Notes under the pieces: generated by a model | Told to the model about the DNA's origin: nothing | What the model saw: the letters and a program-made list of their open reading frames with translations, nothing else | Database searches by the model: none | Program-made: the position numbers and the translations under genes | NCBI RefSeq assembly: GCF_000981585.1 | Contig: NZ_LN831776.1 | Span: forward strand, 2,185,001-2,249,000 | Reading direction: 5' to 3' | Source: Paenibacillus riograndensis SBR5 | GTDB lineage: Bacteria; Bacillota; Bacilli; Paenibacillales; Paenibacillaceae | Length of the DNA stretch: 64,000 nucleotides | In this document: piece after piece, positions 1 to 64,000 of the stretch | Layout: the number at the start of each line of letters is the position of its first letter | How positions within the stretch are numbered: the stretch's first letter is position 1

Positions 1-2
1 CG

Positions 3-518
3 CCCAGATTTGCTGTTGATGACAGCCGGCTGATGGGAGCGGTGGAGAGTCATGTTCAGGCCGTACTTGAACCGGGGGAGGGGCAGGAGGAGGCCCGCAT
101 CCTGTTCCTGATCTCCTTGCTGCGGTATCTCCAGCTGGCGGTTATCTCCGGGGAGGAACTGCCGCCGGAAGGCTGGTCTGTTAAAACAACGGCCCATATC
201 GAATCGGTTATGGATTGGATCGAAGATCATTTCCGGCAGCCCTTCAGTCTGGAGCTGCTGGCAGGGGAGCTGCATCTGTCCTCCTACTATGTATCCCATT
301 TGTTCAAACAGTACACCGGGGTATCGCTCACGGATTATGTCACGGCCAGAAGAATCCGTGAAGCCTGCGTGCTGCTGGGGAGCTCCGGGCAGTCCGTACA
401 GAGAATCGCCCGCGAGGTCGGGGGGCTAAGCGCCCCTTATTTTTGCAAGCTGTTCAAAAAACACAAAGGCATGACGCCCCTGGACTACCGTTCGGCGCTT
501 CACCATACGGCCAAATAG
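3..518 (+). CDS. AraC family transcriptional regulator (5' end outside window)
   Basis: The reading frame is open to the left edge of the window, so this is the C-terminal part of a longer protein; the ATG at 33 is probably internal. The visible part ends in a complete AraC-type DNA-binding domain of two helix-turn-helix units, covering roughly the last 100 residues, with the family-typical segments SLELLAGELHLSSYYVSHLF and APYFCKLFKKHKGMTPLDYR. The N-terminal sensing domain lies outside the window, so the ligand cannot be judged. The gene converges on another AraC gene at 579. Regulation of nearby sugar-use genes is inference from the neighbourhood. Confidence 0.88.
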   Translation, partial: PRFAVDDSRLMGAVESHVQAVLEPGEGQEEARILFLISLLRYLQLAVISGEELPPEGWSVKTTAHIESVMDWIEDHFRQPFSLELLAGELHLSSYYVSHLFKQYTGVSLTDYVTARRIREACVLLGSSGQSVQRIAREVGGLSAPYFCKLFKKHKGMTPLDYRSALHHTAK

Positions 519-557
519 CGGACGGGTTCCCGCGCCGGCCTTATCCCGGCACCGGGT

Positions 558-580
558 AAGCCGGATTTGTCCCGGCTTTT
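558..580 (+). terminator. weak intrinsic terminator candidate
   Basis: A 7-bp stem AAGCCGG/CCGGCTT with a 7-nt loop is followed by TTAA. It lies between two convergent AraC genes. The T-tract is short, so termination is uncertain. Confidence 0.35.
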
Positions 581-1448
581 AAGCCTTTCCGTTCCTGATC
601 TGGCGGTAGCTTCCGGGGGTGACCCCAGTTTGTTTCCGAAACAGCCGGATGAAGTAATTGGCATTTTCAATGCCAACCTGCCGGCCTACTTCCGATACGG
701 AAAGCTCCATGTTTTCCAGCAATGATTTAGCCTTCTTGATTTGCAGATCATGCAGATACTGGAGCGGACTCATCCCTGTGTATGTTTTGAGGCACCGGGC
801 GAGATAATCGAACCGGAAATGAAGCGTCTGCTCCATGTGCCTGGCGTCGAAGGGCCGGGTCAGGTGCTGCTGGAGGTAGGCGATTGTCTGATCGCAGAGC
901 TGTCTTGCGCGGGGGGCATATTGCATTTTTGCGGCAGCCTGCAATTGGACCAGAAGACCGGCAAGCTGCGTCTGCAGCGGTAAGGAGCTTGCCGGAGACA
1001 AGGCCTGATGAAGCTCCACCATCTGCTCCAGGAACGGCAGAACGCCGGGAGGATGCAAAACGGTAAACTTCGGAATATACATCACCTGCTGCTGCGGAGC
1101 CACATCGAGATTTGTCCCTTTGACATAGGGAAAGGACCAGGGGATTTTTCCGCTATCGATTGTTCGGACCGGTGCCGGATGAACAAAATGAATCCAGTAA
1201 ATTTCCGTGATTTCTTCACAAGGACGATGCCCGGTATGCCTGCGGCCCGGTTCGAGCACCAGCATGGTGCCTGCCTTGATTTCGTAGGGCACCTCATCTT
1301 CCGTCATATACAGGGTGCCCTTCATGACAAACAGCATGTCATATACATCGAACGAACGGGTTTCATGTTTTTGCCCCGGCGGCCAAAAGGCATGGCCGAT
1401 GGTCACCAGCTGCGGCAGCGGGGGGATGGCAAGCTCCAGGCAATTCAT
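579..1448 (-). CDS. AraC family transcriptional regulator with cupin-like sensor
   Basis: This 289-aa protein has an N-terminal cupin-like beta-barrel (about residues 10-160; MLVLEPGRRHTGHRPCEE resembles the sugar-sensing arm of AraC proteins). A C-terminal pair of helix-turn-helix motifs covers about 190-285 and ends FIRLFRKQTGVTPGSYR. The ATG at 1448 has an AAAGGAG box 11-12 nt upstream. It is divergent from the GHL6-like hydrolase gene at 1610, with the shared 161-bp interval holding both promoters. Control of that hydrolase in response to a sugar is the natural inference but is not shown by the sequence. Confidence 0.9.
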   Translation of the reverse strand: MNCLELAIPPLPQLVTIGHAFWPPGQKHETRSFDVYDMLFVMKGTLYMTEDEVPYEIKAGTMLVLEPGRRHTGHRPCEEITEIYWIHFVHPAPVRTIDSGKIPWSFPYVKGTNLDVAPQQQVMYIPKFTVLHPPGVLPFLEQMVELHQALSPASSLPLQTQLAGLLVQLQAAAKMQYAPRARQLCDQTIAYLQQHLTRPFDARHMEQTLHFRFDYLARCLKTYTGMSPLQYLHDLQIKKAKSLLENMELSVSEVGRQVGIENANYFIRLFRKQTGVTPGSYRQIRNGKA

Positions 1449-1609
1449 TGCAGGGTGCTCCTTTCAGAACCTGTTATCAATGGTTTCATTGTAGCATGGT
1501 AAAATTCAATAAGGTAGAAAATGTGCTACTATAAGTCGATTCAGGACCTGTAAGATCCCGGAAGAAGTCATTATACTGAAGGTATAAGATCCGGAAAGGA
1601 AGGGAAAAC

Positions 1610-3583
1610 ATGCGATTTCGTCAGGTTCATCTCGATTATCACACCTCCGAAGCCATAACACCAATCGGAGCCTGTTTTGACAAAAAACAGTTTCAGGAGA
1701 TGCTGAAGCTGGGCAACGTGGATTCTGTCACAGTCTTCTCCAAATGCCACCATGGCTGGGCCTATCATCCGTCGGAGGCCAATGAGATTCATCCCGGGCT
1801 GAGCTTCGATTTACTTGGAGCCCAGATTGAAGCCGCCCATGAAATTAACGTAAAGACGCCGGTATATCTGTCGGCCGGTCTGGATGAGAAGCTGGCCAGG
1901 CGCCATCCGGAATGGCTTATCCGGGACGAAAACGATCAGACGAACTGGGTGAAAGGCTTCCTGGAACCGGGATATCACCAGTTCTGCATGAACACGCCTT
2001 ACCTGGATATCCTGATTGCCCAGACCCGCGAGGTCGTGTCACGCTATGATCTGGACGGCCTGTTCTTCGATATTGTCGGTGTGCGCAAATGTTACTGTCA
2101 CAGCTGTATAGAGAGCGTGCGGCGCGAGGGCGGAGATCCGCGGGATGAGCAGGCGATGCGCAGACTCTGGGAGAGAACCTATGCCAATTATACGGCCAGG
2201 GTGAAGGAAGCGGCCGAAGCCATCAAGCCGGGGCTGCCGATCTTCCATAACGGCGGACATATCGCGCGCGGCCGCCGGGATCTGGCTTTTATGAATGACC
2301 ATTTGGAGCTGGAATCGCTGCCGACAGGCGGCTGGGGTTATGACCATTTCCCGCTGTCGGCCAGATATGCGCAGACGCTGGGCGTCCAATTCCTGGGCAT
2401 GACCGGGAAATTCCATACGTCCTGGGGAGAATTCGGCGGCTATAAGCATCCGAACGCGCTCCGTTATGAAACCGCACTCAGCATCGCCAACGGCGCAGGA
2501 TGTTCAATCGGTGATCAGCTGCATCCCGACGGACATATGGATGAAGCGACCTATGCCCTGATCGGAGAAGCTTACCGAGAGGTCGAGAGCAAAGAAGCAT
2601 GGTGCACTCAGGCGACGAACGTTGCGGATATCGCGCTGCTGTCGCTTGAAGCGGCCGGTGTTCACCCGCAGGCACAGACCGGCGGGCGCAAGCCGCCATC
2701 GGATGCAGGCGCCGCCCGCATACTGCTGGAGGGGAAATTCCTGTTTGACGTCATCGACAAGGAGCATGATTTCACAGCCTATAAGGTGTTGATTTTGCCG
2801 GATTATGTGGCTGTGGATGAAGGGCTGCGCGGCCAATTGGAGCTGTTCCTGCAGCATGGCGGTAAAATTCTGGCGACAGGCTGGTCCGGGCTTGATCCGG
2901 AAGGGACACAGTTTGCGGTCGATTTCGGGGCGCGGCATGTGGAAGCCAATCCTTACCGTCCCGATTATTTCCGTCCTGCCTTCAAGCCCGGGAGCCTGCA
3001 GAAGGCCTCCTTCATCTTTTATGCCCAGGGGCAGAAGATCGAGCTTGCCGGCGGCACAGAGCTTGGACGCCGTGAAGACCCGTATTTTAACCGCGATGTA
3101 TTTACCTTCTGCTCGCACCAGCATAGCCCGAGCAGTTACACTAATGGTGGACCCGGCATGGTCGAAAACAGCAATGGAATCTATATCGCATGGAATGTAT
3201 TTGAAGATTACGCTGCCAAAGGCAGCCTGATTGTGAAGGAAACCGTTCTGCACGCGCTGAACCGGCTGCTTCCTGAGAAAACCCTGCATACAAATCTCCC
3301 GGCGCAGGGCGTCGTCACGCTGCAGGAACAGAAGGAGGAGAAGCGCCTGGTCAATCATCTGCTGTATGCGTCGCCGGTCCGCAGAGGCGAGAACATCGAA
3401 GTGATTGAGGACATTATCCCGCTATATGATGTCCAGGTGTCTGTCCGGACGGAGGGCCGGGTTAAGAATGTGTATCTGGCTCCGCAGATGACACCGCTCT
3501 CTTTCAGCCGGGAAGAACAGAATATTCACTACACGGTACCCGTGCTGGAGTGCCATCAAATGGTGGTTCTTGATTATGAATGA
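1610..3583 (+). CDS. GHL6-like glycoside hydrolase with beta-galactosidase trimerisation-type domain
   Basis: This 657-aa protein lacks a signal peptide and is probably cytoplasmic. The N-terminal half (about 1-330) looks like a TIM-barrel of the hypothetical glycosyl hydrolase 6 type, with DGLFFD at 149-154 followed by a Cys-rich KCYCHSC and an acidic HLELES at 231-236 on later strands. The middle (about 340-560) resembles the GATase-like trimerisation domain of GH42 beta-galactosidases (LILPDYVAVDEGLRGQLELF). The ATG follows a GGAAGGG box. The divergent AraC gene suggests inducible expression, and the serine hydrolase at 3627 lies 43 nt downstream, probably in the same operon. Substrate is unknown; an alpha- or beta-linked plant-derived oligosaccharide is possible. 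Confidence 0.75.
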   Translation: MRFRQVHLDYHTSEAITPIGACFDKKQFQEMLKLGNVDSVTVFSKCHHGWAYHPSEANEIHPGLSFDLLGAQIEAAHEINVKTPVYLSAGLDEKLARRHPEWLIRDENDQTNWVKGFLEPGYHQFCMNTPYLDILIAQTREVVSRYDLDGLFFDIVGVRKCYCHSCIESVRREGGDPRDEQAMRRLWERTYANYTARVKEAAEAIKPGLPIFHNGGHIARGRRDLAFMNDHLELESLPTGGWGYDHFPLSARYAQTLGVQFLGMTGKFHTSWGEFGGYKHPNALRYETALSIANGAGCSIGDQLHPDGHMDEATYALIGEAYREVESKEAWCTQATNVADIALLSLEAAGVHPQAQTGGRKPPSDAGAARILLEGKFLFDVIDKEHDFTAYKVLILPDYVAVDEGLRGQLELFLQHGGKILATGWSGLDPEGTQFAVDFGARHVEANPYRPDYFRPAFKPGSLQKASFIFYAQGQKIELAGGTELGRREDPYFNRDVFTFCSHQHSPSSYTNGGPGMVENSNGIYIAWNVFEDYAAKGSLIVKETVLHALNRLLPEKTLHTNLPAQGVVTLQEQKEEKRLVNHLLYASPVRRGENIEVIEDIIPLYDVQVSVRTEGRVKNVYLAPQMTPLSFSREEQNIHYTVPVLECHQMVVLDYE

Positions 3584-3626
3584 GCCTCAATTTTGATAAT
3601 TATATTTTGCCAAAAGAGGATGACGA

Positions 3627-4763
3627 ATGATGAACTTTGAACCTTTATCTTCATTTATCGACCGCATCACCTCCTGGCGTATCCCGTGGGCGGAGGTGCT
3701 TGTTATGCACCGCAACGAACCGGTTTACCGTTACCGTAACGGCTATGCCAGCCTGGAAGAGAAGACGCCAATCGACGATGGACGGATTATCAATCTCTAC
3801 TCGCTGACCAAGATCATGACCTGCACGGCAGCACTCCAACTCTTGGAGAAGGGTGCCTTCCTGCTGAATGACCGGTTGTCAGACTATCTGCCGGAATACA
3901 CCGAAATGAATGTAAAGAAAAGATTGCCGGGAGGCGAACTCGCATTTGAGCGGGCGGTGAACCCGATTACGGTGCGCGATCTGTTCACCATGTCGGCTGG
4001 GTTCTCCTATGATCTGGAGCTGCCTTCCATTAAGGAAGCAGTAAGCCGCACAGGCGGCAAAATGCCGACACGTGCCATTGCGGAGGCTCTTGCCAAGGAG
4101 CCGCTGCAGTTCGAGCCGGGTACCCGGTGGAATTACAGCTTATGCCATGATGTCCTTGCAGCCCTCGTGGAGGCTGTGGATGGCCGGCGGTTTGGCACGT
4201 ATATCCGGGAGGAAATTACCGGGCCGCTGGGCATGACCGACACAGGCTTTGATCTCCCGGACGGGAAGCGGAGCCGTCTGGCACCGCAGTACGAATATAG
4301 CGATGAGCTGGGCAAGCCCGTCCGGAAGGACGGGAACGGGTTCCGGCTCGGAACCGAGTACGAGAGCGGAGGGGCGGGATTGCTGTCTACTGTGACCGAC
4401 TACGCCCAATTCTTGAATACGCTGACGAATCTGGGAACAAGCCCGGACGGTGTGCGTATTCTGTCACCGGCATCGGTGGAGCTGATGCGGACCGAGCAGC
4501 TGACCGAAAGCATGCGCGGCGATTTCTCCTGGGAGCAGCTGAAAGGCTACAGCTATGGGCTGGGCGTCAGAACCCATATCTCCCAGGCCCGCAGCGGCTC
4601 GCTGAGCCCGCTCGGCGAATTTGGCTGGAGCGGCGCCGCCGGCTGCCTGGCCGTCATCGATCCGGCTTCGCAGCTGACCGTTATGTATGCGCAGCATATG
4701 CTGAACAATCAGGAGCCTTTTGTGCATCCGCGATTGAGAAATATCGTGTACGCCTGCTTGTAA
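3627..4763 (+). CDS. serine hydrolase, beta-lactamase / class C esterase fold
   Basis: This 378-aa protein has the SxxK nucleophile motif as SLTK at 59-62, inside NLYSLTKIMTCTAALQLLE. The second motif is YSL (170-172), where family members often have YxN, so the third motif residue is not the classical Asn. A WSGAAG segment near 335 fits the H/KxG region. There is no signal peptide, so a cytoplasmic esterase or peptidase role is likelier than cell-wall work. It starts 43 nt after the glycoside hydrolase and is probably co-transcribed, perhaps removing ester groups from the same substrate (inference). The start codon follows an AGAGGATG box. Confidence 0.82.
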   Translation: MMNFEPLSSFIDRITSWRIPWAEVLVMHRNEPVYRYRNGYASLEEKTPIDDGRIINLYSLTKIMTCTAALQLLEKGAFLLNDRLSDYLPEYTEMNVKKRLPGGELAFERAVNPITVRDLFTMSAGFSYDLELPSIKEAVSRTGGKMPTRAIAEALAKEPLQFEPGTRWNYSLCHDVLAALVEAVDGRRFGTYIREEITGPLGMTDTGFDLPDGKRSRLAPQYEYSDELGKPVRKDGNGFRLGTEYESGGAGLLSTVTDYAQFLNTLTNLGTSPDGVRILSPASVELMRTEQLTESMRGDFSWEQLKGYSYGLGVRTHISQARSGSLSPLGEFGWSGAAGCLAVIDPASQLTVMYAQHMLNNQEPFVHPRLRNIVYACL

Positions 4764-4873
4764 AGAGATAATACGGACCAAGCGTTACAGTTACATCCTA
4801 GTGACCTGAAGACGTTGGGGCTTGGACTTTGTCATTACCCCCGGTTGTCTACAACCTCATTTACTGAATTCTC

Positions 4874-4913
4874 TTCCTTGTTCTCTCCTTTGGAAAAAGG
4901 AGAGAACAAGGAA
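4874..4913 (+). other. perfect 18-bp hairpin with GGAA loop
   Basis: The arms 4874-4891 (TTCCTTGTTCTCTCCTTT) and 4896-4913 are exact reverse complements separated only by GGAA. The hairpin abuts the next stem-loop, which has a T-tract. It is either the 5' part of a two-hairpin terminator for the serine hydrolase operon or the body of a small structured RNA. No open reading frame covers it. Confidence 0.7.
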
Positions 4914-4961
4914 AGATCGCATGGCTCTCATCAAGTAATGAGTGCTGTGTGATCTTTTTTT
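4914..4961 (+). terminator. intrinsic terminator after serine hydrolase operon
   Basis: An 18-bp stem (4914-4931 with 4938-4955, three G-T pairs and one mismatch) with a 6-nt loop runs straight into seven T residues. It starts directly after the perfect hairpin at 4874-4913. Confidence 0.8.
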
Positions 4962-4970
4962 ATGGTTTAG

Positions 4971-5072
4971 GAAATTATGCAATACCCAAAAATGTGGATA
5001 TCTTGGAAGCTGCAAAGGCTACAGGTGATGCCTGAGGGATGGGGGCCATCTGCGGAATGAAACGGACTGAGA
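4971..5072 (+). repeat. dispersed intergenic repeat, family E, copy 1
   Basis: The stretch from GAAATTATGCAAT through TTGGAAGC to TGAAACGGACTGAGAAGA matches 44679-44795 in order and spacing with scattered changes. A short relic (TGAAGCGGACAGAGAAGA) lies near 18847. Copies 1 and 2 both sit just after a terminator. No coding signal is seen. Confidence 0.6.
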
Positions 5073-5114
5073 AGATCTTATTTTGTGAAAAATCCTGCTT
5101 TTCTGGATGATTCG

Positions 5115-5245
5115 GACTCAGGAGCCGTTATATCGTTCGTTTGAGCCCGGAATGAGTGGAGATCCATGAAATAACGGAATCTCTGTCCGTTTGACCTCGG
5201 AATAACCTGGTCCGCCCCAAATAGCGGATTTCCTGTCCGGATCAC
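5115..5245 (+). repeat. degenerate intergenic repeat, family D
   Basis: Three imperfect units containing ACGGA...TGTCCG-type dyads have anchors (GTTCG/GTCCG) at 5135, 5185 and 5235, exactly 50 bp apart. Similar sequence occurs at 18990-19050. The 4764-5437 interval otherwise holds only the hairpin, terminator, repeat E and an AT-rich stretch before the ROK gene. Confidence 0.55.
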
Positions 5246-5437
5246 TTACAGATAGATCGGTAAGGGACCCCATAATGTCCCAGAGGAGCCAGGCAAAATC
5301 CGCACGGTTAACCATGCATGTCCAAACTTTATTTAATTATCTTAAGTTCACTCTATATTGACATCAAGGTCAAAATCAATTAATTTAATACTTATTAAAA
5401 GAGTTAACTAAAATGTGGGGGAGTGAAAGTACCATTA

Positions 5438-6469
5438 ATGAATCCAATTACAAACAATACAATGCGGGTCAAAAAAATGAACAAGGAGTTAGTCCGGCAG
5501 GCTCTAAAAACGATGAAGCAGGGTACAAAATCTATGCTTGCACAAGCTACAGGTTTAAGTGTAGCCACCTGCGGTAACATTCTAAATGAACTGATAGACA
5601 CCGGCGAGCTTCTGGAGCTGGATATGGAGGAATCCAGCGGTGGACGCCCGGCCAGATTGTACAGGTATAATGTGAACTTTTCTTATATTGCCTGCATTAT
5701 TATCAGAGCTGGAGTAAAGACCCATTCACTTACTTATACGGTCGCCAACCTTGCAGGAGAGGCAATAAAGGAAGGTTATCAGGAGACCGATCGGATGGAG
5801 CCTGATATGATCGAAAAGTTGGTAGATCAGCTCATAGGTGAATTCCCGCAAATTCGAGCTGTTGGGATCGGGGTGCCGGGCGCTGTTAATCAGGGAATCA
5901 TTAATGTCAGCGATATCAAGGAACTGATTAATGTTCCGCTAGAGGCTTCCATTCGTGATAAGCATGGGGTGGAAGTCATTATGGATAACGACATGAATCT
6001 GACCGTGTATGGTTTCTATCAGAAGCAGGGATATGATGAAGAGAAGTCAGTTGCGGTGGTGACCTTTATTGAAGGCTGCTTCCCGGGAGCAGGCATGATG
6101 GTGGATGGGCATATCCTCAGAGGCAGTACTCGTTTTGCGGGGGAGATCGCCTTTTTACCATTTGGCATGTCCCATGAAGAGCAGTTCCGGCAGTTGCACG
6201 AACGGACTACTTTTTATTCACTGGCTGGCCGTGCCGTATCCAGCTTGATTGCAATAATGAACCCGGAGACGATTGCGCTGACGGGAAGCTTGGTAGAGCC
6301 CGCTGATGTGGAACTGATCCGTCAGGAATGCCTGAAGTATATACCAGAGATGCATATGCCGCAGCTAATGCTGCTCGAAAATCCCCATGAGAATTACATG
6401 TATGGGTTGATTACAATGACACTGGAGAGCCTTTCCTATTCACTGCAACTTATAGAAAAACGGAGGTGA
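5438..6469 (+). CDS. ROK family transcriptional regulator-like protein
   Basis: The protein is 343 aa from the ATG at 5438; a GTG at 5423 in the same frame is possible but overlaps the purine-rich GGGGGAG box. A winged helix-turn-helix covers about residues 15-65 (SMLAQATGLSVATCGNILNE), followed by a ROK-fold domain with VGIGVPGAV and the DNDMN segment. The zinc-binding HxxC/Cys cluster usual in ROK sugar kinases and in NagC/Mlc-type proteins is not visible, so kinase activity is unlikely and a divergent sugar-sensing repressor is the better reading. A sugar O-acetyltransferase gene follows 77 nt later and may be co-transcribed. Confidence 0.82.
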   Translation: MNPITNNTMRVKKMNKELVRQALKTMKQGTKSMLAQATGLSVATCGNILNELIDTGELLELDMEESSGGRPARLYRYNVNFSYIACIIIRAGVKTHSLTYTVANLAGEAIKEGYQETDRMEPDMIEKLVDQLIGEFPQIRAVGIGVPGAVNQGIINVSDIKELINVPLEASIRDKHGVEVIMDNDMNLTVYGFYQKQGYDEEKSVAVVTFIEGCFPGAGMMVDGHILRGSTRFAGEIAFLPFGMSHEEQFRQLHERTTFYSLAGRAVSSLIAIMNPETIALTGSLVEPADVELIRQECLKYIPEMHMPQLMLLENPHENYMYGLITMTLESLSYSLQLIEKRR

Positions 6470-6546
6470 GGCGAAGCCTGTGACATCTGCGTAGATGGTT
6501 ATTCAGAATACTTCACTTCATGATGAGAGAGGACAAGGTGTATAAC

Positions 6547-7107
6547 ATGAAAACAGAAAAACAAAAGATGCTCAATGGAGAACTGTATATGGGTTGGGAC
6601 CCTGAGCTGACACGTGAGCGGGCATATGCCAGAAGGATGACGCGCATATACAACCAGACTACCGAATTGGATGATGAGCTGCGGGTGCAGATTCTCAAAG
6701 AGCTTATGGGCTCGACGGGTGAAAACCTGGGTATGGAACCGAATATACGGGTTGACTATGGCTACAATATTCACGTTGGGGAACACTTCTATGCGAATTT
6801 CGACTGCACGATCCTGGATGTCTGCGAGGTGCGGATAGGTAATAACTGTTTGTTCGGACCCGGGGTTCAGGTGTATACGGCTACACATCCTGTGGATCCA
6901 TCGGAAAGAATTAAAGGTCCCGAGTATGGCAAGCCAGTAACGATTGGCAACAATGTATGGGTTGGTGGACAAGCAATTATTAATCCGGGTGTAACAATTG
7001 GCGATAATGTCGTTATCGCTTCAGGAGCCGTGGTAACTAAGGATGTTCCGGACAACGTGATTGTCGGTGGTAATCCAGCAAAAGTGATTAAAAAAATTGA
7101 TCTTTAA
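6547..7107 (+). CDS. sugar O-acetyltransferase, maltose/galactoside acetyltransferase type
   Basis: This 186-aa protein has the N-terminal maltose-acetyltransferase (Mac) helix region ([14 protein letters not shown]) followed by left-handed beta-helix hexapeptide repeats ([40 protein letters not shown]). The His of YTATHPVDP is the expected catalytic base, and the acceptor loop is conserved. It would transfer acetyl from acetyl-CoA to a sugar, a detoxification role in the lac/maa family. The ATG at 6547 is chosen over 6520 because AAGGTG lies 6 nt upstream. It ends in a strong terminator. Confidence 0.93.
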
Positions 7108-7170
7108 GTGAAGAATGGCAACTATGATATCATGAACAGCAGATGGAAGCTGTAACACTACTTTGAATCA

Positions 7171-7222
7171 CAGCCCAAGGGTCCGGCGTTCTGTTAAGTC
7201 CGCCGGACCCTTGGGCTGTTTC
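7171..7222 (+). terminator. strong intrinsic terminator after acetyltransferase
   Basis: A perfect 18-bp stem (7171-7188 with 7201-7218, GGGTCCGGCG core) and 12-nt loop are followed by TTTCT. It separates the acetyltransferase from the convergent LacI gene. Confidence 0.85.
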
Positions 7223-7265
7223 TACGCTTCGATCCTCGATTGGGGGAGTGAGGCATTCCGGTCAG

Positions 7266-8312
7266 TTAGTTTAAAGCAGGCGTGGACCCCCTGAATATCA
7301 TATCCGTTGCAACATGGGTCACCTGGTACGGCTTGGTGTTGTCTTTGATTCTGGACAATAGAATTTCGGCTGAAATAATCCCCATTTGGCTGCTGTAAAT
7401 ATGTACGGTTGTCAGATGGGGTTCGACAACCCGTGATTCCGAAGCATCATCAAATCCGCAGACAGCAACTTCTTCCGGTACTTTAATCCCTTTGTTCTTC
7501 AGAGACTTCATAACACTGATGGCAATGAAATCATTGGCACAGATAAAGACGGATGGCCACGCTTCCAGGGCATCCAGTTGATGCCCCATCCAGTTTTCCT
7601 CCATATTAATATTGAAGTTCCGGTCTGGCGCTACAATGTTATGGGCGGGATCCAGGGTTATTCCACATTCTGTAAGAGCTCTGTTAAATCCGGTCCAGCG
7701 TTCATTGAAGCTTTTGCAGTGATTGTAATCGCCTACAAAACCGAAGCTGGTGTATCCATGATCTATCAGTTTCCGGGTTACAGAGTAAGTGCTGTGCTCA
7801 TTCTCCATTAGAACCAGATCGGCCTTCAATTCCGGATACACCATATCGGCAGCGCAGTCAATAAAAATAGTCGGAATGCCAAGATCCGTGATCAGCTTGC
7901 TGTAAGCCTTATTGAACATTTCAATGCAGATGATGCCATCCACACTCGAGGGTTCAAAGTTACCAGGCAGGGTCATGCCATTGATATCATTCTCGCGGAC
8001 GAAATAAATAGATAAAGTATAGCCCTTGGTGCTGATTTCCTTCTCTAACCCGCTGATCAGCAGGGAGCCGAAGTGTGAGCCGTTAGGCAGATTGCAGGTC
8101 AATAATGCAATATTGCCTTGTTTTTCGGAGGTACCAATGGTTGTTTCCATATAAGAAAATTGTTTGTATTTAAGTTCAACCGCTTTTTTGATCACCTTGT
8201 CTCTGGTTTCGGCAGGAATACTGTCCACTCCGTTAAGCGCTTTGGAAGCCGTATTCCTGGAGATTCCCAAAGCATCCGCGATGTCCTGTATGGTTACTCT
8301 ATCTCTAGCCAT
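7266..8312 (-). CDS. LacI family repressor of the fructan locus
   Basis: The protein is 348 aa from the ATG at 8312, which has GAGGTG about 9 nt upstream; the open frame extends further 5' but without a ribosome-binding site. The LacI helix-turn-helix VTIQDIADALGISRNTASKA opens the protein and the hinge and periplasmic-binding-protein-like sensor domain follows (VAVCGFDDA near 290). It is divergent from the ABC transporter/GH32 operon starting at 8724, which it most likely represses. A dyad at 8562-8587 upstream of the operon promoter and a repeated CAAATGAACAAA at 8405-8416 are candidate operators. Confidence 0.93.
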   Translation of the reverse strand: MARDRVTIQDIADALGISRNTASKALNGVDSIPAETRDKVIKKAVELKYKQFSYMETTIGTSEKQGNIALLTCNLPNGSHFGSLLISGLEKEISTKGYTLSIYFVRENDINGMTLPGNFEPSSVDGIICIEMFNKAYSKLITDLGIPTIFIDCAADMVYPELKADLVLMENEHSTYSVTRKLIDHGYTSFGFVGDYNHCKSFNERWTGFNRALTECGITLDPAHNIVAPDRNFNINMEENWMGHQLDALEAWPSVFICANDFIAISVMKSLKNKGIKVPEEVAVCGFDDASESRVVEPHLTTVHIYSSQMGIISAEILLSRIKDNTKPYQVTHVATDMIFRGSTPALN

Positions 8313-8561
8313 GTATTGTACGTTCACCTCTATATCATATCTTCTCGTCAGTTTAACTTTCTTAAATGTATAATAGTTTTCCAAAAATAGCAATATAAAA
8401 TTTACAAATGAACAAATAAGTTTACATTTTACGATGTACACATGTGCAAAATATCATGCAAATCACTACGCTGCATCCATATGTTAAGCCGGAAATTACA
8501 AAAAAACCCTACTATTCATCCACAATTTGTTATTTTACAAAGGAAAATAGCTGTTTTTGAA

Positions 8562-8587
8562 TTTTGTTTATTGTCAAATGAACAAAA
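8562..8587. promoter_or_regulatory. candidate operator dyad of the fructan operon
   Basis: The halves TTTTGTTTATTGT and CAAATGAACAAAA match as inverted repeats at 10 of 13 positions. The right half CAAATGAACAAA recurs at 8405-8416, near the start of the LacI gene. The dyad lies about 20 bp upstream of a promoter for the rightward operon. Binding by the adjacent LacI protein is inferred from position only. The rest of the 8313-8723 interval is AT-rich and shows no gene. Confidence 0.5.
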
Positions 8588-8605
8588 ATGATTTTACATA
8601 TTGTA

Positions 8606-8634
8606 TTGACGCATGGTGAACTCTCTGATAAATT
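8606..8634 (+). promoter_or_regulatory. candidate sigma-A promoter of the fructan operon
   Basis: TTGACG (8606-8611) and TAAATT (8629-8634) are separated by 17 bp. The implied start lies about 80 nt before the first permease gene and just downstream of the dyad at 8562. Confidence 0.5.
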
Positions 8635-8723
8635 GTAAATGCAGCAGGGCTTGAAGGCCGCTGAACCGGTTAGCTGTATTTGCATCACAAATTAAATTTG
8701 TAAAAGAAATGGAGGCAAAGGCA

Positions 8724-9677
8724 TTGCAAAACACAATAAAAGCGAATGCCGGAAGTACGGTACCCAGATCTTCGGGGTCCTTGCTGAATTTTGTAAAGAA
8801 GCATTACTTTCTTTATTTAATGCTCGCTCCGGCGTTGATCCTAACCCTAATTTTCAAATACGGTCCTATGTATGGCGCGATCATCGCCTTTAAAGATTTC
8901 AGTCCCATCAAAGGAATCCTGGGCAGTGAGTGGGTAGGTTTTTACAACTTCAATAAGTTTCTTTCTTCCCCCAATTTTGAAGTCATTTTTATGAATACGC
9001 TTAAATTAAGCTTTTTCGGTCTGATATTGAGCTTTCCCGTTCCCATTCTGCTGGCCTTGATGCTGAATCAGGTGCGCAAGTCTGCAATCAAGAAGAACAT
9101 ACAGTTGTTTCTGTATGCGCCTAACTTTATTTCTGTAGTGGTTGTGGTGGGGATGCTGTTTATCTTCCTGTCCCCGACTGGGCCGATCAACCAGCTCCTT
9201 ACCTGGGCTACAGGTGAACCTGTGATGTTCATGTCCCGTCCGGAGTATTTCCGCTGGATCTACATTTTGTCGGATATCTGGACGAGTGCAGGCTGGGCTT
9301 CGATTATTTATGTGGCGGCTTTAGCCAACGTTGACCCCGAGCTACATAATGCAGCAAATCTGGACGGCGCCAATCTTTTGCAGAGAATACGCCATATTGA
9401 TCTTCCGACCATTCGCCCGATTATGGCCATTGTGTTTATTCTCGCTGCGGGCGGCATCATGTCGATTGGATTTGAAAAGGCTTATCTCATGCAAACGGCG
9501 ACCAACCTGCCGACTTCCGAGATCATTCCGACTTATGTGTACAAAATTGGCTTGCAGTCGGGCGACTACGCCTACTCAGCCGCAGTGGGGTTGTTCAACT
9601 CGCTTATCAACGTTGTTTTGCTCATTACAGTGAACTTCATTGTGAAGAAGCTGAATGAGGGCGACGGCCTTTACTAA
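8724..9677 (+). CDS. sugar ABC transporter permease, LplB type
   Basis: This integral membrane protein has about six transmembrane segments and is the first permease of a CUT1-type importer. The ABC loop (EAA motif) reads as AANLDGANLLQRIRHIDLP. I place the start at TTG 8724 because GGAGG at 8711-8715 is 8 nt upstream, whereas the ATG at 8709 overlaps that box and has no site of its own; this gives 317 aa. No ATPase gene is in the operon, as usual for this class, which shares an MsmX-like ATPase. With the second permease and lipoprotein it probably imports fructo-oligosaccharides released by the secreted GH32. Confidence 0.92.
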   Translation: MQNTIKANAGSTVPRSSGSLLNFVKKHYFLYLMLAPALILTLIFKYGPMYGAIIAFKDFSPIKGILGSEWVGFYNFNKFLSSPNFEVIFMNTLKLSFFGLILSFPVPILLALMLNQVRKSAIKKNIQLFLYAPNFISVVVVVGMLFIFLSPTGPINQLLTWATGEPVMFMSRPEYFRWIYILSDIWTSAGWASIIYVAALANVDPELHNAANLDGANLLQRIRHIDLPTIRPIMAIVFILAAGGIMSIGFEKAYLMQTATNLPTSEIIPTYVYKIGLQSGDYAYSAAVGLFNSLINVVLLITVNFIVKKLNEGDGLY

Positions 9678-9694
9678 GAAAGGAGCACCTGTTC

Positions 9695-10576
9695 ATGTTC
9701 ATCAAACATTCCCGGCTGGACCGCTTTATTCTCGCGCTGAATGCCACGTTTTTGACGCTCGCTGTATTGGTGGTGGTGCTTCCGCTCGTTTATGTGGTGA
9801 TTGCTTCCTTCATGGACCCGTCGGTACTGCTCAGCCATGGATTATCCTTCAAAATCTCGGACTGGTCCTTAGACGGCTACAAAATGATTCTGACCAATCC
9901 GGCGATGATCCGCGGTTTTGGAAACGCTGTTTTCTACTCTGTGGCATTTGCCATACTTACTGTTCTGGTCTCCATCTGCGCAGGTTATGCCCTGTCGGAT
10001 GACAGGCTGAAGGGCAGAGGTTTTTTTATGACCCTGTTCATTATCACGATGTTTTTTGGAGGGGGACTTGTTCCGACTTACCTGCTGGTCAAAAATCTGG
10101 GCCTGCTCGACACCGTCTGGGCCGTCATCATTCCCGGTGCAGTCAATGTATGGAACATTATCCTGTCCCGTACCTTTTTCAAGGGTGTGCCCAATGAATT
10201 GAGGGAGGCAGCCAATGTGGACGGGGCATCAGAATGGCGGATTTTCATCGGTATTGTATTGCCGCTCTCCAAACCCATTATCTTCGTGCTTGCCCTGTAC
10301 GCCTTTGTCGGCCAGTGGAATTCCTATTTTGATGCCATGATTTATCTGGATAATCCGAACCTTCATCCGCTGCAGCTTGTACTGCGTTCCATCCTGATTC
10401 AGAACCAGGTCGATCCGGGCATGATCAGTGATCAGCTCGCCATGGCGGAAATGAAACGGTTGTCCGAGATCATCAAATATGCTGCCATTGTGGTGTCCAG
10501 TCTGCCGCTGATCATTATGTATCCTTTCTTCCAGAAGTATTTTGAAAAAGGTGTCATGCTCGGTTCCCTGAAATAG
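9695..10576 (+). CDS. sugar ABC transporter permease, YtcP type
   Basis: This 293-aa membrane protein has six predicted transmembrane segments and the ABC-coupling loop ELREAANVDGASEWR followed by IVLPLSKP. It starts 17 nt after the upstream permease, with an AAGGAG box, so the two are translationally close and form the heterodimeric channel. The C-terminal FEKGVMLGSLK is the usual end of this subfamily. Substrate is inferred from the adjoining GH32 and fructokinase genes, not from the sequence itself. Confidence 0.93.
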   Translation: MFIKHSRLDRFILALNATFLTLAVLVVVLPLVYVVIASFMDPSVLLSHGLSFKISDWSLDGYKMILTNPAMIRGFGNAVFYSVAFAILTVLVSICAGYALSDDRLKGRGFFMTLFIITMFFGGGLVPTYLLVKNLGLLDTVWAVIIPGAVNVWNIILSRTFFKGVPNELREAANVDGASEWRIFIGIVLPLSKPIIFVLALYAFVGQWNSYFDAMIYLDNPNLHPLQLVLRSILIQNQVDPGMISDQLAMAEMKRLSEIIKYAAIVVSSLPLIIMYPFFQKYFEKGVMLGSLK

Positions 10577-10629
10577 GGGACGGGCTGAACATAGATACAG
10601 ATTTACATTCATCCTACTCAGGAGGTCAT

Positions 10630-12249
10630 ATGTCCATGAAAAAAACGACAAAATCAAAAGTGGTAACCAAAGCAGCTTCAGCGTCTGTGCTTGCCTCTCT
10701 CATGTTCCTTAGTGCATGCAGCGGCGGCGGAGGAGGAAGTGCAGCCAGTAAAGAACAGGACCCCAGCGGCAAAGTTACCCTGAACTTTATTACACAAAGC
10801 TCCCCGCTGGCCCCTGCCGACCCGAATGACAAGCTGATCAATAAACGCCTTGAAGAAAAAACAAATGTTCATATTAACTGGAAAAACTTCACCAAGGACG
10901 TATTTGTGGAAAAAAGAAACCTGGCGGTGGCCAGCGGCGACCTTCCCGATGCAATTTTTAATGCTGATTATAGCGATTATGAACTGCTGAAGCTCGCCAA
11001 GGACGGTACGATCATTCCGCTGAACGATCTGATTGAGAAGAATATGCCCAATTTTAAAAAGGTGCTGGAAGAAGCTCCTGAATACAAGAGCATGATTACG
11101 GCGCCGGACGGCAATATCTATGCTTTTCCCTGGATTGAAGAGCTGGGCAATGGAAAAGAGCGAATCCAGGCTGTAGACAGCATGCCTTGGATTAACGTCG
11201 AATGGCTGAAGAAGCTGGGCCTGGAGATGCCAAAAACGACGGATGAGCTGAAAAAAGTGCTGATCGCGTTCAAAACCCAGGACCCGAACGGCAACGGCCA
11301 GGCGGATGAAATCCCGCTGTCCTTCATCAATAAGCCGGGTGCGGAAGATCTGGCCTTCCTCTTTGCTTCCTTCGGGCTTGGGGAGAACCCCGACCATGCG
11401 GTGGTAAGCGATGACGGCAAAGTGATCTTTACCGCGGCGGAAGAAGGCTACAAAAACGCTATTTCATTTATTAATGAGCTGTATAAAGAAGGGCTTATTG
11501 ACATCGAGGCTTACACGCAGGACTGGAGTACGTATCTGGCCAAAGGGAAGGAGCAGCGCTACGGCCTGTACTTCTCTTGGGATAAAGCTAACATCTCCGG
11601 AGCTAATGATGCCTATGATGTAATGCCGCCGCTCGCCGGCCCGGATGGTGAAGTGAACGTAACGAGAACCAACGGACTGGGTCTTGGCCGCGGCAAAATG
11701 GTCGTGACGAGCGCCAACAAAAACCTGGAAACGACGGCGAAATGGGTGGACCAGCTGTATGATCCGCTCCAATCCGTACAGGACAACTGGGGCACCTACG
11801 GGGATGAAACCCAGCAGAACATCTTCGAATTGGATGAGGCCAAAGGCATGCTGAAGCATCTGCCGCTGGAAGGTGCGGCTCCTGTTGAGCTTCGCGAGAA
11901 AACAAGCATCGGCGGGCCGCTGGCTGTCCTGGATTCCTACTATGGCAAATATACCACCATGCCGGATGATGCCAAAGGCAGAATGGATATTATCAAGAAC
12001 ATCATGGCACCGAAGATGAAAGCGGAGAATGTAATGCCCAGCGTGTTCAATTCGATTGAAGAGCTGGACCGCCTGACGACGATTGAAACGGATTTGTTTG
12101 CCTACGTCCTTAGAATGCGTACAGAATGGTACCAGAACGGCAAAGTGAATGAGCAGTGGGGAGAATATCTGAAAGAGCTGGACCGTCTTGGCCTGCAGGA
12201 ATGGCTGAAAATCAAACAAGACGGTTATGACAGAGCAACCAAAAAATAA
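10630..12249 (+). CDS. extracellular solute-binding lipoprotein of the fructan ABC importer
   Basis: This 539-aa protein has a lysine-rich signal peptide and a lipobox LSAC at 27-30, so Cys30 would be lipidated and the protein anchored outside the membrane. The body is a large type-1 solute-binding fold similar to LipO/LplA proteins (SGDLPDAIFNADYSDYELL; WPY-type clefts). Length fits that family. It is the third gene of the operon and should deliver oligosaccharide to the two upstream permeases. ATG 10636 is an alternative start with more usual spacing from AGGAGG. Confidence 0.93.
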   Translation: MSMKKTTKSKVVTKAASASVLASLMFLSACSGGGGGSAASKEQDPSGKVTLNFITQSSPLAPADPNDKLINKRLEEKTNVHINWKNFTKDVFVEKRNLAVASGDLPDAIFNADYSDYELLKLAKDGTIIPLNDLIEKNMPNFKKVLEEAPEYKSMITAPDGNIYAFPWIEELGNGKERIQAVDSMPWINVEWLKKLGLEMPKTTDELKKVLIAFKTQDPNGNGQADEIPLSFINKPGAEDLAFLFASFGLGENPDHAVVSDDGKVIFTAAEEGYKNAISFINELYKEGLIDIEAYTQDWSTYLAKGKEQRYGLYFSWDKANISGANDAYDVMPPLAGPDGEVNVTRTNGLGLGRGKMVVTSANKNLETTAKWVDQLYDPLQSVQDNWGTYGDETQQNIFELDEAKGMLKHLPLEGAAPVELREKTSIGGPLAVLDSYYGKYTTMPDDAKGRMDIIKNIMAPKMKAENVMPSVFNSIEELDRLTTIETDLFAYVLRMRTEWYQNGKVNEQWGEYLKELDRLGLQEWLKIKQDGYDRATKK

Positions 12250-12280
12250 ACAATCGAGTGGAGTAAAGGAGAGAGCCATC

Positions 12281-13777
12281 ATGCCAGCTAGTACAAAACA
12301 AAACTACCGGGGGGTCTATCATTTCTCGCCCCAGGCCAAGTGGATGAACGACCCGAACGGGATGGTCTATTTTGAAGGAGAATATCATTTGTTTTTTCAG
12401 CATCATCCGGATGGAATGACCATGGGGGCCATGCACTGGGGCCATGCGGTCAGCAAGGATCTTGTCACCTGGGAAGAGCTGCCTGTCGCACTCTTTCCGG
12501 ATGAGCTTGGGATGATTTTCTCGGGAAGTGCTGTTGTGGACTGGAACAATACGACGGGATTTTTTGCGGATAAGCCGGGGCTGGTTGCCATCTTTACCCA
12601 CCACCTGGATATGCCCGAAGGGCAACCGCCTGTTCAGCGCCAAAGTCTCGCTTACAGCCATGACAACGGCAGAACCTGGACCAAATACGAAGGCAATCCG
12701 GTGCTGGAGGATGATGCCTTTATCGATTTCCGTGATCCGAAGGTGTTCTGGAACCGGGAGACAGGCAAATGGGTAATGATCGTTGCTTGCGGTCAAACGG
12801 TATGCCTGTATCATTCCCCGGATCTGATCCATTGGACATTTGCCAGTGAATTCGGCAAGGGCATCGGCTCTCATGACGGTGTGTGGGAATGCCCGGACTT
12901 GTTCCCGCTGCACGTGGATGGAGACACATCGAATATCAAATGGGTGATGCTGGTGAGTATCGGCGCGGACCCCGCTTTTGCTGAAGGCTCCAGAACGCAG
13001 TACTTCACCGGTGATTTCGATGGAAATGTGTTTACTCCGGACGAGGATTCCCGGACGATCCGCTGGCTGGATTATGGAAGGGACAATTATGCAGGAGTAA
13101 GCTGGTCGGATGTGCCTGAAGCCGATGGAAGACGCCTGTTTATCGGCTGGATGAGCAACTGGATGTATGCGCAGCAGACTCCTGCAGAAGAGTTCCGGGG
13201 GGCGATGACCCTGCCAAGAGAACTGTACCTTGAATCCAGAGAAGGGAACATCCTGCTTGTTCAGAAGCCGGCCCAAGAACTGGAGGCGGCCCGCATCCCG
13301 GTGCTTTCACTCAAAGACGTTACTGTGCAAGAAGTCAATGCTTCTTTAGCCGGTCTTCAGCTGGATGCTTACGAGATCGCCGCGAAGCTGCCCCGTGGCA
13401 TGTCTGCCGGATTCAAGGTAAGAGTCGGGGCGGGGGAAGAAACCGTGACCGGAATCGATGCGCAGACCGGAGAGCTGTATGTAGACCGGGCGGCTTCCGG
13501 CCTGACCGGCTTCCATGAGCGGTACCCCGGACGTCATTCGGCGGCGTTGCAGGCTCCGGGAGAGATCCATGATCTTCACATTTATGTCGACCGTACTTCA
13601 GTTGAAGTGTTCGGCAATGGGGGCCAGGCGGTCATTACAGATCTTATCTTCCCTAAGCCTGAATCTGCGGGTATTGCTGCGTTTGCCGAACATGAAGAGA
13701 CGCCGTTTCTTTCACTGGAGGTCTACAAATTAGCTCTGCCTGCCGCAATCGGCGATGACCGGCAATCGGAGGGCTGA
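12281..13777 (+). CDS. cytoplasmic GH32 beta-fructosidase (sucrose/fructo-oligosaccharide hydrolase)
   Basis: The protein is 498 aa from the ATG at 12281, with AAGGAGAG upstream; the longer frame overlaps the preceding gene. It has all three GH32 signatures: WMNDPNG at 21-27 (nucleophile Asp24), FRDP with Asp152 as transition-state stabiliser, and WECPD with acid/base Glu203. The five-bladed propeller is followed by the C-terminal beta-sandwich, ending near TSVEVFGNGG. There is no signal peptide, so it acts inside on imported fructosides and releases fructose for the fructokinase that starts 4 nt after its stop codon. Whether it prefers phosphorylated or free substrates cannot be read here; an ABC importer favours free sugars. 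Confidence 0.94.
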   Translation: MPASTKQNYRGVYHFSPQAKWMNDPNGMVYFEGEYHLFFQHHPDGMTMGAMHWGHAVSKDLVTWEELPVALFPDELGMIFSGSAVVDWNNTTGFFADKPGLVAIFTHHLDMPEGQPPVQRQSLAYSHDNGRTWTKYEGNPVLEDDAFIDFRDPKVFWNRETGKWVMIVACGQTVCLYHSPDLIHWTFASEFGKGIGSHDGVWECPDLFPLHVDGDTSNIKWVMLVSIGADPAFAEGSRTQYFTGDFDGNVFTPDEDSRTIRWLDYGRDNYAGVSWSDVPEADGRRLFIGWMSNWMYAQQTPAEEFRGAMTLPRELYLESREGNILLVQKPAQELEAARIPVLSLKDVTVQEVNASLAGLQLDAYEIAAKLPRGMSAGFKVRVGAGEETVTGIDAQTGELYVDRAASGLTGFHERYPGRHSAALQAPGEIHDLHIYVDRTSVEVFGNGGQAVITDLIFPKPESAGIAAFAEHEETPFLSLEVYKLALPAAIGDDRQSEG

Positions 13778-13781
13778 CGGA

Positions 13782-14669
13782 ATGCGTATAGGAGCCATTG
13801 AAGCAGGCGGAACCAAATTCGTATTAGGGATCGGGGATGAAAAGGGGGAAATTCTGGACCGGCTCAGCCTTCCAACCGGACATCCGGATCAGACCCTCCC
13901 CCAGGTGATTGAATATTTTCAGGACAAAGAGGTAGAGGCGATCGGAGTGGGCTCCTTTGGCCCGATCGATATCAACCCGGAGAGTCCGACTTACGGCTGC
14001 GTTACGTCCACCCCTAAGCCAGGGTGGGAGAATTACGATATGCTGGGGACTTTACGGCATGCCTTTCCCGTCCCCTTTGGCTGGGATACCGATGTTAATG
14101 CAGCCGCATATGGCGAAGCCAAGTGGGGGGCTGCGCAAGGATTGTCCAGCTGTCTGTACTATACCGTAGGTACCGGTGTCGGTGTCGGCGTGTATTCGGA
14201 AGGTACCATCATCCATGGCCTTGTGCATCCTGAAGGCGGGCATGTGCTGACCAGACGGCACCCGGAAGATAAATTTGCGGGAGTGTGCCCTTATCATGGG
14301 GACTGCCTCGAAGGGATGGCGGCAGGTCCTGCCATTGAAGCCAGATGGGGGAAAAAGGGCCATGAGCTGCCGCTGGACCATGCCGCCTGGGAAATGGAAG
14401 CCTTCTATATTGCCCAGTCCATAACCAGTGCCATTCTGCTGCTGTCTCCGCACAAAATTATTCTGGGCGGCGGCGTGATGCAGCAGCAGCAGCTGTTCCC
14501 GCTGATCCGGCAGGCGGTGCTGCGGAACCTGAACGGTTATGTCCGTTCAAGTTCCCTATTGGATCACATGGATGAGTATATTGTTCCGCCGGGCCTTGGC
14601 CCGCAGGCGGGATTATACGGCGCTCTGGCGTTGGGGCTTGCGGCTTGGAAGCATGAGGCAGCTAAATAA
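13782..14669 (+). CDS. ROK family fructokinase
   Basis: The protein is 295 aa from ATG 13782, with GGAGGG upstream in the end of the GH32 gene. It has the ATP-binding EAGGTK near the N terminus (7-12), catalytic Asp104 in WDTDVNAAAYGEAKWG, and the ROK zinc site formed by His160, Cys169, His172 and Cys175 (CPYHGDC). This pattern fits ScrK/YdhR-type fructokinases, which make fructose 6-phosphate from fructose and ATP. It is the last gene of the operon and starts 4 nt after the GH32 stop codon, so translation is likely coupled. Confidence 0.93.
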   Translation: MRIGAIEAGGTKFVLGIGDEKGEILDRLSLPTGHPDQTLPQVIEYFQDKEVEAIGVGSFGPIDINPESPTYGCVTSTPKPGWENYDMLGTLRHAFPVPFGWDTDVNAAAYGEAKWGAAQGLSSCLYYTVGTGVGVGVYSEGTIIHGLVHPEGGHVLTRRHPEDKFAGVCPYHGDCLEGMAAGPAIEARWGKKGHELPLDHAAWEMEAFYIAQSITSAILLLSPHKIILGGGVMQQQQLFPLIRQAVLRNLNGYVRSSSLLDHMDEYIVPPGLGPQAGLYGALALGLAAWKHEAAK

Positions 14670-14689
14670 CCCTTGCAGATTTTTCCTGA

Positions 14690-14875
14690 CTGCACTTATT
14701 GCAATAGAATACTTATGGTTCTGTAACAAATCGCGTTTTGCTGTATTTCGTGCAATAGATTTTCAGATTTGGAGTCAAAACCAGCTATTCTACGGGATTC
14801 TACTGTACAGAGTGCAACAGATTGAATTTTTCGGCCAATTTACGGGTTATCTGCTGCAGAAAGTGCAATAGAATG
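14690..14875 (+). repeat. intergenic repeat family A, four units at 51/62/51 bp
   Basis: Four units share a core like CTGCTGTAnnnnGTGCAATAGAAT. The TGCAA anchors fall at 14700, 14751, 14813 and 14864, giving spacings 51, 62 and 51. The same spacing order recurs at 56376-56540. The repeat fills most of the 14670-14993 gap between the fructokinase and the secreted GH32 genes. No T-tract or coding signal is seen. Confidence 0.75.
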
Positions 14876-14993
14876 TGTTGACACCTGTGTAGAAAAGCTT
14901 CGCCATAGGCATCCGGCCAGTTATGCAACCGTAACTGGCCAGCTTTTTAACAAGAGGATGAAAATTGCGCAGACGGGAAATGGAGGACAACAG

Positions 14994-17900
14994 ATGAAGA
15001 AGAAATTCAGGACAGTACTGTGCTTTCTGCTGGTTATAGGAACCGTGATGGCTTCCTCGGGCCTTTACGCAGTAAATCCTGCCACGGGCTGGGCTGCGCC
15101 AGCAGATCAGGGGACAGGGGAACCGGACAAGGAGGGGCTTGCAATTAATGAGAACGCTGCCAAGGTAATAACAAATCTGACGGGATGGCAAGTCAAAGGA
15201 AAAGGAGAGATGAAGAATACCGCAGAAGGGCTGTTGCTGACATCCGATCCGCAGCAGAATGTAATGGCTGTGTCCGAAACAGCGGCAGAGGATTTTTTGT
15301 ACGAAGCCGATGTGATGCTCAAGGAATTGAAAGCGGATACTTCTTTGATCTTCCGTTCGGATGATGACGGGAAGAATTCGTATATGCTGCAGCTTGCACC
15401 CGGGTCCGGGGTAATCCGCCTGAAAGATGCGGCAGGAGGGGCGGGCAAATTATACGAAGAACGACAGGTTTCCCTCAAGGAAGGGGAAATCTATCATCTC
15501 AAAGTAAAGGCTGAAGGGACATCGCTGAAGGTATATTGGGGGAATCAGTACAAACCTGTGATCGAGATTCAGGACAGTACATACCGTTCCGGCCGTCTTG
15601 GACTCCATGTGCGGGATGGTTCTGCTCTGTTCCAGAATATAACGGTAAGTGATCTGAAAGGAAACCTGGGTCCGGTGCTTATGAATAAAGGACAGTGGCA
15701 GCCTGACCTCAGAGGTCAAAAAGGTACCTCTGCAAACGGGAGCAAAGCACAGCGGATCTATTCTAGGCAAGCCGCCGATTTGGTATATGAAGGAACCATC
15801 TCTTTGGGCTCCAATGCTGCTGCGGCACTGGCTTTCCGTTCCTCTGCCGATGGCGTCCGCGGCTATGAAGCTGTCCTTGCGAGGGAAGGGGACCAGGTCG
15901 GTGTCAAGCTGGCAAAAGCGGACGGAACTGTAGTTGCAAGCTCAGAGCACCTTTATCCGAGCAGAACCGGAGCCAAACATCATGTGGAAATCAAGGCCAA
16001 GGGCAGCCGGATTCAAGTGTTCCTCGACGGGTATACCCCGGCGGCAATTGATATACAAGATACCGCGTATTCAACCGGACACGCCGGACTTGTGGTGAAA
16101 ACGGGAAACGCTTACTTTCAGGAAACCTATCTCACGGACGCGGACAGCTACTATAATGAAACTTTCCGTCCCCGGTATCATTATTCGCCGGTCCGCGGTT
16201 CCGCCAGTGACCCGAACGGGCTGGTCTATTTCGAAGGCGAATACCATCTCTTCCATCAGGATGGAGGCACATGGGCTCATGCCGTCAGCAAGGATATGCT
16301 GAACTGGAAACGCTTGCCGATTGCCCTTCCATGGAATGATTACGGGCATATCTGGTCCGGGGCTGCTGTAGCGGATGCAGCGAATGCATCAGGTCTGTTC
16401 ACAGATTCGGGGGGCAAAGGCCTGATTGCCTATTATACTTCCTATAACCCGGATGGCCCGAACGGCAACCAGCGGATTGGCCTGGCTTACAGCAAGGATA
16501 AGGGGCGCACCTGGGAATACGCCAAGGACCGTCCGATTGTGATTGAGAACCCCGGTAAAAACGGAGAAGATCCGGGAGGCTGGGATTTCCGCGATCCCAA
16601 GGTGGTCCGGGATGACGGGAATAACCGCTGGGTGATGGTGGTGTCCGGTGGCGATCATATCCGGTTTTTCACCTCAACCAATTTGCTGGACTGGACGTTG
16701 ACCGATAATTGGGGGTATGGGGATTATGTCCGCGGCGGTGTATGGGAATGCCCGGACTTGTTCCCGCTGACTGTACAGGGGACATCGCAGAAGAAATGGG
16801 TGCTCATGATCAGCACGGGCGCGAATCCGGCAACTGGAGGTTCGGATTCGGAATATTTTGTGGGGAGTCTGACGGCTGAAGGTAAATTCGTGAATGACAA
16901 CCCGGCCGGGAAGGTCTTGCGGACAGACTTTGGCAAAGAGTATTATGCCTCCATGTCGTTCTCGGACATGCCGGATGGGCGCAGAGTGATGCTGGCGTGG
17001 ATGTCCAACTGGGATTATCCGTTTGCTTTCCCTACTTCAGGCTGGAAGGGTGAGTTGACGGTTCCGAGAGAGGTTACCCTGGTCATGACCCCTGAGGGGC
17101 TCCGGCTTGCCCAGAGTCCGGTTAAGGAAATAGAGCAGCTGCGGAGCAGGCTGTTCACTGCAGCGGATAAGAGGGTCAATTCTTCTTCTCCCAACCTGCT
17201 GAAGGGTCTTGTAGCCGGTGCGTATGAAATTGAAGCCGAACTGGAGATTCCGGACGGCAGCACCGCAACAGAGTTTGGGTTTAACGTGCGTGAAGGAGCG
17301 GATCAGAAGACGGTTGTTGGCTACAAGGTAGGCGAAAGCCAGCTATTCGTTGACCGGTCCGCTTCCGGGGTAACGGATTTCTCCAGTCTTTTTAGTACAA
17401 GACATGAAGCGGCTATGACAGCGGAGAACAAGCGGATCAAGCTGCGGATTTTGGTGGATGAATCTTCTGTTGAGGTTTTTGGCAATGGGGGCAAGGCGGT
17501 GTTCTCTGAAGTCATTTTTCCTGACCCGGCCAGCAGGGCAATGAGCTTCTACAGCCAGGGCGGCATGGTGAAGGTGATATCGCTGAAAGTGAATAAGCTG
17601 GGACCGGTATGGAATTCAGACAGCAGCGCAGCCACCCGGATTGCCATGGATACCGCTGACCGTGAATTGGAGACCGGGGACAGCGTGACGCTGCAGGCGG
17701 CAGTGGAGAACGGGCCCGGCAATGGGGTTCACCCGCTGAAGTGGAAGTCGAGCAATGAAGAGGTGGCCGGTATTAGTGCAGCGGATTTTTCCCAGGCAAC
17801 CCTTCAGGCGAAAAAAGCAGGGGAGGCCGTCATTACGGTATCCACCCCGAACGGCAAGGCATCTGCCAGCCTGGTGGTAAAAGTATACGGCGGCGAATTT

Positions 17901-18848
17901 CATACCAATCTCAGCGGCTGGACCCAGGACTTGTCCATGGCTTCATGGATCGCCACAGGGGATGGCATTCGCGGGAAATACTCCAGCGACGCAAATCACA
18001 TGGCCCAAGAGCAGGCGGGTAATTTTACGTATGAAGCCGACATGAAGCTTGGTGAATCCGGCGGGGCGGGTTCGCTTCTGTTCCGTGCAAGCGGGGATGG
18101 GCGCAGCGGCTACTACTTGAATCTGGACCCGAACATGAAGTCTGTCCGCCTGTTCTACAAGCTCGACGGGCGGTTCGAGGAACGGCAGGTTCTGGCGAAA
18201 TATCCGGCCTTTATCCTGCCGGGTCAAACCTACAACATCAAGATTCAAGCGGAAGGCCCGCGCATCATCGTGTATATGGGAGGACGGCAGATCATGGACC
18301 TGAAGGACGGTACGTTTGCGGAGGGCCATTTCGGGCTTCATGTTTTTGGCGGGGAGGCTTCTTTTCAGAATGTAAAGGTGACCGGGGGAGCGCCAGCGGA
18401 CTTGATGACCTCAAGCCTGGTGAATACTGCCTCCGGGAAATCCCTGTATACAGACAGCCTGACAAATGGCGAAGCTGTTAAAGTGCGGAATGCCAATGAA
18501 GCCACGGATCAGAAATGGGTGTTTGTGCCGACAGGAGATGAAGCAGGCTCCTACTCCATCCGCACGACTGCCGGACAGGCGCTTGATCTGGACACCGGAC
18601 AGAATAGAATCCAGCTATATTCTTATCTGGGCTACAATAATCAGCGGTGGATCATCCAGAAGAATGAGGATGGCTCGGCTGCCATTATCTCTGCCCATCA
18701 ACATCTGGCTCTGGCCATATCCGGGGATGGCTCCAAACTTACTTTAGAGGAGTATCGAACAGATGAAATGCGTCAGAAGTGGAGAATAAACCCTGATTCA
18801 CATGGAAGCTTCAAAGGCACAGAAGAAATCAGGCCGTCAGCGGAGTGA
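14994..18848 (+). CDS. secreted multidomain GH32 fructan hydrolase (levanase/inulinase-like)
   Basis: The protein is 1284 aa from ATG 14994 (GGAGG upstream). A signal peptide covers about 1-35, then two LamG/DUF1080-like beta-sandwich modules to about residue 390. The GH32 catalytic domain has SDPNG (nucleophile Asp406), FRDP (Asp534) and WECPD (Glu585), with the GH32 C-terminal sandwich to about 870. A Big2-like Ig domain follows (about 878-966), a third LamG/DUF1080-like module (about 967-1135), and a ricin-B-like carbohydrate-binding domain with QKW/QRW motifs to the end. There is no LPxTG or SLH anchor, so release or sugar-mediated attachment is likely. WMNDPNG is replaced by GSASDPNG. 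It should cut polymeric levan or inulin outside and feed the adjacent importer. Confidence 0.9.
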   Translation: MKKKFRTVLCFLLVIGTVMASSGLYAVNPATGWAAPADQGTGEPDKEGLAINENAAKVITNLTGWQVKGKGEMKNTAEGLLLTSDPQQNVMAVSETAAEDFLYEADVMLKELKADTSLIFRSDDDGKNSYMLQLAPGSGVIRLKDAAGGAGKLYEERQVSLKEGEIYHLKVKAEGTSLKVYWGNQYKPVIEIQDSTYRSGRLGLHVRDGSALFQNITVSDLKGNLGPVLMNKGQWQPDLRGQKGTSANGSKAQRIYSRQAADLVYEGTISLGSNAAAALAFRSSADGVRGYEAVLAREGDQVGVKLAKADGTVVASSEHLYPSRTGAKHHVEIKAKGSRIQVFLDGYTPAAIDIQDTAYSTGHAGLVVKTGNAYFQETYLTDADSYYNETFRPRYHYSPVRGSASDPNGLVYFEGEYHLFHQDGGTWAHAVSKDMLNWKRLPIALPWNDYGHIWSGAAVADAANASGLFTDSGGKGLIAYYTSYNPDGPNGNQRIGLAYSKDKGRTWEYAKDRPIVIENPGKNGEDPGGWDFRDPKVVRDDGNNRWVMVVSGGDHIRFFTSTNLLDWTLTDNWGYGDYVRGGVWECPDLFPLTVQGTSQKKWVLMISTGANPATGGSDSEYFVGSLTAEGKFVNDNPAGKVLRTDFGKEYYASMSFSDMPDGRRVMLAWMSNWDYPFAFPTSGWKGELTVPREVTLVMTPEGLRLAQSPVKEIEQLRSRLFTAADKRVNSSSPNLLKGLVAGAYEIEAELEIPDGSTATEFGFNVREGADQKTVVGYKVGESQLFVDRSASGVTDFSSLFSTRHEAAMTAENKRIKLRILVDESSVEVFGNGGKAVFSEVIFPDPASRAMSFYSQGGMVKVISLKVNKLGPVWNSDSSAATRIAMDTADRELETGDSVTLQAAVENGPGNGVHPLKWKSSNEEVAGISAADFSQATLQAKKAGEAVITVSTPNGKASASLVVKVYGGEFHTNLSGWTQDLSMASWIATGDGIRGKYSSDANHMAQEQAGNFTYEADMKLGESGGAGSLLFRASGDGRSGYYLNLDPNMKSVRLFYKLDGRFEERQVLAKYPAFILPGQTYNIKIQAEGPRIIVYMGGRQIMDLKDGTFAEGHFGLHVFGGEASFQNVKVTGGAPADLMTSSLVNTASGKSLYTDSLTNGEAVKVRNANEATDQKWVFVPTGDEAGSYSIRTTAGQALDLDTGQNRIQLYSYLGYNNQRWIIQKNEDGSAAIISAHQHLALAISGDGSKLTLEEYRTDEMRQKWRINPDSHGSFKGTEEIRPSAE

Positions 18849-18922
18849 AGCGGACAGAGAAGACGAATGAGTGCTGAAGGGACGGCAGCGAAATCCGGTC
18901 AAGAAAAGTAGAGCAAGACGGC

Positions 18923-18966
18923 AAAAAGAGATCAACGGAGTCATTACCGTTGATCTCTTTTTTTAA
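18923..18966 (+). terminator. intrinsic terminator after secreted GH32
   Basis: A perfect 16-bp stem (18923-18938 with 18947-18962; core GAGATCAACGG) with an 8-nt loop ends in a long T-tract. Confidence 0.88.
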
Positions 18967-18989
18967 AAATTTATATGTTTTGGGGGAAG

Positions 18990-19100
18990 TGACGTCCGTA
19001 ATCCTGCGGAATAGCCGAATCTTCTATCCATAATTGCTCTCCTGTCCGTAACGGCTGCGGATCGATCGAGAAGGAATAGGGCGATCCGTCTTTACCGGTT
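18990..19100 (+). repeat. degenerate intergenic repeat, family D-like
   Basis: GTCCG-containing units at 18994 and 19044 are 50 bp apart and resemble the 5115-5245 repeat (CGGAATAGCCGAAT, CTCCTGTCCGTAACGG). Sequence to 19100 is more degenerate. It is part of the 569-bp gene-free stretch 18849-19417. Confidence 0.45.
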
Positions 19101-19107
19101 CCTCGCA

Positions 19108-19305
19108 GGTGCTAGTTGGAAAAAGGGAACTTATTTTTCCAAAAATCAAGAAATCCTGAGATTGAAGTGGAAAAAGTAAACTTAATTGGGCTACTTCTCC
19201 TGTCTCATGGCGAAATGAGCTGAATTAGTGTCCCTTTTTCCACTTCATCTGCCCGAGGGTAGGGTACTCCCGCAAATTAGTGTACCTTTTTCCACTTAAA
19301 AAGTT
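19108..19305. repeat. intergenic repeat family B, two direct plus two inverted units
   Basis: Two units of type AGTGGAAAAAGTAAACTTAATT (GGA anchors at 19118 and 19169, 51 bp) are followed by two in reverse (AATTAGTGTACCTTTTTCCACTT; anchors 19239 and 19291, 52 bp). The same 2+2 arrangement occurs at 44841-45022. No gene is seen in it. Confidence 0.7.
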
Positions 19306-19344
19306 GCCGTAGGATTTATGGGGAGTCGTTCTCCAGGTAACGCT

Positions 19345-19398
19345 AGAACCAAGACGGCTGCGCTGTCCCGTGGAGGACCGCACAGCCGTTTTGGTTCT
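19345..19398. terminator. long hairpin at the 3' end of the MFS gene
   Basis: A 19-bp stem (19345-19363 with 19380-19398) has one G-T pair and one mismatch and lies 20 nt past the stop codon of the leftward MFS gene. It lacks a T-tract on either strand, so it may protect the mRNA 3' end or be a weak terminator. Confidence 0.5.
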
Positions 19399-19417
19399 GA
19401 AGCCACTTTTGCAGCCC

Positions 19418-20914
19418 TCACGCTTTTTCAGCAATAGCCTGCTTCAGCTGCGCTCCGGGCTCCTGATCGGAAGCCTGCCCGACCCGTTTGATGAAGAAGG
19501 CCAGCAGCAAGCCGATGATGCCGATACCTACAATGACGAGATAGGCATCGTTGATCCCCTGGATAGAAGCTTCCATAATCATATGTTCCTTGGAGGCGCC
19601 TTTTGCTCCGCCTGCAGCCATCATATCCATCAAGTGTGTTGTGGTACGGCTGGTCATCACGGTGACGAGCAGGGAAGTTCCTACGGCACCGGCCACTTGC
19701 CGGATCGTATTGGAGATCGCCGTTCCGTGCGCATTCAGCTTGGAAGGCAATTGATTCAAGCCTAAGGTCTGAATAGGCATGAGCAGCAATGCCATCCCGA
19801 TCCGCCGGCCGGTTGACATCAGCACCAGGTACGTGTAATTGGTCGAATCCGTCAGGTTCACAAAGCTCAGAGTCGTTACAATGGTGATCAGCAGACCGGT
19901 GACGGCAAGCCATTTGGCTCCGAACCGGTCGAACAGCTTGCCGGTGACCGGCATCAGCAGCCCCATGACAAGCGCGCCGGGAAGCAGCAGCAAGCCGGAT
20001 TCCATCGCTGTATAGCCGCGGGCATTCTGCAGATACAGAGGCAGGAGCATCATATCCGCATACATGATGATCGTAACTGCGATATTAATAATCGTAGTTA
20101 ACGAAAACATGTTGTATTTAAAGACCCGGAGATCAAGCAGCGGGCTGGAAGAAGCCAGCTGCCGCCAGGTGAACAAACCGAGCGACAGGACGCCGGCTGC
20201 CAGAGTAGCAATTACCTCTGCGCTCGACCATCCTGCGCTGGCTGCCCGGCTGAAGCCATACAGCAATGTTCCGAAGCCGACGGTGGAGAGGATGACGCTG
20301 GCCAGGTCAATTTTGGGGTACGAGCGTTCCGCTACATTCTTCAAATAGATAAATCCGCAGATAATTACAATGGCAGTCAGCGGGAGCATCCCGTAAAACA
20401 TAGTCTCCCATGAATAATGCTCCAAAATATATCCGGCCAGCGTAGGGCCGATTGCAGGTGCAAAAATAATCGCTAACCCGACCATACCCATGGCTGCTCC
20501 GCGTTTTTCGCGGGGGAAGAGGGTTAAGATGACGTTGGTAAGCAGCGGCATAATAATCCCGGCGCCGGCGGCCTGAATCATTCGCCCGGTCAGCAGAATG
20601 GGGAAGCTGGTTGCCAGGGCCGATACAACCGTTCCGGCCAAAAATATAAACATCGAGCTCTGGAACAGCTCACGCGTGGTGAACCGCTGCATCAGAAAGG
20701 CTGTAATCGGGATGAGTACCCCGTTAACCAGCATATACCCGGTGGTCAGCCATTGCGCCGTAGCAGCCGTAATATTAAAATCATGCATTAGTTCCGGCGT
20801 GGCAACGCTCATGACCGTCTGGTTCAGTGTCGCCAGAAAGGCGCCCAAAATCATAATGAACAATATGGGGCCTTTTTTCACGGAACTGCTTATTGCTTCT
20901 GTCTTGTTACTCAC
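19418..20914 (-). CDS. DHA2 family drug efflux MFS transporter (EmrB/QacA type)
   Basis: The protein is 498 aa from a GTG at 20914, which has AAGGATGGA upstream; an ATG at 20944 has no such site. It has 14 predicted transmembrane segments and family motifs including the early LGAFLATLNQTVMSVATPEL, the GRMIQAAGAGIIMPL motif in segment 4-5 and RGAAMGMVGLAIIFAPAIGP in segment 5 (antiporter motif C). It probably exports toxic organic compounds in exchange for protons. It is divergent from a TetR gene, a standard repressor/pump pair, and the intergenic TACAA/TTGTA dyads are candidate operators. Confidence 0.92.
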   Translation of the reverse strand: MSNKTEAISSSVKKGPILFIMILGAFLATLNQTVMSVATPELMHDFNITAATAQWLTTGYMLVNGVLIPITAFLMQRFTTRELFQSSMFIFLAGTVVSALATSFPILLTGRMIQAAGAGIIMPLLTNVILTLFPREKRGAAMGMVGLAIIFAPAIGPTLAGYILEHYSWETMFYGMLPLTAIVIICGFIYLKNVAERSYPKIDLASVILSTVGFGTLLYGFSRAASAGWSSAEVIATLAAGVLSLGLFTWRQLASSSPLLDLRVFKYNMFSLTTIINIAVTIIMYADMMLLPLYLQNARGYTAMESGLLLLPGALVMGLLMPVTGKLFDRFGAKWLAVTGLLITIVTTLSFVNLTDSTNYTYLVLMSTGRRIGMALLLMPIQTLGLNQLPSKLNAHGTAISNTIRQVAGAVGTSLLVTVMTSRTTTHLMDMMAAGGAKGASKEHMIMEASIQGINDAYLVIVGIGIIGLLLAFFIKRVGQASDQEPGAQLKQAIAEKA

Positions 20915-20952
20915 TCCACTCCATCCTTTCAAATCGCCGATCATAGACTAAA

Positions 20953-20981
20953 TTTACAATGTGTTGTATAGTTTACAATGT
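20953..20981. promoter_or_regulatory. candidate TetR operator at the MFS promoter
   Basis: TACAA-TGTG-TTGTA at 20955-20968 is a 14-bp dyad. TTTACAATGT is present twice, at 20953 and 20972. A related TACAATCGGTTGATA lies at 21050-21064, closer to the TetR gene. The placement between the divergent MFS and TetR genes fits autoregulated repression; binding is inferred. Confidence 0.45.
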
Positions 20982-21147
20982 ATAAAGTTGATTATAGATG
21001 AAATTTTCATGCAAGCAAGCAACGATTTTCGTGAAAGTGTTTATTAGTTTACAATCGGTTGATATTTGTAGCTTTTCAGCCTGAAAAACTACAAATTTGA
21101 AGAAAATGTAGTCTGCCTGTAAAAGGTAGAAGAATGGAGAGAGCAGG

Positions 21148-21732
21148 ATGAATCATACAACGCCCCGTACGGATCCCCGTGTAGTCCGAACGCGTGAGCT
21201 GCTTAAAGATGCTGTTGTGGAACTGATGGAAGAAATGAATGTCCAGAAAATATCGGTAAACCGGATTGCAGAGCGGGCCAAGATTAACCGGGTTACTTTT
21301 TATCTTCATTATAAGGATATCCCGGACATGCTGGAAAAGATGGCGGATGAAATGGTCGAGGACATAACCAGGGTAGTGAACAGCAATGCTGCGGGGAATT
21401 CAGAGCCGGGAGAACATGAGGACTGGCCCGTCCTTGAGAACCTGCTTAAGTATATTGCCGAAAATGCGAGATTCTACAAGACGGTGCTTACCTCAAGACG
21501 AAGCTCGATTTTTTCGGATCGCCTGTTCAATCTGATTGCTGATATGATTGCTGCACGGGTGGAGAGAGGGGTGAGTGCCGCCGACACTTCCCAAGTATCT
21601 ATACAGAAGGATATTGCGACCTGGTACGGCTCCGCCGCCTTGATTGGTACAATTATCGCCTGGCTGCGGAATGACATGCCGTATACGCCTTCTTACCTTG
21701 CGAAACAGATCACTTCGCTGCGCTCGAAATAA
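21148..21732 (+). CDS. TetR/AcrR family regulator of the adjacent MFS pump
   Basis: This 194-aa protein has the TetR helix-turn-helix near residues 25-60 (VQKISVNRIAERAKINRVTF, then YLHYKD) and a C-terminal all-helical domain of the TetR_C type (SRRSSIFSDRLFNLIADMIA; WYGSAALIGTIIAWLRNDMP), common in Bacillales regulators. An AGAGAGCAGG stretch precedes the ATG. The divergent gene encodes a drug efflux pump, so a ligand-released repressor of that pump is likely. The ligand is unknown. Confidence 0.9.
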   Translation: MNHTTPRTDPRVVRTRELLKDAVVELMEEMNVQKISVNRIAERAKINRVTFYLHYKDIPDMLEKMADEMVEDITRVVNSNAAGNSEPGEHEDWPVLENLLKYIAENARFYKTVLTSRRSSIFSDRLFNLIADMIAARVERGVSAADTSQVSIQKDIATWYGSAALIGTIIAWLRNDMPYTPSYLAKQITSLRSK

Positions 21733-21863
21733 ACCCGAATTCATTGTAAGGAGCTTCAGCGATATCATAGTAGGATTCATTGTATATTTCCTTATCCCTG
21801 CGGGTAATAACTAACAGTTAACCAGTTCGTGTTAGGCGGGAACGGGAAAGGGGCGTGTGACCA

Positions 21864-22640
21864 GTGAAACGTAAACTATTGATAACGGGAGCTGCGGGCA
21901 GAATAGGAAATGTGATTTACCGGGGGCTGCAGGAAGACGGCCGGTATGATGTTGCGGGTGCGGATATACAAGCAGATGAATCACAAGGAATCGTCCAAAT
22001 GGATGTCGCGGATGAAGCACGTCTGGCGGAGTTGACACAGGGTGTCGATACGGTGCTTCATTTCGCCTGGATCAAGGATAATGAAGATTTCCTGGGAAAG
22101 GTGCTGCCGGGAAATGTGAGTGGGGCGTACAAGTTATTTGAAGCGGCGGTGCAAAACGGAGTGCGGCGCATGGTATTCGCCAGTTCCAACCATGCTACCG
22201 GCTTTTATAAGACAGATGAAAAAACGGAGCCGACGGACCCTTACCGGCCGGATAGCTTTTATGGGCTGAGCAAATGCTATATTGAACTGCTTGGCCGCCT
22301 ATATTCCGACCAAGGCAAAATCTCATCTTTCAATATCCGAATCGGCAACTTTCCCGGGGACGACCGTCCTCATTCGGAACGCGCGGGGCATATCTGGATT
22401 TCTGAACGCGACATGCTGCAACTGATCGTTTGCTGCATTGAAGCGGATGAGGGGCTGAAATATTTGAATCTATATGGTACCTCTGCCAATAGCGACAACT
22501 ATTACAACATCGGTTACCTGGAGGATTTAATCGGATATAGGCCGCAAGATGACGCTACCAAGCTGCTTGAGCAAGCCAAAGCAGCGGGTAGGGAGGTTCG
22601 TCAGGACGAAACGGTCTATCAGGGCGGACAAGAGCTGTAA
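21864..22640 (+). CDS. NAD(P)-dependent epimerase/dehydratase, uronate dehydrogenase-like
   Basis: This 258-aa protein starts at GTG 21864, after a GAAAGGGG stretch. It is an extended short-chain dehydrogenase with the Rossmann motif GAAGRIG at 9-15 and the catalytic YGLSK at 133-137, preceded by FASSNHATGFY. The shortened C-terminal substrate domain and the SSNHATGFY segment resemble uronate dehydrogenases, which oxidise glucuronate or galacturonate to the lactone. No other uronate gene is near, so the substrate is uncertain. It converges on the ABC ATPase gene, leaving only 17 nt between stops. Confidence 0.85.
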   Translation: MKRKLLITGAAGRIGNVIYRGLQEDGRYDVAGADIQADESQGIVQMDVADEARLAELTQGVDTVLHFAWIKDNEDFLGKVLPGNVSGAYKLFEAAVQNGVRRMVFASSNHATGFYKTDEKTEPTDPYRPDSFYGLSKCYIELLGRLYSDQGKISSFNIRIGNFPGDDRPHSERAGHIWISERDMLQLIVCCIEADEGLKYLNLYGTSANSDNYYNIGYLEDLIGYRPQDDATKLLEQAKAAGREVRQDETVYQGGQEL

Positions 22641-22657
22641 GAAATCAGTCCTGTCAG

Positions 22658-23437
22658 TCAATTTTGAGCGGCACGCACATAGACCCGTTCTCCATGCCGT
22701 TCCACGATCACTTCGGATTCAAAGAAATCGCTCAGCACCCCGGCTGTCAGAACTTCAGAGGTCAGGCCGCTTTGCACGACTTGGCCTCTCCGCAGCAGCA
22801 GGGTGTGGCTGAACACTGGCAGAATTTCTTCAGTGTGGTGGGTAACATAGATTAGCGTCGGCATTTCTTTTGACAGGGCTAATTCACGGATGCTGTCCAG
22901 CAGCCGTTCCCGTGAGAACAGATCCAGGCCGTTGCAGGGCTCGTCCAGGATCAGCACACGGGGATCTGCCATCAGCGCACGGGCAATGAGCAGCTTTTGC
23001 TTCTCGCCCTGGGAGCAGGTTCTGTACTCCCGGTCCCATAAGTGAAAGCAGCCCAGCTGCTTCATCAGCTCTCCGGCACGCACGGTGTCCTGCTCTGTCA
23101 AGTGGTCATACAGGCCAATAGTGGCATGTTTGCCGCTGATGACAACGTTCTGTGTACGGTCGGTGCCATAGAGCTTCTCCTGCAGGGAGGAGCTTACCCA
23201 GCCGATGGATTTGCGCATTTCACGCAGGTCTACTTCGCCGTAACGTTCACCCAGCACAGAGATGCTGCCGGTTGTGGGCCAGAGGTACCCGGTGATCATA
23301 TTTAACAGCGTGGTTTTGCCGGACCCGTTCAAGCCGAGTAGCGCCCAATGCTCACCTGGACGTACGGTCCAGTTAACTCCGTTCAGCAAGGTGTGGATGC
23401 CTTGGGTCCACGTTACATCGTGCAAATCAATAATCAT
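22658..23437 (-). CDS. stand-alone ABC transporter ATP-binding protein, YlmA-like
   Basis: This 259-aa protein is a single nucleotide-binding domain with Walker A GLNGSGKT at 35-42, signature CSQGEKQK at 141-148, Walker B VLILDEP at 161-167 and the switch His in YVTHH. The signature has Cys-Ser-Gln-Gly in place of LSGGQ, which is typical of the YlmA/ModF-like group. No permease or binding protein is adjacent, so a partner elsewhere or a non-transport role is possible. Confidence 0.88.
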   Translation of the reverse strand: MIIDLHDVTWTQGIHTLLNGVNWTVRPGEHWALLGLNGSGKTTLLNMITGYLWPTTGSISVLGERYGEVDLREMRKSIGWVSSSLQEKLYGTDRTQNVVISGKHATIGLYDHLTEQDTVRAGELMKQLGCFHLWDREYRTCSQGEKQKLLIARALMADPRVLILDEPCNGLDLFSRERLLDSIRELALSKEMPTLIYVTHHTEEILPVFSHTLLLRRGQVVQSGLTSEVLTAGVLSDFFESEVIVERHGERVYVRAAQN

Positions 23438-23560
23438 GAGAGTGACCTTCTTTCTGCAGCTATATTGTTCATATCATAAACCGCTCCAAGCTGAAAGTCA
23501 TTGTGCAAAGTGCTCGTAAATGGAGCACTTTTTGCTATAATGGCAGCAGGTGATGATCGT

Positions 23561-24373
23561 ATGGAGATTAATTTACTGACCGATACCTTTGAACTGTGGA
23601 AAGGCAAAAACGGCTTTGCGAACACTCCGCATGCGCATGCGGACTGGTATCAGGTCACCTTGCCCGTACAAGGGACATGTGACTTACTGCAGAACAGGCA
23701 AACCTATCTTCTTCAGCCGGGTGAAGGTCTGCTGCAGCATCCCGGAACCGAACATTCTTTTCAGGTTGGAGCTTTATCGGCGGTGATCGTAATTAAGTTC
23801 CGCGGCAGTCTGCTGAATCATAAGGCGCCCGGAGACTCACAGGAATACAGGCTGGCGCGGGATTTTAACCCCAAAGAGATCACTGCGCTCTTCCGCAGCT
23901 GGTCATATGAATTGCTGGGGAATGAAACGGACTCTCTAATGGTCCAGCAAATGGAGTTTCAGGTGCAGCTATACCTTGAGCGGCTGTTGCAGGGAGAAGG
24001 GGAATCAGACCGGCCCGGCCTGCAAAATTCTGTCTCTCGTCCCTATACGTCTGATCCCCACATGACCCGGGTACTCGATTATCTGCATAGCTGCTATATG
24101 ACAGCTGTTGATATTGAGTCCATGGCTGCCATTGCCCTGCAGAGCCGGTATCATTTTATCCGTTCATTCAAGCAGTTGACGCAGTTCACGCCTTATCAGT
24201 ATGTATTGAGACTTCGTATAAACGAAGCCGGAAAAAGGCTGCGGCTGTCCGAGGAATCGGTAACAGACATCAGCTTCAGCCTGGGATTCTCCAGTGTTAC
24301 TCAGTTCTACCGGACCTTTCTGCGCTTAAAAGGCATGACCCCGACACAATACCGCAAGCGTACAAGCATTTAA
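23561..24373 (+). CDS. AraC family transcriptional regulator
   Basis: The protein is 270 aa from ATG 23561, with AGGTGAT upstream; the frame opens earlier at 23501 but without a site. The N-terminal half is a cupin sensor (HAHADWYQVTLPVQGTCDLL, GLLQHPGTEHSFQ). The C-terminal helix-turn-helix pair ends SVTQFYRTFLRLKGMTPTQY. The gene is divergent from the ABC ATPase at 22658 and may control it, although no regulatory link is visible. Confidence 0.9.
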   Translation: MEINLLTDTFELWKGKNGFANTPHAHADWYQVTLPVQGTCDLLQNRQTYLLQPGEGLLQHPGTEHSFQVGALSAVIVIKFRGSLLNHKAPGDSQEYRLARDFNPKEITALFRSWSYELLGNETDSLMVQQMEFQVQLYLERLLQGEGESDRPGLQNSVSRPYTSDPHMTRVLDYLHSCYMTAVDIESMAAIALQSRYHFIRSFKQLTQFTPYQYVLRLRINEAGKRLRLSEESVTDISFSLGFSSVTQFYRTFLRLKGMTPTQYRKRTSI

Positions 24374-24448
24374 TTCTTTCATGCGAGCCTGAAAAGCTAA
24401 GATGGGCCTATCGGGCCGCTTGTGCGCCGATTCGATTCGAAACTAATC

Positions 24449-24582
24449 TATTGCCCTCTGTACAGCAGAAGGTAGCGGAAAAGGTGTTTTTAAGCAGCAG
24501 GCAAGAAATCAATTGCACAAAATACAGCAGAATGCGGTTTACCCAAAAATAAGGAGCATTCTGCTGCATAAAGTGCAATTGC
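24449..24582. repeat. intergenic repeat family A, mixed orientation
   Basis: Two units on the minus strand (anchors 24455 and 24517, 62 bp apart) and one on the plus strand (anchor 24574) share the GCTGTAnnnnnTGCAATnGA core. The 33 bases at 24502-24534, reverse-complemented, match 56410-56442 with a single difference. Confidence 0.7.
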
Positions 24583-24594
24583 GATTAGAGGGGA

Positions 24595-24690
24595 GTGCAG
24601 TCACGTTCAGAGAAAGGTGCAGTCACGATCAGTCACGCTCAAAAGAAAGTACAGCCACATTCAGAAGGGAAAATCACGCCCAGGATGCTC
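24595..24690 (+). repeat. short degenerate tandem repeat
   Basis: GTGCAGTCACG occurs at 24595 and 24617 and as GTACAGCCACA at 24649, with TCAGA(A/G)-rich linkers (spacing 22 and 32). Together with the family A repeat it fills the 24374-24738 gap. Confidence 0.5.
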
Positions 24691-24738
24691 CTTGGCACTC
24701 TGAAATCAACAACCGGATTTTGACCAGCCGTACCTCCA

Positions 24739-26010
24739 TTACTGCACACTGAGATTATCCCAGTTGACCTGGAACTCCTTCAGCATTCCTTCTTTGGTCA
24801 GCTTGCCGCCGAGATAACCCTGGATGTTGCTGGATAATTCCTGCGGCATGCCGTTAGGCAGACGCGACCAGTTCCAGGTCAAGGCCTGATCCTTATCCGT
24901 ATATTCCAGCACCTCTGATCCAAGGGCACCCAGATCCTCCTTGGTTCCCTGGATGCTGTCGAGCGCAGGAATGAACTGGAATTCCTTGGTGATATACTTT
25001 TTGCCCGTTTCCGAGGTGACCAGCCAGTCGAGGAAGACTTTGGCCTCCTCCTTGACGGGGGAGAACTTGTTGACGACCCAATTGCTTGGGACCCCTACAT
25101 AGAGTTTGTCGTTGTCTTCCGGCGTATCGTCAATCGGCATCGGCAGGATGCCCAGATTCAGATCCGGGTCGATGCCGTCGATCTGGCCTTGGGTCCAGTT
25201 GCCCTGCTGCATCATCGCTGCCTCCCCGCTGGCCACCATAGTGACCTGGGTATTATAGTCGGTCGAGAGCGGGTTTTTGTTGCCATATTCTACCGTCAGG
25301 TCCAGCAGATCAAGCCACTTGGAGAACACCGGATCTCCGGCGAAATGCTTGGAGCCGTCTGTCAGACCGGCGATGAAGCTTTCAGGATCGGGCTGCTGGG
25401 CGAAGGCTACGTTCACATTGTGGTTGCCGAGCACGAACCATTCCTGATACCCGTTGGCAAAAGGAGTGATGCCCGCGGCCTTCAGTTTTTCGGCCGCCTC
25501 CCGCAGCGCGGTCAGGGTGAGCGGCTTTTGGGTAATTCCGGCCTGCTTGAACAGATCCTTATTATAAATGAAGCCGTACCCTTCCAGATTCATCGGCATG
25601 CCGTACAGTTTGCCGTTTACGGTCATTTGTTCAGCGGCCAGCGGCTTCACATCCTTGGCCCAGGCTTCCCCGCTCAGGTCCTCCAGATATTCCAGCCACA
25701 TATCGCGTTCATTATTGCCGCCGATGGTGAAGATATCCGGCTCATCCCCGGAAGAAAACTTCGCCCGCAGGGAGGCGCCATAGTCGCTGCCGCCGCCGAC
25801 GCTCTGAATCTCCAGCCGGATGTCCGGGTGTTCCTTCTCGAATTCAGTCTTCAGCTTAGCCAGCGCTTCGGATATTTCGACCTTGAACTGGTAGATATGC
25901 ACGGTTTTGATCCCGCCCGCCTCGTCCGTGCCGCGTCCGCAGCCGGCTGTCAGCGCAGCCAGCAGCAGGGAGCAGGCGAGGAGAAGTCCACGGATTTTTC
26001 TCATATTCAT
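24739..26010 (-). CDS. sugar ABC transporter substrate-binding lipoprotein (CUT1 type)
   Basis: This 423-aa protein has a signal peptide with lipobox LTAGC (Cys24) and a type-1 sugar-binding fold. EKEHPDIRLEIQSVGGGSDY, FSSGDEPDIFTIGG and MMQQGNWTQGQIDGIDP are typical of maltose/oligosaccharide-binding proteins. It is the third and last gene of a leftward operon with two permeases. No glycosidase, regulator or ATPase is in the operon, so the sugar is unknown; a shared MsmX-like ATPase is expected elsewhere. Confidence 0.93.
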   Translation of the reverse strand: MNMRKIRGLLLACSLLLAALTAGCGRGTDEAGGIKTVHIYQFKVEISEALAKLKTEFEKEHPDIRLEIQSVGGGSDYGASLRAKFSSGDEPDIFTIGGNNERDMWLEYLEDLSGEAWAKDVKPLAAEQMTVNGKLYGMPMNLEGYGFIYNKDLFKQAGITQKPLTLTALREAAEKLKAAGITPFANGYQEWFVLGNHNVNVAFAQQPDPESFIAGLTDGSKHFAGDPVFSKWLDLLDLTVEYGNKNPLSTDYNTQVTMVASGEAAMMQQGNWTQGQIDGIDPDLNLGILPMPIDDTPEDNDKLYVGVPSNWVVNKFSPVKEEAKVFLDWLVTSETGKKYITKEFQFIPALDSIQGTKEDLGALGSEVLEYTDKDQALTWNWSRLPNGMPQELSSNIQGYLGGKLTKEGMLKEFQVNWDNLSVQ

Positions 26011-26042
26011 TCATCCTCTCTGCCTGAAAGTTACTGCTATTC

Positions 26043-26882
26043 TCAGCCCTTGACAGAGCCTTGGGCAATGCCTTCAATAATATACTTCTGCATCAGCAGG
26101 AAAAAGAGGACCACCGGCGTAATCCCGAGCACCAGACCCGGAAGCGCCAGATCCCACTGCTTCGTATACTGCCCGAAGAAAGTGTAGGTGGCGATGGGAA
26201 TGGTGCGGAGCGCCGGGGACTGCAGAATAAGCGAAGGCATCAGGTAATCGTTCCAGATCCACAGGGTGTTCAGGATAATGACCGTAACGATGATCGGCTG
26301 CATCAGCGGCAGAACGACCCGGAAAAAGGTGCCGTAAGGGCTGCTTCCATCCACCCGCGAAGCCTCCTCGATATCGATCGGGACGGATTTCACAAATCCA
26401 TGGAGGAGAAAGACGGTCATGGGAGCACCAAAACCCAGGTAGGCCAGAATCAGGCCAGCCGTCGAATCCATCACACCGAGCCGGCTGACGATCTGTACCA
26501 GCGGGATCATAATCGCCTGAAAAGGAATGACCATCGCCGCTACGAGAGCCACATAAAGAATGCGGTTATATCTGCTGTTGTTGCGCACCATTTTATAGGC
26601 ACACATAGAGCAGAGAAAGGCCAGCAGCACATTGCTGGTCACCGTGACCACCAAAGAGTTCAGGAAGGCATGGGGGAAATCGGTAGCTTTCCAGGCTTCC
26701 GCGTAGTTGTTCCACTGGAACACCGTGGGCAGTGCGGAGGAATCCGACAGAATTTCGCTGTAGCTTTTGACCGAATTGGCCAGCAGGAAATAAAACGGAA
26801 CGAGAAAAACAAGAGCCAGCAGAATCATCAGCAGCTCAGTCAGCAGCAGGGGGACATTGAATTTCTTGGCGGTTGTCTCCAT
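26043..26882 (-). CDS. sugar ABC transporter permease, MalG type
   Basis: This 279-aa protein has six predicted transmembrane helices and the coupling loop DIEEASRVDGSSPYGTFFRV followed by LPLMQP. Its start codon overlaps the stop codon of the upstream permease by one base (TAATG), so the two are translationally coupled. It pairs with the MalF-type subunit to form the channel fed by the lipoprotein encoded 32 nt downstream. Confidence 0.94.
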   Translation of the reverse strand: METTAKKFNVPLLLTELLMILLALVFLVPFYFLLANSVKSYSEILSDSSALPTVFQWNNYAEAWKATDFPHAFLNSLVVTVTSNVLLAFLCSMCAYKMVRNNSRYNRILYVALVAAMVIPFQAIMIPLVQIVSRLGVMDSTAGLILAYLGFGAPMTVFLLHGFVKSVPIDIEEASRVDGSSPYGTFFRVVLPLMQPIIVTVIILNTLWIWNDYLMPSLILQSPALRTIPIATYTFFGQYTKQWDLALPGLVLGITPVVLFFLLMQKYIIEGIAQGSVKG

Positions 26883-27763
26883 TACAGCTCCACCTCTCTT
26901 TTCTTGGTTGCCCTAACCTGCAGCAGCGAGATGACGGCGACAATGACGAAGAAAATCATCGCTTTGGCCGAACCCATCCCAAACCTGCTGATCGTGTAGG
27001 CCTCGTTGTAAATATTAAGCGCGACCGACTCGGTGGCTTTGAAGGGGCCGCCTTTGGTCAGCGACAGGTTCAGGTCGAACAGCTTGAAGGACCAGGAGAT
27101 GGACAGGAACAGGCAAACGGTTACAGCCGGCATCACCAGCGGAATGGTAACATGGCGCAAGGCCTGCATCCGTCCGGCTCCGTCTACTTTGGAGGCTTCG
27201 ATCAGGCTCTGCGGAACGTTGTTGATGGCCGAGATGTAGATCACCATGAGATAACCCGCATTTTGCCAGACAAAAACGATTACTATAGCCCAAAACGATG
27301 TAGCTCCTGTACCGAGCCAAGGCAGATTAAAAAAGGACCAGCCGGTAGCCTGCCCCACCGAGGCGAACCCTCTGACGAAGATAAATTGCCAGATGAACCC
27401 GAGCAGCAAGCCGCCAATGACATGGGGGACAAAAAACACCGTTCGCAGCACATTGCGCGTAAACAGCTTGCGGGTCAGCACATAAGCGAGCATGAAGCCC
27501 AGCAGATTCGTCAGCACGAGGCCGAAAAAAGTGAATTTGGCCGTGAACCAGAATGAATTCAGGAAAGAAGGGTCCTTGGTGAAAATATGGATATAGTTCC
27601 GCAGCCCGGTCCACCCGACATGCCGCGAGATTCCGTTCCAGCTGGTAAACGAGTAATAAAGCCCCAAAAAGAATGGAATCAGTACAATCACAAAGAAAAA
27701 CAGCGAAGTTGGCCCGACAAAAATAAACTGCTGCATCAGGCGTGATCTTCTTTTAAGGTCCAT
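26882..27763 (-). CDS. sugar ABC transporter permease, MalF type
   Basis: This 293-aa protein has six predicted transmembrane helices; the coupling loop is LIEASKVDGAGRMQALRHVT. It is the first gene of the leftward operon. The upstream 27764-27960 interval contains no recognisable operator, and no two-component or AraC gene is attached, unlike many such transporters in Paenibacillus. Confidence 0.94.
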   Translation of the reverse strand: MDLKRRSRLMQQFIFVGPTSLFFFVIVLIPFFLGLYYSFTSWNGISRHVGWTGLRNYIHIFTKDPSFLNSFWFTAKFTFFGLVLTNLLGFMLAYVLTRKLFTRNVLRTVFFVPHVIGGLLLGFIWQFIFVRGFASVGQATGWSFFNLPWLGTGATSFWAIVIVFVWQNAGYLMVIYISAINNVPQSLIEASKVDGAGRMQALRHVTIPLVMPAVTVCLFLSISWSFKLFDLNLSLTKGGPFKATESVALNIYNEAYTISRFGMGSAKAMIFFVIVAVISLLQVRATKKREVEL

Positions 27764-27976
27764 CGCTCTTCACCCCTTGATGTATTGTAGAGATTCCATT
27801 AAATAACCGGACGCCGATTAACCGAAACAAAAAATCTAGAATTTTCCAAATTTTACTCGCTGGGATGCCTGACAACGGCATTAATTACGGAAAGGCTCAA
27901 AGGAGCTGAACAGGGTGGAAGATCCGGTGTTTGGCAGTGAGGGTTATTCTCATAGCATTACCTTACTGTGATGTCA

Positions 27977-28006
27977 TTGACGAGGGAGAAGTGTGCACAC
28001 TATAAT
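27977..28006 (+). promoter_or_regulatory. near-consensus sigma-A promoter of nuclease-like gene 1
   Basis: TTGACG (27977-27982), an 18-bp spacer and a perfect TATAAT (28001-28006). The predicted transcription start (about 28012-28014) falls immediately before the GGACG hairpin of the leader. The 27764-27976 stretch before it shows no gene. Confidence 0.75.
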
Positions 28007-28011
28007 CTAGA

Positions 28012-28066
28012 AAAAGGACGAAGAACGTCCCGTATCCCATGGCTTTTTGGGGTGCGGGATTTTTTT
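28012..28066 (+). promoter_or_regulatory. attenuator-like leader of nuclease-like gene 1
   Basis: The leader starts with the hairpin GGACG-AAGAA-CGTCC (28016-28030). A 10-bp terminator stem follows (28029-28038 with 28049-28058, two G-T pairs) and runs into a seven-T tract at 28060-28066, 22 nt before the start codon. The first hairpin's 3' arm shares two bases with the terminator's 5' arm. The same order and sequence (AAAAGGACGAAG.ACGTCCCGTA) precede the paralogue at 51409. Constitutive termination would leave a ~55-nt RNA; read-through or antitermination would express the gene. It matches no riboswitch class I know. Confidence 0.65.
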
Positions 28067-28088
28067 GTGCAGAGGAGGAAGTTGGGGA

Positions 28089-28769
28089 ATGGGTTTTGCT
28101 GAAGAACACCAAAAGTGGCTGGATTCTCATAAGAAACGTAGAACAGGAGAACGACTAGACCGGTTGGTGCGAGGGCACGGGCATGGTGAGAAAATGTTTG
28201 TGGAGCGGGTGTGGTGGCCGATTTTTGGTCATATGGATGATCTTCATCCGGAATACGAGGTCTCGGATTGGCGGGGCCGGCCTTATTTCGTTGATCTGGT
28301 CTGGAAACCGGGACAGGTTAAGTTTGCCATTGAGATCAAGGGGTACGGGCCTCATGTGCAGCAGACGGATCGGACCAGGTACCGGCAGGAATTAAACAGA
28401 GAAACTTATCTGCAAATCGCCGGGTATCGTGTGGTGGCGGTTCCCTATGATGATCTAGAGGCCGCACCGGAGTTGACCATTTCTCTATTCAAATCCTTGC
28501 TCGCGCCATGTATGTTGAAGAACGCGGAGGGAGAGGGCCGTCCGTATACAAGGCTGGAGAGCGACATCCTGCGGTTAGCGGCACGTTGGAACGGATCCAT
28601 CCGGCCTGTTGATCTCGTAAACGAGCTTGGAGTGAATCCGCGCACAGTTAAAAAACTGATGAATTCTTTATGTGTGAAAGGGAGATTCAGACCCATTCTG
28701 GCCCCTGGCAGCAATAGAGTGTGTCGGTATGAATATATTCATTCTTTTATGGAAGACGAGTTATGGTAG
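28089..28769 (+). CDS. PD-(D/E)XK nuclease-like protein with C-terminal winged helix, copy 1
   Basis: The protein is 226 aa from ATG 28089 (GAGGAGG upstream). A basic N terminus (HKKRRTGERLDRLVRGHGHG) precedes a core that reads DWRGRPYFVDLVW then KFAIEIKGYG. Asp69, Glu82 and Lys84 have the spacing of the PD-(D/E)XK nuclease motif, similar to DUF559/Vsr-like endonucleases. Residues about 155-225 look like a winged helix (RPVDLVNELGVNPRTVKKLM). The paralogue at 51409 is nearly identical over 40-125. A short DNA-cutting or DNA-binding factor is inferred; the biological role is unknown. The 51-bp palindrome array begins 39 nt after its stop codon. Confidence 0.75.
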   Translation: MGFAEEHQKWLDSHKKRRTGERLDRLVRGHGHGEKMFVERVWWPIFGHMDDLHPEYEVSDWRGRPYFVDLVWKPGQVKFAIEIKGYGPHVQQTDRTRYRQELNRETYLQIAGYRVVAVPYDDLEAAPELTISLFKSLLAPCMLKNAEGEGRPYTRLESDILRLAARWNGSIRPVDLVNELGVNPRTVKKLMNSLCVKGRFRPILAPGSNRVCRYEYIHSFMEDELW

Positions 28770-28807
28770 GGTTACTACGAGCAGGTGTAAGCAAACCACT
28801 GGGCAGA

Positions 28808-29258
28808 ATGAGAGGTGAAAATACCTCTGATTTGCCCGCAACCGGCCAGCGGGGCGAAATGAGAGGTAAAAATACCTCTGATCCGCCCGCAACCGGCCAA
28901 CGGAGCAGAATGAGAGGTAAAAATACCTCTGATTTGCCCAGAATCGGCCTAGGGGGCAGAATGAGAGGTAAAAATACCTCTGATTTGCCCAGAATCGGCC
29001 AGCTGAGCAGAATGAGAGGTAAAAATACCTCTGATTTGCCCAGAATCGGCCAACGGAGCAAAATGAGAGGTAAAAATACCTCTGATCCGCCCGCAACCGG
29101 CCAGCGGGGCAGAATGAGAGGTAAAAATACCTCTGATTTGCCCAGAATCGGCCAACGGAGCAAAATGAGAGGTATAAATACCTCTGATCCGTCCGCAACC
29201 GGCCTACGGAGCAGAATGAGAGGTAAAAATACCTCTGATTTGCCCGCAACCGGCCTCC
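28808..29258. repeat. tandem array of nine 51-bp palindrome units (family C)
   Basis: Units start at 28808, 28859, 28910, 28961, 29012, 29063, 29114, 29165 and 29216, exactly 51 bp apart. Each carries ATGAGAGGTAAAAATACCTC, whose AGAGGTA/TACCTCT arms form a 7-bp stem with a 4-nt loop. Linkers (CGGCCAGCGGGGC, CGGCCAACGGAGC and similar) vary. Changes within the core lie in the loop (unit 8) or at the innermost pair (unit 1, G for A). Because 51 is a multiple of three, long frames stay open on both strands, but they lack ribosome-binding sites and are not called as genes. The array fills most of the 28770-29329 gap. Confidence 0.95.
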
Positions 29259-29329
29259 CTCCCAGGCTTGACAGCCTTTTCATCGTGCAGGTATGGTAGA
29301 CTGGTCAGAATACAAGGAGGTTATGATAC

Positions 29330-29785
29330 ATGTCAGGATGGCTGGGCAATCATGTGATTACGCAGATTGGAATTCTGGTGAACGACATTGAGAAGGTTAG
29401 CGGGGCATATGCAGACTTTTTTGGACTGGAAAAGCCGGATATTGTTGTGACGGATACGGCAGATCTTGCTCAGACCCGGTATAACGGCGGGGCGACGGAG
29501 GCGCGGGCCAAGCTCGCTTTTTTCGATATGGGTTCCCTGCAGCTGGAGCTGATTGAACCGGATCATCACCCGAGCACGTGGCGCGATTACCTGAATGAGC
29601 ATGGGGAAGGTCCGCATCATATTGCTTTTGTCGTTGAAGGAATGAAGGAAAAGATCATGCTGCTCGAAGGCAAGGGCTTCCCGCTCCAGCAGAAGGGGGA
29701 GTATACCGGAGGGCGTTATGCTTATATGGATACGTTCAAGGAATTGAAGGTGCTGGTGGAACTTCTGGAGAACGATAACAACTAG
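29330..29785 (+). CDS. VOC family protein (glyoxalase / methylmalonyl-CoA epimerase-like)
   Basis: This 151-aa protein has two beta-alpha-beta-beta-beta modules. The first begins with the metal ligand His of HVITQIGILVNDIEKVSGAY. The second carries GPHHIAFVVEG, and the C-terminal Glu of LVELLEN is likely the fourth ligand. The spacing resembles methylmalonyl-CoA epimerases and lactoylglutathione lyases, but no pathway partner is near. The ATG follows AAGGAGGTT with ordinary spacing. It precedes an SDR gene by 26 nt, probably as an operon. Confidence 0.87.
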   Translation: MSGWLGNHVITQIGILVNDIEKVSGAYADFFGLEKPDIVVTDTADLAQTRYNGGATEARAKLAFFDMGSLQLELIEPDHHPSTWRDYLNEHGEGPHHIAFVVEGMKEKIMLLEGKGFPLQQKGEYTGGRYAYMDTFKELKVLVELLENDNN

Positions 29786-29811
29786 CGGATGTAAAGACAG
29801 GAGGATGCACT

Positions 29812-30510
29812 ATGAATATTCTAATTACCGGTGCCGGGCGGGGGCTGGGTGCTGAGCTGGCAGCCGAAGCGCTGGACCGCGGGCATGGAGTCATCGCCGG
29901 GATCCGCCATCCCGGGCAGGAACCGGAGGCATTGGCTCAGCTTGCTGCAATCCATGGAGCGAAGCTGACCATTGCCGCACTGGATGTGACGGACGAAGCG
30001 GGAATTGCCTCGCTGGCCGCGGCGTTGAAAGGGCAAGGACGGACGCTCGGCGCGATTATTAATAATGCGGCGGTCCTGACAGCCAGAGACACACCGATTG
30101 AAGCGCTGGATCTGCAGGATATGCTGACCACGATGGATATTAATTTGTACGGGCCGATGCGGGTGGTGAAGCATTTTCTGCCGCTCCTCACGGAACCGGA
30201 AGGCTCGATTATCAACATCTCCTCCGAAGCGGGAAGCATCTCCAATGCGTATCCTGGTGACTATCCCTATGCCCTTTCCAAAACGGCGCTGAATATGTTC
30301 TCACAGCAGCTGCATGTATATTTGCAGGAACGCGGCATACAGGTGTTCAGTGTGCATCCCGGCTGGATGCATACGGACATGGGCGGGGCAGAGGCACCGA
30401 CAGACCCGCGCCGCAGCGCCGGGGGGATTATCAGCCTGATGGAGCAGCGCATTGCTCCGCAAGGCCGGTTCAGGTTCGTGGATTATACAGGCAAAGACAT
30501 GGATATCTAG
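29812..30510 (+). CDS. SDR family oxidoreductase
   Basis: This 232-aa classical short-chain dehydrogenase has the cofactor motif TGAGRGLG at 6-13, the NNA segment (IINNAAV), the Ser of NISSEAGSISNAYPG and the catalytic YALSK. The start follows AGGAGG. The C-terminal HPGWMHTDMGG segment is typical of carbonyl reductase/sniffer-like SDRs. The gene follows the VOC gene at 26 nt. The substrate is unknown. Confidence 0.9.
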   Translation: MNILITGAGRGLGAELAAEALDRGHGVIAGIRHPGQEPEALAQLAAIHGAKLTIAALDVTDEAGIASLAAALKGQGRTLGAIINNAAVLTARDTPIEALDLQDMLTTMDINLYGPMRVVKHFLPLLTEPEGSIINISSEAGSISNAYPGDYPYALSKTALNMFSQQLHVYLQERGIQVFSVHPGWMHTDMGGAEAPTDPRRSAGGIISLMEQRIAPQGRFRFVDYTGKDMDI

Positions 30511-30719
30511 AAGGGGGGGGAGGGCGCCTCCTGATGGTGGGCGATGCTAAGCAGCCGGTACACGATCAGCTGGAAAACAGCCCGGGCCTTCATCCGGTAG
30601 AACGGCTGCTTGCCCATCCACACATGGGAGAATTCCCGGATATCGTCCATAATTTCTTTGGTCCTCCAATTCCTTGTAACCGTCTGAAAAATCAATTTGA
30701 CTTCTGCGTACATCATCAT
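30507..30719 (-). CDS. small protein or gene relic, unrecognised
   Basis: A 70-aa frame from ATG 30719 ends just inside the tail of the SDR gene, overlapping it by 4 nt head-on. Codon choice (CGG, CTG, ATC, AAG, CAG) looks like that of real genes here, and the sequence (FQTVTRNWRTKEIMDDIREF) is a plausible helical protein. The frame continues upstream to 30920, and no clear ribosome-binding site is visible, so it may be a broken or non-translated remnant. No function is proposed. Confidence 0.35.
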   Translation of the reverse strand: MMMYAEVKLIFQTVTRNWRTKEIMDDIREFSHVWMGKQPFYRMKARAVFQLIVYRLLSIAHHQEAPSPPF

Positions 30720-30831
30720 AGCATCATGGATTGCATTGTTAAATGCCTGGCCAATAATGAAAACTAACAGGTGTGGGAAGCCTAAGGAAGGTGAGCATTT
30801 AAAATCCCAAACAGGTGAGGAATGAATTGAT

Positions 30832-32250
30832 TTGGATAAAGCTTCCGGGAAGGCAAAAGATGACAAAAAACTGAAATGGTGGCAGCTAAGTCTGCTGGGC
30901 GTTGCGGGTACCATTGGCACCGGTTACTTTCTGGGGTCCAGTCTGGCGATTTCCATTGGAGGACCGGCGGTTTTGCTGGTGTATATTCTTGCCGCCGCAG
31001 GTACTTATGTTGTATTTGACGCCTTATCCAGAATGACGGCGGATCACCCGGAGCAGGGGTCTTTCCGTTCCTATGCCAAAAAAGCCTTTGGGAGCTGGGC
31101 GGGCTTTGCCAGCGGCTGGGTGTACTGGTTCTCGGAGCTGCTGATCATGGGCAGCCAGCTGACCGCCCTGGCTATTTTTTCCCGGTTCTGGTTTCCGGCA
31201 GTGCCTATGTGGATCTTCGCCGCAGGCTTTGGCCTGCTGGGGCTGTTGATTGTCTTCTTCGGCAATAAAGGGTTTGACCGTGTCGAAAATGTGCTGGCAG
31301 TCATCAAGGTGGCGGCCATTCTTATGTTTATGGTTTTGGCAGCGGCTTTGCTGGCGGGATGGATCGGGGGCGGCAAATATACACCGAAGCTTCCGCTTAC
31401 GGCTAAGGCATTGTTTCCAGCTGGCGGGATAGGCCTGTGGTCGGCATTTCTGTTTGCTTTTTACGCCTATGGCGGCATTGAAGTACTAGGAATTATGTCT
31501 TACCGGCTGAACAAACCGGAGGAGGCGCCGAAGGCAGGAAAGGTGATGCTGCTGACGCTGACAGCCGTCTATGTCATCTCGATCGGCTTGGCGGTGACCA
31601 TGGTGCCTTTAAGCGCTTTTAATCCTAAAGAAAGCCCATTTGTGCTTGCCTTAAGCAGCGATCATCTGGCCTTTGTGCCGCATTTGTTCAACGGTGTACT
31701 GATCATCGCCGGATTTTCAACGATGACCGCTTCGCTCTACGCTGTGACATCAATGATGCTTACCTTGGCACAGGAGGGCGATGCGCCCCGGCTGTTCTCC
31801 AAGAAGCTGAAGGGAAAATATCCGCTGTACGCCCTGTGTCTGATTTCCGGGGGGTTAATTGCCGCAATCGTGATGTCTCTGCTGCTCCCGGGGAAAGTCT
31901 ATGAATACATCACTACGGCAGCCGGGTTGATGCTTTTGTATAACTGGTCTTTTATTTTGCTGTCTTCAGGGAAGCTGCTGGAGCCTGTGAAATGGAGCGG
32001 ATTGAAACGCTGGACCGGGCTGGTGCTCATCGTTCTGGCGGTTGCCGGGACTCTTTTTCACAAGCTCAGCCGCCCTGGACTCTACATCAGCTTGCTGCTC
32101 GTAGCGCTGATTGTAGGGACTGACCTCATTGTTCATAAGGTACGCAGTAAAGCAGGCTCTAATGGAAAAACAGCATCCGCATGGCTTGTACCCCAAAATA
32201 AAAGCCAAAGGCGACCAGGGAGAGGCCGGACAGCACGGAGATCGCCTTAA
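30832..32250 (+). CDS. APC superfamily amino acid permease
   Basis: The protein is 472 aa from TTG 30832, with AGGTGAGGA 10 nt upstream; the nearby ATG at 30821 runs into a stop. It has about 12 transmembrane segments and the family-typical GVAGTIGTGYFLGSSLAISIG start, EQGSFRSYAKKAFG and a YAYGGIEVLGI segment. Relatives include YtnA/AapA-type amino acid transporters. The last 30 codons, from about 32160, are antisense to the end of the LysE gene and read as a basic low-complexity tail (KSQRRPGRGRTARRSP). The original stop codon may have been lost. Confidence 0.88.
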   Translation: MDKASGKAKDDKKLKWWQLSLLGVAGTIGTGYFLGSSLAISIGGPAVLLVYILAAAGTYVVFDALSRMTADHPEQGSFRSYAKKAFGSWAGFASGWVYWFSELLIMGSQLTALAIFSRFWFPAVPMWIFAAGFGLLGLLIVFFGNKGFDRVENVLAVIKVAAILMFMVLAAALLAGWIGGGKYTPKLPLTAKALFPAGGIGLWSAFLFAFYAYGGIEVLGIMSYRLNKPEEAPKAGKVMLLTLTAVYVISIGLAVTMVPLSAFNPKESPFVLALSSDHLAFVPHLFNGVLIIAGFSTMTASLYAVTSMMLTLAQEGDAPRLFSKKLKGKYPLYALCLISGGLIAAIVMSLLLPGKVYEYITTAAGLMLLYNWSFILLSSGKLLEPVKWSGLKRWTGLVLIVLAVAGTLFHKLSRPGLYISLLLVALIVGTDLIVHKVRSKAGSNGKTASAWLVPQNKSQRRPGRGRTARRSP

Positions 32251-32791
32251 GCACCCGGGCCGTCAGCAATTTGCGGAACACGCTGGAGGCTGCCGCCATG
32301 CTTACATCCCAGAGAAGAATTCCCAGGATAATAGCCCCGCTGTAAATCAGCAGCTGCTGAAGAGGATATTCGCTGGCCGCTTTGGCGAGGATAGAGCCGT
32401 AAATCCCCAGCCAGAACAGGATGGAGAGCGGATTAAATAGAGACATCAGGAAGCCTGCCAGATAGGATTTGGCGAGGGAGGCTTCACTGTCTCGCATTTC
32501 CGAAGCAGTAATCATCCCTGCACTTTTGATGCTCTCCACACCTGTATAGACCAGCACAAAAAAACCAAACAGCCATAGAAAAGCCCGGACAAACGGCGCA
32601 TCCAGCAGATGGATGACTCCAAAATATACCAGGAGCATATAAATGATATCTGCACTGATAGCCCCCAGCCCCACTAACCAGGCGTGCAGGAAGCCCCCGC
32701 GGATACCCTTGTCCAATTGTGCGGCGTTAATCGGACCAATCGGAGCCGAAAGGGAGAGCCCCAAAAAGATATACCCTATGAATACATTAAT
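32159..32791 (-). CDS. LysE family amino acid exporter, probable ATT start
   Basis: The family-typical N terminus (INVFIGYIFLGLSLSAPIGP) requires an initiation codon at 32791, where the codon is ATT, with GGAGG exactly 9 nt upstream (32801-32805). A later TTG at 32764 would remove half of the first membrane segment and has no site. With ATT the protein is 210 aa with about six transmembrane segments, as usual for LysE/RhtB. It probably exports an amino acid or related metabolite. The 3' end overlaps the convergent APC permease gene by 92 bp. Confidence 0.82.
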   Translation of the reverse strand: MNVFIGYIFLGLSLSAPIGPINAAQLDKGIRGGFLHAWLVGLGAISADIIYMLLVYFGVIHLLDAPFVRAFLWLFGFFVLVYTGVESIKSAGMITASEMRDSEASLAKSYLAGFLMSLFNPLSILFWLGIYGSILAKAASEYPLQQLLIYSGAIILGILLWDVSMAAASSVFRKLLTARVLKAISVLSGLSLVAFGFYFGVQAMRMLFFH

Positions 32792-32960
32792 AGTCCCCGC
32801 CCTCCTTTTACTATTCTGTAGCTAGCTTATTCTTCCAGGCAGGGTTCTAGGACAACAAAAATAAGCCTCAGGGACATTTTTCCTTCTGGCTATGTGTGCA
32901 TAAATCGCCCAGAAGAAACCACAATATCAACATGTGAATAACGACAAAGGTGGTCCTATC

Positions 32961-34235
32961 ATGAAGGGAAAGAAAGGGGCTCTGGCGGCACTGGCTTCCA
33001 TCCCGCTGATCATGACACTGGGCAACTCCATGCTGCTGCCCATCCTGCCGCAAATCTCCAATGAGCTAGGGATCAGCGCTTTTCAGGTCAGTATGATTAT
33101 CACCGTCTACGGACTAATTGCAATACTGATGATTCCGATTGCCGGGTACTTATCCGACCGTTTCGGACGGAAAAAGGTTATTCTGCCCAGCCTGATTATT
33201 GCCGCTTTAGGCGGAGCCGGCTGTGTTGCCGCAGCGTGGTTTATGAATGGAGTGAGTGCCTACTGGGTCATACTGGCCGGGCGCTTCATCCAGGGGATCG
33301 GGGCTGCAGGAGCCTTCCCGATTGTTATTCCTTTTATTGGCGATTTGTTCAAGGATGAGAAGGAAGTCAGCAAAGGCCTGGGTGTTGTGGAGACCTCCAA
33401 TACCTTTGGCAAGGTGCTTAGCCCCATTCTCGGCGCTTATTTGGGAACAGTGGTGTGGTATGCCCCGTTTATGGCAATCCCGATTCTTTGCCTGATCTCG
33501 TTTGGGCTGGTTGTGTTCCTGGTCAAGAAACCGGAGGCCGGGGAGCAGCCGGAGAAGAAAGCGCTGCGCCGGTTTTTAGGGGAAATCAAGGATATTTTGC
33601 ATGAAAGGGGCCGCTGGCTCTATGCCATTTTTGCGATAGGCGGAATCTGTATGTTTGTTACGTTCGGGGTCTTGTTTTATTTATCCGAAACCCTGGAAGC
33701 GAAATACAATCTGCACGGCTCCTCCAAGGGTTTTGTGCTGGCGGTTCCGCTGGCTTTGCTGTGTCTGGCCTCTTATGGCAGCGGCAAAATCATTGGGCAA
33801 AACAAAGCGCTTATGAAATGGCTTGGTTTTGGAGGCATGGTGCTGCTGACGGCAGCCATGATCATTACCGGCTTTAATAAAAATATTTATTTCATGGTCG
33901 GGTTTCTGAGTCTAAGCGGAATCGGGATTGGGGTGGCTTTGCCCTGCATGGACGCCTTGATTACGGAAAGCATTGAGAAGGAAAACCGGGGGACGATTAC
34001 CTCTTTATACAGCAGCATGCGGTTTATTGGTGTAGCATTGGGTCCGCCTGTTGTTTCGCTTTTGATGACCCGGGGGCACTGGGTGCTGTTCGGGACGATG
34101 GCGGCTACCGGCGCAGTCGGCGGATTGCTGACGCTGTTCGCGGTGAAGCCGAGCGAAGGCGGGAATAAGGAGGATAAGCCCTTGAAGTCCGGGAGGGTCA
34201 GAAGCAACCCGCTGCTGCGGCAGCGTGCACGCTAA
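32961..34235 (+). CDS. MFS transporter, DHA1-type efflux
   Basis: The protein is 424 aa from ATG 32961, with AAAGGTGG upstream. Twelve transmembrane segments are predicted. The cytoplasmic loop motif GYLSDRFGRKKV between segments 2 and 3 and the antiporter motif (GRFIQGIGAAGAFPIVIPF) are present. It resembles Bmr/YvmA-type proton-coupled exporters. The gene stands alone and the substrate is unknown. Confidence 0.9.
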   Translation: MKGKKGALAALASIPLIMTLGNSMLLPILPQISNELGISAFQVSMIITVYGLIAILMIPIAGYLSDRFGRKKVILPSLIIAALGGAGCVAAAWFMNGVSAYWVILAGRFIQGIGAAGAFPIVIPFIGDLFKDEKEVSKGLGVVETSNTFGKVLSPILGAYLGTVVWYAPFMAIPILCLISFGLVVFLVKKPEAGEQPEKKALRRFLGEIKDILHERGRWLYAIFAIGGICMFVTFGVLFYLSETLEAKYNLHGSSKGFVLAVPLALLCLASYGSGKIIGQNKALMKWLGFGGMVLLTAAMIITGFNKNIYFMVGFLSLSGIGIGVALPCMDALITESIEKENRGTITSLYSSMRFIGVALGPPVVSLLMTRGHWVLFGTMAATGAVGGLLTLFAVKPSEGGNKEDKPLKSGRVRSNPLLRQRAR

Positions 34236-34449
34236 GCGATCAGGATGGAGAGGAGAGGCGAAGTTTTGGGTATATTCAAAAGTACAATCCCCAGCAGATC
34301 AGTGATAGCAGACAAGGTCTTGTCCCTTCCCAATGTTCAATAGCTTCAGACCGGGCAGCTAGACACCGGGCTATTGGTGTTGTCTACCATCCTGAAAGGG
34401 AGAGGGGCAATTATGTCCCCTCAATCCTTCCTAGACGTTTATGACGCTT

Positions 34450-36297
34450 TTATTTATCTGGATCATACCCGCGCGTTGGCGCCGGTTGAGATAGGGCTGG
34501 CGGCCGGTCCGTCTCTTTGATCAGAATCTTGTAGCTGTATGGAGCAAGATCCAGCACCATCTGTCCGTCCGAAGGAATAAGCTTCTCACCGTTCAGGGCA
34601 TCCTGAAAGCGGTCTTCAAGCGGAAGTCGCAGGGTGGCAGGCTGCTCCGAGGGATTCAGGGAAATGACGAAATGGGCATTCTCATCCACCCGCTCATAGA
34701 CGAAAGCGCGCTGCTGCGGATCAGCCGACAGGATGCGGAAACGGCCGGTCTGCAAAGCCGGAAACGCCTTGCGCAGCCGGATCAGAGACTGGTAGCTTTC
34801 GAAGAGATCGCGGTTCTGGCGTTCCCCCTCCCAGATCATACATTTGCGGCAATCCGGATCACCCTCACCCTCAAGACCGATTTCATCGCCGTAAAAGATG
34901 CAGGGAGTGCCTGTGAAGGTGAACAGGAAGGCGGCGGCCAGCTTCAGCTTTCCCGGGTCCCCGCCCAGCTGTGTGAGAATCCGCGGGGTATCATGGCTGG
35001 CCAGCAGGTTGAACAGCACCTCGTTGGCCTGCTGCGGGTAACGCATCAGAAGATTCCCGAGCTGCCCGCCAAAACGCCCGGCATTTATATCGCCATTGTT
35101 GAGGTATTCAATCAAACGGCTGGTCAACGGGTAATTCATCACGGAATCGAATTGATCCCCGTTCAGCCAACGCATGGAGTCGCTCCAGACCTCACCAATA
35201 ATAAAAGCCTCCGGGTTAATGTCTTTGACAAGCTTACGGAAGTCCCTCCAGAATGTATGGTCAATTTCGTTGGCCACATCCAGTCTCCAGCCGTCAATCC
35301 CCACTTCCTCGAGCCAGTAGCCGGCGGTATCCAGCAGGTACTTCCGGGCCTCCGGGTTCGTTGTATTCAGCTTAGGCATGTCCGCAAAAAAACCAAAGGC
35401 ATCATAATTGGGCTTTCCGTCCGTAACCTTCACCGGGAAATTATGAATATGAAACCAGCCGGCATATTCCGATTGTTCCCCATGCTCAATCACACTTTGG
35501 AATTGGGGGGATTGTGCGCTGATATGGTTAAATACGGCGTCAAGGACCACCCGGATTCCCTTGGCATGGGCGGTTGTCACCAGCTTCTTGAGCAGCTCCA
35601 CATCACCGAAATTCGGATCAACCTTCCGGTAATCGGTTGTGTCATACTTGTGATTGCTTGGCGCTTCAAAGATCGGCGTCAGGTAAATGGCTGTAATCCC
35701 GAGCCGGGCCAAGTAATCAAGATGATCCATAATGCCCTGCAGATCGCCTCCAAAAAAGCTTTCCGCTGTGGGCGTATCTCCCCATGCCGCCACATTCACC
35801 GGGTCCTTTCCCGGATCTCCATTGGCAAAACGGTCCGGCATGATCTGATAGAACACGGCCGATTTGGCCCATTCGGGGGCTTTGAACAGGTCGGCCTCAT
35901 GGATATAAGGCCGTTCATAGTAACCTTCGGGCGGTGCCGGCAGTTCTGTGAAAAACCCGGTTTCCGTCATCCAGAGGGTCTCGTCTCCTGCCTGCATGCG
36001 GAAGGCATAAGAGAAACGCTTGTTTTCCGGCTTCACAGCCGTTTCCCAATAATCAAAGAACTGGTCGGATGCTATTTTTTGCATCCTGTGCTCCTCATGA
36101 TAATGCTCCCAGTCATATTTGTCTCCCGTGAGCGCAAAGACCTGGTCCACATTCGCTTTTCCTGTCCGGACACGCAGATGGAAGGTATCCTTGTCATAGA
36201 GATACGCCCAGTTGCTGTGGGGAACATGATGAAGTGCTTCACGCTGAATTGTTGTACCGTTGCCTGCCGCTTGGAATGCTTGTTCTCTGGTATGCAT
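34450..36297 (-). CDS. GH13 alpha-glucan hydrolase, neopullulanase / cyclomaltodextrinase type
   Basis: The protein is 615 aa from ATG 36297 (GGAGG 7 nt upstream). An N-terminal CBM34-like domain (about 1-125) precedes the catalytic barrel. Conserved regions: DAVFNH at 253-258, GWRLDVANE with nucleophile Asp340, GEVW with acid/base Glu369, and SHDTPR with the third carboxylate. There is no signal peptide, so it degrades maltodextrins, cyclodextrins or pullulan fragments in the cytoplasm. A TATAAT -10 candidate lies on the minus strand at 36334-36329. No transporter is attached. Confidence 0.93.
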   Translation of the reverse strand: MHTREQAFQAAGNGTTIQREALHHVPHSNWAYLYDKDTFHLRVRTGKANVDQVFALTGDKYDWEHYHEEHRMQKIASDQFFDYWETAVKPENKRFSYAFRMQAGDETLWMTETGFFTELPAPPEGYYERPYIHEADLFKAPEWAKSAVFYQIMPDRFANGDPGKDPVNVAAWGDTPTAESFFGGDLQGIMDHLDYLARLGITAIYLTPIFEAPSNHKYDTTDYRKVDPNFGDVELLKKLVTTAHAKGIRVVLDAVFNHISAQSPQFQSVIEHGEQSEYAGWFHIHNFPVKVTDGKPNYDAFGFFADMPKLNTTNPEARKYLLDTAGYWLEEVGIDGWRLDVANEIDHTFWRDFRKLVKDINPEAFIIGEVWSDSMRWLNGDQFDSVMNYPLTSRLIEYLNNGDINAGRFGGQLGNLLMRYPQQANEVLFNLLASHDTPRILTQLGGDPGKLKLAAAFLFTFTGTPCIFYGDEIGLEGEGDPDCRKCMIWEGERQNRDLFESYQSLIRLRKAFPALQTGRFRILSADPQQRAFVYERVDENAHFVISLNPSEQPATLRLPLEDRFQDALNGEKLIPSDGQMVLDLAPYSYKILIKETDRPPALSQPAPTRGYDPDK

Positions 36298-36460
36298 AGA
36301 AGTTCCTCCAAACACTCGAATGATGTATATTATAGCCGTCCCGCTCAAAAGTAAACTCCAGGTTATGACAAAAAGACCCAGTCCAGCGCTGAGCCGTTTG
36401 AAACAGATTGGATTTCATCCGAGCGGCTAATGATCTTGTACCCCGTTATTCCGGGGAGCA

Positions 36461-36506
36461 AACAAAGACAAAGCCCTTTCTGTTCCCGTCTGGAAACGAA
36501 AGGGCT
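36461..36506 (-). terminator. intrinsic terminator after DUF3231 gene
   Basis: On the minus strand a 9-bp stem AGCCCTTTC/GAAAGGGCT (36506-36498 with 36480-36472) is followed by TTGTCTTTG, 10 nt past the gene's stop. Confidence 0.65.
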
Positions 36507-36515
36507 GATCCTGTT

Positions 36516-37037
36516 TTAAGCGTTCACAGTCTCTTGTCTTTTGACTTGGAGCGGCGGAGGAATAAGCCAGCCTTTTTCTTTAAGCATATTCAGAATTTTG
36601 ACTCCAAGGGCTGCATTGGTCATGTGATATTTGCCGAATAAGGCGCCGACATCCTCACGGATGCTTTGTCCCATCGCTTGGCTGCAGGCTACCAGGGAAG
36701 TGGCCACATCGGCGGCAATTTTGGCGGCAATTTCGGGATCTGTAAATCTTGCCCCCACGGGAATGTCTTCAAGCTTGGCCTGGGGTCGGTCGGGCAATGC
36801 CGGAGCAGTGCCAATACCGTTGTCTGTCAATAATTTGTCGCATTCGCTTACTTCCAGTTCAGCCTGATCAATCAATGCGCTCAGGATTTTTTTCAGATCA
36901 TGGTCACCCGCATGGTTCAGAAAGGCACGGTAATAGGAAATAGCCCCCTTTGCGACCATCGAAGCCTGCCAGACATTATAGATTTCTCCATAATGCATCG
37001 GTTCATCTTTTGCATTTCCGCCTAAAATCCCAGACAT
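36516..37037 (-). CDS. DUF3231 family protein, probable spore-associated
   Basis: This 173-aa protein matches the DUF3231 pattern from its start (AKDEPMHYGEIYNVWQASM), with two four-helix, ferritin-like blocks (about 15-80 and 100-160) and conserved Asp/Glu/His positions (MGQSIREDVGALF). Relatives are common in Bacillales and relate distantly to CotF-type coat proteins. It lies beside the spore-surface-like genes at 37152-39712, with which it shares orientation. An exact role cannot be given. Confidence 0.85.
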   Translation of the reverse strand: MSGILGGNAKDEPMHYGEIYNVWQASMVAKGAISYYRAFLNHAGDHDLKKILSALIDQAELEVSECDKLLTDNGIGTAPALPDRPQAKLEDIPVGARFTDPEIAAKIAADVATSLVACSQAMGQSIREDVGALFGKYHMTNAALGVKILNMLKEKGWLIPPPLQVKRQETVNA

Positions 37038-37151
37038 ACATATGCTCCTTTTATCTTTAATTTTAGAAAGCCCGCGCGTTCAAAAGGCCGGCGCAGCCGT
37101 TTCTACTTGCAGCATAGTATGTCCTGGAGCAAACTAATTCATGTGAAGCCT

Positions 37152-38387
37152 TTAGTTTCCGAAAATGATATCCTGCTTGCCAAGCCGTGAATCGTTCCAG
37201 ACGGCGGCCAGCGTATCCGGGAATTTGGTGGCCGCAGTGATATAATCGCCAATCAGCGGAACAGGCGTAGGAGAATTGCCGTTGGGATTGGTGGAAACGT
37301 CGGATATCCGCCGGTTGGCGAAGGAGACGCCGGCATTGAAGGACTCGGCCACAAAAACATCCAGAAGAAACCCGTTCACCCGGTTGGTGTAATAAATCAC
37401 CCGTACAGTTCCGTTGGAGGGGGAGACGGTAATGGAAGGGGAGAAGTTCTGTGAGCCTGCCGGTGCTCCTGTAATCGTAACAGGCGTGGACCACAGCAAC
37501 CCGTCCGGGGAACGGGAAAAAAAGACATCTGCGTACCCCAGGCGGAAATCATTCCAGACCGCATACACAAATCCCCCGAACTGCCCGGCGGAAATGTCGG
37601 TTCCCAGGCTGAGGTTCGTCTGCACCCGGAACGCATAATTGGGCACAGGCAGGGGACTCGGCACGGGAACCGTGCTGGCGATGAACGTAGCTCCCCGGGT
37701 TACCGGAGGGTTGAAGGAAACACCTCCATCCAGCGATACCCTGACATATGCGTTGGTCGGGAGGTCAGAGCGGGTCTGAATAAAACCGACATACAGCTCT
37801 CCGGCCAGTCCGACAGCAAGGGCAGCGCGGTCAAGCTCGCCTCTGGGATCGGAGATGCGCAGCGGCCGTTCCCAGGTTATTCCTTCATCCAGAGAACGCT
37901 GGAAGAAGATAGCCGAGTTCTGGGAAAGATCATAAATGGGCGTATAGCCTACATATGCATTTCCCCGGTACGGACTGGAGGGAGAACGGTCAACAGCGAT
38001 AAAAGGCTCATCATTGTGGACATATAATCCAAACCCCCGCTGTACAATGACCGGGGGATTGAACGTGACTCCGTTATCAAAAGAAGTGTAGGTAGCAATC
38101 GTACCATCCATAAATTCATTGAAGTAATGAACTGCCACGATGAACGTGTCGGGAAATGTATAGTCGATCGTCGGGGCTTCTGCACTCATGTACCCTGGTG
38201 CTTGCGGCAATACGGTAGTTGACCAGGTCGCTCCCCCGTCGATGGAGCGGTAAAAGCCTGTTAATGCGGTTCCTGTACTGTCTTCAACGGCCACGACACA
38301 CATAATATTGGGGTTCAGCGTACTTACCGCAATCGAGGGCTCGATATGATTCCCCGGCAGTGCGGCAGTAATGTTCACGTTAGCCAA
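37152..38387 (-). CDS. sialidase-like beta-propeller protein with Asp-box repeats
   Basis: The protein is 411 aa from TTG 38387, with GAGGGG 7 nt upstream. At least five Asp-box/BNR elements (SIDGGATW, SFDNGVTF, SLDEGITW, SLDGGVSF, SPDGLLWS) indicate a six-bladed propeller. There is no signal peptide. Catalytic Arg and Tyr residues of true sialidases cannot be assigned with confidence, so glycan binding or a structural role is equally possible. It follows the small and ExsC-like genes in the same direction, 15 nt after the stop of the 123-aa gene, suggesting one spore-surface operon. Confidence 0.75.
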   Translation of the reverse strand: MANVNITAALPGNHIEPSIAVSTLNPNIMCVVAVEDSTGTALTGFYRSIDGGATWSTTVLPQAPGYMSAEAPTIDYTFPDTFIVAVHYFNEFMDGTIATYTSFDNGVTFNPPVIVQRGFGLYVHNDEPFIAVDRSPSSPYRGNAYVGYTPIYDLSQNSAIFFQRSLDEGITWERPLRISDPRGELDRAALAVGLAGELYVGFIQTRSDLPTNAYVRVSLDGGVSFNPPVTRGATFIASTVPVPSPLPVPNYAFRVQTNLSLGTDISAGQFGGFVYAVWNDFRLGYADVFFSRSPDGLLWSTPVTITGAPAGSQNFSPSITVSPSNGTVRVIYYTNRVNGFLLDVFVAESFNAGVSFANRRISDVSTNPNGNSPTPVPLIGDYITAATKFPDTLAAVWNDSRLGKQDIIFGN

Positions 38388-38402
38388 TGGATCCCCTCAT
38401 TT

Positions 38403-38774
38403 CTAGGTAGAAATAATTGATAACCGGTCAATATATGTAAGCTCTGGCTGCAGAATCCGGTCCAGAATGTTCCCGCCCGCATCCAGCGCAAAGATGTTGA
38501 TAATGGTGTCTACTGCACTGTAGAAATTGATCTGGACCTCATAATAATCGGCAAGCGTAACGGAATAGGTCTGGGCAAGAAGCTGCTGGGGATTAAGCTG
38601 GAAAAGGGTTTCTCCGACGGCAACACGTGTGAAGCTTGCTCCCCGGAAATGAAAAATCTGCAGGGAGAGATTAATGGGGGAAATGATGGAATCGTTCAAG
38701 CAGGAGATTTGGATCCTGTCCAAATGGGTGGAGCCTGTCGGGGGATTGTATACCGCTCCCGTTGTAAAAGGCAT
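38403..38774 (-). CDS. small beta-rich protein of the spore-surface group, unrecognised
   Basis: A 123-aa protein starts at ATG 38774, 8 nt after GGAAGGAG. It has no signal peptide or membrane segment, and its sequence (IFHFRGASFTRVAVGETLFQ; NIFALDAGGNILDRI) suggests a beta-sandwich. I do not recognise the family. The downstream propeller gene is 15 nt away, and its position points to a role on the spore surface. Confidence 0.7.
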   Translation of the reverse strand: MPFTTGAVYNPPTGSTHLDRIQISCLNDSIISPINLSLQIFHFRGASFTRVAVGETLFQLNPQQLLAQTYSVTLADYYEVQINFYSAVDTIINIFALDAGGNILDRILQPELTYIDRLSIIST

Positions 38775-38870
38775 GGCATGAACTCCTTCCGGCCTTGGTT
38801 GAAAGGCGTTTAGTAAAACGTATGTGGAGCGGTTTTGTCCTATACCGGGATTCCAGAATATGTATAATCA

Positions 38871-38894
38871 CAGAGGGAGGACGTACTCCCTCTG
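38871..38894 (-). terminator. stem-loop between ExsC-like and small-protein genes
   Basis: A perfect 9-bp stem CAGAGGGAG/CTCCCTCTG with a 6-nt loop lies 7 nt past the stop of the leftward gene at 38901. On the minus strand it is followed by TGATTA, a weak T-tract, so it may be a partial terminator. Confidence 0.4.
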
Positions 38895-38900
38895 CGGGGC

Positions 38901-39302
38901 TTAAAGAATGGACAGGCCCTGAAATACAATGGGTCCGATTATGTTGGGAAGATTTCCGCCCGATACAGAAAAGGCAGTTATTGCATAAGCGTAGTAGCCG
39001 GAAGTAAGTCCTGAATCTACATAAGATAACTTGACCGCATCAAACGCATTGGCAGCGGTACTGCTGGACCGGAAGGTGCTGATCTGCACCGCATTGCGCA
39101 CGATCGTAAAGACCACATCGGGAGGGTTGCTGCCGGTATTCTGCAGGCCGATGGTTGCTTCCAGCAGGACAGATCCGCCAGTGGAGACGTTTAATCCGAA
39201 TTGCCCCAGAATCAGGCTGCTTGGAAATGCTATAACGGATAATGAGGTGGACTGGGAGAGGCTGGACGGGATGCTTTTACCAATATCAATAATCTGCGGC
39301 AT
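38901..39302 (-). CDS. ExsC-like exosporium protein, paralogue 2
   Basis: The protein is 133 aa from ATG 39302; an in-frame GTG at 39311 overlaps the upstream stop codon (GTGA) and could allow coupled translation. The sequence follows the same plan as the neighbour at 39308: start PQIIDIGKSI, middle LGQFGLNVSTGGSVLLEATI, then PDVVFTIVRNAVQISTF, and the ending GPIVFQGLSI. This plan resembles exosporium protein C of the Bacillus cereus group. A structural role in the outer spore layer is inferred. Confidence 0.75.
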   Translation of the reverse strand: MPQIIDIGKSIPSSLSQSTSLSVIAFPSSLILGQFGLNVSTGGSVLLEATIGLQNTGSNPPDVVFTIVRNAVQISTFRSSSTAANAFDAVKLSYVDSGLTSGYYAYAITAFSVSGGNLPNIIGPIVFQGLSIL

Positions 39303-39307
39303 GGCGG

Positions 39308-39712
39308 TCACACCAGGGACAGGCCCGAGAACAACACGGGACCTACCAGATTTGCACTGTTCAGGACAGCGGAATTAACCTGAGATACGGTAAGGGTATA
39401 GGCAAAATACCCCGCAGTAAAATTGCTGTCCACAAAAGAAAAGCTGATCGGATCAAATTGGTTGATGCTTAGCGCACTGGCCGTAATTGAAAAAATTGTC
39501 GTGCTTCCCCGTAAAATGGTGAACAGCAGATCCGGACTGCCCAGGGTGGTCTGGGTGCCGACCGAAGCATCAAGCCATACATTTCCGCCTGTCCCGGTTG
39601 TCAGACCGAATTGGGCGAGCGTATTGCTCGAAGGCGAAGCAACAACGGGAATCGAGATGGATTGGCTGAAGCTGGCGGTAATGCTTTTATTGAAATCGAG
39701 AATCTGGGCCAC
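39308..39712 (-). CDS. ExsC-like exosporium protein, paralogue 1
   Basis: The protein is 134 aa from GTG 39712 with GGAG 9 nt upstream; the longer frame begins with a stretch unlike the family. It contains SPSSNTLAQFGLTTGTGGNV, PDLLFTILRGSTTIFSI, a Tyr-rich AGYFAYTLTVSQV and the ending GPVLFSGLSL, matching the layout of exosporium protein C. A CATAATGTA box upstream fits sigma-K control. It is the first gene of the leftward spore-surface group. Confidence 0.78.
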   Translation of the reverse strand: MAQILDFNKSITASFSQSISIPVVASPSSNTLAQFGLTTGTGGNVWLDASVGTQTTLGSPDLLFTILRGSTTIFSITASALSINQFDPISFSFVDSNFTAGYFAYTLTVSQVNSAVLNSANLVGPVLFSGLSLV

Positions 39713-39746
39713 GGTACTCAGCTCCTTATTACAATATTGGTCCTGA

Positions 39747-39755
39747 TACATTATG
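39747..39755 (-). promoter_or_regulatory. sigma-K-like -10 element
   Basis: On the minus strand CATAATGTA matches the sigma-K -10 consensus CATANNNTA, 35 nt before the GTG start of the ExsC-like gene. A matching AC -35 at the usual distance is not evident, so this is tentative. Confidence 0.35.
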
Positions 39756-39857
39756 TATTTTGGCATGTAAAGGATTGGACGTAGCAGGAAACATGAATCC
39801 TTAGGTGTGACCCGTTAACAGGCTCTGTTTGACAAAAGGCAGGGATTCAGGTATTTT

Positions 39858-39883
39858 GGTACTATAAAAACCATTATAGTACC
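39858..39883. promoter_or_regulatory. perfect 26-bp operator-like dyad upstream of acetyltransferase
   Basis: GGTACTATAA and TTATAGTACC are exact inverted repeats separated by 6 bp. The dyad ends 26 nt before the ATG at 39910, where a repressor could block transcription. No T-tract follows, so it is not a terminator. The cognate protein is unknown. Confidence 0.6.
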
Positions 39884-39909
39884 ATTGTAATATCGGAAGG
39901 AGCTTTTAG

Positions 39910-40530
39910 ATGGATCATATTTCAATCACACATGGCAGCCCCAAATCGGCGTCCGGAGGCAGACTCCTGGGAATGGCACTGGATTATATGGCTTACCCGG
40001 TGATCGGAACGGCAGATAAAGCATTAATTGAGAACACCCTGCAAAAGTTATGGATTCTCGGAAAAAACCGTTTCAGCCATCAATATGCTTTTGAAGCAAG
40101 GCTGGACAACAGGACGATAGGCATCGTTTCCTGCTACCCGGTATCTGTGATGGATAAGCTGGCTTGGCCCACCGCCCGTGAGCTGATCAAACTGCGGAAA
40201 TGGAAGCTCATCAAGCATTCGCTGCTGCATTTGCAGGAGCTGTGGTCTATGGTAAGCTTGAATGAGGGAAGAGCGGATGAATACCATATCGGAGCGCTGG
40301 CAGCATTGCCGGAAAGCCGGGGGTACGGGGTAGGTTCCAGACTAATCCATTATGCAGAGGACAAAGCCAGGTTAAGCAACTACGGCAAATGCTCCCTGAC
40401 CGTCCGGCAAGAGAACTTCCGGGCCATCAAGCTGTATGAACGGCTGGGATACAAGATTACGGATTCCATAGAGAAGAAACCGTATTATCTGTACCGTATG
40501 GTAAAACCCCTTCCGCGTATCCTTACCTGA
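39910..40530 (+). CDS. GNAT family N-acetyltransferase
   Basis: This 206-aa protein starts at an ATG preceded by GGAAGGAG. The C-terminal half carries the acetyl-CoA loop RGYGVGSRL near 140 and the NFRAIKLYERLGYKI ending typical of GNAT enzymes. The N-terminal 90 residues are an extra region found in some RimI-like proteins of Bacillales. The substrate is unknown. The perfect dyad at 39858 suggests regulated expression. Confidence 0.88.
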   Translation: MDHISITHGSPKSASGGRLLGMALDYMAYPVIGTADKALIENTLQKLWILGKNRFSHQYAFEARLDNRTIGIVSCYPVSVMDKLAWPTARELIKLRKWKLIKHSLLHLQELWSMVSLNEGRADEYHIGALAALPESRGYGVGSRLIHYAEDKARLSNYGKCSLTVRQENFRAIKLYERLGYKITDSIEKKPYYLYRMVKPLPRILT

Positions 40531-40553
40531 GGGTTCAGGTGCAGACGGTAAGA

Positions 40554-40765
40554 TATAAGTTGAACTTGAAAAATTCATAAAAAGGGTAGAAGTGCGGAGG
40601 GGAAGTTTGGAACTGGAAGAGCGGTAGCGTCCGCCTTTGTCACCGGATTTCAACCGCTAAAGGCGGTTCCAATCAAGAAATCTGGGGACAACAGCGGCTG
40701 GAAGTCCAAACATTCCCCGTAGTCGACCATACCCGACAATGTAAAACTAAAGTTCAACTTGTATA
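40554..40765. repeat. 212-bp imperfect inverted-repeat element (MITE-like) or paired operator
   Basis: The ends are inverted copies: TATAAGTTGAACTT at 40554-40567 and AAGTTCAACTTGTATA at 40750-40765. Inside, GGGGAAGTTTGGA near 40600 pairs imperfectly with TCCAAACATTCCCC near 40705, and CCGCCTTT (40631) pairs with AAAGGCGG (40659). The whole could fold into one long hairpin. It has no coding frame. Each end is itself the palindrome AAGTT-G/C-AACTT, so these could be TetR operators instead. Confidence 0.55.
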
Positions 40766-40789
40766 AATGAAGGGTGGACTGGCAAGGAC

Positions 40790-41356
40790 ATGGACAACCA
40801 GGTCTATTTGAAAATTTTAAAATGCTTTGGAGCCAAAGGCACGCGGTTTACTACAGAGGATCTGGCGCGAGAGCTGGGCACGAGTAAACGCACAGTGTAT
40901 ACCTACTTTTCAAGCAAGGATGAAATGATAGAGAAAACGATTGACTTCGTCTTTTCGCAGATTATCCAATCCGATACGGACATCCTGGAAGATGAGGGAC
41001 TTCCGATTCAGGAGAAGATCCGGCTGTATTTTCAGAATATTCCCGACGCCTATTCGATTGGCACGATTATCCGGCACATGGATGACTTTCAGCGGTATTA
41101 TCCCCGGCTCTACGAGAAGGCGAATCATCACCTGGATAGGATTTGGGACGGCGTCATTGAACTGGTGGAGGAAGGAATGAACCGCGGCGAGCTGCATAAG
41201 GTGGACACCGTCATTCTCAAGCTTATGCTGAATGAGACTCTGAAAAAGCTGCTGGACTATGAGTTTATTGCGGGCCATCAGGTCAGCTTCGAATCCGGCA
41301 TCAAGGCTATGAGTGATATTGTTTTATACGGCCTGATCAAAGCCGAGCCATTGTAA
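40790..41356 (+). CDS. TetR/AcrR family regulator
   Basis: This 188-aa protein has the TetR helix-turn-helix at about 18-45 (RFTTEDLARELGTSKRTVYT, then YFSSKDEM). The C-terminal domain is helical. The promoter (TATAAA near 40762) overlaps the AAGTTCAACTT palindrome, which suggests autoregulation. No obvious target gene is beside it: upstream is an acetyltransferase and downstream, 226 nt away, a phosphoesterase. That gap contains only a short frame (MEQIEQFLQEMERTPGT at 41401) that I do not call. Confidence 0.9.
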   Translation: MDNQVYLKILKCFGAKGTRFTTEDLARELGTSKRTVYTYFSSKDEMIEKTIDFVFSQIIQSDTDILEDEGLPIQEKIRLYFQNIPDAYSIGTIIRHMDDFQRYYPRLYEKANHHLDRIWDGVIELVEEGMNRGELHKVDTVILKLMLNETLKKLLDYEFIAGHQVSFESGIKAMSDIVLYGLIKAEPL

Positions 41357-41582
41357 TCATAGAATGACTACCCCCAAGACAAATTACGGTTAACGGGTAT
41401 ATGGAGCAAATTGAACAGTTTCTGCAGGAAATGGAACGGACTCCCGGAACATAGGAATACAGCTTGGCTGCTGGCTGTTATTTTCTCCGGCCCCGCCTCT
41501 TTTTGTCCAAGATATGTAACTTGGTATTGAATATACATACTATTACATATTATTAACCGATAAGAGAGAGGCGGGAAAAGCG

Positions 41583-42416
41583 ATGAAAAAGCAGGCTTCA
41601 CCTGTCAAAAAAAGAACACTGTCCTCCAGAACTGTACGTACACGGACAGCCGGCCCATCGGCCAAAGCCCAGATTATCCGTTTTGCGGTGATCGGGGACA
41701 GCCATGTGGGATATGGGAACAGCTCCAGCATCTTCAAGAATCTTCTGCCTAAAGCGGTCGCTGGCGTCAAGCCGAGGTTCGTGATATTCGGAGGCGACAA
41801 CGCGCAGGCAGGTGCGGATCATGGGAATCATGCGGATGCTTTTTACAAAGACTTCAAGGATACCGTGACCAGCACACTTGGCAATATTCCTTACAAAGCT
41901 TCGATAGGCAATTGGGAGGCAAGTACGGTGAATCTGTTCACCAAATATCTGGGGGCCGTCTCAGGGAAAATGAATTTTCCGGGGACACAGGGCAAGGTGA
42001 AGTATGTGTGGCTGGATTGTGCGCTTGGACGGTTCACTCCAGCCAGTATAAATCTGCTTACGAATTTGGATGACCAGCATTTTTATATTATTGATTTTCA
42101 TTGGCCCTTGAAGGTAAGCGGGATTACGGTTGAGTCCAGCCATGTGTTAAGCGGGGCCGAGACGGGCAGATTTTTTGCTTCGATTCCTGCCAAGGCCAGA
42201 GACAAGGTGCTGGCGATTTTTACCCACCATGGACATTTATTTTACCGCAAGCTTAACAATATCTACCCCGGCTTTACCCAAACTAAGTTTTTCGTCTGCG
42301 GATGCTCCGGGGATTATAAATGCAAGCCGAACGGGGACCGGGGTTACTATGATGCAGCTTTGACGATTAACGGGAATCAAGCCAGTATTGAAGCGTTTCG
42401 GATTAAGGTTGTGTAG
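41583..42416 (+). CDS. calcineurin-like metallophosphoesterase with altered GNHE motif
   Basis: This 277-aa protein has a basic, unstructured N terminus (about 1-28) and then the phosphoesterase motifs GDSH (38-41), GGDN (70-73), GNWE (109-112) and FTHHGH (near 220). In the usual GNHE motif the His acts as catalytic acid; here it is Trp, so activity may be altered. There is no signal peptide. The tail holds a CGCSGDYKC segment. The 3' end overlaps the convergent LysR gene by 14 bp. Confidence 0.83.
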   Translation: MKKQASPVKKRTLSSRTVRTRTAGPSAKAQIIRFAVIGDSHVGYGNSSSIFKNLLPKAVAGVKPRFVIFGGDNAQAGADHGNHADAFYKDFKDTVTSTLGNIPYKASIGNWEASTVNLFTKYLGAVSGKMNFPGTQGKVKYVWLDCALGRFTPASINLLTNLDDQHFYIIDFHWPLKVSGITVESSHVLSGAETGRFFASIPAKARDKVLAIFTHHGHLFYRKLNNIYPGFTQTKFFVCGCSGDYKCKPNGDRGYYDAALTINGNQASIEAFRIKVV

Positions 42417-43302
42417 TTGTGGCGGAGCTGACCTGCAGCTGTTCAATAAAATTAATAAATGCTTTGGCCGCTGCCGGAAGGTAGCGGTCTTTTCTCCATT
42501 TGAGGCCGATTTCCCATACCCAGCCTTCCTCGGCAATCGGAATCCAGGCAAGCCCCTCCAGCATGAGCCCCGGCGTTTGCGGAAGGACAGATACGCCGAG
42601 TCCTGCTTTGATGAAGCCGGCTACTGTAACCAGATCCTCCGCATCGTAGGTGGAAGCGAGCTGAAATCCGGTATTTTCGAAGCGGGCGGTGATGGTGGCT
42701 TTGAGGCCGCAGTTTTTTTTGAGACCGACAAAAGGCTCGCCGGACAGCTTGGTAAGACTAAGTGAAGACTGCCGGGCAAAGGGGTGACGGGCGGGAACAA
42801 CGATATATAACGGTACCTTCTGAATAATCAGCCATTCGTGCTTCATCACGGTGGATTCCCGGGAAGTGATTATCAGGTCCGAGCTGCCCAGCTCGAAATG
42901 CTCATCCAGATCCCCAAGGTTGCCCTGAAACAATTCAAAACGGACCTTAGGGTGCTCCTGCATATACTTCTGGACGAGGTTAGGCACCAGATCCACCCCA
43001 AGAATGTTCAGATAGGATATGGAGATCAGGCCGGTATCCGGATCGGACCACTCTCTGATCTCCTGCATCCCGCCTTCAATGCTGCGCAGCGCCTCTTCCA
43101 CCCGCTTGGCGAACTGCACCCCGTAACGGTTAAGCCGGATATTCCGCCCGCCCCGGTCAAACAGCGGCAGCCCCAATTCATCCTCCAGCTTGGAAATGGC
43201 ATGGCTTAAGGCAGGCTGGGTCAGGTTAAGTGCCTTGGCGGCCTTGGTCATATGCTCAAGCTTGGCGACGGTAATAAAGTATTCCAATTGTGTGAGTTCC
43301 AG
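42403..43302 (-). CDS. LysR family transcriptional regulator, probable CTG start
   Basis: The canonical LysR start is MELxQLEYF; here the matching codons begin with CTG at 43302, 6 nt after GGAGGGG. The ATG at 43317 sits inside the ribosome-binding box and has none of its own. From CTG the protein is 299-300 aa with the winged helix at about 3-60 (AAKALNLTQPALSHAISKLE) and an inducer-binding domain. It is divergent from the DUF1330/SDR operon, its probable target; a T-N11-A type dyad ATAAATTATACTTAT lies at 43354-43368. Confidence 0.9.
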   Translation of the reverse strand: MELTQLEYFITVAKLEHMTKAAKALNLTQPALSHAISKLEDELGLPLFDRGGRNIRLNRYGVQFAKRVEEALRSIEGGMQEIREWSDPDTGLISISYLNILGVDLVPNLVQKYMQEHPKVRFELFQGNLGDLDEHFELGSSDLIITSRESTVMKHEWLIIQKVPLYIVVPARHPFARQSSLSLTKLSGEPFVGLKKNCGLKATITARFENTGFQLASTYDAEDLVTVAGFIKAGLGVSVLPQTPGLMLEGLAWIPIAEEGWVWEIGLKWRKDRYLPAAAKAFINFIEQLQVSSATTTQP

Positions 43303-43452
43303 GAGAAGCCCCTCCATTTTATATGAATAATAGTAATCAATCAGATGAATAAGATAAATTATACTTATATGAAAAGGCGATGTAAACTAACGGTGTGCCT
43401 GACAAGCAGACACGGCAGTACAACACTTACAGGACATGAACGGAGGGGAGCA

Positions 43453-43761
43453 ATGAGCGCCTATGTTATTTTTATCCGTGAGCAGAGCCATAACCCGGAA
43501 GAGCTCCGCATCTATTCACAAAAAGCGCCTGACGGTCTGGCAGGCCATCCCGTAACCCCGCTTGCGGTGTATGGAACCCATGAAGTGATCGAGGGTCCCG
43601 CTATTGAAGGAGCGGCCATTCTTGAGTTCCCCAGCTTTGAGGAGGCTAAGGTCTGGTATTACAGTCCTGCTTACCAGGATGCGGTACAGCATCGGCTCCG
43701 GGGCGGAACCTACCGCGGGATCATTATTGAAGGTGTGCCCGCAGCAGCATCACAATCATAA
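43453..43761 (+). CDS. DUF1330 family protein
   Basis: The protein is 102 aa from ATG 43453, with GGAGGGGAG upstream. It is a ferredoxin-like alpha-beta protein with the DUF1330 pattern [40 protein letters not shown]. Function is unknown; relatives are small oligomeric proteins often near oxidoreductases. It begins the operon with the SDR gene (13 nt gap) and is divergent from the LysR gene. Confidence 0.9.
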
Positions 43762-43774
43762 GGAGGAAGCAGAA

Positions 43775-44569
43775 ATGTCAGCAGTTTATAAAGACCCGTT
43801 ACATGAATTTGAAGGGAAAAGAGTACTGGTGACCGGAGGAACCCGGGGCATGGGGGAAGCCATTGCCAAAAGACTGGCAGCCAGCGGTGCAACAGTACTG
43901 ACGACGGCCCGCACGCTACCTGCTGATCTTCAGGAGCCGGGGCTGTTCGTGCAGGCGGATATTGCCACACCTGAAGGAGTGGAGCAGGTCATTCGCGGGG
44001 TAAAAGAAGTGCTCGGCGGCATTGATATTCTGGTGAACAATGTGGGAGGCTCCAGCACGCCTCCGGGCGGGGCGCTTGTCCTGACCGATGAAGACTGGCT
44101 GCAGGCCTTGAACTGGAATCTGCTCGCTGCTGTCCGGCTGGACCGCGGGCTGCTGCCGATGATGCTGGAGCAGGGCTACGGTGCCATCGTCCATATTTCC
44201 TCTATTCAGAGACGTCTGCCGCTGTATGAAACTACGCTGGCCTATGCCGCAGCCAAAGCAGCTCTGTCCAACTACAGCAAAGGCTTGTCCAATGAGTTTT
44301 CGCCGCGCGGCATCCGCATTAATACCGTGGCTCCGGGCTTTATCCAGACCCAAGCGGCGGAAGCGATGATTGACCGGATCGTCCAGGCGGCAGGAAGCCG
44401 CGAGGCTGCCTTACAGCAGCTGATGGATTCACTTGGCGGCATCCCCCTTGGCCGCCCCGGCCTGCCGGAGGAGGTTGGTGAGCTGGTGGCATTCCTGGTG
44501 TCTGACCGGGCGGCTTCGATTACAGGCAGTGAATATGTGATTGACGGAGGAACGATTCCGACGGTGTAA
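43775..44569 (+). CDS. SDR family oxidoreductase
   Basis: The protein is 264 aa from ATG 43775 (AAGGAGGAAG upstream); the longer frame reads back through DUF1330. It has the Rossmann motif TGGTRGMG near residue 20, NNVGG, Ser in VHISSIQRR, catalytic YAAAK and the C-terminal [13 protein letters not shown] typical of FabG-like enzymes. Co-transcription with DUF1330 under the divergent LysR regulator is likely. The substrate is unknown. Confidence 0.92.
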
Positions 44570-44640
44570 CTGGGGGATAAGCGTTTTTCTGGAGGGAAAT
44601 CTAATAGAAACGTTAGAAGAAGAGGGAGTGGATTTGCTGC

Positions 44641-44670
44641 AAACCAGCCGGTGATGGCTGGTTTTGTTCT
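44641..44670 (+). terminator. intrinsic terminator after SDR gene
   Basis: A perfect 9-bp stem AAACCAGCC/GGCTGGTTT (44641-44649 with 44656-44664) is followed by TGTTCT. Termination is likely but the T-tract is interrupted. Confidence 0.65.
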
Positions 44671-44678
44671 TGTATAGG

Positions 44679-44795
44679 AGATTATGCAATGTCAAAAAAT
44701 GCGGAGATTTTGGAAGCCTCAGGGATATAAGCGATGCAGGAGGATTGGGCTCTACCAGCGGGCTGAAGCGGACCAGAAGCGGACAGAGGAGCCCT
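44679..44795 (+). repeat. dispersed intergenic repeat, family E, copy 2
   Basis: This stretch matches 4971-5072 in order: GAGATTATGCAAT, AAAAATGCGGAGAT, TTGGAAGC, then GCTGAAGCGGACC and GAAGCGGACAGAGGA. As in copy 1 it lies directly after a terminator. It is part of the 502-bp gene-free stretch 44570-45071. Confidence 0.6.
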
Positions 44796-44840
44796 GAGGC
44801 CAGAACTGATATGTTCGCCCACAAAAGGGAGTGGCTGCTT

Positions 44841-45022
44841 AAGTGGAATTAGTGAACCTAAATGTGCTCAAATCGCGTTACACAGAGGCATTAGTTGGAA
44901 TAAGTAGACTTATTTTTAGTGAAATCACCTCCTAAGAGGCAAATCGGCCGGATTAAGTGTACTTTTTCCCACATGCGCTTGTTGGAGAAGGAGATGGGGA
45001 GATTTAAGTTTACTTTTTCCAC
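44841..45022. repeat. intergenic repeat family B, two direct plus two inverted units, copy 2
   Basis: Direct units AAGTGGAATTAGTGAAC and AGTTGGAATAAGTAGACTT (GGA anchors 44845 and 44897, 52 bp) are followed by reverse units (GATTAAGTGTACTTTTTCCC and ATTTAAGTTTACTTTTTCC; anchors 44967 and 45018, 51 bp). The layout is the same as at 19108-19305. Confidence 0.65.
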
Positions 45023-45071
45023 TATAGCCGGCTTTTGCTGCTTGCAATCAGAGGCCCTCCCCCTCAATCCA

Positions 45072-45473
45072 CTACCTCGCAGGAGCAACCCCCGGCTCAC
45101 CATACAAGCATTCTTGCCTTATGCCATTGGCCGCTCTAAGTACAGCATATTTCAACTCTTCCTTGGCAACAGGCTTGAGCAGAGTGTCCATCCCGCCTTT
45201 GCAGAAGGCATCCAGAATAAATTCATAGCTGCTGGTGACAATGATTGTGCCATGAGTCTGGCTGGCATTCACCCGTTCCAGCGCACTTGCTTCGCTGATC
45301 AGCAGCTTGGCGTCGGTCACAATGATATCCGGGTTATGGCGCTCGATCAGCCGGATGGCCCCGGAATCACAGGCGGCTTCCAGAATCGCTTCATATGCAA
45401 AGGGCAGCGTCTCCAGCAAAAGCTTCAATTCACTGCGCATTTGGGGTTTGTCGTCAACAAGTATGATTTTCAT
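45072..45473 (-). CDS. stand-alone response regulator receiver domain
   Basis: This 133-aa protein is only a receiver domain, with no output domain. The acidic pair is Asp7-Asp8 (LVDD), the phosphoacceptor Asp54 (IIVTDAKLL), the Thr/Ser switch at 80-81 and Lys100 (LLKPV), all intact. The N-terminal half resembles YesN/AraC-type regulators, so it may be a truncated relative. It begins 15 nt after the MFS stop codon and is co-oriented with it. The cognate kinase is not in the window. Confidence 0.85.
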   Translation of the reverse strand: MKIILVDDKPQMRSELKLLLETLPFAYEAILEAACDSGAIRLIERHNPDIIVTDAKLLISEASALERVNASQTHGTIIVTSSYEFILDAFCKGGMDTLLKPVAKEELKYAVLRAANGIRQECLYGEPGVAPAR

Positions 45474-45488
45474 TGCAGATTCCTCCTG

Positions 45489-46709
45489 TTATGTGATGCT
45501 GGTTGAATGGGCGGCCTCTTCGGCCGCCGAATGCCGGGGGAGTGCAAGCAAGGCCAGCGAGACCATTCCCAGCAGCAGGCATACCCAATAGGCGTTTCTG
45601 TACCCGAACCACTGCGCTGCCGCTCCCCCAGCCAAGCTTCCAAACAGCCTTCCGATGGTAGTGGAGTTGGTATACAGCGTTGAAGCATATCCAGGCAGGT
45701 CCGGGAGCAAATCCTGAATATAGCTGATGCCGATGGCGGAAATAACCGCAACGAAGAAGGCAAGCAGCACCTGTCCGGCGAGGATTTGCCACAATGAAGT
45801 TGAGAACAGCACGACAATGTAGTAAGCCGCTCCCAGCGTTATCCCCCAGACCATAAGCAGGCGGGCGGAATATTTGGCGGACAGGAGGCCCAGCACAAGC
45901 ATCAGCGGGATCTCAAGCAGTGCGCAAATACTCGATACCGATGCCACATTCTGTGTGTCCCCGCCGAGCGTGTCTGTAATAAACAAGGAAATGTTCAAGT
46001 TGTTGATCCAATGCCCGGAATAGAGCAGCGTCAATACCAGAAAGGGAATCAGGACCCGGGAGTTCTGAAGGAGCCTGACCGGCTGCTGCTGCTGCTTGCT
46101 GCCCGCGGTTTGCGGCGGAGCGGCAGGGGCTTTTACAAAGATCATAATCAGCAGGGCGTTCATCAAAAAAATCAGCACAGTGCTCATAAAGATCCCCGGG
46201 AATCCGAAATAATGGATCAGAGCCGAGCCGGCCAGCGGACCGGCAATAAAACCGAGTGAAAACATGGAGCGAAGCGTAGAATTGGCAAAAGCGTGATCTG
46301 CGGACTTGCTGGCATTGACAGCCTCACGCGCACTGGCGAACAGCTGCGGCATGGCCGGAGCGCCAAGAGCTGTGAATACGGCCATATACAGCAGCAGCCC
46401 ATAGAACTCATGGATCAAGAGGTAGCCGGCAAAAGCAAGCGCATTAAAAAACATGGCGGTGACCATCAGCTTTTTACGGTTCAGCCCGCTGTCGGAACGT
46501 TGGGCAATCCACATGCTGAGCCATACGCCGCTTATGATGGTTATTGCTGTGAAAATACCAAAGGTGCCTGCGGATACGCCAAGCTTTGTTGTGAAATAAA
46601 CAGCCAAAAAAGGGGAGCTGATGGATATAGCCATCCCCTGCAGCATCATGCAGCTCAAAAAGACGGGATAGCCTGGAATCAGGAAAAGATTACGGGTTCG
46701 TTTCAACAT
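45489..46709 (-). CDS. sugar efflux MFS transporter, SetA/SetB-like
   Basis: This 406-aa, 12-segment membrane protein has the family's N terminus (FLSCMMLQGMAISISSPFLA), AQRSDSGLNRKKL in the 2-3 loop and the Arg in STLRSMFSLGFIAGPLAGSA. Relatives export lactose, glucose or analogues. It is divergent from an AraC gene at 46795 and followed 15 nt later by a solo receiver gene. A GAAGGAG box lies 14 nt before the ATG, a long spacing. Confidence 0.88.
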   Translation of the reverse strand: MLKRTRNLFLIPGYPVFLSCMMLQGMAISISSPFLAVYFTTKLGVSAGTFGIFTAITIISGVWLSMWIAQRSDSGLNRKKLMVTAMFFNALAFAGYLLIHEFYGLLLYMAVFTALGAPAMPQLFASAREAVNASKSADHAFANSTLRSMFSLGFIAGPLAGSALIHYFGFPGIFMSTVLIFLMNALLIMIFVKAPAAPPQTAGSKQQQQPVRLLQNSRVLIPFLVLTLLYSGHWINNLNISLFITDTLGGDTQNVASVSSICALLEIPLMLVLGLLSAKYSARLLMVWGITLGAAYYIVVLFSTSLWQILAGQVLLAFFVAVISAIGISYIQDLLPDLPGYASTLYTNSTTIGRLFGSLAGGAAAQWFGYRNAYWVCLLLGMVSLALLALPRHSAAEEAAHSTSIT

Positions 46710-46794
46710 ATCAGCGGTAGGATCTCCTTCAGAAGCAGCTTGCAGCTTTATCTTTCATTTGGTTATAGTATAGTTAATTACCGATGATTAAAGA

Positions 46795-47727
46795 ATGTTT
46801 TATCTGCTCGAAAATCTCTACTATTTGGCTGGGACGGTGAATGCCATGGATTTGAGGCTGCATGCCTGCGCGTACTCTTTTCATACCCTTCCATTTAAAA
46901 CCTCCTTTACACCGCCGCCCTTTTTTCTGTTCCGGCTCCAGGTAGTGGGCAGCTGCAGAGCGCTGGTGAACGGGAAAATGAGTATCATTGAACCTGGAGA
47001 TCTGCTGATCTACCGCCCCGGAGAACCGTACCATTTAGAGGTGGAGGAAATGGACGGGAAGATTGAGAGCGGCGATTACTATCTGCTGTGCGAAGGCTCA
47101 TGGATCGAAGAGTGGTGGAAAGCCCAGTCCCGTCCGATCCAGCAGCGGATACATATGGATACCGGAATGCTGTCCTTATGGCAGCAGCTCTATATTGAGC
47201 AGCACCGGATCGTGCAGAGGAATCCTGAACTGATCCGTCATCTGCTCTGCGCTTTATGTTTGTCGCTAGACCGCTTAGCGGTAGATGCCGTCTCCCGGCA
47301 GGACCCGGAGGGGCGTTCCAATGAGCTGGTGGTGCTCATGCGGAGGTACATTAATGTGAATGCGCTGCGCCGCTTGCGGGTGGAGGAGGTTGCCAAGGCT
47401 GCCGGACTGAGCGTGTCCCGGGCGGTCCATCTTTTTAAAAAGCTGACCGGCTTTACGATTATCCGCTATACCCAGGAGATCCGGCTGTCCAACGCCATGG
47501 AACGTATCCGCTATACCGACTTAAGCCTGGAAAATATCGCCGGGACCTGCGGATTTGGCACGTACTCCTATTTTCACAAGGTGTTCAAGGCCAGATACGG
47601 CATCTCACCTAAGGAAGCGCGCAACCGGCCGCCTGATTCTATGCTGGAAGGCACCTATGTCATCACCGGCGGGGATCAGGACCTCTCCGGACTTTCGGAA
47701 GATGCGCGGAAGTTTTTGACGACTTGA
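46795..47727 (+). CDS. AraC family transcriptional regulator
   Basis: This 310-aa protein has an N-terminal cupin-like sensor (about 20-110; SIIEPGDLLIYRPGEPYHLE) and a C-terminal AraC helix-turn-helix pair at about 190-285 (VEEVAKAAGLSVSRAVHLFK, then YFHKVFKARYGISPKEARN). About 25 residues follow the last helix. It is divergent from the sugar efflux MFS gene, probably its target. The true start may lie at an internal Met (18), as no strong ribosome-binding site precedes 46795. Confidence 0.87.
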   Translation: MFYLLENLYYLAGTVNAMDLRLHACAYSFHTLPFKTSFTPPPFFLFRLQVVGSCRALVNGKMSIIEPGDLLIYRPGEPYHLEVEEMDGKIESGDYYLLCEGSWIEEWWKAQSRPIQQRIHMDTGMLSLWQQLYIEQHRIVQRNPELIRHLLCALCLSLDRLAVDAVSRQDPEGRSNELVVLMRRYINVNALRRLRVEEVAKAAGLSVSRAVHLFKKLTGFTIIRYTQEIRLSNAMERIRYTDLSLENIAGTCGFGTYSYFHKVFKARYGISPKEARNRPPDSMLEGTYVITGGDQDLSGLSEDARKFLTT

Positions 47728-47756
47728 GGGTTGCCAAGGAATGAAAGAGGGCGATT

Positions 47757-50700
47757 ATGATTTTTATTACTTTGAAAGAGATAAGGGAAACATGCGGAGA
47801 TACTTTTTACAAGCGCGGCAAGGCCTATTATGAAGCCGGACGTGTCCATAATCTGGAGTGCAATGAAATAGGGAACTGCTATACCGCTGAGGTAAAGGGA
47901 AGCAAATCCTACAAGGTGAGGATTGAGTTTGATGAAGAAGCATTTATAGTCGATTCTGACTGTGCCTGCCCTGCCTTTAAGGACTACGGCTCCTGCAAAC
48001 ATGAGGCGGCAACGCTTATTGCCATTTCCAGACTTGGGCAGAAGGATTCAGTTAAGGATAAGCCACAGCATCTAGAACAGACAACTTCCTTTGACCTTGA
48101 CCTAATGCTTGATTCTATATTGAAGAAACAAACTGCTCAGGGCAAACCAGCAGCTGGGCAGGCCTATAAACCGGCAGAACAGCTTATTTCATCCTTTTCG
48201 GAGTCCAATACGGGCCCTGCTCACGACAGTAGCTCTTTATTCGGTGATGCTGAGCAGCTGCAGTTTGAGTTTATTTTAAAAACCGGTATTTCCCATAGAA
48301 CTGCAGCGTTTTCGCTTGAAATGAGGGTCGGTGTCAAGCGATTGTATGTGGTATCCAAAATCAACCGTTTCCTGGAGCATGTGGAGCAGCATTTGCCTTA
48401 TTATTTCACCAGTCATTTCACTTTTGATCCGAAAAAGCAGCAAATAAATCCTGCTGATTTAGCCTTTTTGAATGCGTTGATTTTAATCAAAAATACCGAG
48501 AAAGTCTATAGAACCTCCGCTTACGGTTACTATGATTATGCAGGAACAACCGATGGCAGAGCCATTGCGGTTCCTCCGCTGGGCTGGGAGAAGCTTAAAC
48601 CGCTTCTTTCGGAAGTAAATGTTGTACTGGGAAGTTTCGGACAGCCGGGAACGCGGGCGGAACTTATAAATGAGGCTCCTCCGTTTAGCTTCTCCATTGG
48701 CAAAGGCGGGCCGAAGGACTATGTTTTGTCAGCTTCGGGAATTGAGAAATGCAATGTTTTCCCGGAATATTCCAGTATGATTGTCGAAGGGAAAATCTAC
48801 AGTCAGGATCCTGCTGCGCTTCACAGGATTGAGCAATTGCAGCAGACTCTTTCTGCCTCCAAAGGGCTGGCAATCTCTTCTCAGCAAATAGAACCTTTTA
48901 TACAGCGGGTAGTTCCTGCGTTAAGGGAGCTGGGTGCTGTCAAGGTGGACAAGACCGTTCAGGAACGGATCATTCAGCCGGAGCTGCAGTGCAAAATCTA
49001 CCTGGATTATACGGAAGGCAAGCTACTGACTACTCTTGAGTTTCACTACGGGGACATTGTCATTGATCCATTAAGCAGCCATCAGGATTATGCGAAGAAT
49101 GGCGAGATTATTCTTGTCCGAAATGTGCAAAAGGAAGATGAGATCATTGGGATGCTGGATCGCTCCTCCATGAACAGGGAAGGCAGGCAGTGGGTTTCCG
49201 CAAGTGAATTAGGGATGTATGAAGCCCTCCATGAATTCGTACCCTCACTTGAAGAATATGCGGATATTTACTTGACCGCAGCGGCACAGAATCTGATTAT
49301 GAAGCGTCAGGCTTCGCCGAAAGTCCGGGCAGACTTGAATGAAGGGCTGGACTGGCTTCATATTTCTTTTGAAATGGAAGGACTGGATGAAAAGGAAACC
49401 ACTCGCGTCATGCAGGCCATTGTGGAAAAGAAGAAGTATATCCGGCTTCGCAGCGGGGCCTTCCTGTCTCTTCAGACAGAGGGTTTTCATGAGTTCCGCA
49501 CCATGGCTGACCGGCTGAATCTGGGTAAAAAGGATCTTAAAGCGCCGTCCATTCAGCTTCCCTCCGTTCATGCCTTGCAGCTTCCCGAGCGGAGGACTTC
49601 CACCAAAGCTATGAAGTGGGGCAAGTCGCTCCGGCTTTTTCTGGATCAGTTAAAGGAGCCGGAAAATATGGATTTCGAGCTTCCCGGACAGATGAAAGAC
49701 ATTCTTCGCGACTACCAGGTGAAAGGGTTCCAATGGATGAAAACCTTATCGCGCTTCCGGTTTGGCGGGATACTGGCGGATGATATGGGGCTTGGCAAAA
49801 CCATTCAAAGTATCGCCTATATTTGCTCAGAGCTTGAAGAAAACCCGGAGAAAACCAAGATATTGATCATCTGTCCCGCTTCCTTGACGTACAACTGGGC
49901 CAATGAGTTTGCCAGCTTTGCTCCAGAGGTTAAGATTCTGGTAGCCGCCGGGCAGAAGGAAGAGCGGAGCGAATTGCTGGACGGAATTGACAACGAAGAA
50001 GCGCAGGTAATCATCACTTCTTATCCGCTGTTGCGACGGGATATTGATCTATATTCCGGTAAAAGCTTTCATACGTTGATACTTGATGAGGCTCAGGCGG
50101 TCAAAAATGCCGCCTCCCAGACAGCACAGGCAGTAAAATCCATTAAGGCCGCAAGAAAATTTGCTCTGACAGGAACACCTATCGAGAATTCTATTGATGA
50201 GCTGGAGTCTATTATCGGCACGGTGTCCCCGCTCCTCTTCTCCGGCCGGCAATCGTTCAGGCAGCTCCCGGCAGACCGCATTTCCAGTATCGTTGCTCCG
50301 TTTATACTGCGCAGGCTGAAAAAGGATGTGCTGGAGGAATTGCCGGACCGTATTGAGACGGTTCAGAGAACGGAACTGCTGCTGGAGCAGAAACAACTTT
50401 ATCTTGCATACTTGTCCAAGCTTCGTGAGGATACTGAGCAGGATTTACAGGGGGAAGGCTTTCAGAAAAGCCGCATGAAAATTTTGGCGGGCATTACCCG
50501 CTTACGGCAGCTTTGCTGCCACCCCTCTCTTTTTGTAGAGAACTATACAGGGGGCTCCGGTAAGCTTGACCAATTGCTGGAACTGGTAGAGGGATGCCGT
50601 GCTTCCGGTAAAAGAATGCTCGTGTTCTCCCAATTTTCAAGCATGCTGCAGTTGATACGGGAAAGTCTTACTGCTTCAGGGATTATTCCATTTTATCTGG

Positions 50701-51068
50701 ATGGATCGACGCCAGCAGGAGAACGCGTTGAACTCTGCCGCCGCTTTAATGAGGGGGAAGGGGAAGTTTTCCTGATCTCACTCAAGGCAGGGGGAACCGG
50801 GCTTAATCTGACGGGTGCAGATACTGTTATTTTATATGATCTGTGGTGGAATCCTGCAGTGGAGGAACAAGCGGTTGGGCGTGCCCACCGGATGGGCCAG
50901 CGCCATGTGGTGCAGGTGATCCGTATGATAACGGAAGGGACGATTGAAGAGAAGATTCTGGAATTGCAGCAGCGCAAAAAGAATCTGATCGAAGAAATCA
51001 TTGAGTCAGGCGAGAACAAGGCCTCCCGATTGTCTGAAGAGGATATCCGCGAGCTGCTCAAAATGTAG
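47757..51068 (+). CDS. SNF2-family DEAD/DEAH-like helicase with N-terminal SWIM zinc finger
   Basis: This 1103-aa protein begins with a SWIM finger (Cys69, Cys71, Cys80, His82; DCACPAFKDYGSCKHE). A long middle region (about 100-640) is typical of bacterial SNF2 proteins. The ATPase core starts near 650 with DDMGLGKTIQS (Walker A, about 673-683), LILDEAQ near 776, TGTPIENSIDELESI, and the C-lobe motifs KAGGTGLNLTGAD and QAVGRAHRMGQ. It should be a double-stranded-DNA translocase remodelling protein-DNA complexes. No partner is fixed by sequence. The nuclease-like gene copy 2 lies 340 nt downstream under its own promoter. Confidence 0.93.
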   Translation: MIFITLKEIRETCGDTFYKRGKAYYEAGRVHNLECNEIGNCYTAEVKGSKSYKVRIEFDEEAFIVDSDCACPAFKDYGSCKHEAATLIAISRLGQKDSVKDKPQHLEQTTSFDLDLMLDSILKKQTAQGKPAAGQAYKPAEQLISSFSESNTGPAHDSSSLFGDAEQLQFEFILKTGISHRTAAFSLEMRVGVKRLYVVSKINRFLEHVEQHLPYYFTSHFTFDPKKQQINPADLAFLNALILIKNTEKVYRTSAYGYYDYAGTTDGRAIAVPPLGWEKLKPLLSEVNVVLGSFGQPGTRAELINEAPPFSFSIGKGGPKDYVLSASGIEKCNVFPEYSSMIVEGKIYSQDPAALHRIEQLQQTLSASKGLAISSQQIEPFIQRVVPALRELGAVKVDKTVQERIIQPELQCKIYLDYTEGKLLTTLEFHYGDIVIDPLSSHQDYAKNGEIILVRNVQKEDEIIGMLDRSSMNREGRQWVSASELGMYEALHEFVPSLEEYADIYLTAAAQNLIMKRQASPKVRADLNEGLDWLHISFEMEGLDEKETTRVMQAIVEKKKYIRLRSGAFLSLQTEGFHEFRTMADRLNLGKKDLKAPSIQLPSVHALQLPERRTSTKAMKWGKSLRLFLDQLKEPENMDFELPGQMKDILRDYQVKGFQWMKTLSRFRFGGILADDMGLGKTIQSIAYICSELEENPEKTKILIICPASLTYNWANEFASFAPEVKILVAAGQKEERSELLDGIDNEEAQVIITSYPLLRRDIDLYSGKSFHTLILDEAQAVKNAASQTAQAVKSIKAARKFALTGTPIENSIDELESIIGTVSPLLFSGRQSFRQLPADRISSIVAPFILRRLKKDVLEELPDRIETVQRTELLLEQKQLYLAYLSKLREDTEQDLQGEGFQKSRMKILAGITRLRQLCCHPSLFVENYTGGSGKLDQLLELVEGCRASGKRMLVFSQFSSMLQLIRESLTASGIIPFYLDGSTPAGERVELCRRFNEGEGEVFLISLKAGGTGLNLTGADTVILYDLWWNPAVEEQAVGRAHRMGQRHVVQVIRMITEGTIEEKILELQQRKKNLIEEIIESGENKASRLSEEDIRELLKM

Positions 51069-51099
51069 AGAGAAAGGCTCAAACATAAAAGCGTTGAGG

Positions 51100-51199
51100 C
51101 GCAAACAGTATGCGGCAAACAGCAAGCAGTAAGCGCAAAGCACAAATAGTAAGCGGCGAACAGCACACCGGAAGCCGCAAAGCACAATAGTAAGCGGCA
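51100..51199 (+). repeat. degenerate ~20-bp tandem repeat
   Basis: GCGCAAAG/GCGGCGAA/GCCGCAAAG-type words recur at 51133, 51153, 51174 and 51194 (20-21 bp apart) with AGTAAGC linkers. The interval 51069-51291 otherwise has no gene. Confidence 0.55.
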
Positions 51200-51291
51200 T
51201 ATGGCTGCTGTGTACATGGTAACGGGAAGGATCAATTGCTGTTACAGGATCAAGGTCAGCCGGATCAGGGTTTGCTTATTGAGCAGGTTCA

Positions 51292-51321
51292 TTGACAGCC
51301 GCGGGCACGCCACCCTATACT
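51292..51321 (+). promoter_or_regulatory. near-consensus sigma-A promoter of nuclease-like gene 2
   Basis: A perfect TTGACA (51292-51297), an 18-bp spacer and TATACT (51316-51321). The same box distances as at copy 1 put the start point just before the GGACG hairpin. Confidence 0.75.
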
Positions 51322-51326
51322 TATTT

Positions 51327-51381
51327 CCAAAAGGACGAAGCACGTCCCGTACTCATGGATTCATGGGTCCGGGACTTTTTT
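51327..51381 (+). promoter_or_regulatory. attenuator-like leader of nuclease-like gene 2
   Basis: The leader has hairpin GGACG-AAGCA-CGTCC (51333-51347), then a 12-bp terminator stem (51346-51357 with 51362-51373; one mismatch, one G-T) with loop GATT and a six-T tract to 51381, 28 nt before the start codon. It aligns with the leader at 28012-28066 in sequence and order, but the terminator stem differs by changes that keep pairing (for example ATCCC/GGGGT versus CTCATG/CATGGG). This supports selection on the structure. Confidence 0.65.
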
Positions 51382-51408
51382 GCGTCCACGGGAAGGAGTT
51401 TGCATGTT

Positions 51409-52083
51409 ATGGGATTTCAAGAAGAACACAGCACTTGGCTCAAGTATCACTTGGACCGTAGGAAAGGGGAAAGAAGAGATCGCCTGGAACGGGGACATGG
51501 TCACGGAGAGCGCATGTTTCTGGAGCAGATATGGTGGCCGATGATGGGAACACTACAGAACCTTCACCCCGAATATGAGGTCGTAGATTGGCGAGGGAGG
51601 CCCTATTTTGTTGATCTTGTCTGGAGGCCGGGGCAAGTGAAATTCGCGTTCGAAGTGAAGGGCTACGGCCCGCATGTGCAGAATATGGACCGTACCCGTT
51701 ACCGGCAAGAGCTCAACCGTGAAACATTTCTGCAAATTGCCGGCTATCGGGTAGTTTCGATTCCCTATGATGACCTCGAAGCGAGCCCGCAGCTTATAAT
51801 TTCGCTGATAAGGACCCTGGTGGCCCCGTTTATCAGCGGGAATAACGCAATGGAGCATTTTACTCGTCTGGAGCGGGAGATGATCCGGCTTGCGGTTTCC
51901 CGGGATGGATTGATCCGCCCGGTTGACGTAGTCAAGGAGCTTGGAGTCAACCTGCGGACGGTTCGAAATATGCTGCAGGCGCTTTGTGCAAAAGGGAGGC
52001 TCAGACCTGTGCCTACGAATAGTGGAAGGAGAGTTTGCCGATATGAGGTGATTCATTCCTTCTCCGACGAACAGCTGTGGTGA
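51409..52083 (+). CDS. PD-(D/E)XK nuclease-like protein with C-terminal winged helix, copy 2
   Basis: The protein is 224 aa from ATG 51409 (GGAAGGAG upstream). It has the same plan as copy 1: basic N terminus, DWRGRPYFVDLVW with Asp69, KFAFEVKGYG with Glu82 and Lys84, RTRYRQELNRET, and a C-terminal winged helix (RPVDVVKELGVNLRTVRNML). Sequence is close to identical to copy 1 over about 40-125 and more diverged in the linker and C terminus. It follows the SNF2 gene. A nuclease is inferred from the motif; restriction, repair or a regulator that only binds DNA are alternatives. Confidence 0.75.
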   Translation: MGFQEEHSTWLKYHLDRRKGERRDRLERGHGHGERMFLEQIWWPMMGTLQNLHPEYEVVDWRGRPYFVDLVWRPGQVKFAFEVKGYGPHVQNMDRTRYRQELNRETFLQIAGYRVVSIPYDDLEASPQLIISLIRTLVAPFISGNNAMEHFTRLEREMIRLAVSRDGLIRPVDVVKELGVNLRTVRNMLQALCAKGRLRPVPTNSGRRVCRYEVIHSFSDEQLW

Positions 52084-52278
52084 AAGGGGGCTGGCCGGTC
52101 ATAGGTGAGTGAAACAACGGCAGAAATGCCGTTGTTGAAGCGCGCGCAGGCGCCATGCCCGCCCTAAATTCAGGCTGAGACGCAGATCTCCGCCCGAATC
52201 TCTAATTTTGAACTGATTTTTCTGTCAATTGTTCAGGTGTTGCTCCCGGCGGGAATCTTTTATGATAGGAAAGATAGA

Positions 52279-52292
52279 TGAAACCGTTATCA
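52279..52292. promoter_or_regulatory. cre site upstream of GH3 gene
   Basis: TGAAACCGTTATCA fits the CcpA consensus TGWNANCGNTNWCA at all fixed positions and lies 27 nt before the start codon of the GH3 gene, so binding could block transcription when preferred sugars are present. Confidence 0.7.
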
Positions 52293-52318
52293 TAAAGATC
52301 AAAAGGAGTGTCTGCTCA

Positions 52319-55144
52319 ATGGAAACCGGAACCTTTCCCTTTCAACAAATGGAATTGCAGCTGAATGAACGTGTGCAGGACCTGCTCTCCAGATTAACGC
52401 TGGACGAGAAGGTAAGCCTGATGCCCCAATACCAAGCAGCTATCGAACGTTTAGGAATAGGCGGCTATAAGCATGGTACGGAAGGGGCGCACGGGATTTC
52501 CTGGCTTGGCGCAGCCACCTCTTTTCCGCAGCCGGGCGGATTGGCCTGCACCTGGAACCCGGAGCTGCTGCAGAAGATCGGTGAAGCGATCGGGGATGAA
52601 GCCAGAGCATTTTACCGCAAAAATCCGGCAGTGAATGGCCTGACTCTGTGGGCGCCTACAGTAGATATGGAGCGCGACCCGCGCTGGGGCAGAACGGAAG
52701 AGGCTTATGGCGAGGACCCCAAACTGACGGGCCGTCTCAGCACTGCGCTCGTGAAGGGCATTCAAGGCGACCATCCCAAGTATTTGAAAGCGGTAGCAAC
52801 GCTCAAGCATTTTCTTGGCAACAACAATGAGATTGACCGTGGAGTGGCTTCGTCCAGCATTGATCCGCGCAATATGCGCGAGTATTACCTGGAAGCCTTC
52901 AAGCCTGCCTTCAAGGAAGGCGGCGCGCAGTCGATGATGACGGCGTACAACTCGGTGAACGGTGTCCCGGTGATCCTGCATCCGGCGGTCATGGAGATTG
53001 TGAAGGGTGAATGGGAAATGGATGGTTTTATTGTAAGCGATGCCGGAGATTTGTTCGGGATTGTAAAAGACCATAAATATTACGAATCATTCGCCCGCTC
53101 TATGGCAGAATCGATCAAAAACGGCATCGACAGTGTTACTGAAGAAACGGAGGAGACGATTAAGGTTATTCATCAGGCGCTGCACGAAGGTCTGTTGACT
53201 GAGGAGGATCTGGACCGCGCGCTTTTCAATACGTTCCGGGTCCGCTTCCGGCTGGGCGAGTTCGATCCTGAAAAAGGCAATCCGTACGCAGCCATAGACG
53301 ATTCTGTCATTCTCAGCACGGAACACAGCAAGCTGTCCCTGGAGGCTGCGAAGCAGTCTATCGTCCTGCTGAAGAATGACAATGCGGCCCTTCCGCTCAG
53401 CACCAAAGAGTTGTCCAAGGTCGCGGTCATTGGGCCGCTGGCGGATGAAGCCTTCAGAGACTGGTATTCCGGCACTTTGGCTTATGGCGTGACTCCGCTG
53501 CAGGGTGTGACCAAAAAGCTGGCCGGGAAGCAGGTTGTTTTTGAGAGCGGGGACGACCGCATTATTCTGAAATCGGCAGCCAGCGGCAAGGCCGTGGGAA
53601 TGACCGGGGAAGAAGGAAGGCTGGCGGTGCTGCATGATGTGCCGGAGCGCGGAGAAATGTTCCGCCATACGGCCTGGGGCTGGACGGCCCATACGCTGGA
53701 AGCCACCAGCCGGGGGCAATATGTTACGCTGAGTGATGCCGGCACCCTGACAGCTTCTGCGGATGAAATCTATGGCTGGTATGTGAAGGAATCGCTGAAT
53801 CTGGTGCCGGAAGACGGGGGAGCAGTCAGCCTGCGCACCTGGAATGACAAGCTGATCTCTGTTAGCGCGGAAGATGGTACTCTTCAGGCTGGTGAGCAGG
53901 ATGCCAGTGCCGAAGACCGTACCTTCCATAAAAATATCGTTGTCAACGGCGTGGAGGCGGCAGTCCAAGCGGCCAAAGCCGCTGAAGTCGCTATTGTGTT
54001 CGTCGGCAACCATCCGCTGCTGAACGGCAAGGAAGAAATCGACAGACCGGATATTGTGCTGCCGGAAGAGCAGGAGCGTCTCGTCAAGGCAGTGTACGAA
54101 GCCAATCCCAATACTGTAGTAGTTATCGTGGGCAGCTATCCAATTTCTTCTACATGGATTGATGACAATATTCCGGCGGTGCTGTACACCTCCCACAGCG
54201 GACAGGAGCTGGGCAACGCGGTGGCGGATGTTCTGTTCGGTGACTATAGTCCGTCGGGCAAGCTCAATATGACCTGGTACCGTTCCGTGGATCAGCTTCC
54301 TGACCTCATGGATTACGATATCATCAAAGGCAAAAGAACCTACATGTACTTTGACGGGGAGCCGCTGTATCCGTTCGGTCATGGCCTAACCTATGCCCAG
54401 GTTGCTTACCGCAATCTGTCGCTGGCGGAGGGGGACTTGCAGCCGGATGGAATGATTAACCTGTCAGTGGAAATTGAAAATACCAGTACGGTAGACAGCG
54501 GCGAAGTGGTTCAGCTCTACATCCGCGCCTTGTCCTCCCGGGTGAAGCGTCCGCTGAAGCAGCTCAAGGGTTTCGAAAAAATTCATCTTGCCGCCGGGCA
54601 ATCCCGGACGGTTGCATTCACTTTGCCAGTGGCCGAGCTGGCCTTCTGGGATGTGACGCGGGAGTTATACTGTGTGGAAACAGGTGAATACGAGATCATG
54701 ATTGGCCGTTCCTCGGGCGACATTCAACTGACCGGCCGCGTGTATGTGCAGGGCGATACTGTACCTCCGCGTAATCTGTATACCACGGTCAAAGCCGAGA
54801 ACTACGATGACTATGACAAAGTATATCTGGATGAGTGCAAGGCGGGCGGCGCATCCATTCACCCGGCAGCGGACAGAGCCTGGATCGCCTTTAAGGATGT
54901 GGATTTCGCACAGGGTGCAGCGGAGTTCCAGGGCCTTGTATCCTCGGCCAAAGGCGGCAGCCTGGAGATCCGGACCGGAGGTCCGGCGGGGAAATTGGCA
55001 GGTAAGCTGGAGATTCCAGCTGGCGGTATAATTCAGGACTGGAAAAGCCAGTCCGTCCTAGTAGGCATTGATGCCGGGAACACAGATGTTTATCTGATCT
55101 TTGGCGGCGAGGTTTTGCTGAGCCGTTTCCATTTCAGCGCGTAG
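52319..55144 (+). CDS. GH3 beta-glycosidase (beta-xylosidase/glucosidase type) with C-terminal carbohydrate-binding-like module
   Basis: The protein is 942 aa from ATG 52319 (AAAAGGAG upstream). The GH3 N-domain has the nucleophile Asp241 in GFIVSDAGDL and substrate-binding KHF and PRWGR motifs; the C-domain follows to about 660 with a roughly 130-residue insertion rich in beta strands (about 405-535) that is unusual for GH3. A fibronectin-III-like domain comes next. The last ~120 residues (KAENYDDYDKVYLDECKAGG) resemble CBM6. There is no signal peptide, so it acts on imported oligosaccharides. The cre site upstream suggests catabolite control. Confidence 0.9.
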   Translation: METGTFPFQQMELQLNERVQDLLSRLTLDEKVSLMPQYQAAIERLGIGGYKHGTEGAHGISWLGAATSFPQPGGLACTWNPELLQKIGEAIGDEARAFYRKNPAVNGLTLWAPTVDMERDPRWGRTEEAYGEDPKLTGRLSTALVKGIQGDHPKYLKAVATLKHFLGNNNEIDRGVASSSIDPRNMREYYLEAFKPAFKEGGAQSMMTAYNSVNGVPVILHPAVMEIVKGEWEMDGFIVSDAGDLFGIVKDHKYYESFARSMAESIKNGIDSVTEETEETIKVIHQALHEGLLTEEDLDRALFNTFRVRFRLGEFDPEKGNPYAAIDDSVILSTEHSKLSLEAAKQSIVLLKNDNAALPLSTKELSKVAVIGPLADEAFRDWYSGTLAYGVTPLQGVTKKLAGKQVVFESGDDRIILKSAASGKAVGMTGEEGRLAVLHDVPERGEMFRHTAWGWTAHTLEATSRGQYVTLSDAGTLTASADEIYGWYVKESLNLVPEDGGAVSLRTWNDKLISVSAEDGTLQAGEQDASAEDRTFHKNIVVNGVEAAVQAAKAAEVAIVFVGNHPLLNGKEEIDRPDIVLPEEQERLVKAVYEANPNTVVVIVGSYPISSTWIDDNIPAVLYTSHSGQELGNAVADVLFGDYSPSGKLNMTWYRSVDQLPDLMDYDIIKGKRTYMYFDGEPLYPFGHGLTYAQVAYRNLSLAEGDLQPDGMINLSVEIENTSTVDSGEVVQLYIRALSSRVKRPLKQLKGFEKIHLAAGQSRTVAFTLPVAELAFWDVTRELYCVETGEYEIMIGRSSGDIQLTGRVYVQGDTVPPRNLYTTVKAENYDDYDKVYLDECKAGGASIHPAADRAWIAFKDVDFAQGAAEFQGLVSSAKGGSLEIRTGGPAGKLAGKLEIPAGGIIQDWKSQSVLVGIDAGNTDVYLIFGGEVLLSRFHFSA

Positions 55145-55160
55145 AATGAAATACAGCATG

Positions 55161-55201
55161 GCCCTGTATATTCTGGTGATTCAGAAGATGCGGGGCTTTT
55201 T
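55161..55201 (+). terminator. intrinsic terminator after GH3 gene
   Basis: A 15-bp stem (55161-55175 with 55182-55196, two G-T pairs and one mismatch) is followed by TTTTT. Confidence 0.75.
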
Positions 55202-55300
55202 GCATGTTCTGGGGTCATGGGGTGTAAGTTATTTAACTGTATAGATGGGAACTGATGTTCTATAATGAAGCGGATCACAAAGTTCAGAGGAGGACAAGAA

Positions 55301-55738
55301 ATGAAGGGAATCATTGATTTTTTATTGGTGGCCAAAAAGGAAACTTATGCGGGTAAAGGCCCGGAAACGCCGCCGTCCCGCCCGCAGTCGCATGATTTGG
55401 CATTTCAAAAAGGAAATCTAAAGTATCTGGATACCTACCTGGGAACAAAAAAGTTTGCCGGGGAAGAAGCCCTGTGGGAGGATGGGAAACCGGTCTGGGC
55501 GTTGAACTATGCTGGAAGGGTGCTTGCGGATGGCTTTAGCGGCGATTTTTTGAAGGAAGCTCTGCTGCATGTGCCTGAGGACAAACCCTTCAGAGGTCCG
55601 GAGACTTACCGGAGAGACGGTTTTACATACAAATGTACGGTGGATGGTGATTTCCAGTGGTTCAGCGGGTACGAGGAGATCTGGAACGGGGCAGACAAAG
55701 TCTATGAGTGCAGGTTTCATGGCGGGTTGATTCAATAA
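55301..55738 (+). CDS. DUF5680 domain protein
   Basis: The protein is 145 aa from ATG 55301 (AGAGGAGGACAA upstream). It matches the DUF5680 pattern: FLLVAKKETYAGKG, SRPQSHDLAF, YLDTYLGTKKFAGEEALW, ALNYAGRVL and EEIWNGADKVYECRFHGG. Such proteins often bear an XRE-type N-terminal domain, but none is here. The function is unknown. Confidence 0.87.
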   Translation: MKGIIDFLLVAKKETYAGKGPETPPSRPQSHDLAFQKGNLKYLDTYLGTKKFAGEEALWEDGKPVWALNYAGRVLADGFSGDFLKEALLHVPEDKPFRGPETYRRDGFTYKCTVDGDFQWFSGYEEIWNGADKVYECRFHGGLIQ

Positions 55739-55743
55739 TCTGG

Positions 55744-55784
55744 CCAAAAAGAACCCGCTGTCTGCATTTCGCCAGCGGGTTCTT
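55744..55784. terminator. bidirectional-type terminator between convergent genes
   Basis: A perfect 12-bp stem AAGAACCCGCTG/CAGCGGGTTCTT (55749-55760 with 55773-55784). On the minus strand it is followed by TTTTT, so it serves chiefly the leftward gene at 55798. Confidence 0.8.
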
Positions 55785-55797
55785 AAGTCTGTGAGGC

Positions 55798-56202
55798 TCA
55801 GTCCCCACCACCGCCACCACCGCCATCTCCGCCGCCGGAATCGCCCCCGCCGAAGCCCCCGCTGTCGTGGCCTCCGCTATGGCCTCCGCTGTCCCAGCCG
55901 CCGTGACTGCCATGTCCGCTGTCCCAGCTGCCGTGACCGCCATGTCCGCTGCCCCAGCTGCTCCCGCCGTGGCTGTGATTGTTGTGGCTGTCATTACTGT
56001 TGTTCTCGTCATGATGAGGATGTCCGGGATGATGTTTATGACTGTCTCCCGGGGTGAGGTCCGCTCCGTTTCCTGTGAAAAAGAAGCTGTCGGCGGAATT
56101 ATTCCTGTATCTCCCGCTAGTACCGCGTTTGTTGTTATCTCTCAGAATGGCCTTAGCGACGATATAAACGAACACTACAACAAAAATTATGCCAATACCC
56201 AA
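55798..56202 (-). CDS. membrane-anchored Gly/His/Ser/Asp-rich protein
   Basis: The protein is 134 aa from TTG 56202, 7 nt after AGGAGGG; the GTG at 56229 would put that box inside the gene. A single transmembrane helix (GIGIIFVVVFVYIVAKAIL) is followed by a charged stretch and then a tail of about 80 residues made almost only of Gly, His, Ser and Asp, ending in a run of Gly. The tail looks disordered and could bind metal ions through its His and Asp. The family resembles small membrane proteins with GGG tails in Bacillales. No function is assigned. Confidence 0.7.
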   Translation of the reverse strand: MGIGIIFVVVFVYIVAKAILRDNNKRGTSGRYRNNSADSFFFTGNGADLTPGDSHKHHPGHPHHDENNSNDSHNNHSHGGSSWGSGHGGHGSWDSGHGSHGGWDSGGHSGGHDSGGFGGGDSGGGDGGGGGGGD

Positions 56203-56364
56203 TCCGATCCCTCCTAAATTTAAGGTCACTTATCAGAATTGTACCATAATATTGCAGCCATGCCTCTATCCTGTGCGGAGAGTGTGGCAGAGTTTGCATT
56301 ACGGCTAGGTGAGGGAGTAAGGGAGGGGAGGTGAGGAAAAGAAACGACAGTAAACTGCAGCTTG

Positions 56365-56560
56365 ATTGTATTTTGTGCAATAGAATCTCAATCTGCTGCG
56401 GCAAAATGGCATTCTGCTGTATTTGGTGCAATTGATTTCTTGAGTTAGGCTCCTATTAAGCGTATTTCCTTGATTCTGCTGTATAAAGTGCAACAGAATC
56501 TGTTTTTTGTCTGATTTGGGGATAATCAGCTGCAGAAAGTGCAATAGAATCCAGCCGCAG
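56365..56560 (+). repeat. intergenic repeat family A, four units at 51/62/51 bp, copy 3
   Basis: The TGCAA anchors are at 56376, 56427, 56489 and 56540, spacings 51, 62 and 51, exactly as at 14690-14875. Cores read TGTATTTTGTGCAATAGAAT and variants (GTATAAAGTGCAACAGAATC, TGCAGAAAGTGCAATAGAAT). It makes up much of the 56203-56707 gap, the rest of which shows no gene. Confidence 0.75.
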
Positions 56561-56707
56561 CGCGGCACACTATAGAAGCAACTATGAGCGTGAGATGAAT
56601 TTGCAAGGATGGATTGCATTTTCACCCAAATTGAAAAGAAACCCAACAAAAAAACAAAGAACCAAAAGAACCAAAAGAACCAGCCACAGGCAAGTCCTTT
56701 GCAGCTA

Positions 56708-57982
56708 TCAGATGATCCCCCGGTCATGCCGGAACTGCTTGGGGGTGGTGGCGGTATATTTCTTAAATACTTTGGTAAAATAGCTCTGGTCGTTAAAATG
56801 CAGCCGGGTAGCGATATCCGACAGGGTGATCCCCGGCAGCTCCATCAGGCGTTTGGCCTCCTCGATCCGTTCCCGCTGAATGTAATCGCTGACGGCAAGG
56901 CCCGTTTCCTTCTTGAACAGCTGGGAGAGGTAGCTGGCATTCAGCCCGGCAACGCCCGCAAGCCTGCTCAAAGTAAGCTCTTCATACAGATGGTTGAAAA
57001 TATAATTCTGGCACAGCGCAGAGGTGCGGGACAGCTTGGACCTGCGGTTGTCCTTCACATGATCGGCAAAATCGCACAGAGCCGCAAGCTGGGCACGGTC
57101 CACCGCCGGAATATCCTTCAGCTCCTCAATGTGCTGAATATGAAAATCGCTCAGCGTGTAGGCGATCTCCCAGAACAGCCCTCCGTCAATGGCGGCGCGG
57201 GTCGCCAGGGTGATGGAGGAGATGGCGAGGTTCTTTTTGCTGCGCAGCTGGCTTGTCTTGGAGAGCAGCCCGTACTGATCTTCGTTGAAGCCTGCATGAG
57301 TCTGGAGCAGCCCGCCCTTGTCTCCGCTGCGGATATGCCGGAACAGCTCGCGCTCTTGGCTCGGATCATGGTGCAGCCAGATATTCTCCCGCCGGTAGGA
57401 CAGATTCAGATCAGGTGCGCTGTCCTTAAGCTGCGCAGTCTGGAGGGGCTGCGAATCTTGCAGCAGCTCGCTGATGGACAGAGCCTGGCCGGTAGCCAGC
57501 GTATACAGCAGAATGGCCGCATGATACAGCCGCATCCGGTCCAGCACGGGCAGACTGCGGTAATATTGCAGCCAGGCCTCTTGCCCTCCAGCAGGAATGT
57601 TGTGGTCACGCAGCAAGATGCCCGCATTTTCTTCGGTCAGGGGAGCGTACAGCGAAGGGCCGATAACGATGGCCCCGGCCGGCTCCAGCTCTCCGTATAG
57701 AGGGAGGACGATGAAATTCTCCAGGTAAGCCGTTGTGCAGATTAGCGGAAAAGCAGCAGTCCTTGAATCCTTCCGGCTGTCTGCGGCCTCTTGCATCATT
57801 TCTAGAACTTCAGCCGGAAGCCCTTGGACGCCTTCAACCGGAGGCCGGATGTGGGCAGACGGATGGGGTGTCTGCTCCGTTTCGCCTTTGGAATTCATCC
57901 ATGCCACCGGCAGCCGATAAGCTTCGTACAGCAGCCTGCAAATATAAGGAATCCGTTCATGATCCTCCAGAAGCTCCAGCAT
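56708..57982 (-). CDS. AraC family transcriptional regulator with large N-terminal domain
   Basis: The protein is 424 aa from ATG 57982 (AAAGGGGGAGG upstream). The N-terminal ~310 residues are not a cupin; they look like a PocR/GAF-like ligand-sensing region (FIVLPLYGELEPAGAIVIGP). The C-terminal AraC domain covers about 325-420 (LSRLAGVAGLNASYLSQLFK; YFTKVFKKYTATTPKQFR). It is divergent from the GH3 gene at 58097, with a 114-bp shared promoter region, and probably controls it in response to a sugar. Confidence 0.9.
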   Translation of the reverse strand: MLELLEDHERIPYICRLLYEAYRLPVAWMNSKGETEQTPHPSAHIRPPVEGVQGLPAEVLEMMQEAADSRKDSRTAAFPLICTTAYLENFIVLPLYGELEPAGAIVIGPSLYAPLTEENAGILLRDHNIPAGGQEAWLQYYRSLPVLDRMRLYHAAILLYTLATGQALSISELLQDSQPLQTAQLKDSAPDLNLSYRRENIWLHHDPSQERELFRHIRSGDKGGLLQTHAGFNEDQYGLLSKTSQLRSKKNLAISSITLATRAAIDGGLFWEIAYTLSDFHIQHIEELKDIPAVDRAQLAALCDFADHVKDNRRSKLSRTSALCQNYIFNHLYEELTLSRLAGVAGLNASYLSQLFKKETGLAVSDYIQRERIEEAKRLMELPGITLSDIATRLHFNDQSYFTKVFKKYTATTPKQFRHDRGII

Positions 57983-58069
57983 GTTCCCTCCCCCTTTACC
58001 TAATGAAAATACCAAGAATACAAATATTCTGCCATAAATCTGCCGTGAAGTATATTAGAATGAAAAATA

Positions 58070-58083
58070 AGAAAGCACTTTCA
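58070..58083. promoter_or_regulatory. cre-like site in the GH3 5' region
   Basis: AGAAAGCACTTTCA differs from the palindrome TGAAAGCGCTTTCA at two positions. It lies just before the AAGGAGG of the GH3 gene at 58097, so a bound CcpA would act as a roadblock. Confidence 0.5.
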
Positions 58084-58096
58084 AGGAGGTTTCCCC

Positions 58097-60367
58097 ATGA
58101 CTACTGACATTCGACATCTCATTTCGCAATTGACGCTTGAAGAGAAGGCCGCACTCTGCTCAGGCCTTGATTTCTGGCATACCCAAGGGATTGAGCGGCT
58201 GGGCATCCCGTCTGTAATGATGACAGACGGTCCGCATGGCCTGCGCAAACAGGCGGAGAGCGCAGACCATCTGGGTCTTCATAACAGCGTGCCTGCCACT
58301 TGTTTCCCTTCAGCGGCAGGACTCGCTTCTTCCTGGAACCGGGAGCTGATCCGCCGGGTCGGTGAAGCATTGGGCAGAGAATGCCAGGCTGAGGATGTGG
58401 CCGTTCTGCTGGGACCAGGCACCAATATCAAACGTTCCCCGCTCAATGGGCGAAATTTTGAATATTTTTCTGAAGATCCTTATTTGTCTTCGGAGATGGC
58501 CGCGAATCATATTCAGGGTGTGCAGAGCCAGGGAGTGGGCACATCGCTGAAGCATTTTGCCGCCAATAACCAGGAGCACCGCAGAATGTCCACCGATGCG
58601 GTGATTGACGAGCGGACGCTGCGGGAGATTTATCTGGCGAGCTTCGAAGGGGCGGTGAAGCAAAGCCAGCCATGGAGCGTCATGTGCTCCTACAACCGGG
58701 TGAACGGCGAATATGCTTCGGAAAGTGAAACGTTGCTGACACGGATTCTCCGGGACGAGTGGGGGTTTGAAGGCTTCGTAGTGTCCGACTGGGGAGCGGT
58801 GAACGAGCGGGTGAAGGCGCTGCAGGCCGGGCTTGAACTGGAGATGCCTTCAAGCGGAGGGATCGGAGATGCCAAAATCGTCGCTGCTGTGAACAGCGGC
58901 GAGCTGTCCATAGAGACGCTGGACCTTGCGGTGGAGCGGCTGCTTGGCTTTATTTTCAAGCGGGAGGAGAACCGCCAAGAGAACATCCCGTTTGAGCCGG
59001 ACGAGCACCACCGTCTGGCGCGTGAGGTGGCCAGGGAAAGCATGGTGCTGCTGAAGAATGAAGACGGCCTTCTCCCGCTGGCCCCGCAAGGCACGCTTGC
59101 CATCATCGGTGAGTTCGCCAAGAAGCCGCGTTATCAGGGGGGCGGCAGCTCGCATGTGAATCCGACGAGGCTGGATGATGCTTTTGCAGAACTGCAGGCG
59201 GTGGCGGGAGATGCTGCAAGCTTCCTGTATGCGCAGGGCTATGAGCTGGGCAGCGATGATGTGAACGAAAATCTTCTGCGTGAAGCGCGCGACACAGCCG
59301 CCAAGTCGGATGCCGCAGTGCTGTTCCTTGGGCTGCCGGACAGATACGAGTCGGAGGGGTATGACCGCAGCCATCTGTCGCTGCCCGCCAGCCACATTGC
59401 GCTGATCGGGGCGGTGGCTGAGGTGCAGGACAATATTATCGTAGTGCTGAGCAATGGTTCCCCGGTAGAAATGCCCTGGATCGGCAAAACGAAGGCCGTT
59501 CTGGAAGGCTACTTGGGCGGTCAGGCTTTCGGCGGCGCGGTTGCCGACCTGCTCTTCGGCGTCGTTAGTCCAAGCGGGAAGCTGGCCGAAACGTTCCCTG
59601 TGAAGCTAAGCGACAACCCGTCGTTCCTGAATTTTCCCGGTGAAGGCGACAAGGTGGAATACAAGGAAGGCTTGTTCGTCGGCTACCGCTATTATGACAA
59701 AAAAGAGATGGAGCCGCTGTTCCCGTTCGGCTTCGGGCTGAGCTACACCGAATTTGAATATAGTGACTTGGTGCTGGATAAAACCGGCATAAACGATACT
59801 GAAACCGTCCAGGTCACCGTAACCGTGAAGAATACCGGCAGCCGGACCGGGCAGGAGATCGTGCAGCTCTATGTCAGTGACGTGGAGAGCAGTGTCATCC
59901 GGCCGCTGCAGGAGCTGAAAGGCTTCCAGAAGGTAGCACTGCAGCCCGGAGAGGCGCGGGGGGTGTCTTTTACACTGGATAAACGGGCTTTTGCCTATTA
60001 CAATGTGCAGCTTGGCGATTGGCATGTCGAGAGCGGAGCTTTCCGGATTGGGGTCGGCGCTTCCTCCCGCGATATCCGTCTGAATGCTTTCCTTGAAGTG
60101 GCTTCGACGACGGAGATAGCAGTGAGCTTTCACCGCAATACTACCGTCGGGGATTTGCTGGACAATCCGCTTACAGCAGAGCACGCGAAGAAATTCAGCA
60201 GTATTTTCGGACTCGAAAGTGCGATGGAGGATAATCCGGACATGTTCGTCGCGATGATGAAATATATGCCGCTGCGGGCCATGATCGGCTTCGGGCAGGG
60301 GAATTACACCGAGGAGGATTTGGCTCAGGATCTGCGGCAGCTGAATGCGCTGGCGGCAGCGAAATAA
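58097..60367 (+). CDS. GH3 beta-glucosidase
   Basis: This 756-aa protein has the GH3 (alpha/beta)8 domain with the nucleophile Asp231 in [10 protein letters not shown], followed by the alpha/beta sandwich domain and a fibronectin-III-like domain ([30 protein letters not shown]). The extra ~100 C-terminal residues ([11 protein letters not shown] to the end) are typical of Bacillales beta-glucosidases. There is no signal peptide, so it hydrolyses imported beta-glucosides. It is divergent from the AraC gene at 56708 and has a cre-like site and a terminator at 60424. Confidence 0.93.
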
Positions 60368-60423
60368 AGGGGATCGGGAGAACGTGATCCGCTGAAGAAG
60401 CTGAATTCGCAGATGCCATAAGT

Positions 60424-60458
60424 ACCCGCTGACGCAGTGATGCGGCAGCGGTTCTTTT
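60424..60458 (+). terminator. intrinsic terminator after beta-glucosidase gene
   Basis: A 13-bp stem ACCCGCTGACGCA/TGCGGCAGCGGTT (60424-60436 with 60441-60453) with GTGA loop is followed by CTTTTGG. Confidence 0.7.
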
Positions 60459-60572
60459 GGTCTAAAGAGGTGTCCTCCGTCCTTAGACGGGCGGAAATTG
60501 CTCCGGAATCTAGGGGTTGCCTTTCGCCCGGTAATTTGCTAACATACGTTGTAACATAATAATTCTTTTTTT

Positions 60573-60711
60573 AGTTTTCTAGGGTTCCGCGGCGCATTCA
60601 GGCCGGCAGGTCCGAGGGAAAACGCACGGAATTATAGTTCCGTGTCTACACGGAGGGATAAAAGCCCGGGAGGTATCGTCGTTGGACGATGGCCTTCCGG
60701 GTTTATTTTTT
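60573..60711 (+). promoter_or_regulatory. guanidine-I (ykkC-yxkD) riboswitch with terminator
   Basis: The conserved class elements are present in order: CTAGGGTTCCGC near 60580, GGTCCGAGGGAAAACGCACG near 60610, and ACACGGAGGGATAAAAGCCC from 60649. The last element runs into the terminator stem CCCGGGAGG/CCTTCCGGG (60664 onward), which ends in TTTATTTTTTT. Guanidinium binding would free the downstream SMR genes from termination. The preceding 60459-60572 is AT-rich before the aptamer and holds no gene. Confidence 0.93.
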
Positions 60712-60736
60712 TGGAAAAAGAGGAGGAGATTCAAGC

Positions 60737-61081
60737 ATGAAAAACAACAGCGCATGGTTCAAAATCGCAGGCGCCGCCTGTCTGGAGGTAGTGTGGGTGA
60801 TCGGACTGAAGCATGCTTCTGTTCCCTGGGAATGGCTGATTACGGGGCTGGCGCTGCTGGTCAGCTTCTATACCATAATCGCGGCGAGCAGAAAGCTGCC
60901 GGTAGGGACGGTATATTCTGTATTTGTCGGATTAGGCACGGCCGGTACTGTTTTGGCAGATATGCTCTGGTTCGGTGAACCGTTCCGGTTGATCAAGCTG
61001 GTGCTGATATTGGTGCTGCTGGCCGGAGTCATTGGATTGAAGCTGGTTACCGGAAATTCCCATTCAAAGGAGGTGTCTTAA
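60737..61081 (+). CDS. SMR family guanidinium exporter subunit, YkkC-like
   Basis: This 114-aa protein has four transmembrane helices and the conserved Glu17 in GAACLEVVWVIGLKHA that carries the proton and guanidinium in SMR exporters. The signature GTVYSVFVGLGTAGTVL is present. ATG 60737 follows GAGGAGG. It is directly controlled by the guanidine-I riboswitch, so guanidinium export is the expected role. The second SMR gene begins 1 nt after its stop codon, so the two likely form a heterodimer. Confidence 0.93.
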   Translation: MKNNSAWFKIAGAACLEVVWVIGLKHASVPWEWLITGLALLVSFYTIIAASRKLPVGTVYSVFVGLGTAGTVLADMLWFGEPFRLIKLVLILVLLAGVIGLKLVTGNSHSKEVS

Positions 61082-61082
61082 C

Positions 61083-61397
61083 ATGGATTGGCTGATGCTG
61101 ATTGCCGCAGGCTGTTGCGAGATGCTCGGAGTGGCTATGCTCGGCAAGCTGCAGCGGGACCGGACCTGGCCGACCTTCTGTCTGTTCCTGCTGGGTTTTG
61201 GCGGCAGTCTGCTGCTGCTGTCCCAGGCGATGAACACGCTCCCGATGGGGACGGCCTATGCGGTATGGACAGGGATTGGCGCTTCCGGGGGAGCGGTGCT
61301 CGGTATGCTGCTCTATGGGGAGGGACGCGAATTACGGCGGATCATCTGCATCGTAATGATTCTCGGAGCAGCCGTCGGCCTCAAATTATTAGGCTGA
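61083..61397 (+). CDS. SMR family guanidinium exporter subunit, YkkD-like
   Basis: This 104-aa protein has four transmembrane helices with Glu13 in AAGCCEMLGVAMLGKL and the signature GTAYAVWTGIGASGGAVLG. It is translated from an AAAGGAGGTG box that sits at the end of the upstream SMR gene. The pair matches the usual YkkC/YkkD arrangement under the same riboswitch. Confidence 0.93.
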   Translation: MDWLMLIAAGCCEMLGVAMLGKLQRDRTWPTFCLFLLGFGGSLLLLSQAMNTLPMGTAYAVWTGIGASGGAVLGMLLYGEGRELRRIICIVMILGAAVGLKLLG

Positions 61398-61590
61398 TTT
61401 TGCAGTGAAGGCAATGAAATGGACATGCCCGGCTGTCTGCAGCATACTTTCGGATGGTCATAGCAGGCTATGCGGCAGCAGTTTTCACGAAATGGATACC
61501 TGTACGATGTTTCGATTGAGGTAACATGGTAAGTATATATAGTAGGTATAATAAGGTAATCCAATTTAATGGTTAAGGGAGACTTTGTTC

Positions 61591-62454
61591 ATGAACACCA
61601 ATATATCCGGTACTATCACACTCAAGGACGGAACCGCCGTGACAAAAATGGGCCAGGGAACCTGGAACATGGGCGACAGCACAGCCACGCGTGACGAAGA
61701 AATAGCTGCTCTCAGGCTGGGGGTGGAGCTGGGCATGAATCTCATTGATACCGCCGAAATGTATGGGGACGGCCGTTCCGAGGAAATGGTGGGTGAAGCC
61801 ATCCGGGGCATCCGGGATCAGGTTTTTCTCGTTTCCAAGGTGCACCCGCAAAATGCCGGTCTGGACCGGATAACCCGCAGCTGTGAAGAGAGTCTGAAGC
61901 GCCTGGGAACGGATCATCTGGACTTGTACCTTCTTCACTGGCGGGGGAAAGTCCCGCTGGAAGAGACGGTGAAGGGGATGGAGCAGCTCGTAGCCTCCGG
62001 TAAAATCGCCCGCTGGGGCGTATCCAACCTCGATACCGCGGATATGAAGGAGCTGCTGCGCATTCCTGGTGGAGACCGCTGTGCTGTAAATCAGGTCCTC
62101 TACCATCTCGGCTCCCGGGGCATTGAGCATGAACTGCTGCCATGGCAGCGTACCCACAAGATCCCTGTAATGGCATACTCTCCGCTGGCCCAGGCAGGCA
62201 AGCTCCGCAAAGGAGTGACTGAGAATGAGACGGTACGCGAGATAGCAGAGAAACATGGGGCAACCCCGTTGCAGATCATGCTGGCCTGGAGCATCCGGGA
62301 AGGCGATATCATTGCCATCCCCAAAGCATCGAGCCGCAAGCATGTCACCGAAAACGCCGAAGCCGCGAAGATCCGGCTGAGCGAAGAGGAATGCTGGAAG
62401 CTCGATGATGCTTTTCCTCAGCCTGCCTGGAAGGTGCCGCTGGATATGATTTGA
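61591..62454 (+). CDS. aldo/keto reductase
   Basis: The protein is 287 aa from ATG 61591 (AAGGGAG upstream). It has the AKR tetrad: Asp in NLIDTAEMYGDGRSEE with Tyr, Lys in FLVSKVHPQN and His in LYLLHWRGK. The NADPH pocket IAIPKASSRKHVTENA is near the C terminus. It resembles the YvgN/2,5-diketogluconate-reductase-like group. The substrate is not predictable. A terminator follows. Confidence 0.93.
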   Translation: MNTNISGTITLKDGTAVTKMGQGTWNMGDSTATRDEEIAALRLGVELGMNLIDTAEMYGDGRSEEMVGEAIRGIRDQVFLVSKVHPQNAGLDRITRSCEESLKRLGTDHLDLYLLHWRGKVPLEETVKGMEQLVASGKIARWGVSNLDTADMKELLRIPGGDRCAVNQVLYHLGSRGIEHELLPWQRTHKIPVMAYSPLAQAGKLRKGVTENETVREIAEKHGATPLQIMLAWSIREGDIIAIPKASSRKHVTENAEAAKIRLSEEECWKLDDAFPQPAWKVPLDMI

Positions 62455-62468
62455 GTTTAGTTATGGAG

Positions 62469-62503
62469 AGGCTGTCCCGGGAGTTTGGGGACGGCCTTTT
62501 TTT
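62469..62503 (+). terminator. intrinsic terminator after aldo/keto reductase
   Basis: A 10-bp stem AGGCTGTCCC/GGGACGGCCT (one G-T) is followed by a seven-T tract. Confidence 0.8.
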
Positions 62504-62614
62504 GGTTGGGCGCGGCGAAGCCGGCAGAGGAGGAAACAACGGCAAAGGTGCTATTGCTGGGCGCGGCTAGTTCGGATTCTTCGCTATTCACAGTGCGCCC
62601 AGCTACTAGGCCAA

Positions 62615-62920
62615 ATGAGAGGTAAAAATACCTCTGATTCCGCCCCAAGCGGCCCGCTGAGGCAAATGAGAGGTAAAAATACCTCTGATTCCGCTCAAAG
62701 CGGCCCGCTGAGGCAAATGAGAGGTAAAAGTACCTCTGATTCCGCTCAAAGCGGCCCGCTGAGGCAAATGAGAGGTAAAAATACCTCTGATTCCGCCCCA
62801 AGCAGGCCGCTGAGCCAAATGAGAGGTAAAAATACCTCTGATTCCGCCCCAAGCAGGCCGCTGAGCCAAATGAGAGGTAAAAGTACCTCTGATTCCGCCC
62901 CAAGCGGGCCGCTGGAGCTC
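62615..62920. repeat. tandem array of six 51-bp palindrome units (family C, copy 2)
   Basis: Units start at 62615, 62666, 62717, 62768, 62819 and 62870, exactly 51 bp apart. Each has the same core ATGAGAGGTAAAAATACCTC (loop AAAA or AAAG) as the array at 28808, but different linkers (CCGCCCCAAGCGGCCCGCTG). All six stems are fully paired. The array ends 11 nt before the 5'-truncated GH1 pseudogene. Confidence 0.95.
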
Positions 62921-62930
62921 TATCCGCTCC

Positions 62931-63319
62931 TGGCAGATTGCGGAAGGTGATATGCAGCTGATCAGCGAGCCGCTTGATATGCTGGGCATCAACTATTATT
63001 TAACGGGACTGATGCCCGGCATGTCAGCGAAGGCGGGCTAATGCAGATCAGTACGGTGAACGTGGGGGATGAGCACACGGATATCGGCTGGCCGATCTAT
63101 CCGCAGGGGTTTTACACCGTTCTAGCCGCATTTATGAATTGTATGGAGATATTCCGGTTTATACTACGGAGAATGGTGCATCCTATAATGACGAGCCGGT
63201 GAGGGGGCGCGGCGGATCGGAAAAGTATGGATCACTTTGAACGGACCTGCTGCTACACGATGCGGCTTGGTCTGATCCATGGGGGTTACAAAGACACCCG
63301 CCAGAACAAAAAAGGATAA
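62931..63319 (+). pseudogene. degraded GH1 beta-glucosidase fragment
   Basis: Pieces of the C-terminal third of a GH1 enzyme survive in shifted frames: WQIAEGDMQLISEPLDMLGI, a stop at 63039, then STVNVGDEHTDIGWPIYPQG, a frameshift near 63123, and SRIYELYGDIPVYTTENGAS with the family's nucleophile motif TENG. The fragment ends with RLGLIHGGYKDTRQNKKG and a stop. The first two thirds of the gene are missing and replaced by the palindrome array, so deletion or insertion at the junction is likely. The rest to 63527 shows no gene. Confidence 0.85.
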
Positions 63320-63527
63320 CTTTTACCAAAATAAGGTTTCGATTAACGGTTTTTACATTTGAATAATGAATCTAATGGCGGAAGCCTTGCGGTAAAATGC
63401 AGGCTTCCGTTTTTGCACATTAGGCCGTTCGGAGGAGGAAAAATGCCGGTAAATAGCCCTTTGGCAGGAACTCTTAAATGTTGTCAACAATGTTCATGAC
63501 GAAACCGTGTTTTCAATTTGCTGACAA

Positions 63528-63541
63528 AGAAAGCGCTTTGA
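63528..63541. promoter_or_regulatory. cre-like site upstream of PTS gene
   Basis: AGAAAGCGCTTTGA differs from the palindrome TGAAAGCGCTTTCA at two positions. It lies about 85 nt before the PTS start codon, where CcpA control is expected for a PTS sugar gene. The interval 63320-63624 otherwise shows no gene. Confidence 0.55.
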
Positions 63542-63624
63542 TTTACGATGTCTGCATAAGGGATAACCTTTCAAAACGCTTCAAGATGGGGCGTCCCATT
63601 CACTAACATAAGGGGGCATTTTAA

Positions 63625-64000
63625 ATGGCCACAACAGCAACAACGCAAACTTCATCCGGTGGTGTAAGGGTGAAGGTTCAACAATTCGGCCGCATGCTCA
63701 GCGGTATGGTTATGCCGAACATCGGCGCTTTTATCGCCTGGGGGTTAATTACGGCTTTATTTATTCCGACCGGCTGGTTACCCAATAAAGATCTGGCAAT
63801 GCTGGTTGACCCAATGATCAAGTTCCTGCTGCCGCTGCTTATCGGTTATACAGGCGGGCAGATGATCAACGGGAAGCGCGGCGGTGTCATCGGTGCGATT
63901 GCGACCATGGGGGTTATCGTCGGGGCAGACATTCCAATGTTCCTTGGAGCCATGATTGTCGGGCCTTTGGCGGGCTGGGTGCTGAGACTCTTCGACCGTG
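63625..64000 (+). CDS. mtlA: PTS mannitol transporter EIIC(B) component (3' end outside window)
   Basis: The first 125 codons are visible. The N terminus ([20 protein letters not shown]) and the hydrophobic EIIC core ([40 protein letters not shown]) match mannitol-type EII permeases. ATG 63625 follows AAGGGGG. A cre-like site lies upstream. The protein should import and phosphorylate mannitol; the EIIB part would be further downstream. Confidence 0.88.

Follow-up and report, generated by a model that had tools for sequence, protein, structure and literature searches.

A fixed spacing of about 51 bp across intergenic repeats of Paenibacillus riograndensis SBR5

Why should intergenic repeats with different cores keep the same distance between their copies? 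The question is raised by a 64-kb stretch of the 7.92-Mb single-contig genome of Paenibacillus riograndensis SBR5, here called the window. A sequence-only reading of the window had described four repeat families (A to D) with steps of 50 to 52 bp and, in family A, 62 bp, and had proposed that a common constraint on spacing is implied. Gene order in the window is that of Paenibacillus jilunlii CGMCC 1.10239, and the main blocks are ~90 to 94% identical.

The 51-bp distance against chance

As an unbiased sample of the genome, we used 20 stretches of 20 kb, one every 400 kb (400 kb in total); stretch L041, which overlaps another by 4 kb, was included in the 10-mer autocorrelation, the segment scans, and the gene-context count and was left out of later pooled own-genome scans. 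Direct 10-mer pairs in the intergenic DNA of this sample were most frequent at a distance of 51 bp (227 pairs), followed by 102 (128 pairs), 153 (78), 130 (58), and 42 bp (51), compared to 24 pairs summed across all distances in shuffled intergenic sequence. The sequence-only reading had named absence of enrichment genome-wide as the result that would count against it; in the sampled genome, enrichment over the shuffled control was present. Predicted coding DNA also had 51 bp as its top distance (215 of 629 10-mer pairs), in part because the ORF caller takes arrays as ORFs. When self-similar segments were scored (at least 18 of 22 identities; 101 distances tested, 30 to 130 bp), 51 to 52 bp accounted for 22 of the 43 intergenic segments in the unbiased sample, and a further 32 segments lay inside predicted coding DNA; a scan without the intergenic filter was led by distance 180 (22 segments), with 51 second (18 segments). 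Genome-wide counts of the real and reversed core patterns were 215 versus 1 for C, 35 versus 0 for A, and 215 versus 1 for B. These data confirm that a fixed ruler of ~51 bp across intergenic repeats is real. A coding-repeat explanation (51 is divisible by three, and the arrays are ORF-like, two of them having been called as ORFs in the unfiltered scan) was rejected, since the steps of 50, 52, and 62 bp in families A, B, and D break the frame.

Four-site elements and tandem arrays

Two architectures carry the ruler: four-site elements, or quartets (A1, A2, B, and D), and tandem arrays of n × 51 bp (C, E, and F). A quartet comprises four roughly dyad-symmetric sites of ~25 bp with centers 50 to 52, 61 to 62, and 50 to 52 bp apart. 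The 51/62/51 pattern reported for family A was recovered at both loci by profile scan and alignment, as A1 quartets on the plus strand at 14685 to 14873 (25-bp dyad sites at 14685, 14736, 14798, and 14849) and 56361 to 56549 (sites at 56361, 56412, 56474, and 56525). The reported 62-bp step at 24455 to 24517 is likewise there, within an A1 remnant found by profile scan on the minus strand (24446 to 24583) that retains three sites (24446, 24508, and 24559; spaced 62/51) and has a decayed outer fourth. The 25-bp A1 site reads about TTCTRYTGYA-nnnnn-TRCARYAGAA and the A2 site about TTTAATTGTA-nnnnn-TACAATTAAA, with TGYA...TRCA common to both. Exact 51/62/51 spacing occurred in 21 of 41 A1/A2 quartet candidates from a scan bounded to 50-53/60-63/50-53, some rows of which are overlaps of one element with its own flank. 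With spacing not so bounded, neighbor distances of the A profile were chiefly 51 (56 pairs), 62 (30 pairs), and 52 (16 pairs), in a profile that drifted from 262 to 615 hits over three rounds and whose low-scoring pairs are largely chance. Among 19 aligned A1 copies, conservation drops sharply beyond the outer sites at both ends. The four sites of an A1 quartet mostly point in the same direction, and by alignment the linkers within one quartet are not copies of each other.

For family B, the 51- and 52-bp steps were borne out at both loci. A profile scan placed a ++-- quartet of 22-bp sites on the plus strand at 19115 to 19296 (sites at 19115, 19166, 19223, and 19275; 51/57/52 start to start), which served as the orientation reference; the second, also ++-- on the plus strand, lies at 44842 to 45023 (44842, 44894, 44951, and 45002; 52/57/51), with a weak orientation call (score difference, 4.5). 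With spacing free up to 110 bp, 28 clusters of exactly four B sites were found, every one of them ++--, with start-to-start steps of 51-52/57/51-52 (one middle step of 59). Between dyad centers, set by hand from the arms, the middle step is 61.5 to 62 bp. The family D quartet, oriented --++, lies at 5060 to 5242 (23-bp sites at 5060, 5110, 5170, and 5220; 50/60/50 start to start by profile scan; 50/62/50 between dyads placed by hand). The 50-bp distance claimed for D thus held at this quartet; the other locus, 18994 to 19044, yielded one weak site (19029; score, 11.6) in a degenerate remnant (18994 to 19051) that adjoins the B quartet. D and B also form a composite element at L037:14733 and L068:10398 in the genome sample, in which the D quartet precedes the B quartet and the last D site is 85 bp from the first B site, start to start. 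The claim that the cores of A to D are unrelated stood in part: A1 and A2 stand apart, but profiles seeded with either B or D shift to C and E, and the cores of B, C, D, and E are alignable.

The family C arrays, reported as exactly 51 bp at two loci, bear this out with nine units of exactly 51 bp at 28803 to 29255 (plus strand; counted from 28811; core AGAGGTAAAAATACCTCT) and six at 62612 to 62914 (plus strand; counted from 62618); both have homologous arrays in P. jilunlii. The family core is AGAGGTAWWWRTACCTCT. In our own and seven other genomes, at loci chosen largely for holding C, 169 of 183 C neighbors within 150 bp were at 51 bp, four at 50, three at 52, and seven at 101 to 105. Segments of E and F are likewise at 51 bp, so that several 51-bp families of differing sequence (C, E, F, and others) coexist in one genome. 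Most arrays lie between predicted genes; the 51-bp unit leaves open frames that the ORF caller picks up. Orthologous arrays in P. jilunlii differ in copy number.

Repeats with other spacings and one known RNA element were also observed. A further family with a spacing of ~63 to 65 bp and cores such as ACAAAACTCGCTTCGGAAGCAT (L040:8956-9129, L053:4308-4404, and L023:9341-9435) is perhaps a six-turn-only member. Intergenic 41-bp repeats with a subperiod of 20 bp, ~four and two helical turns, lie at 51099 to 51199 of the window, and a 272-nt pair (28242 to 28513 and 51562 to 51833; 72% identical) sits in two related ORFs (28047 to 28769, without a Pfam match, and 51292 to 52083). An Rfam search of the window (E ≤ 1) returned above the cutoff only a guanidine-I riboswitch (60568 to 60674, plus strand; 82 bits). 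It precedes two small adjacent ORFs, 60689 to 61081 and 61083 to 61397, the first of which matches Pfam Multi_Drug_Res (small multidrug resistance exporters).

Linker length, orientation, and distribution

Linker length is retained in these elements and linker sequence is not. The 28 B quartets came from a scan that allowed any spacing up to 110 bp; their linkers share 49% identity, and linker lengths are 29-30/35/29-30 in 83 of 84 (one of 37), each of the 83 deviating from a fixed length by no more than 1 bp. In the bounded scan, A1 linkers (19 rows scoring at least 95) are 44% identical with lengths of 26-27/36-37/26-27, and A2 linkers (nine hand-picked quartets) are 31% identical with 26/37/26 in 26 of 27, values that show divergence at fixed spacing rather than unbiased lengths. 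C linkers inside one array are near-copies of each other, for comparison with the unique spacers that characterize CRISPR arrays; across our own and seven other genomes they are very different, with the spacing of 51 bp kept. Relative to P. jilunlii, and with no window base counted more than once, plain intergenic DNA carries 66 indels and 610 substitutions, compared to 3 and 139 in the aligned B and C elements of the window (P = 0.001), a count that is uncertain in the C arrays owing to unit-to-unit alignment; B alone has 0 and 34. The stretch around the B quartet at 44842 has 37 mismatches over 219 bp and an unchanged length (P = 0.02 at the intergenic rate). These data support selection on distance itself, and the retention of length without sequence is the strongest support for it.

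The ruler recurs in other species with other cores, which supports the proposed constraint on spacing. Pairs of C, with the gap left free, were found in 8 of 100 genomes of the genus. A2 pairs, sought at any spacing between 39 and 69 bp, were found in 16 of 245 genomes of the family, all within the genus (32 genus genomes drawn), and in 0 of 213 genomes of other genera. Of 31 A2 places, some of them orthologues of one another, 14 had a spacing of 51 bp and 10 a spacing of 62 bp; a further two had 50 bp, and 45, 52, 56, 61, and 63 bp occurred once each. Genome G017, which lacked a C pair in the free-gap search, has other cores at 50 (9 segments) and 51 bp (13 segments), together 22 of 66 intergenic segments, and quartet-like steps of 51/61/50 at its locus L151. 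Distances of 50 to 52 bp accounted for 3 of 11 segments in G008 and were present among other distances in G026, G076, and G052. They were absent from the stretches of G004 and G060 (the latter, with genes poorly called and 51% coding, had one segment each at 62 and 63), from the stretches scanned in G100, which belongs to another family, and from five 20-kb stretches of G058, which nevertheless has A2 pairs at 51 bp. A Bacillus-type core from the literature was absent among 398 genomes of the class.

Elements were placed nonrandomly with respect to genes. In intergenic gaps of at least 150 bp (20 stretches plus the window), they occupied 11 of the 28 gaps between convergent genes, 14 of the 89 between genes on the same strand, and none of the 28 between divergent genes (convergent versus divergent, P = 0.0003), indicating that elements lie behind genes and not between divergent promoters. 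With the terminus near 4.2 Mb, as read from GC skew, orientation agreed with the leading strand for 25 of 28 B and 24 of 26 C elements, although neighbors are not fully independent, a few B score differences are small, and C orientation rests on an A-rich loop. Between convergent genes, orientation followed replication for 10 of 10 B and 9 of 11 C; where transcription was neutral or opposed, it did so for 25 of 28 B and C elements. Orientation therefore appears to be set by replication direction more than by transcription. This polarity and the location at gene 3' ends fit either lagging-strand insertion or selection against fork conflict.

Comparison with P. jilunlii also bears on mobility. 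That species lacks the A1 quartets at 14685 and 56361, the D-B pair at 18994 to 19301, and the D quartet at 5060; the B quartet at 44842 and both C arrays are common to the two species. The absent stretches exceed element length, and no clean empty site was seen in this comparison. Target duplication at the ends of 19 A1 copies was not detected (match, 3.74 versus 3.67 in shuffled sequence). One B quartet (L062) carries an ORF in its middle linker (L062:16118-17080, minus strand); an autonomous B transposon was considered and rejected because the insert is an IS110-type transposase gene within the quartet (Pfam PF01548 and PF02371; DEDD_Tnp_IS110 and Transposase_20). Insertion sequences are also known to land in REPs (PMC1525189, the part available to us), to which this insertion may be compared. 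The B quartet at 19110 to 19305 had no match among plasmids and phages. A Y1-transposase search gave 12 hits at 11 places, including six near-identical 157-aa copies; elements lay within ~1.5 kb on both sides of one place, on one side of two, and at neither side of eight. The place flanked on both sides (L077, about 1397 to 1698; the same as L079) is a broken remnant 50 to 64% identical to the 157-aa copies; quartets of A and B lie to one side of it and an E array to the other. It resembles the remains of an IS200-type gene that decayed in a gap rich in repeats. A Y1/RAYT partner is considered unlikely, since this remnant alone, and none of the other ten places, is flanked on both sides.

Possible explanations and known systems

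We consider it about an even chance (~0.5) that the elements are intergenic noncoding arrays of ~25-bp dyads on one face of the helix, with distance selected through putative protein dimers that touch. One putative dimer would occupy each site, at about five helical turns (50 to 52 bp) from the next or, in the middle of a quartet, about six (61 to 62 bp); contact between neighboring dimers would place the distance, and not the linker, under selection. Sites are so diverse that a single protein would hardly recognize every one, which counts against the model; families may have come to differ as protein paralogues and their sites drifted together. Quartets would spread as units of ~190 bp, and arrays would lengthen or shorten through gain and loss of units. 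The role is likely to be either that of a transposition synapse for selfish elements or that of a complex for nucleoid structure or topology at the 3' ends of genes. The helical phasing suggested earlier is an arithmetic argument: 51 bp corresponds to 4.86 to 5.0 turns (0.14 turn short at 10.5 bp per turn) and 62 bp to 5.9 to 6.08 turns. Counting against protein dimers are the A2 spacings of 45 and 56 bp, this 0.14-turn shortfall, the lack of 50- to 52-bp segments in the G058 stretches, the lead of distance 180 in the unfiltered scan, and the transcription of such repeats in B. coagulans noted below. A larger version, in which putative oligomeric proteins on dyads five or six turns apart form a genus-wide, replication-polar lattice, with filaments of four or more dimers at the 3' ends of genes oriented from origin to terminus, seems improbable to us. 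Were it true, the lattice would serve chromosome topology, fork passage, or segregation, and the 52-nt tandem repeats already in print would be one of its offshoots.

Whether the dyads act as duplex DNA or as hairpins separates the touching-dimer model from its nearest rival, in which REPIN-like cores fold, as RNA or as single-stranded DNA in the lagging-strand template, and a transposase acting on single strands moves them; the folded unit would then dictate the spacing. The cores are indeed dyads, B and C follow replication, REP arrays of Pseudomonas fluorescens SBW25 likewise switch orientation across the chromosome (PMC3116915, in the sections available), A1 ends lack target duplication, and the Y1 remnant flanked on both sides raises the odds slightly. 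However, across 108 A1 and 32 A2 sites, kept after score-based row removal and with some A1 sites decayed, symmetric variable positions vary independently or less symmetrically than chance (A1 pair 5-19: 26 Watson-Crick versus 47 expected), which fits two half-sites read separately on duplex DNA rather than a selected stem. This absence of covariation in A speaks against hairpins. In C, several outer-arm pairs slightly exceed the Watson-Crick expectation (6-21: 92 versus 77) and two fall below, a less clear picture in which a hairpin may apply; the inner pairs are perfect by selection because sites were picked by GGTA....TACC. Given also that ten of the Y1 places lack elements on one or both sides within ~1.5 kb and that single strands would not be expected to keep linker length fixed while linker sequence varies freely, we regard folded mobile units as unlikely.

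Less likely still is a generating machine, by which slippage or a recombinase of fixed footprint would make ~51-bp units with no later selected function. Variable copy number between orthologous arrays and orientation along replication are consistent with it; A1 linkers that are not mutual copies exclude plain duplication as the source, and B linkers keep their lengths at a sequence identity of 49%. Shared descent alone, from one ancestral quartet whose spacing persists through rare indels, is already disfavored and in our view very improbable. It draws support from the drift of B, C, D, and E profiles into each other and from the TGYA...TRCA common to A1 and A2, and it is made slightly likelier by the origin of the indel-free A2 quartets in a bounded scan. 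Nevertheless, indels are no rarity in intergenic DNA (66 to 610 substitutions), at least 6.6 would be expected per pair at A2 divergence and almost none were seen in that scan, and the free-gap A2 search clusters at 51 and 62 bp all the same.

Among known systems, REP, BIME, and REPIN sequences resemble these elements in being extragenic and palindromic, with preferred spacings and inverted pairs, as far as described in the parts of PMC3116915 and PMC3733652 available to us. REP tandem clusters are oriented by chromosome half, like B and C, and SBW25 REP spacings of 71 and 110 bp differ between families (PMC3116915, in part). REPs carry a GTAG/CGTC tag and are flanked by a RAYT (PMC3116915 and PMC3733652, same parts); the tag was not seen by eye in our consensus cores, and Firmicutes are not among the phyla listed for such repeats in the section of PMC3733652 available. 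Compared to REPIN mobile units, inverted pairing of palindromes is found in B (++--) and D (--++), and A1 is mostly in one direction. Like MITEs, quartets are ~190 bp, dispersed, and present or absent between species, with sharp ends in A1; their terminal sites are themselves dyads, inverted in B, for comparison with MITE terminal repeats. The target-site duplication typical of MITEs was not found in the 19 A1 copies, and our searches revealed no MITE-style autonomous partner.

The closest likeness is to the repeats of constant 52-nt length known from Firmicutes, a puzzle in the published literature. An earlier paper (J Bacteriol, 2020, e00229-20) reportedly described constant 52-nt repeats. 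Leaving that paper aside, our literature searches turned up no account of quartets, of the 62-bp step, or of the polarity. Subirana and Messeguer (2021; PMC8161180, cited here from the parts available) described constant 51- to 53-nt tandem repeats in Bacillus, with many sequences per genome and particular abundance in Paenibacillus, and proposed either a protein whose polymerization on DNA depends on a constant repeat or transcribed RNAs; RNA-seq analyses of B. coagulans show such repeats to be transcribed (PMC8161180 and PMC8625621, in part). A dyad beyond shuffling (P ≤ 0.05) was found in 13 of 23 tested consensus units, of 27 printed in the same source. The C, E, and F arrays, with tandem units of 51 to 53 nt and several families of differing sequence in one genome, are of this published kind, and both the tandem idea and the polymerizing protein are already in print. 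Quartets fall outside the 51- to 53-nt tandem-unit definition; the parts of PMC8161180 at hand describe tandem arrays and not four-site elements, the 62-bp step, a linker-indel test, or replication polarity. As a short form of the 52-nt ruler, quartets add a second spacing quantum, a length constraint, and a direction apparently set by replication. These properties narrow the mechanism toward one that is double-stranded, phased, and oligomeric, and quartets supply ~190-bp probes for pulling down the putative protein.
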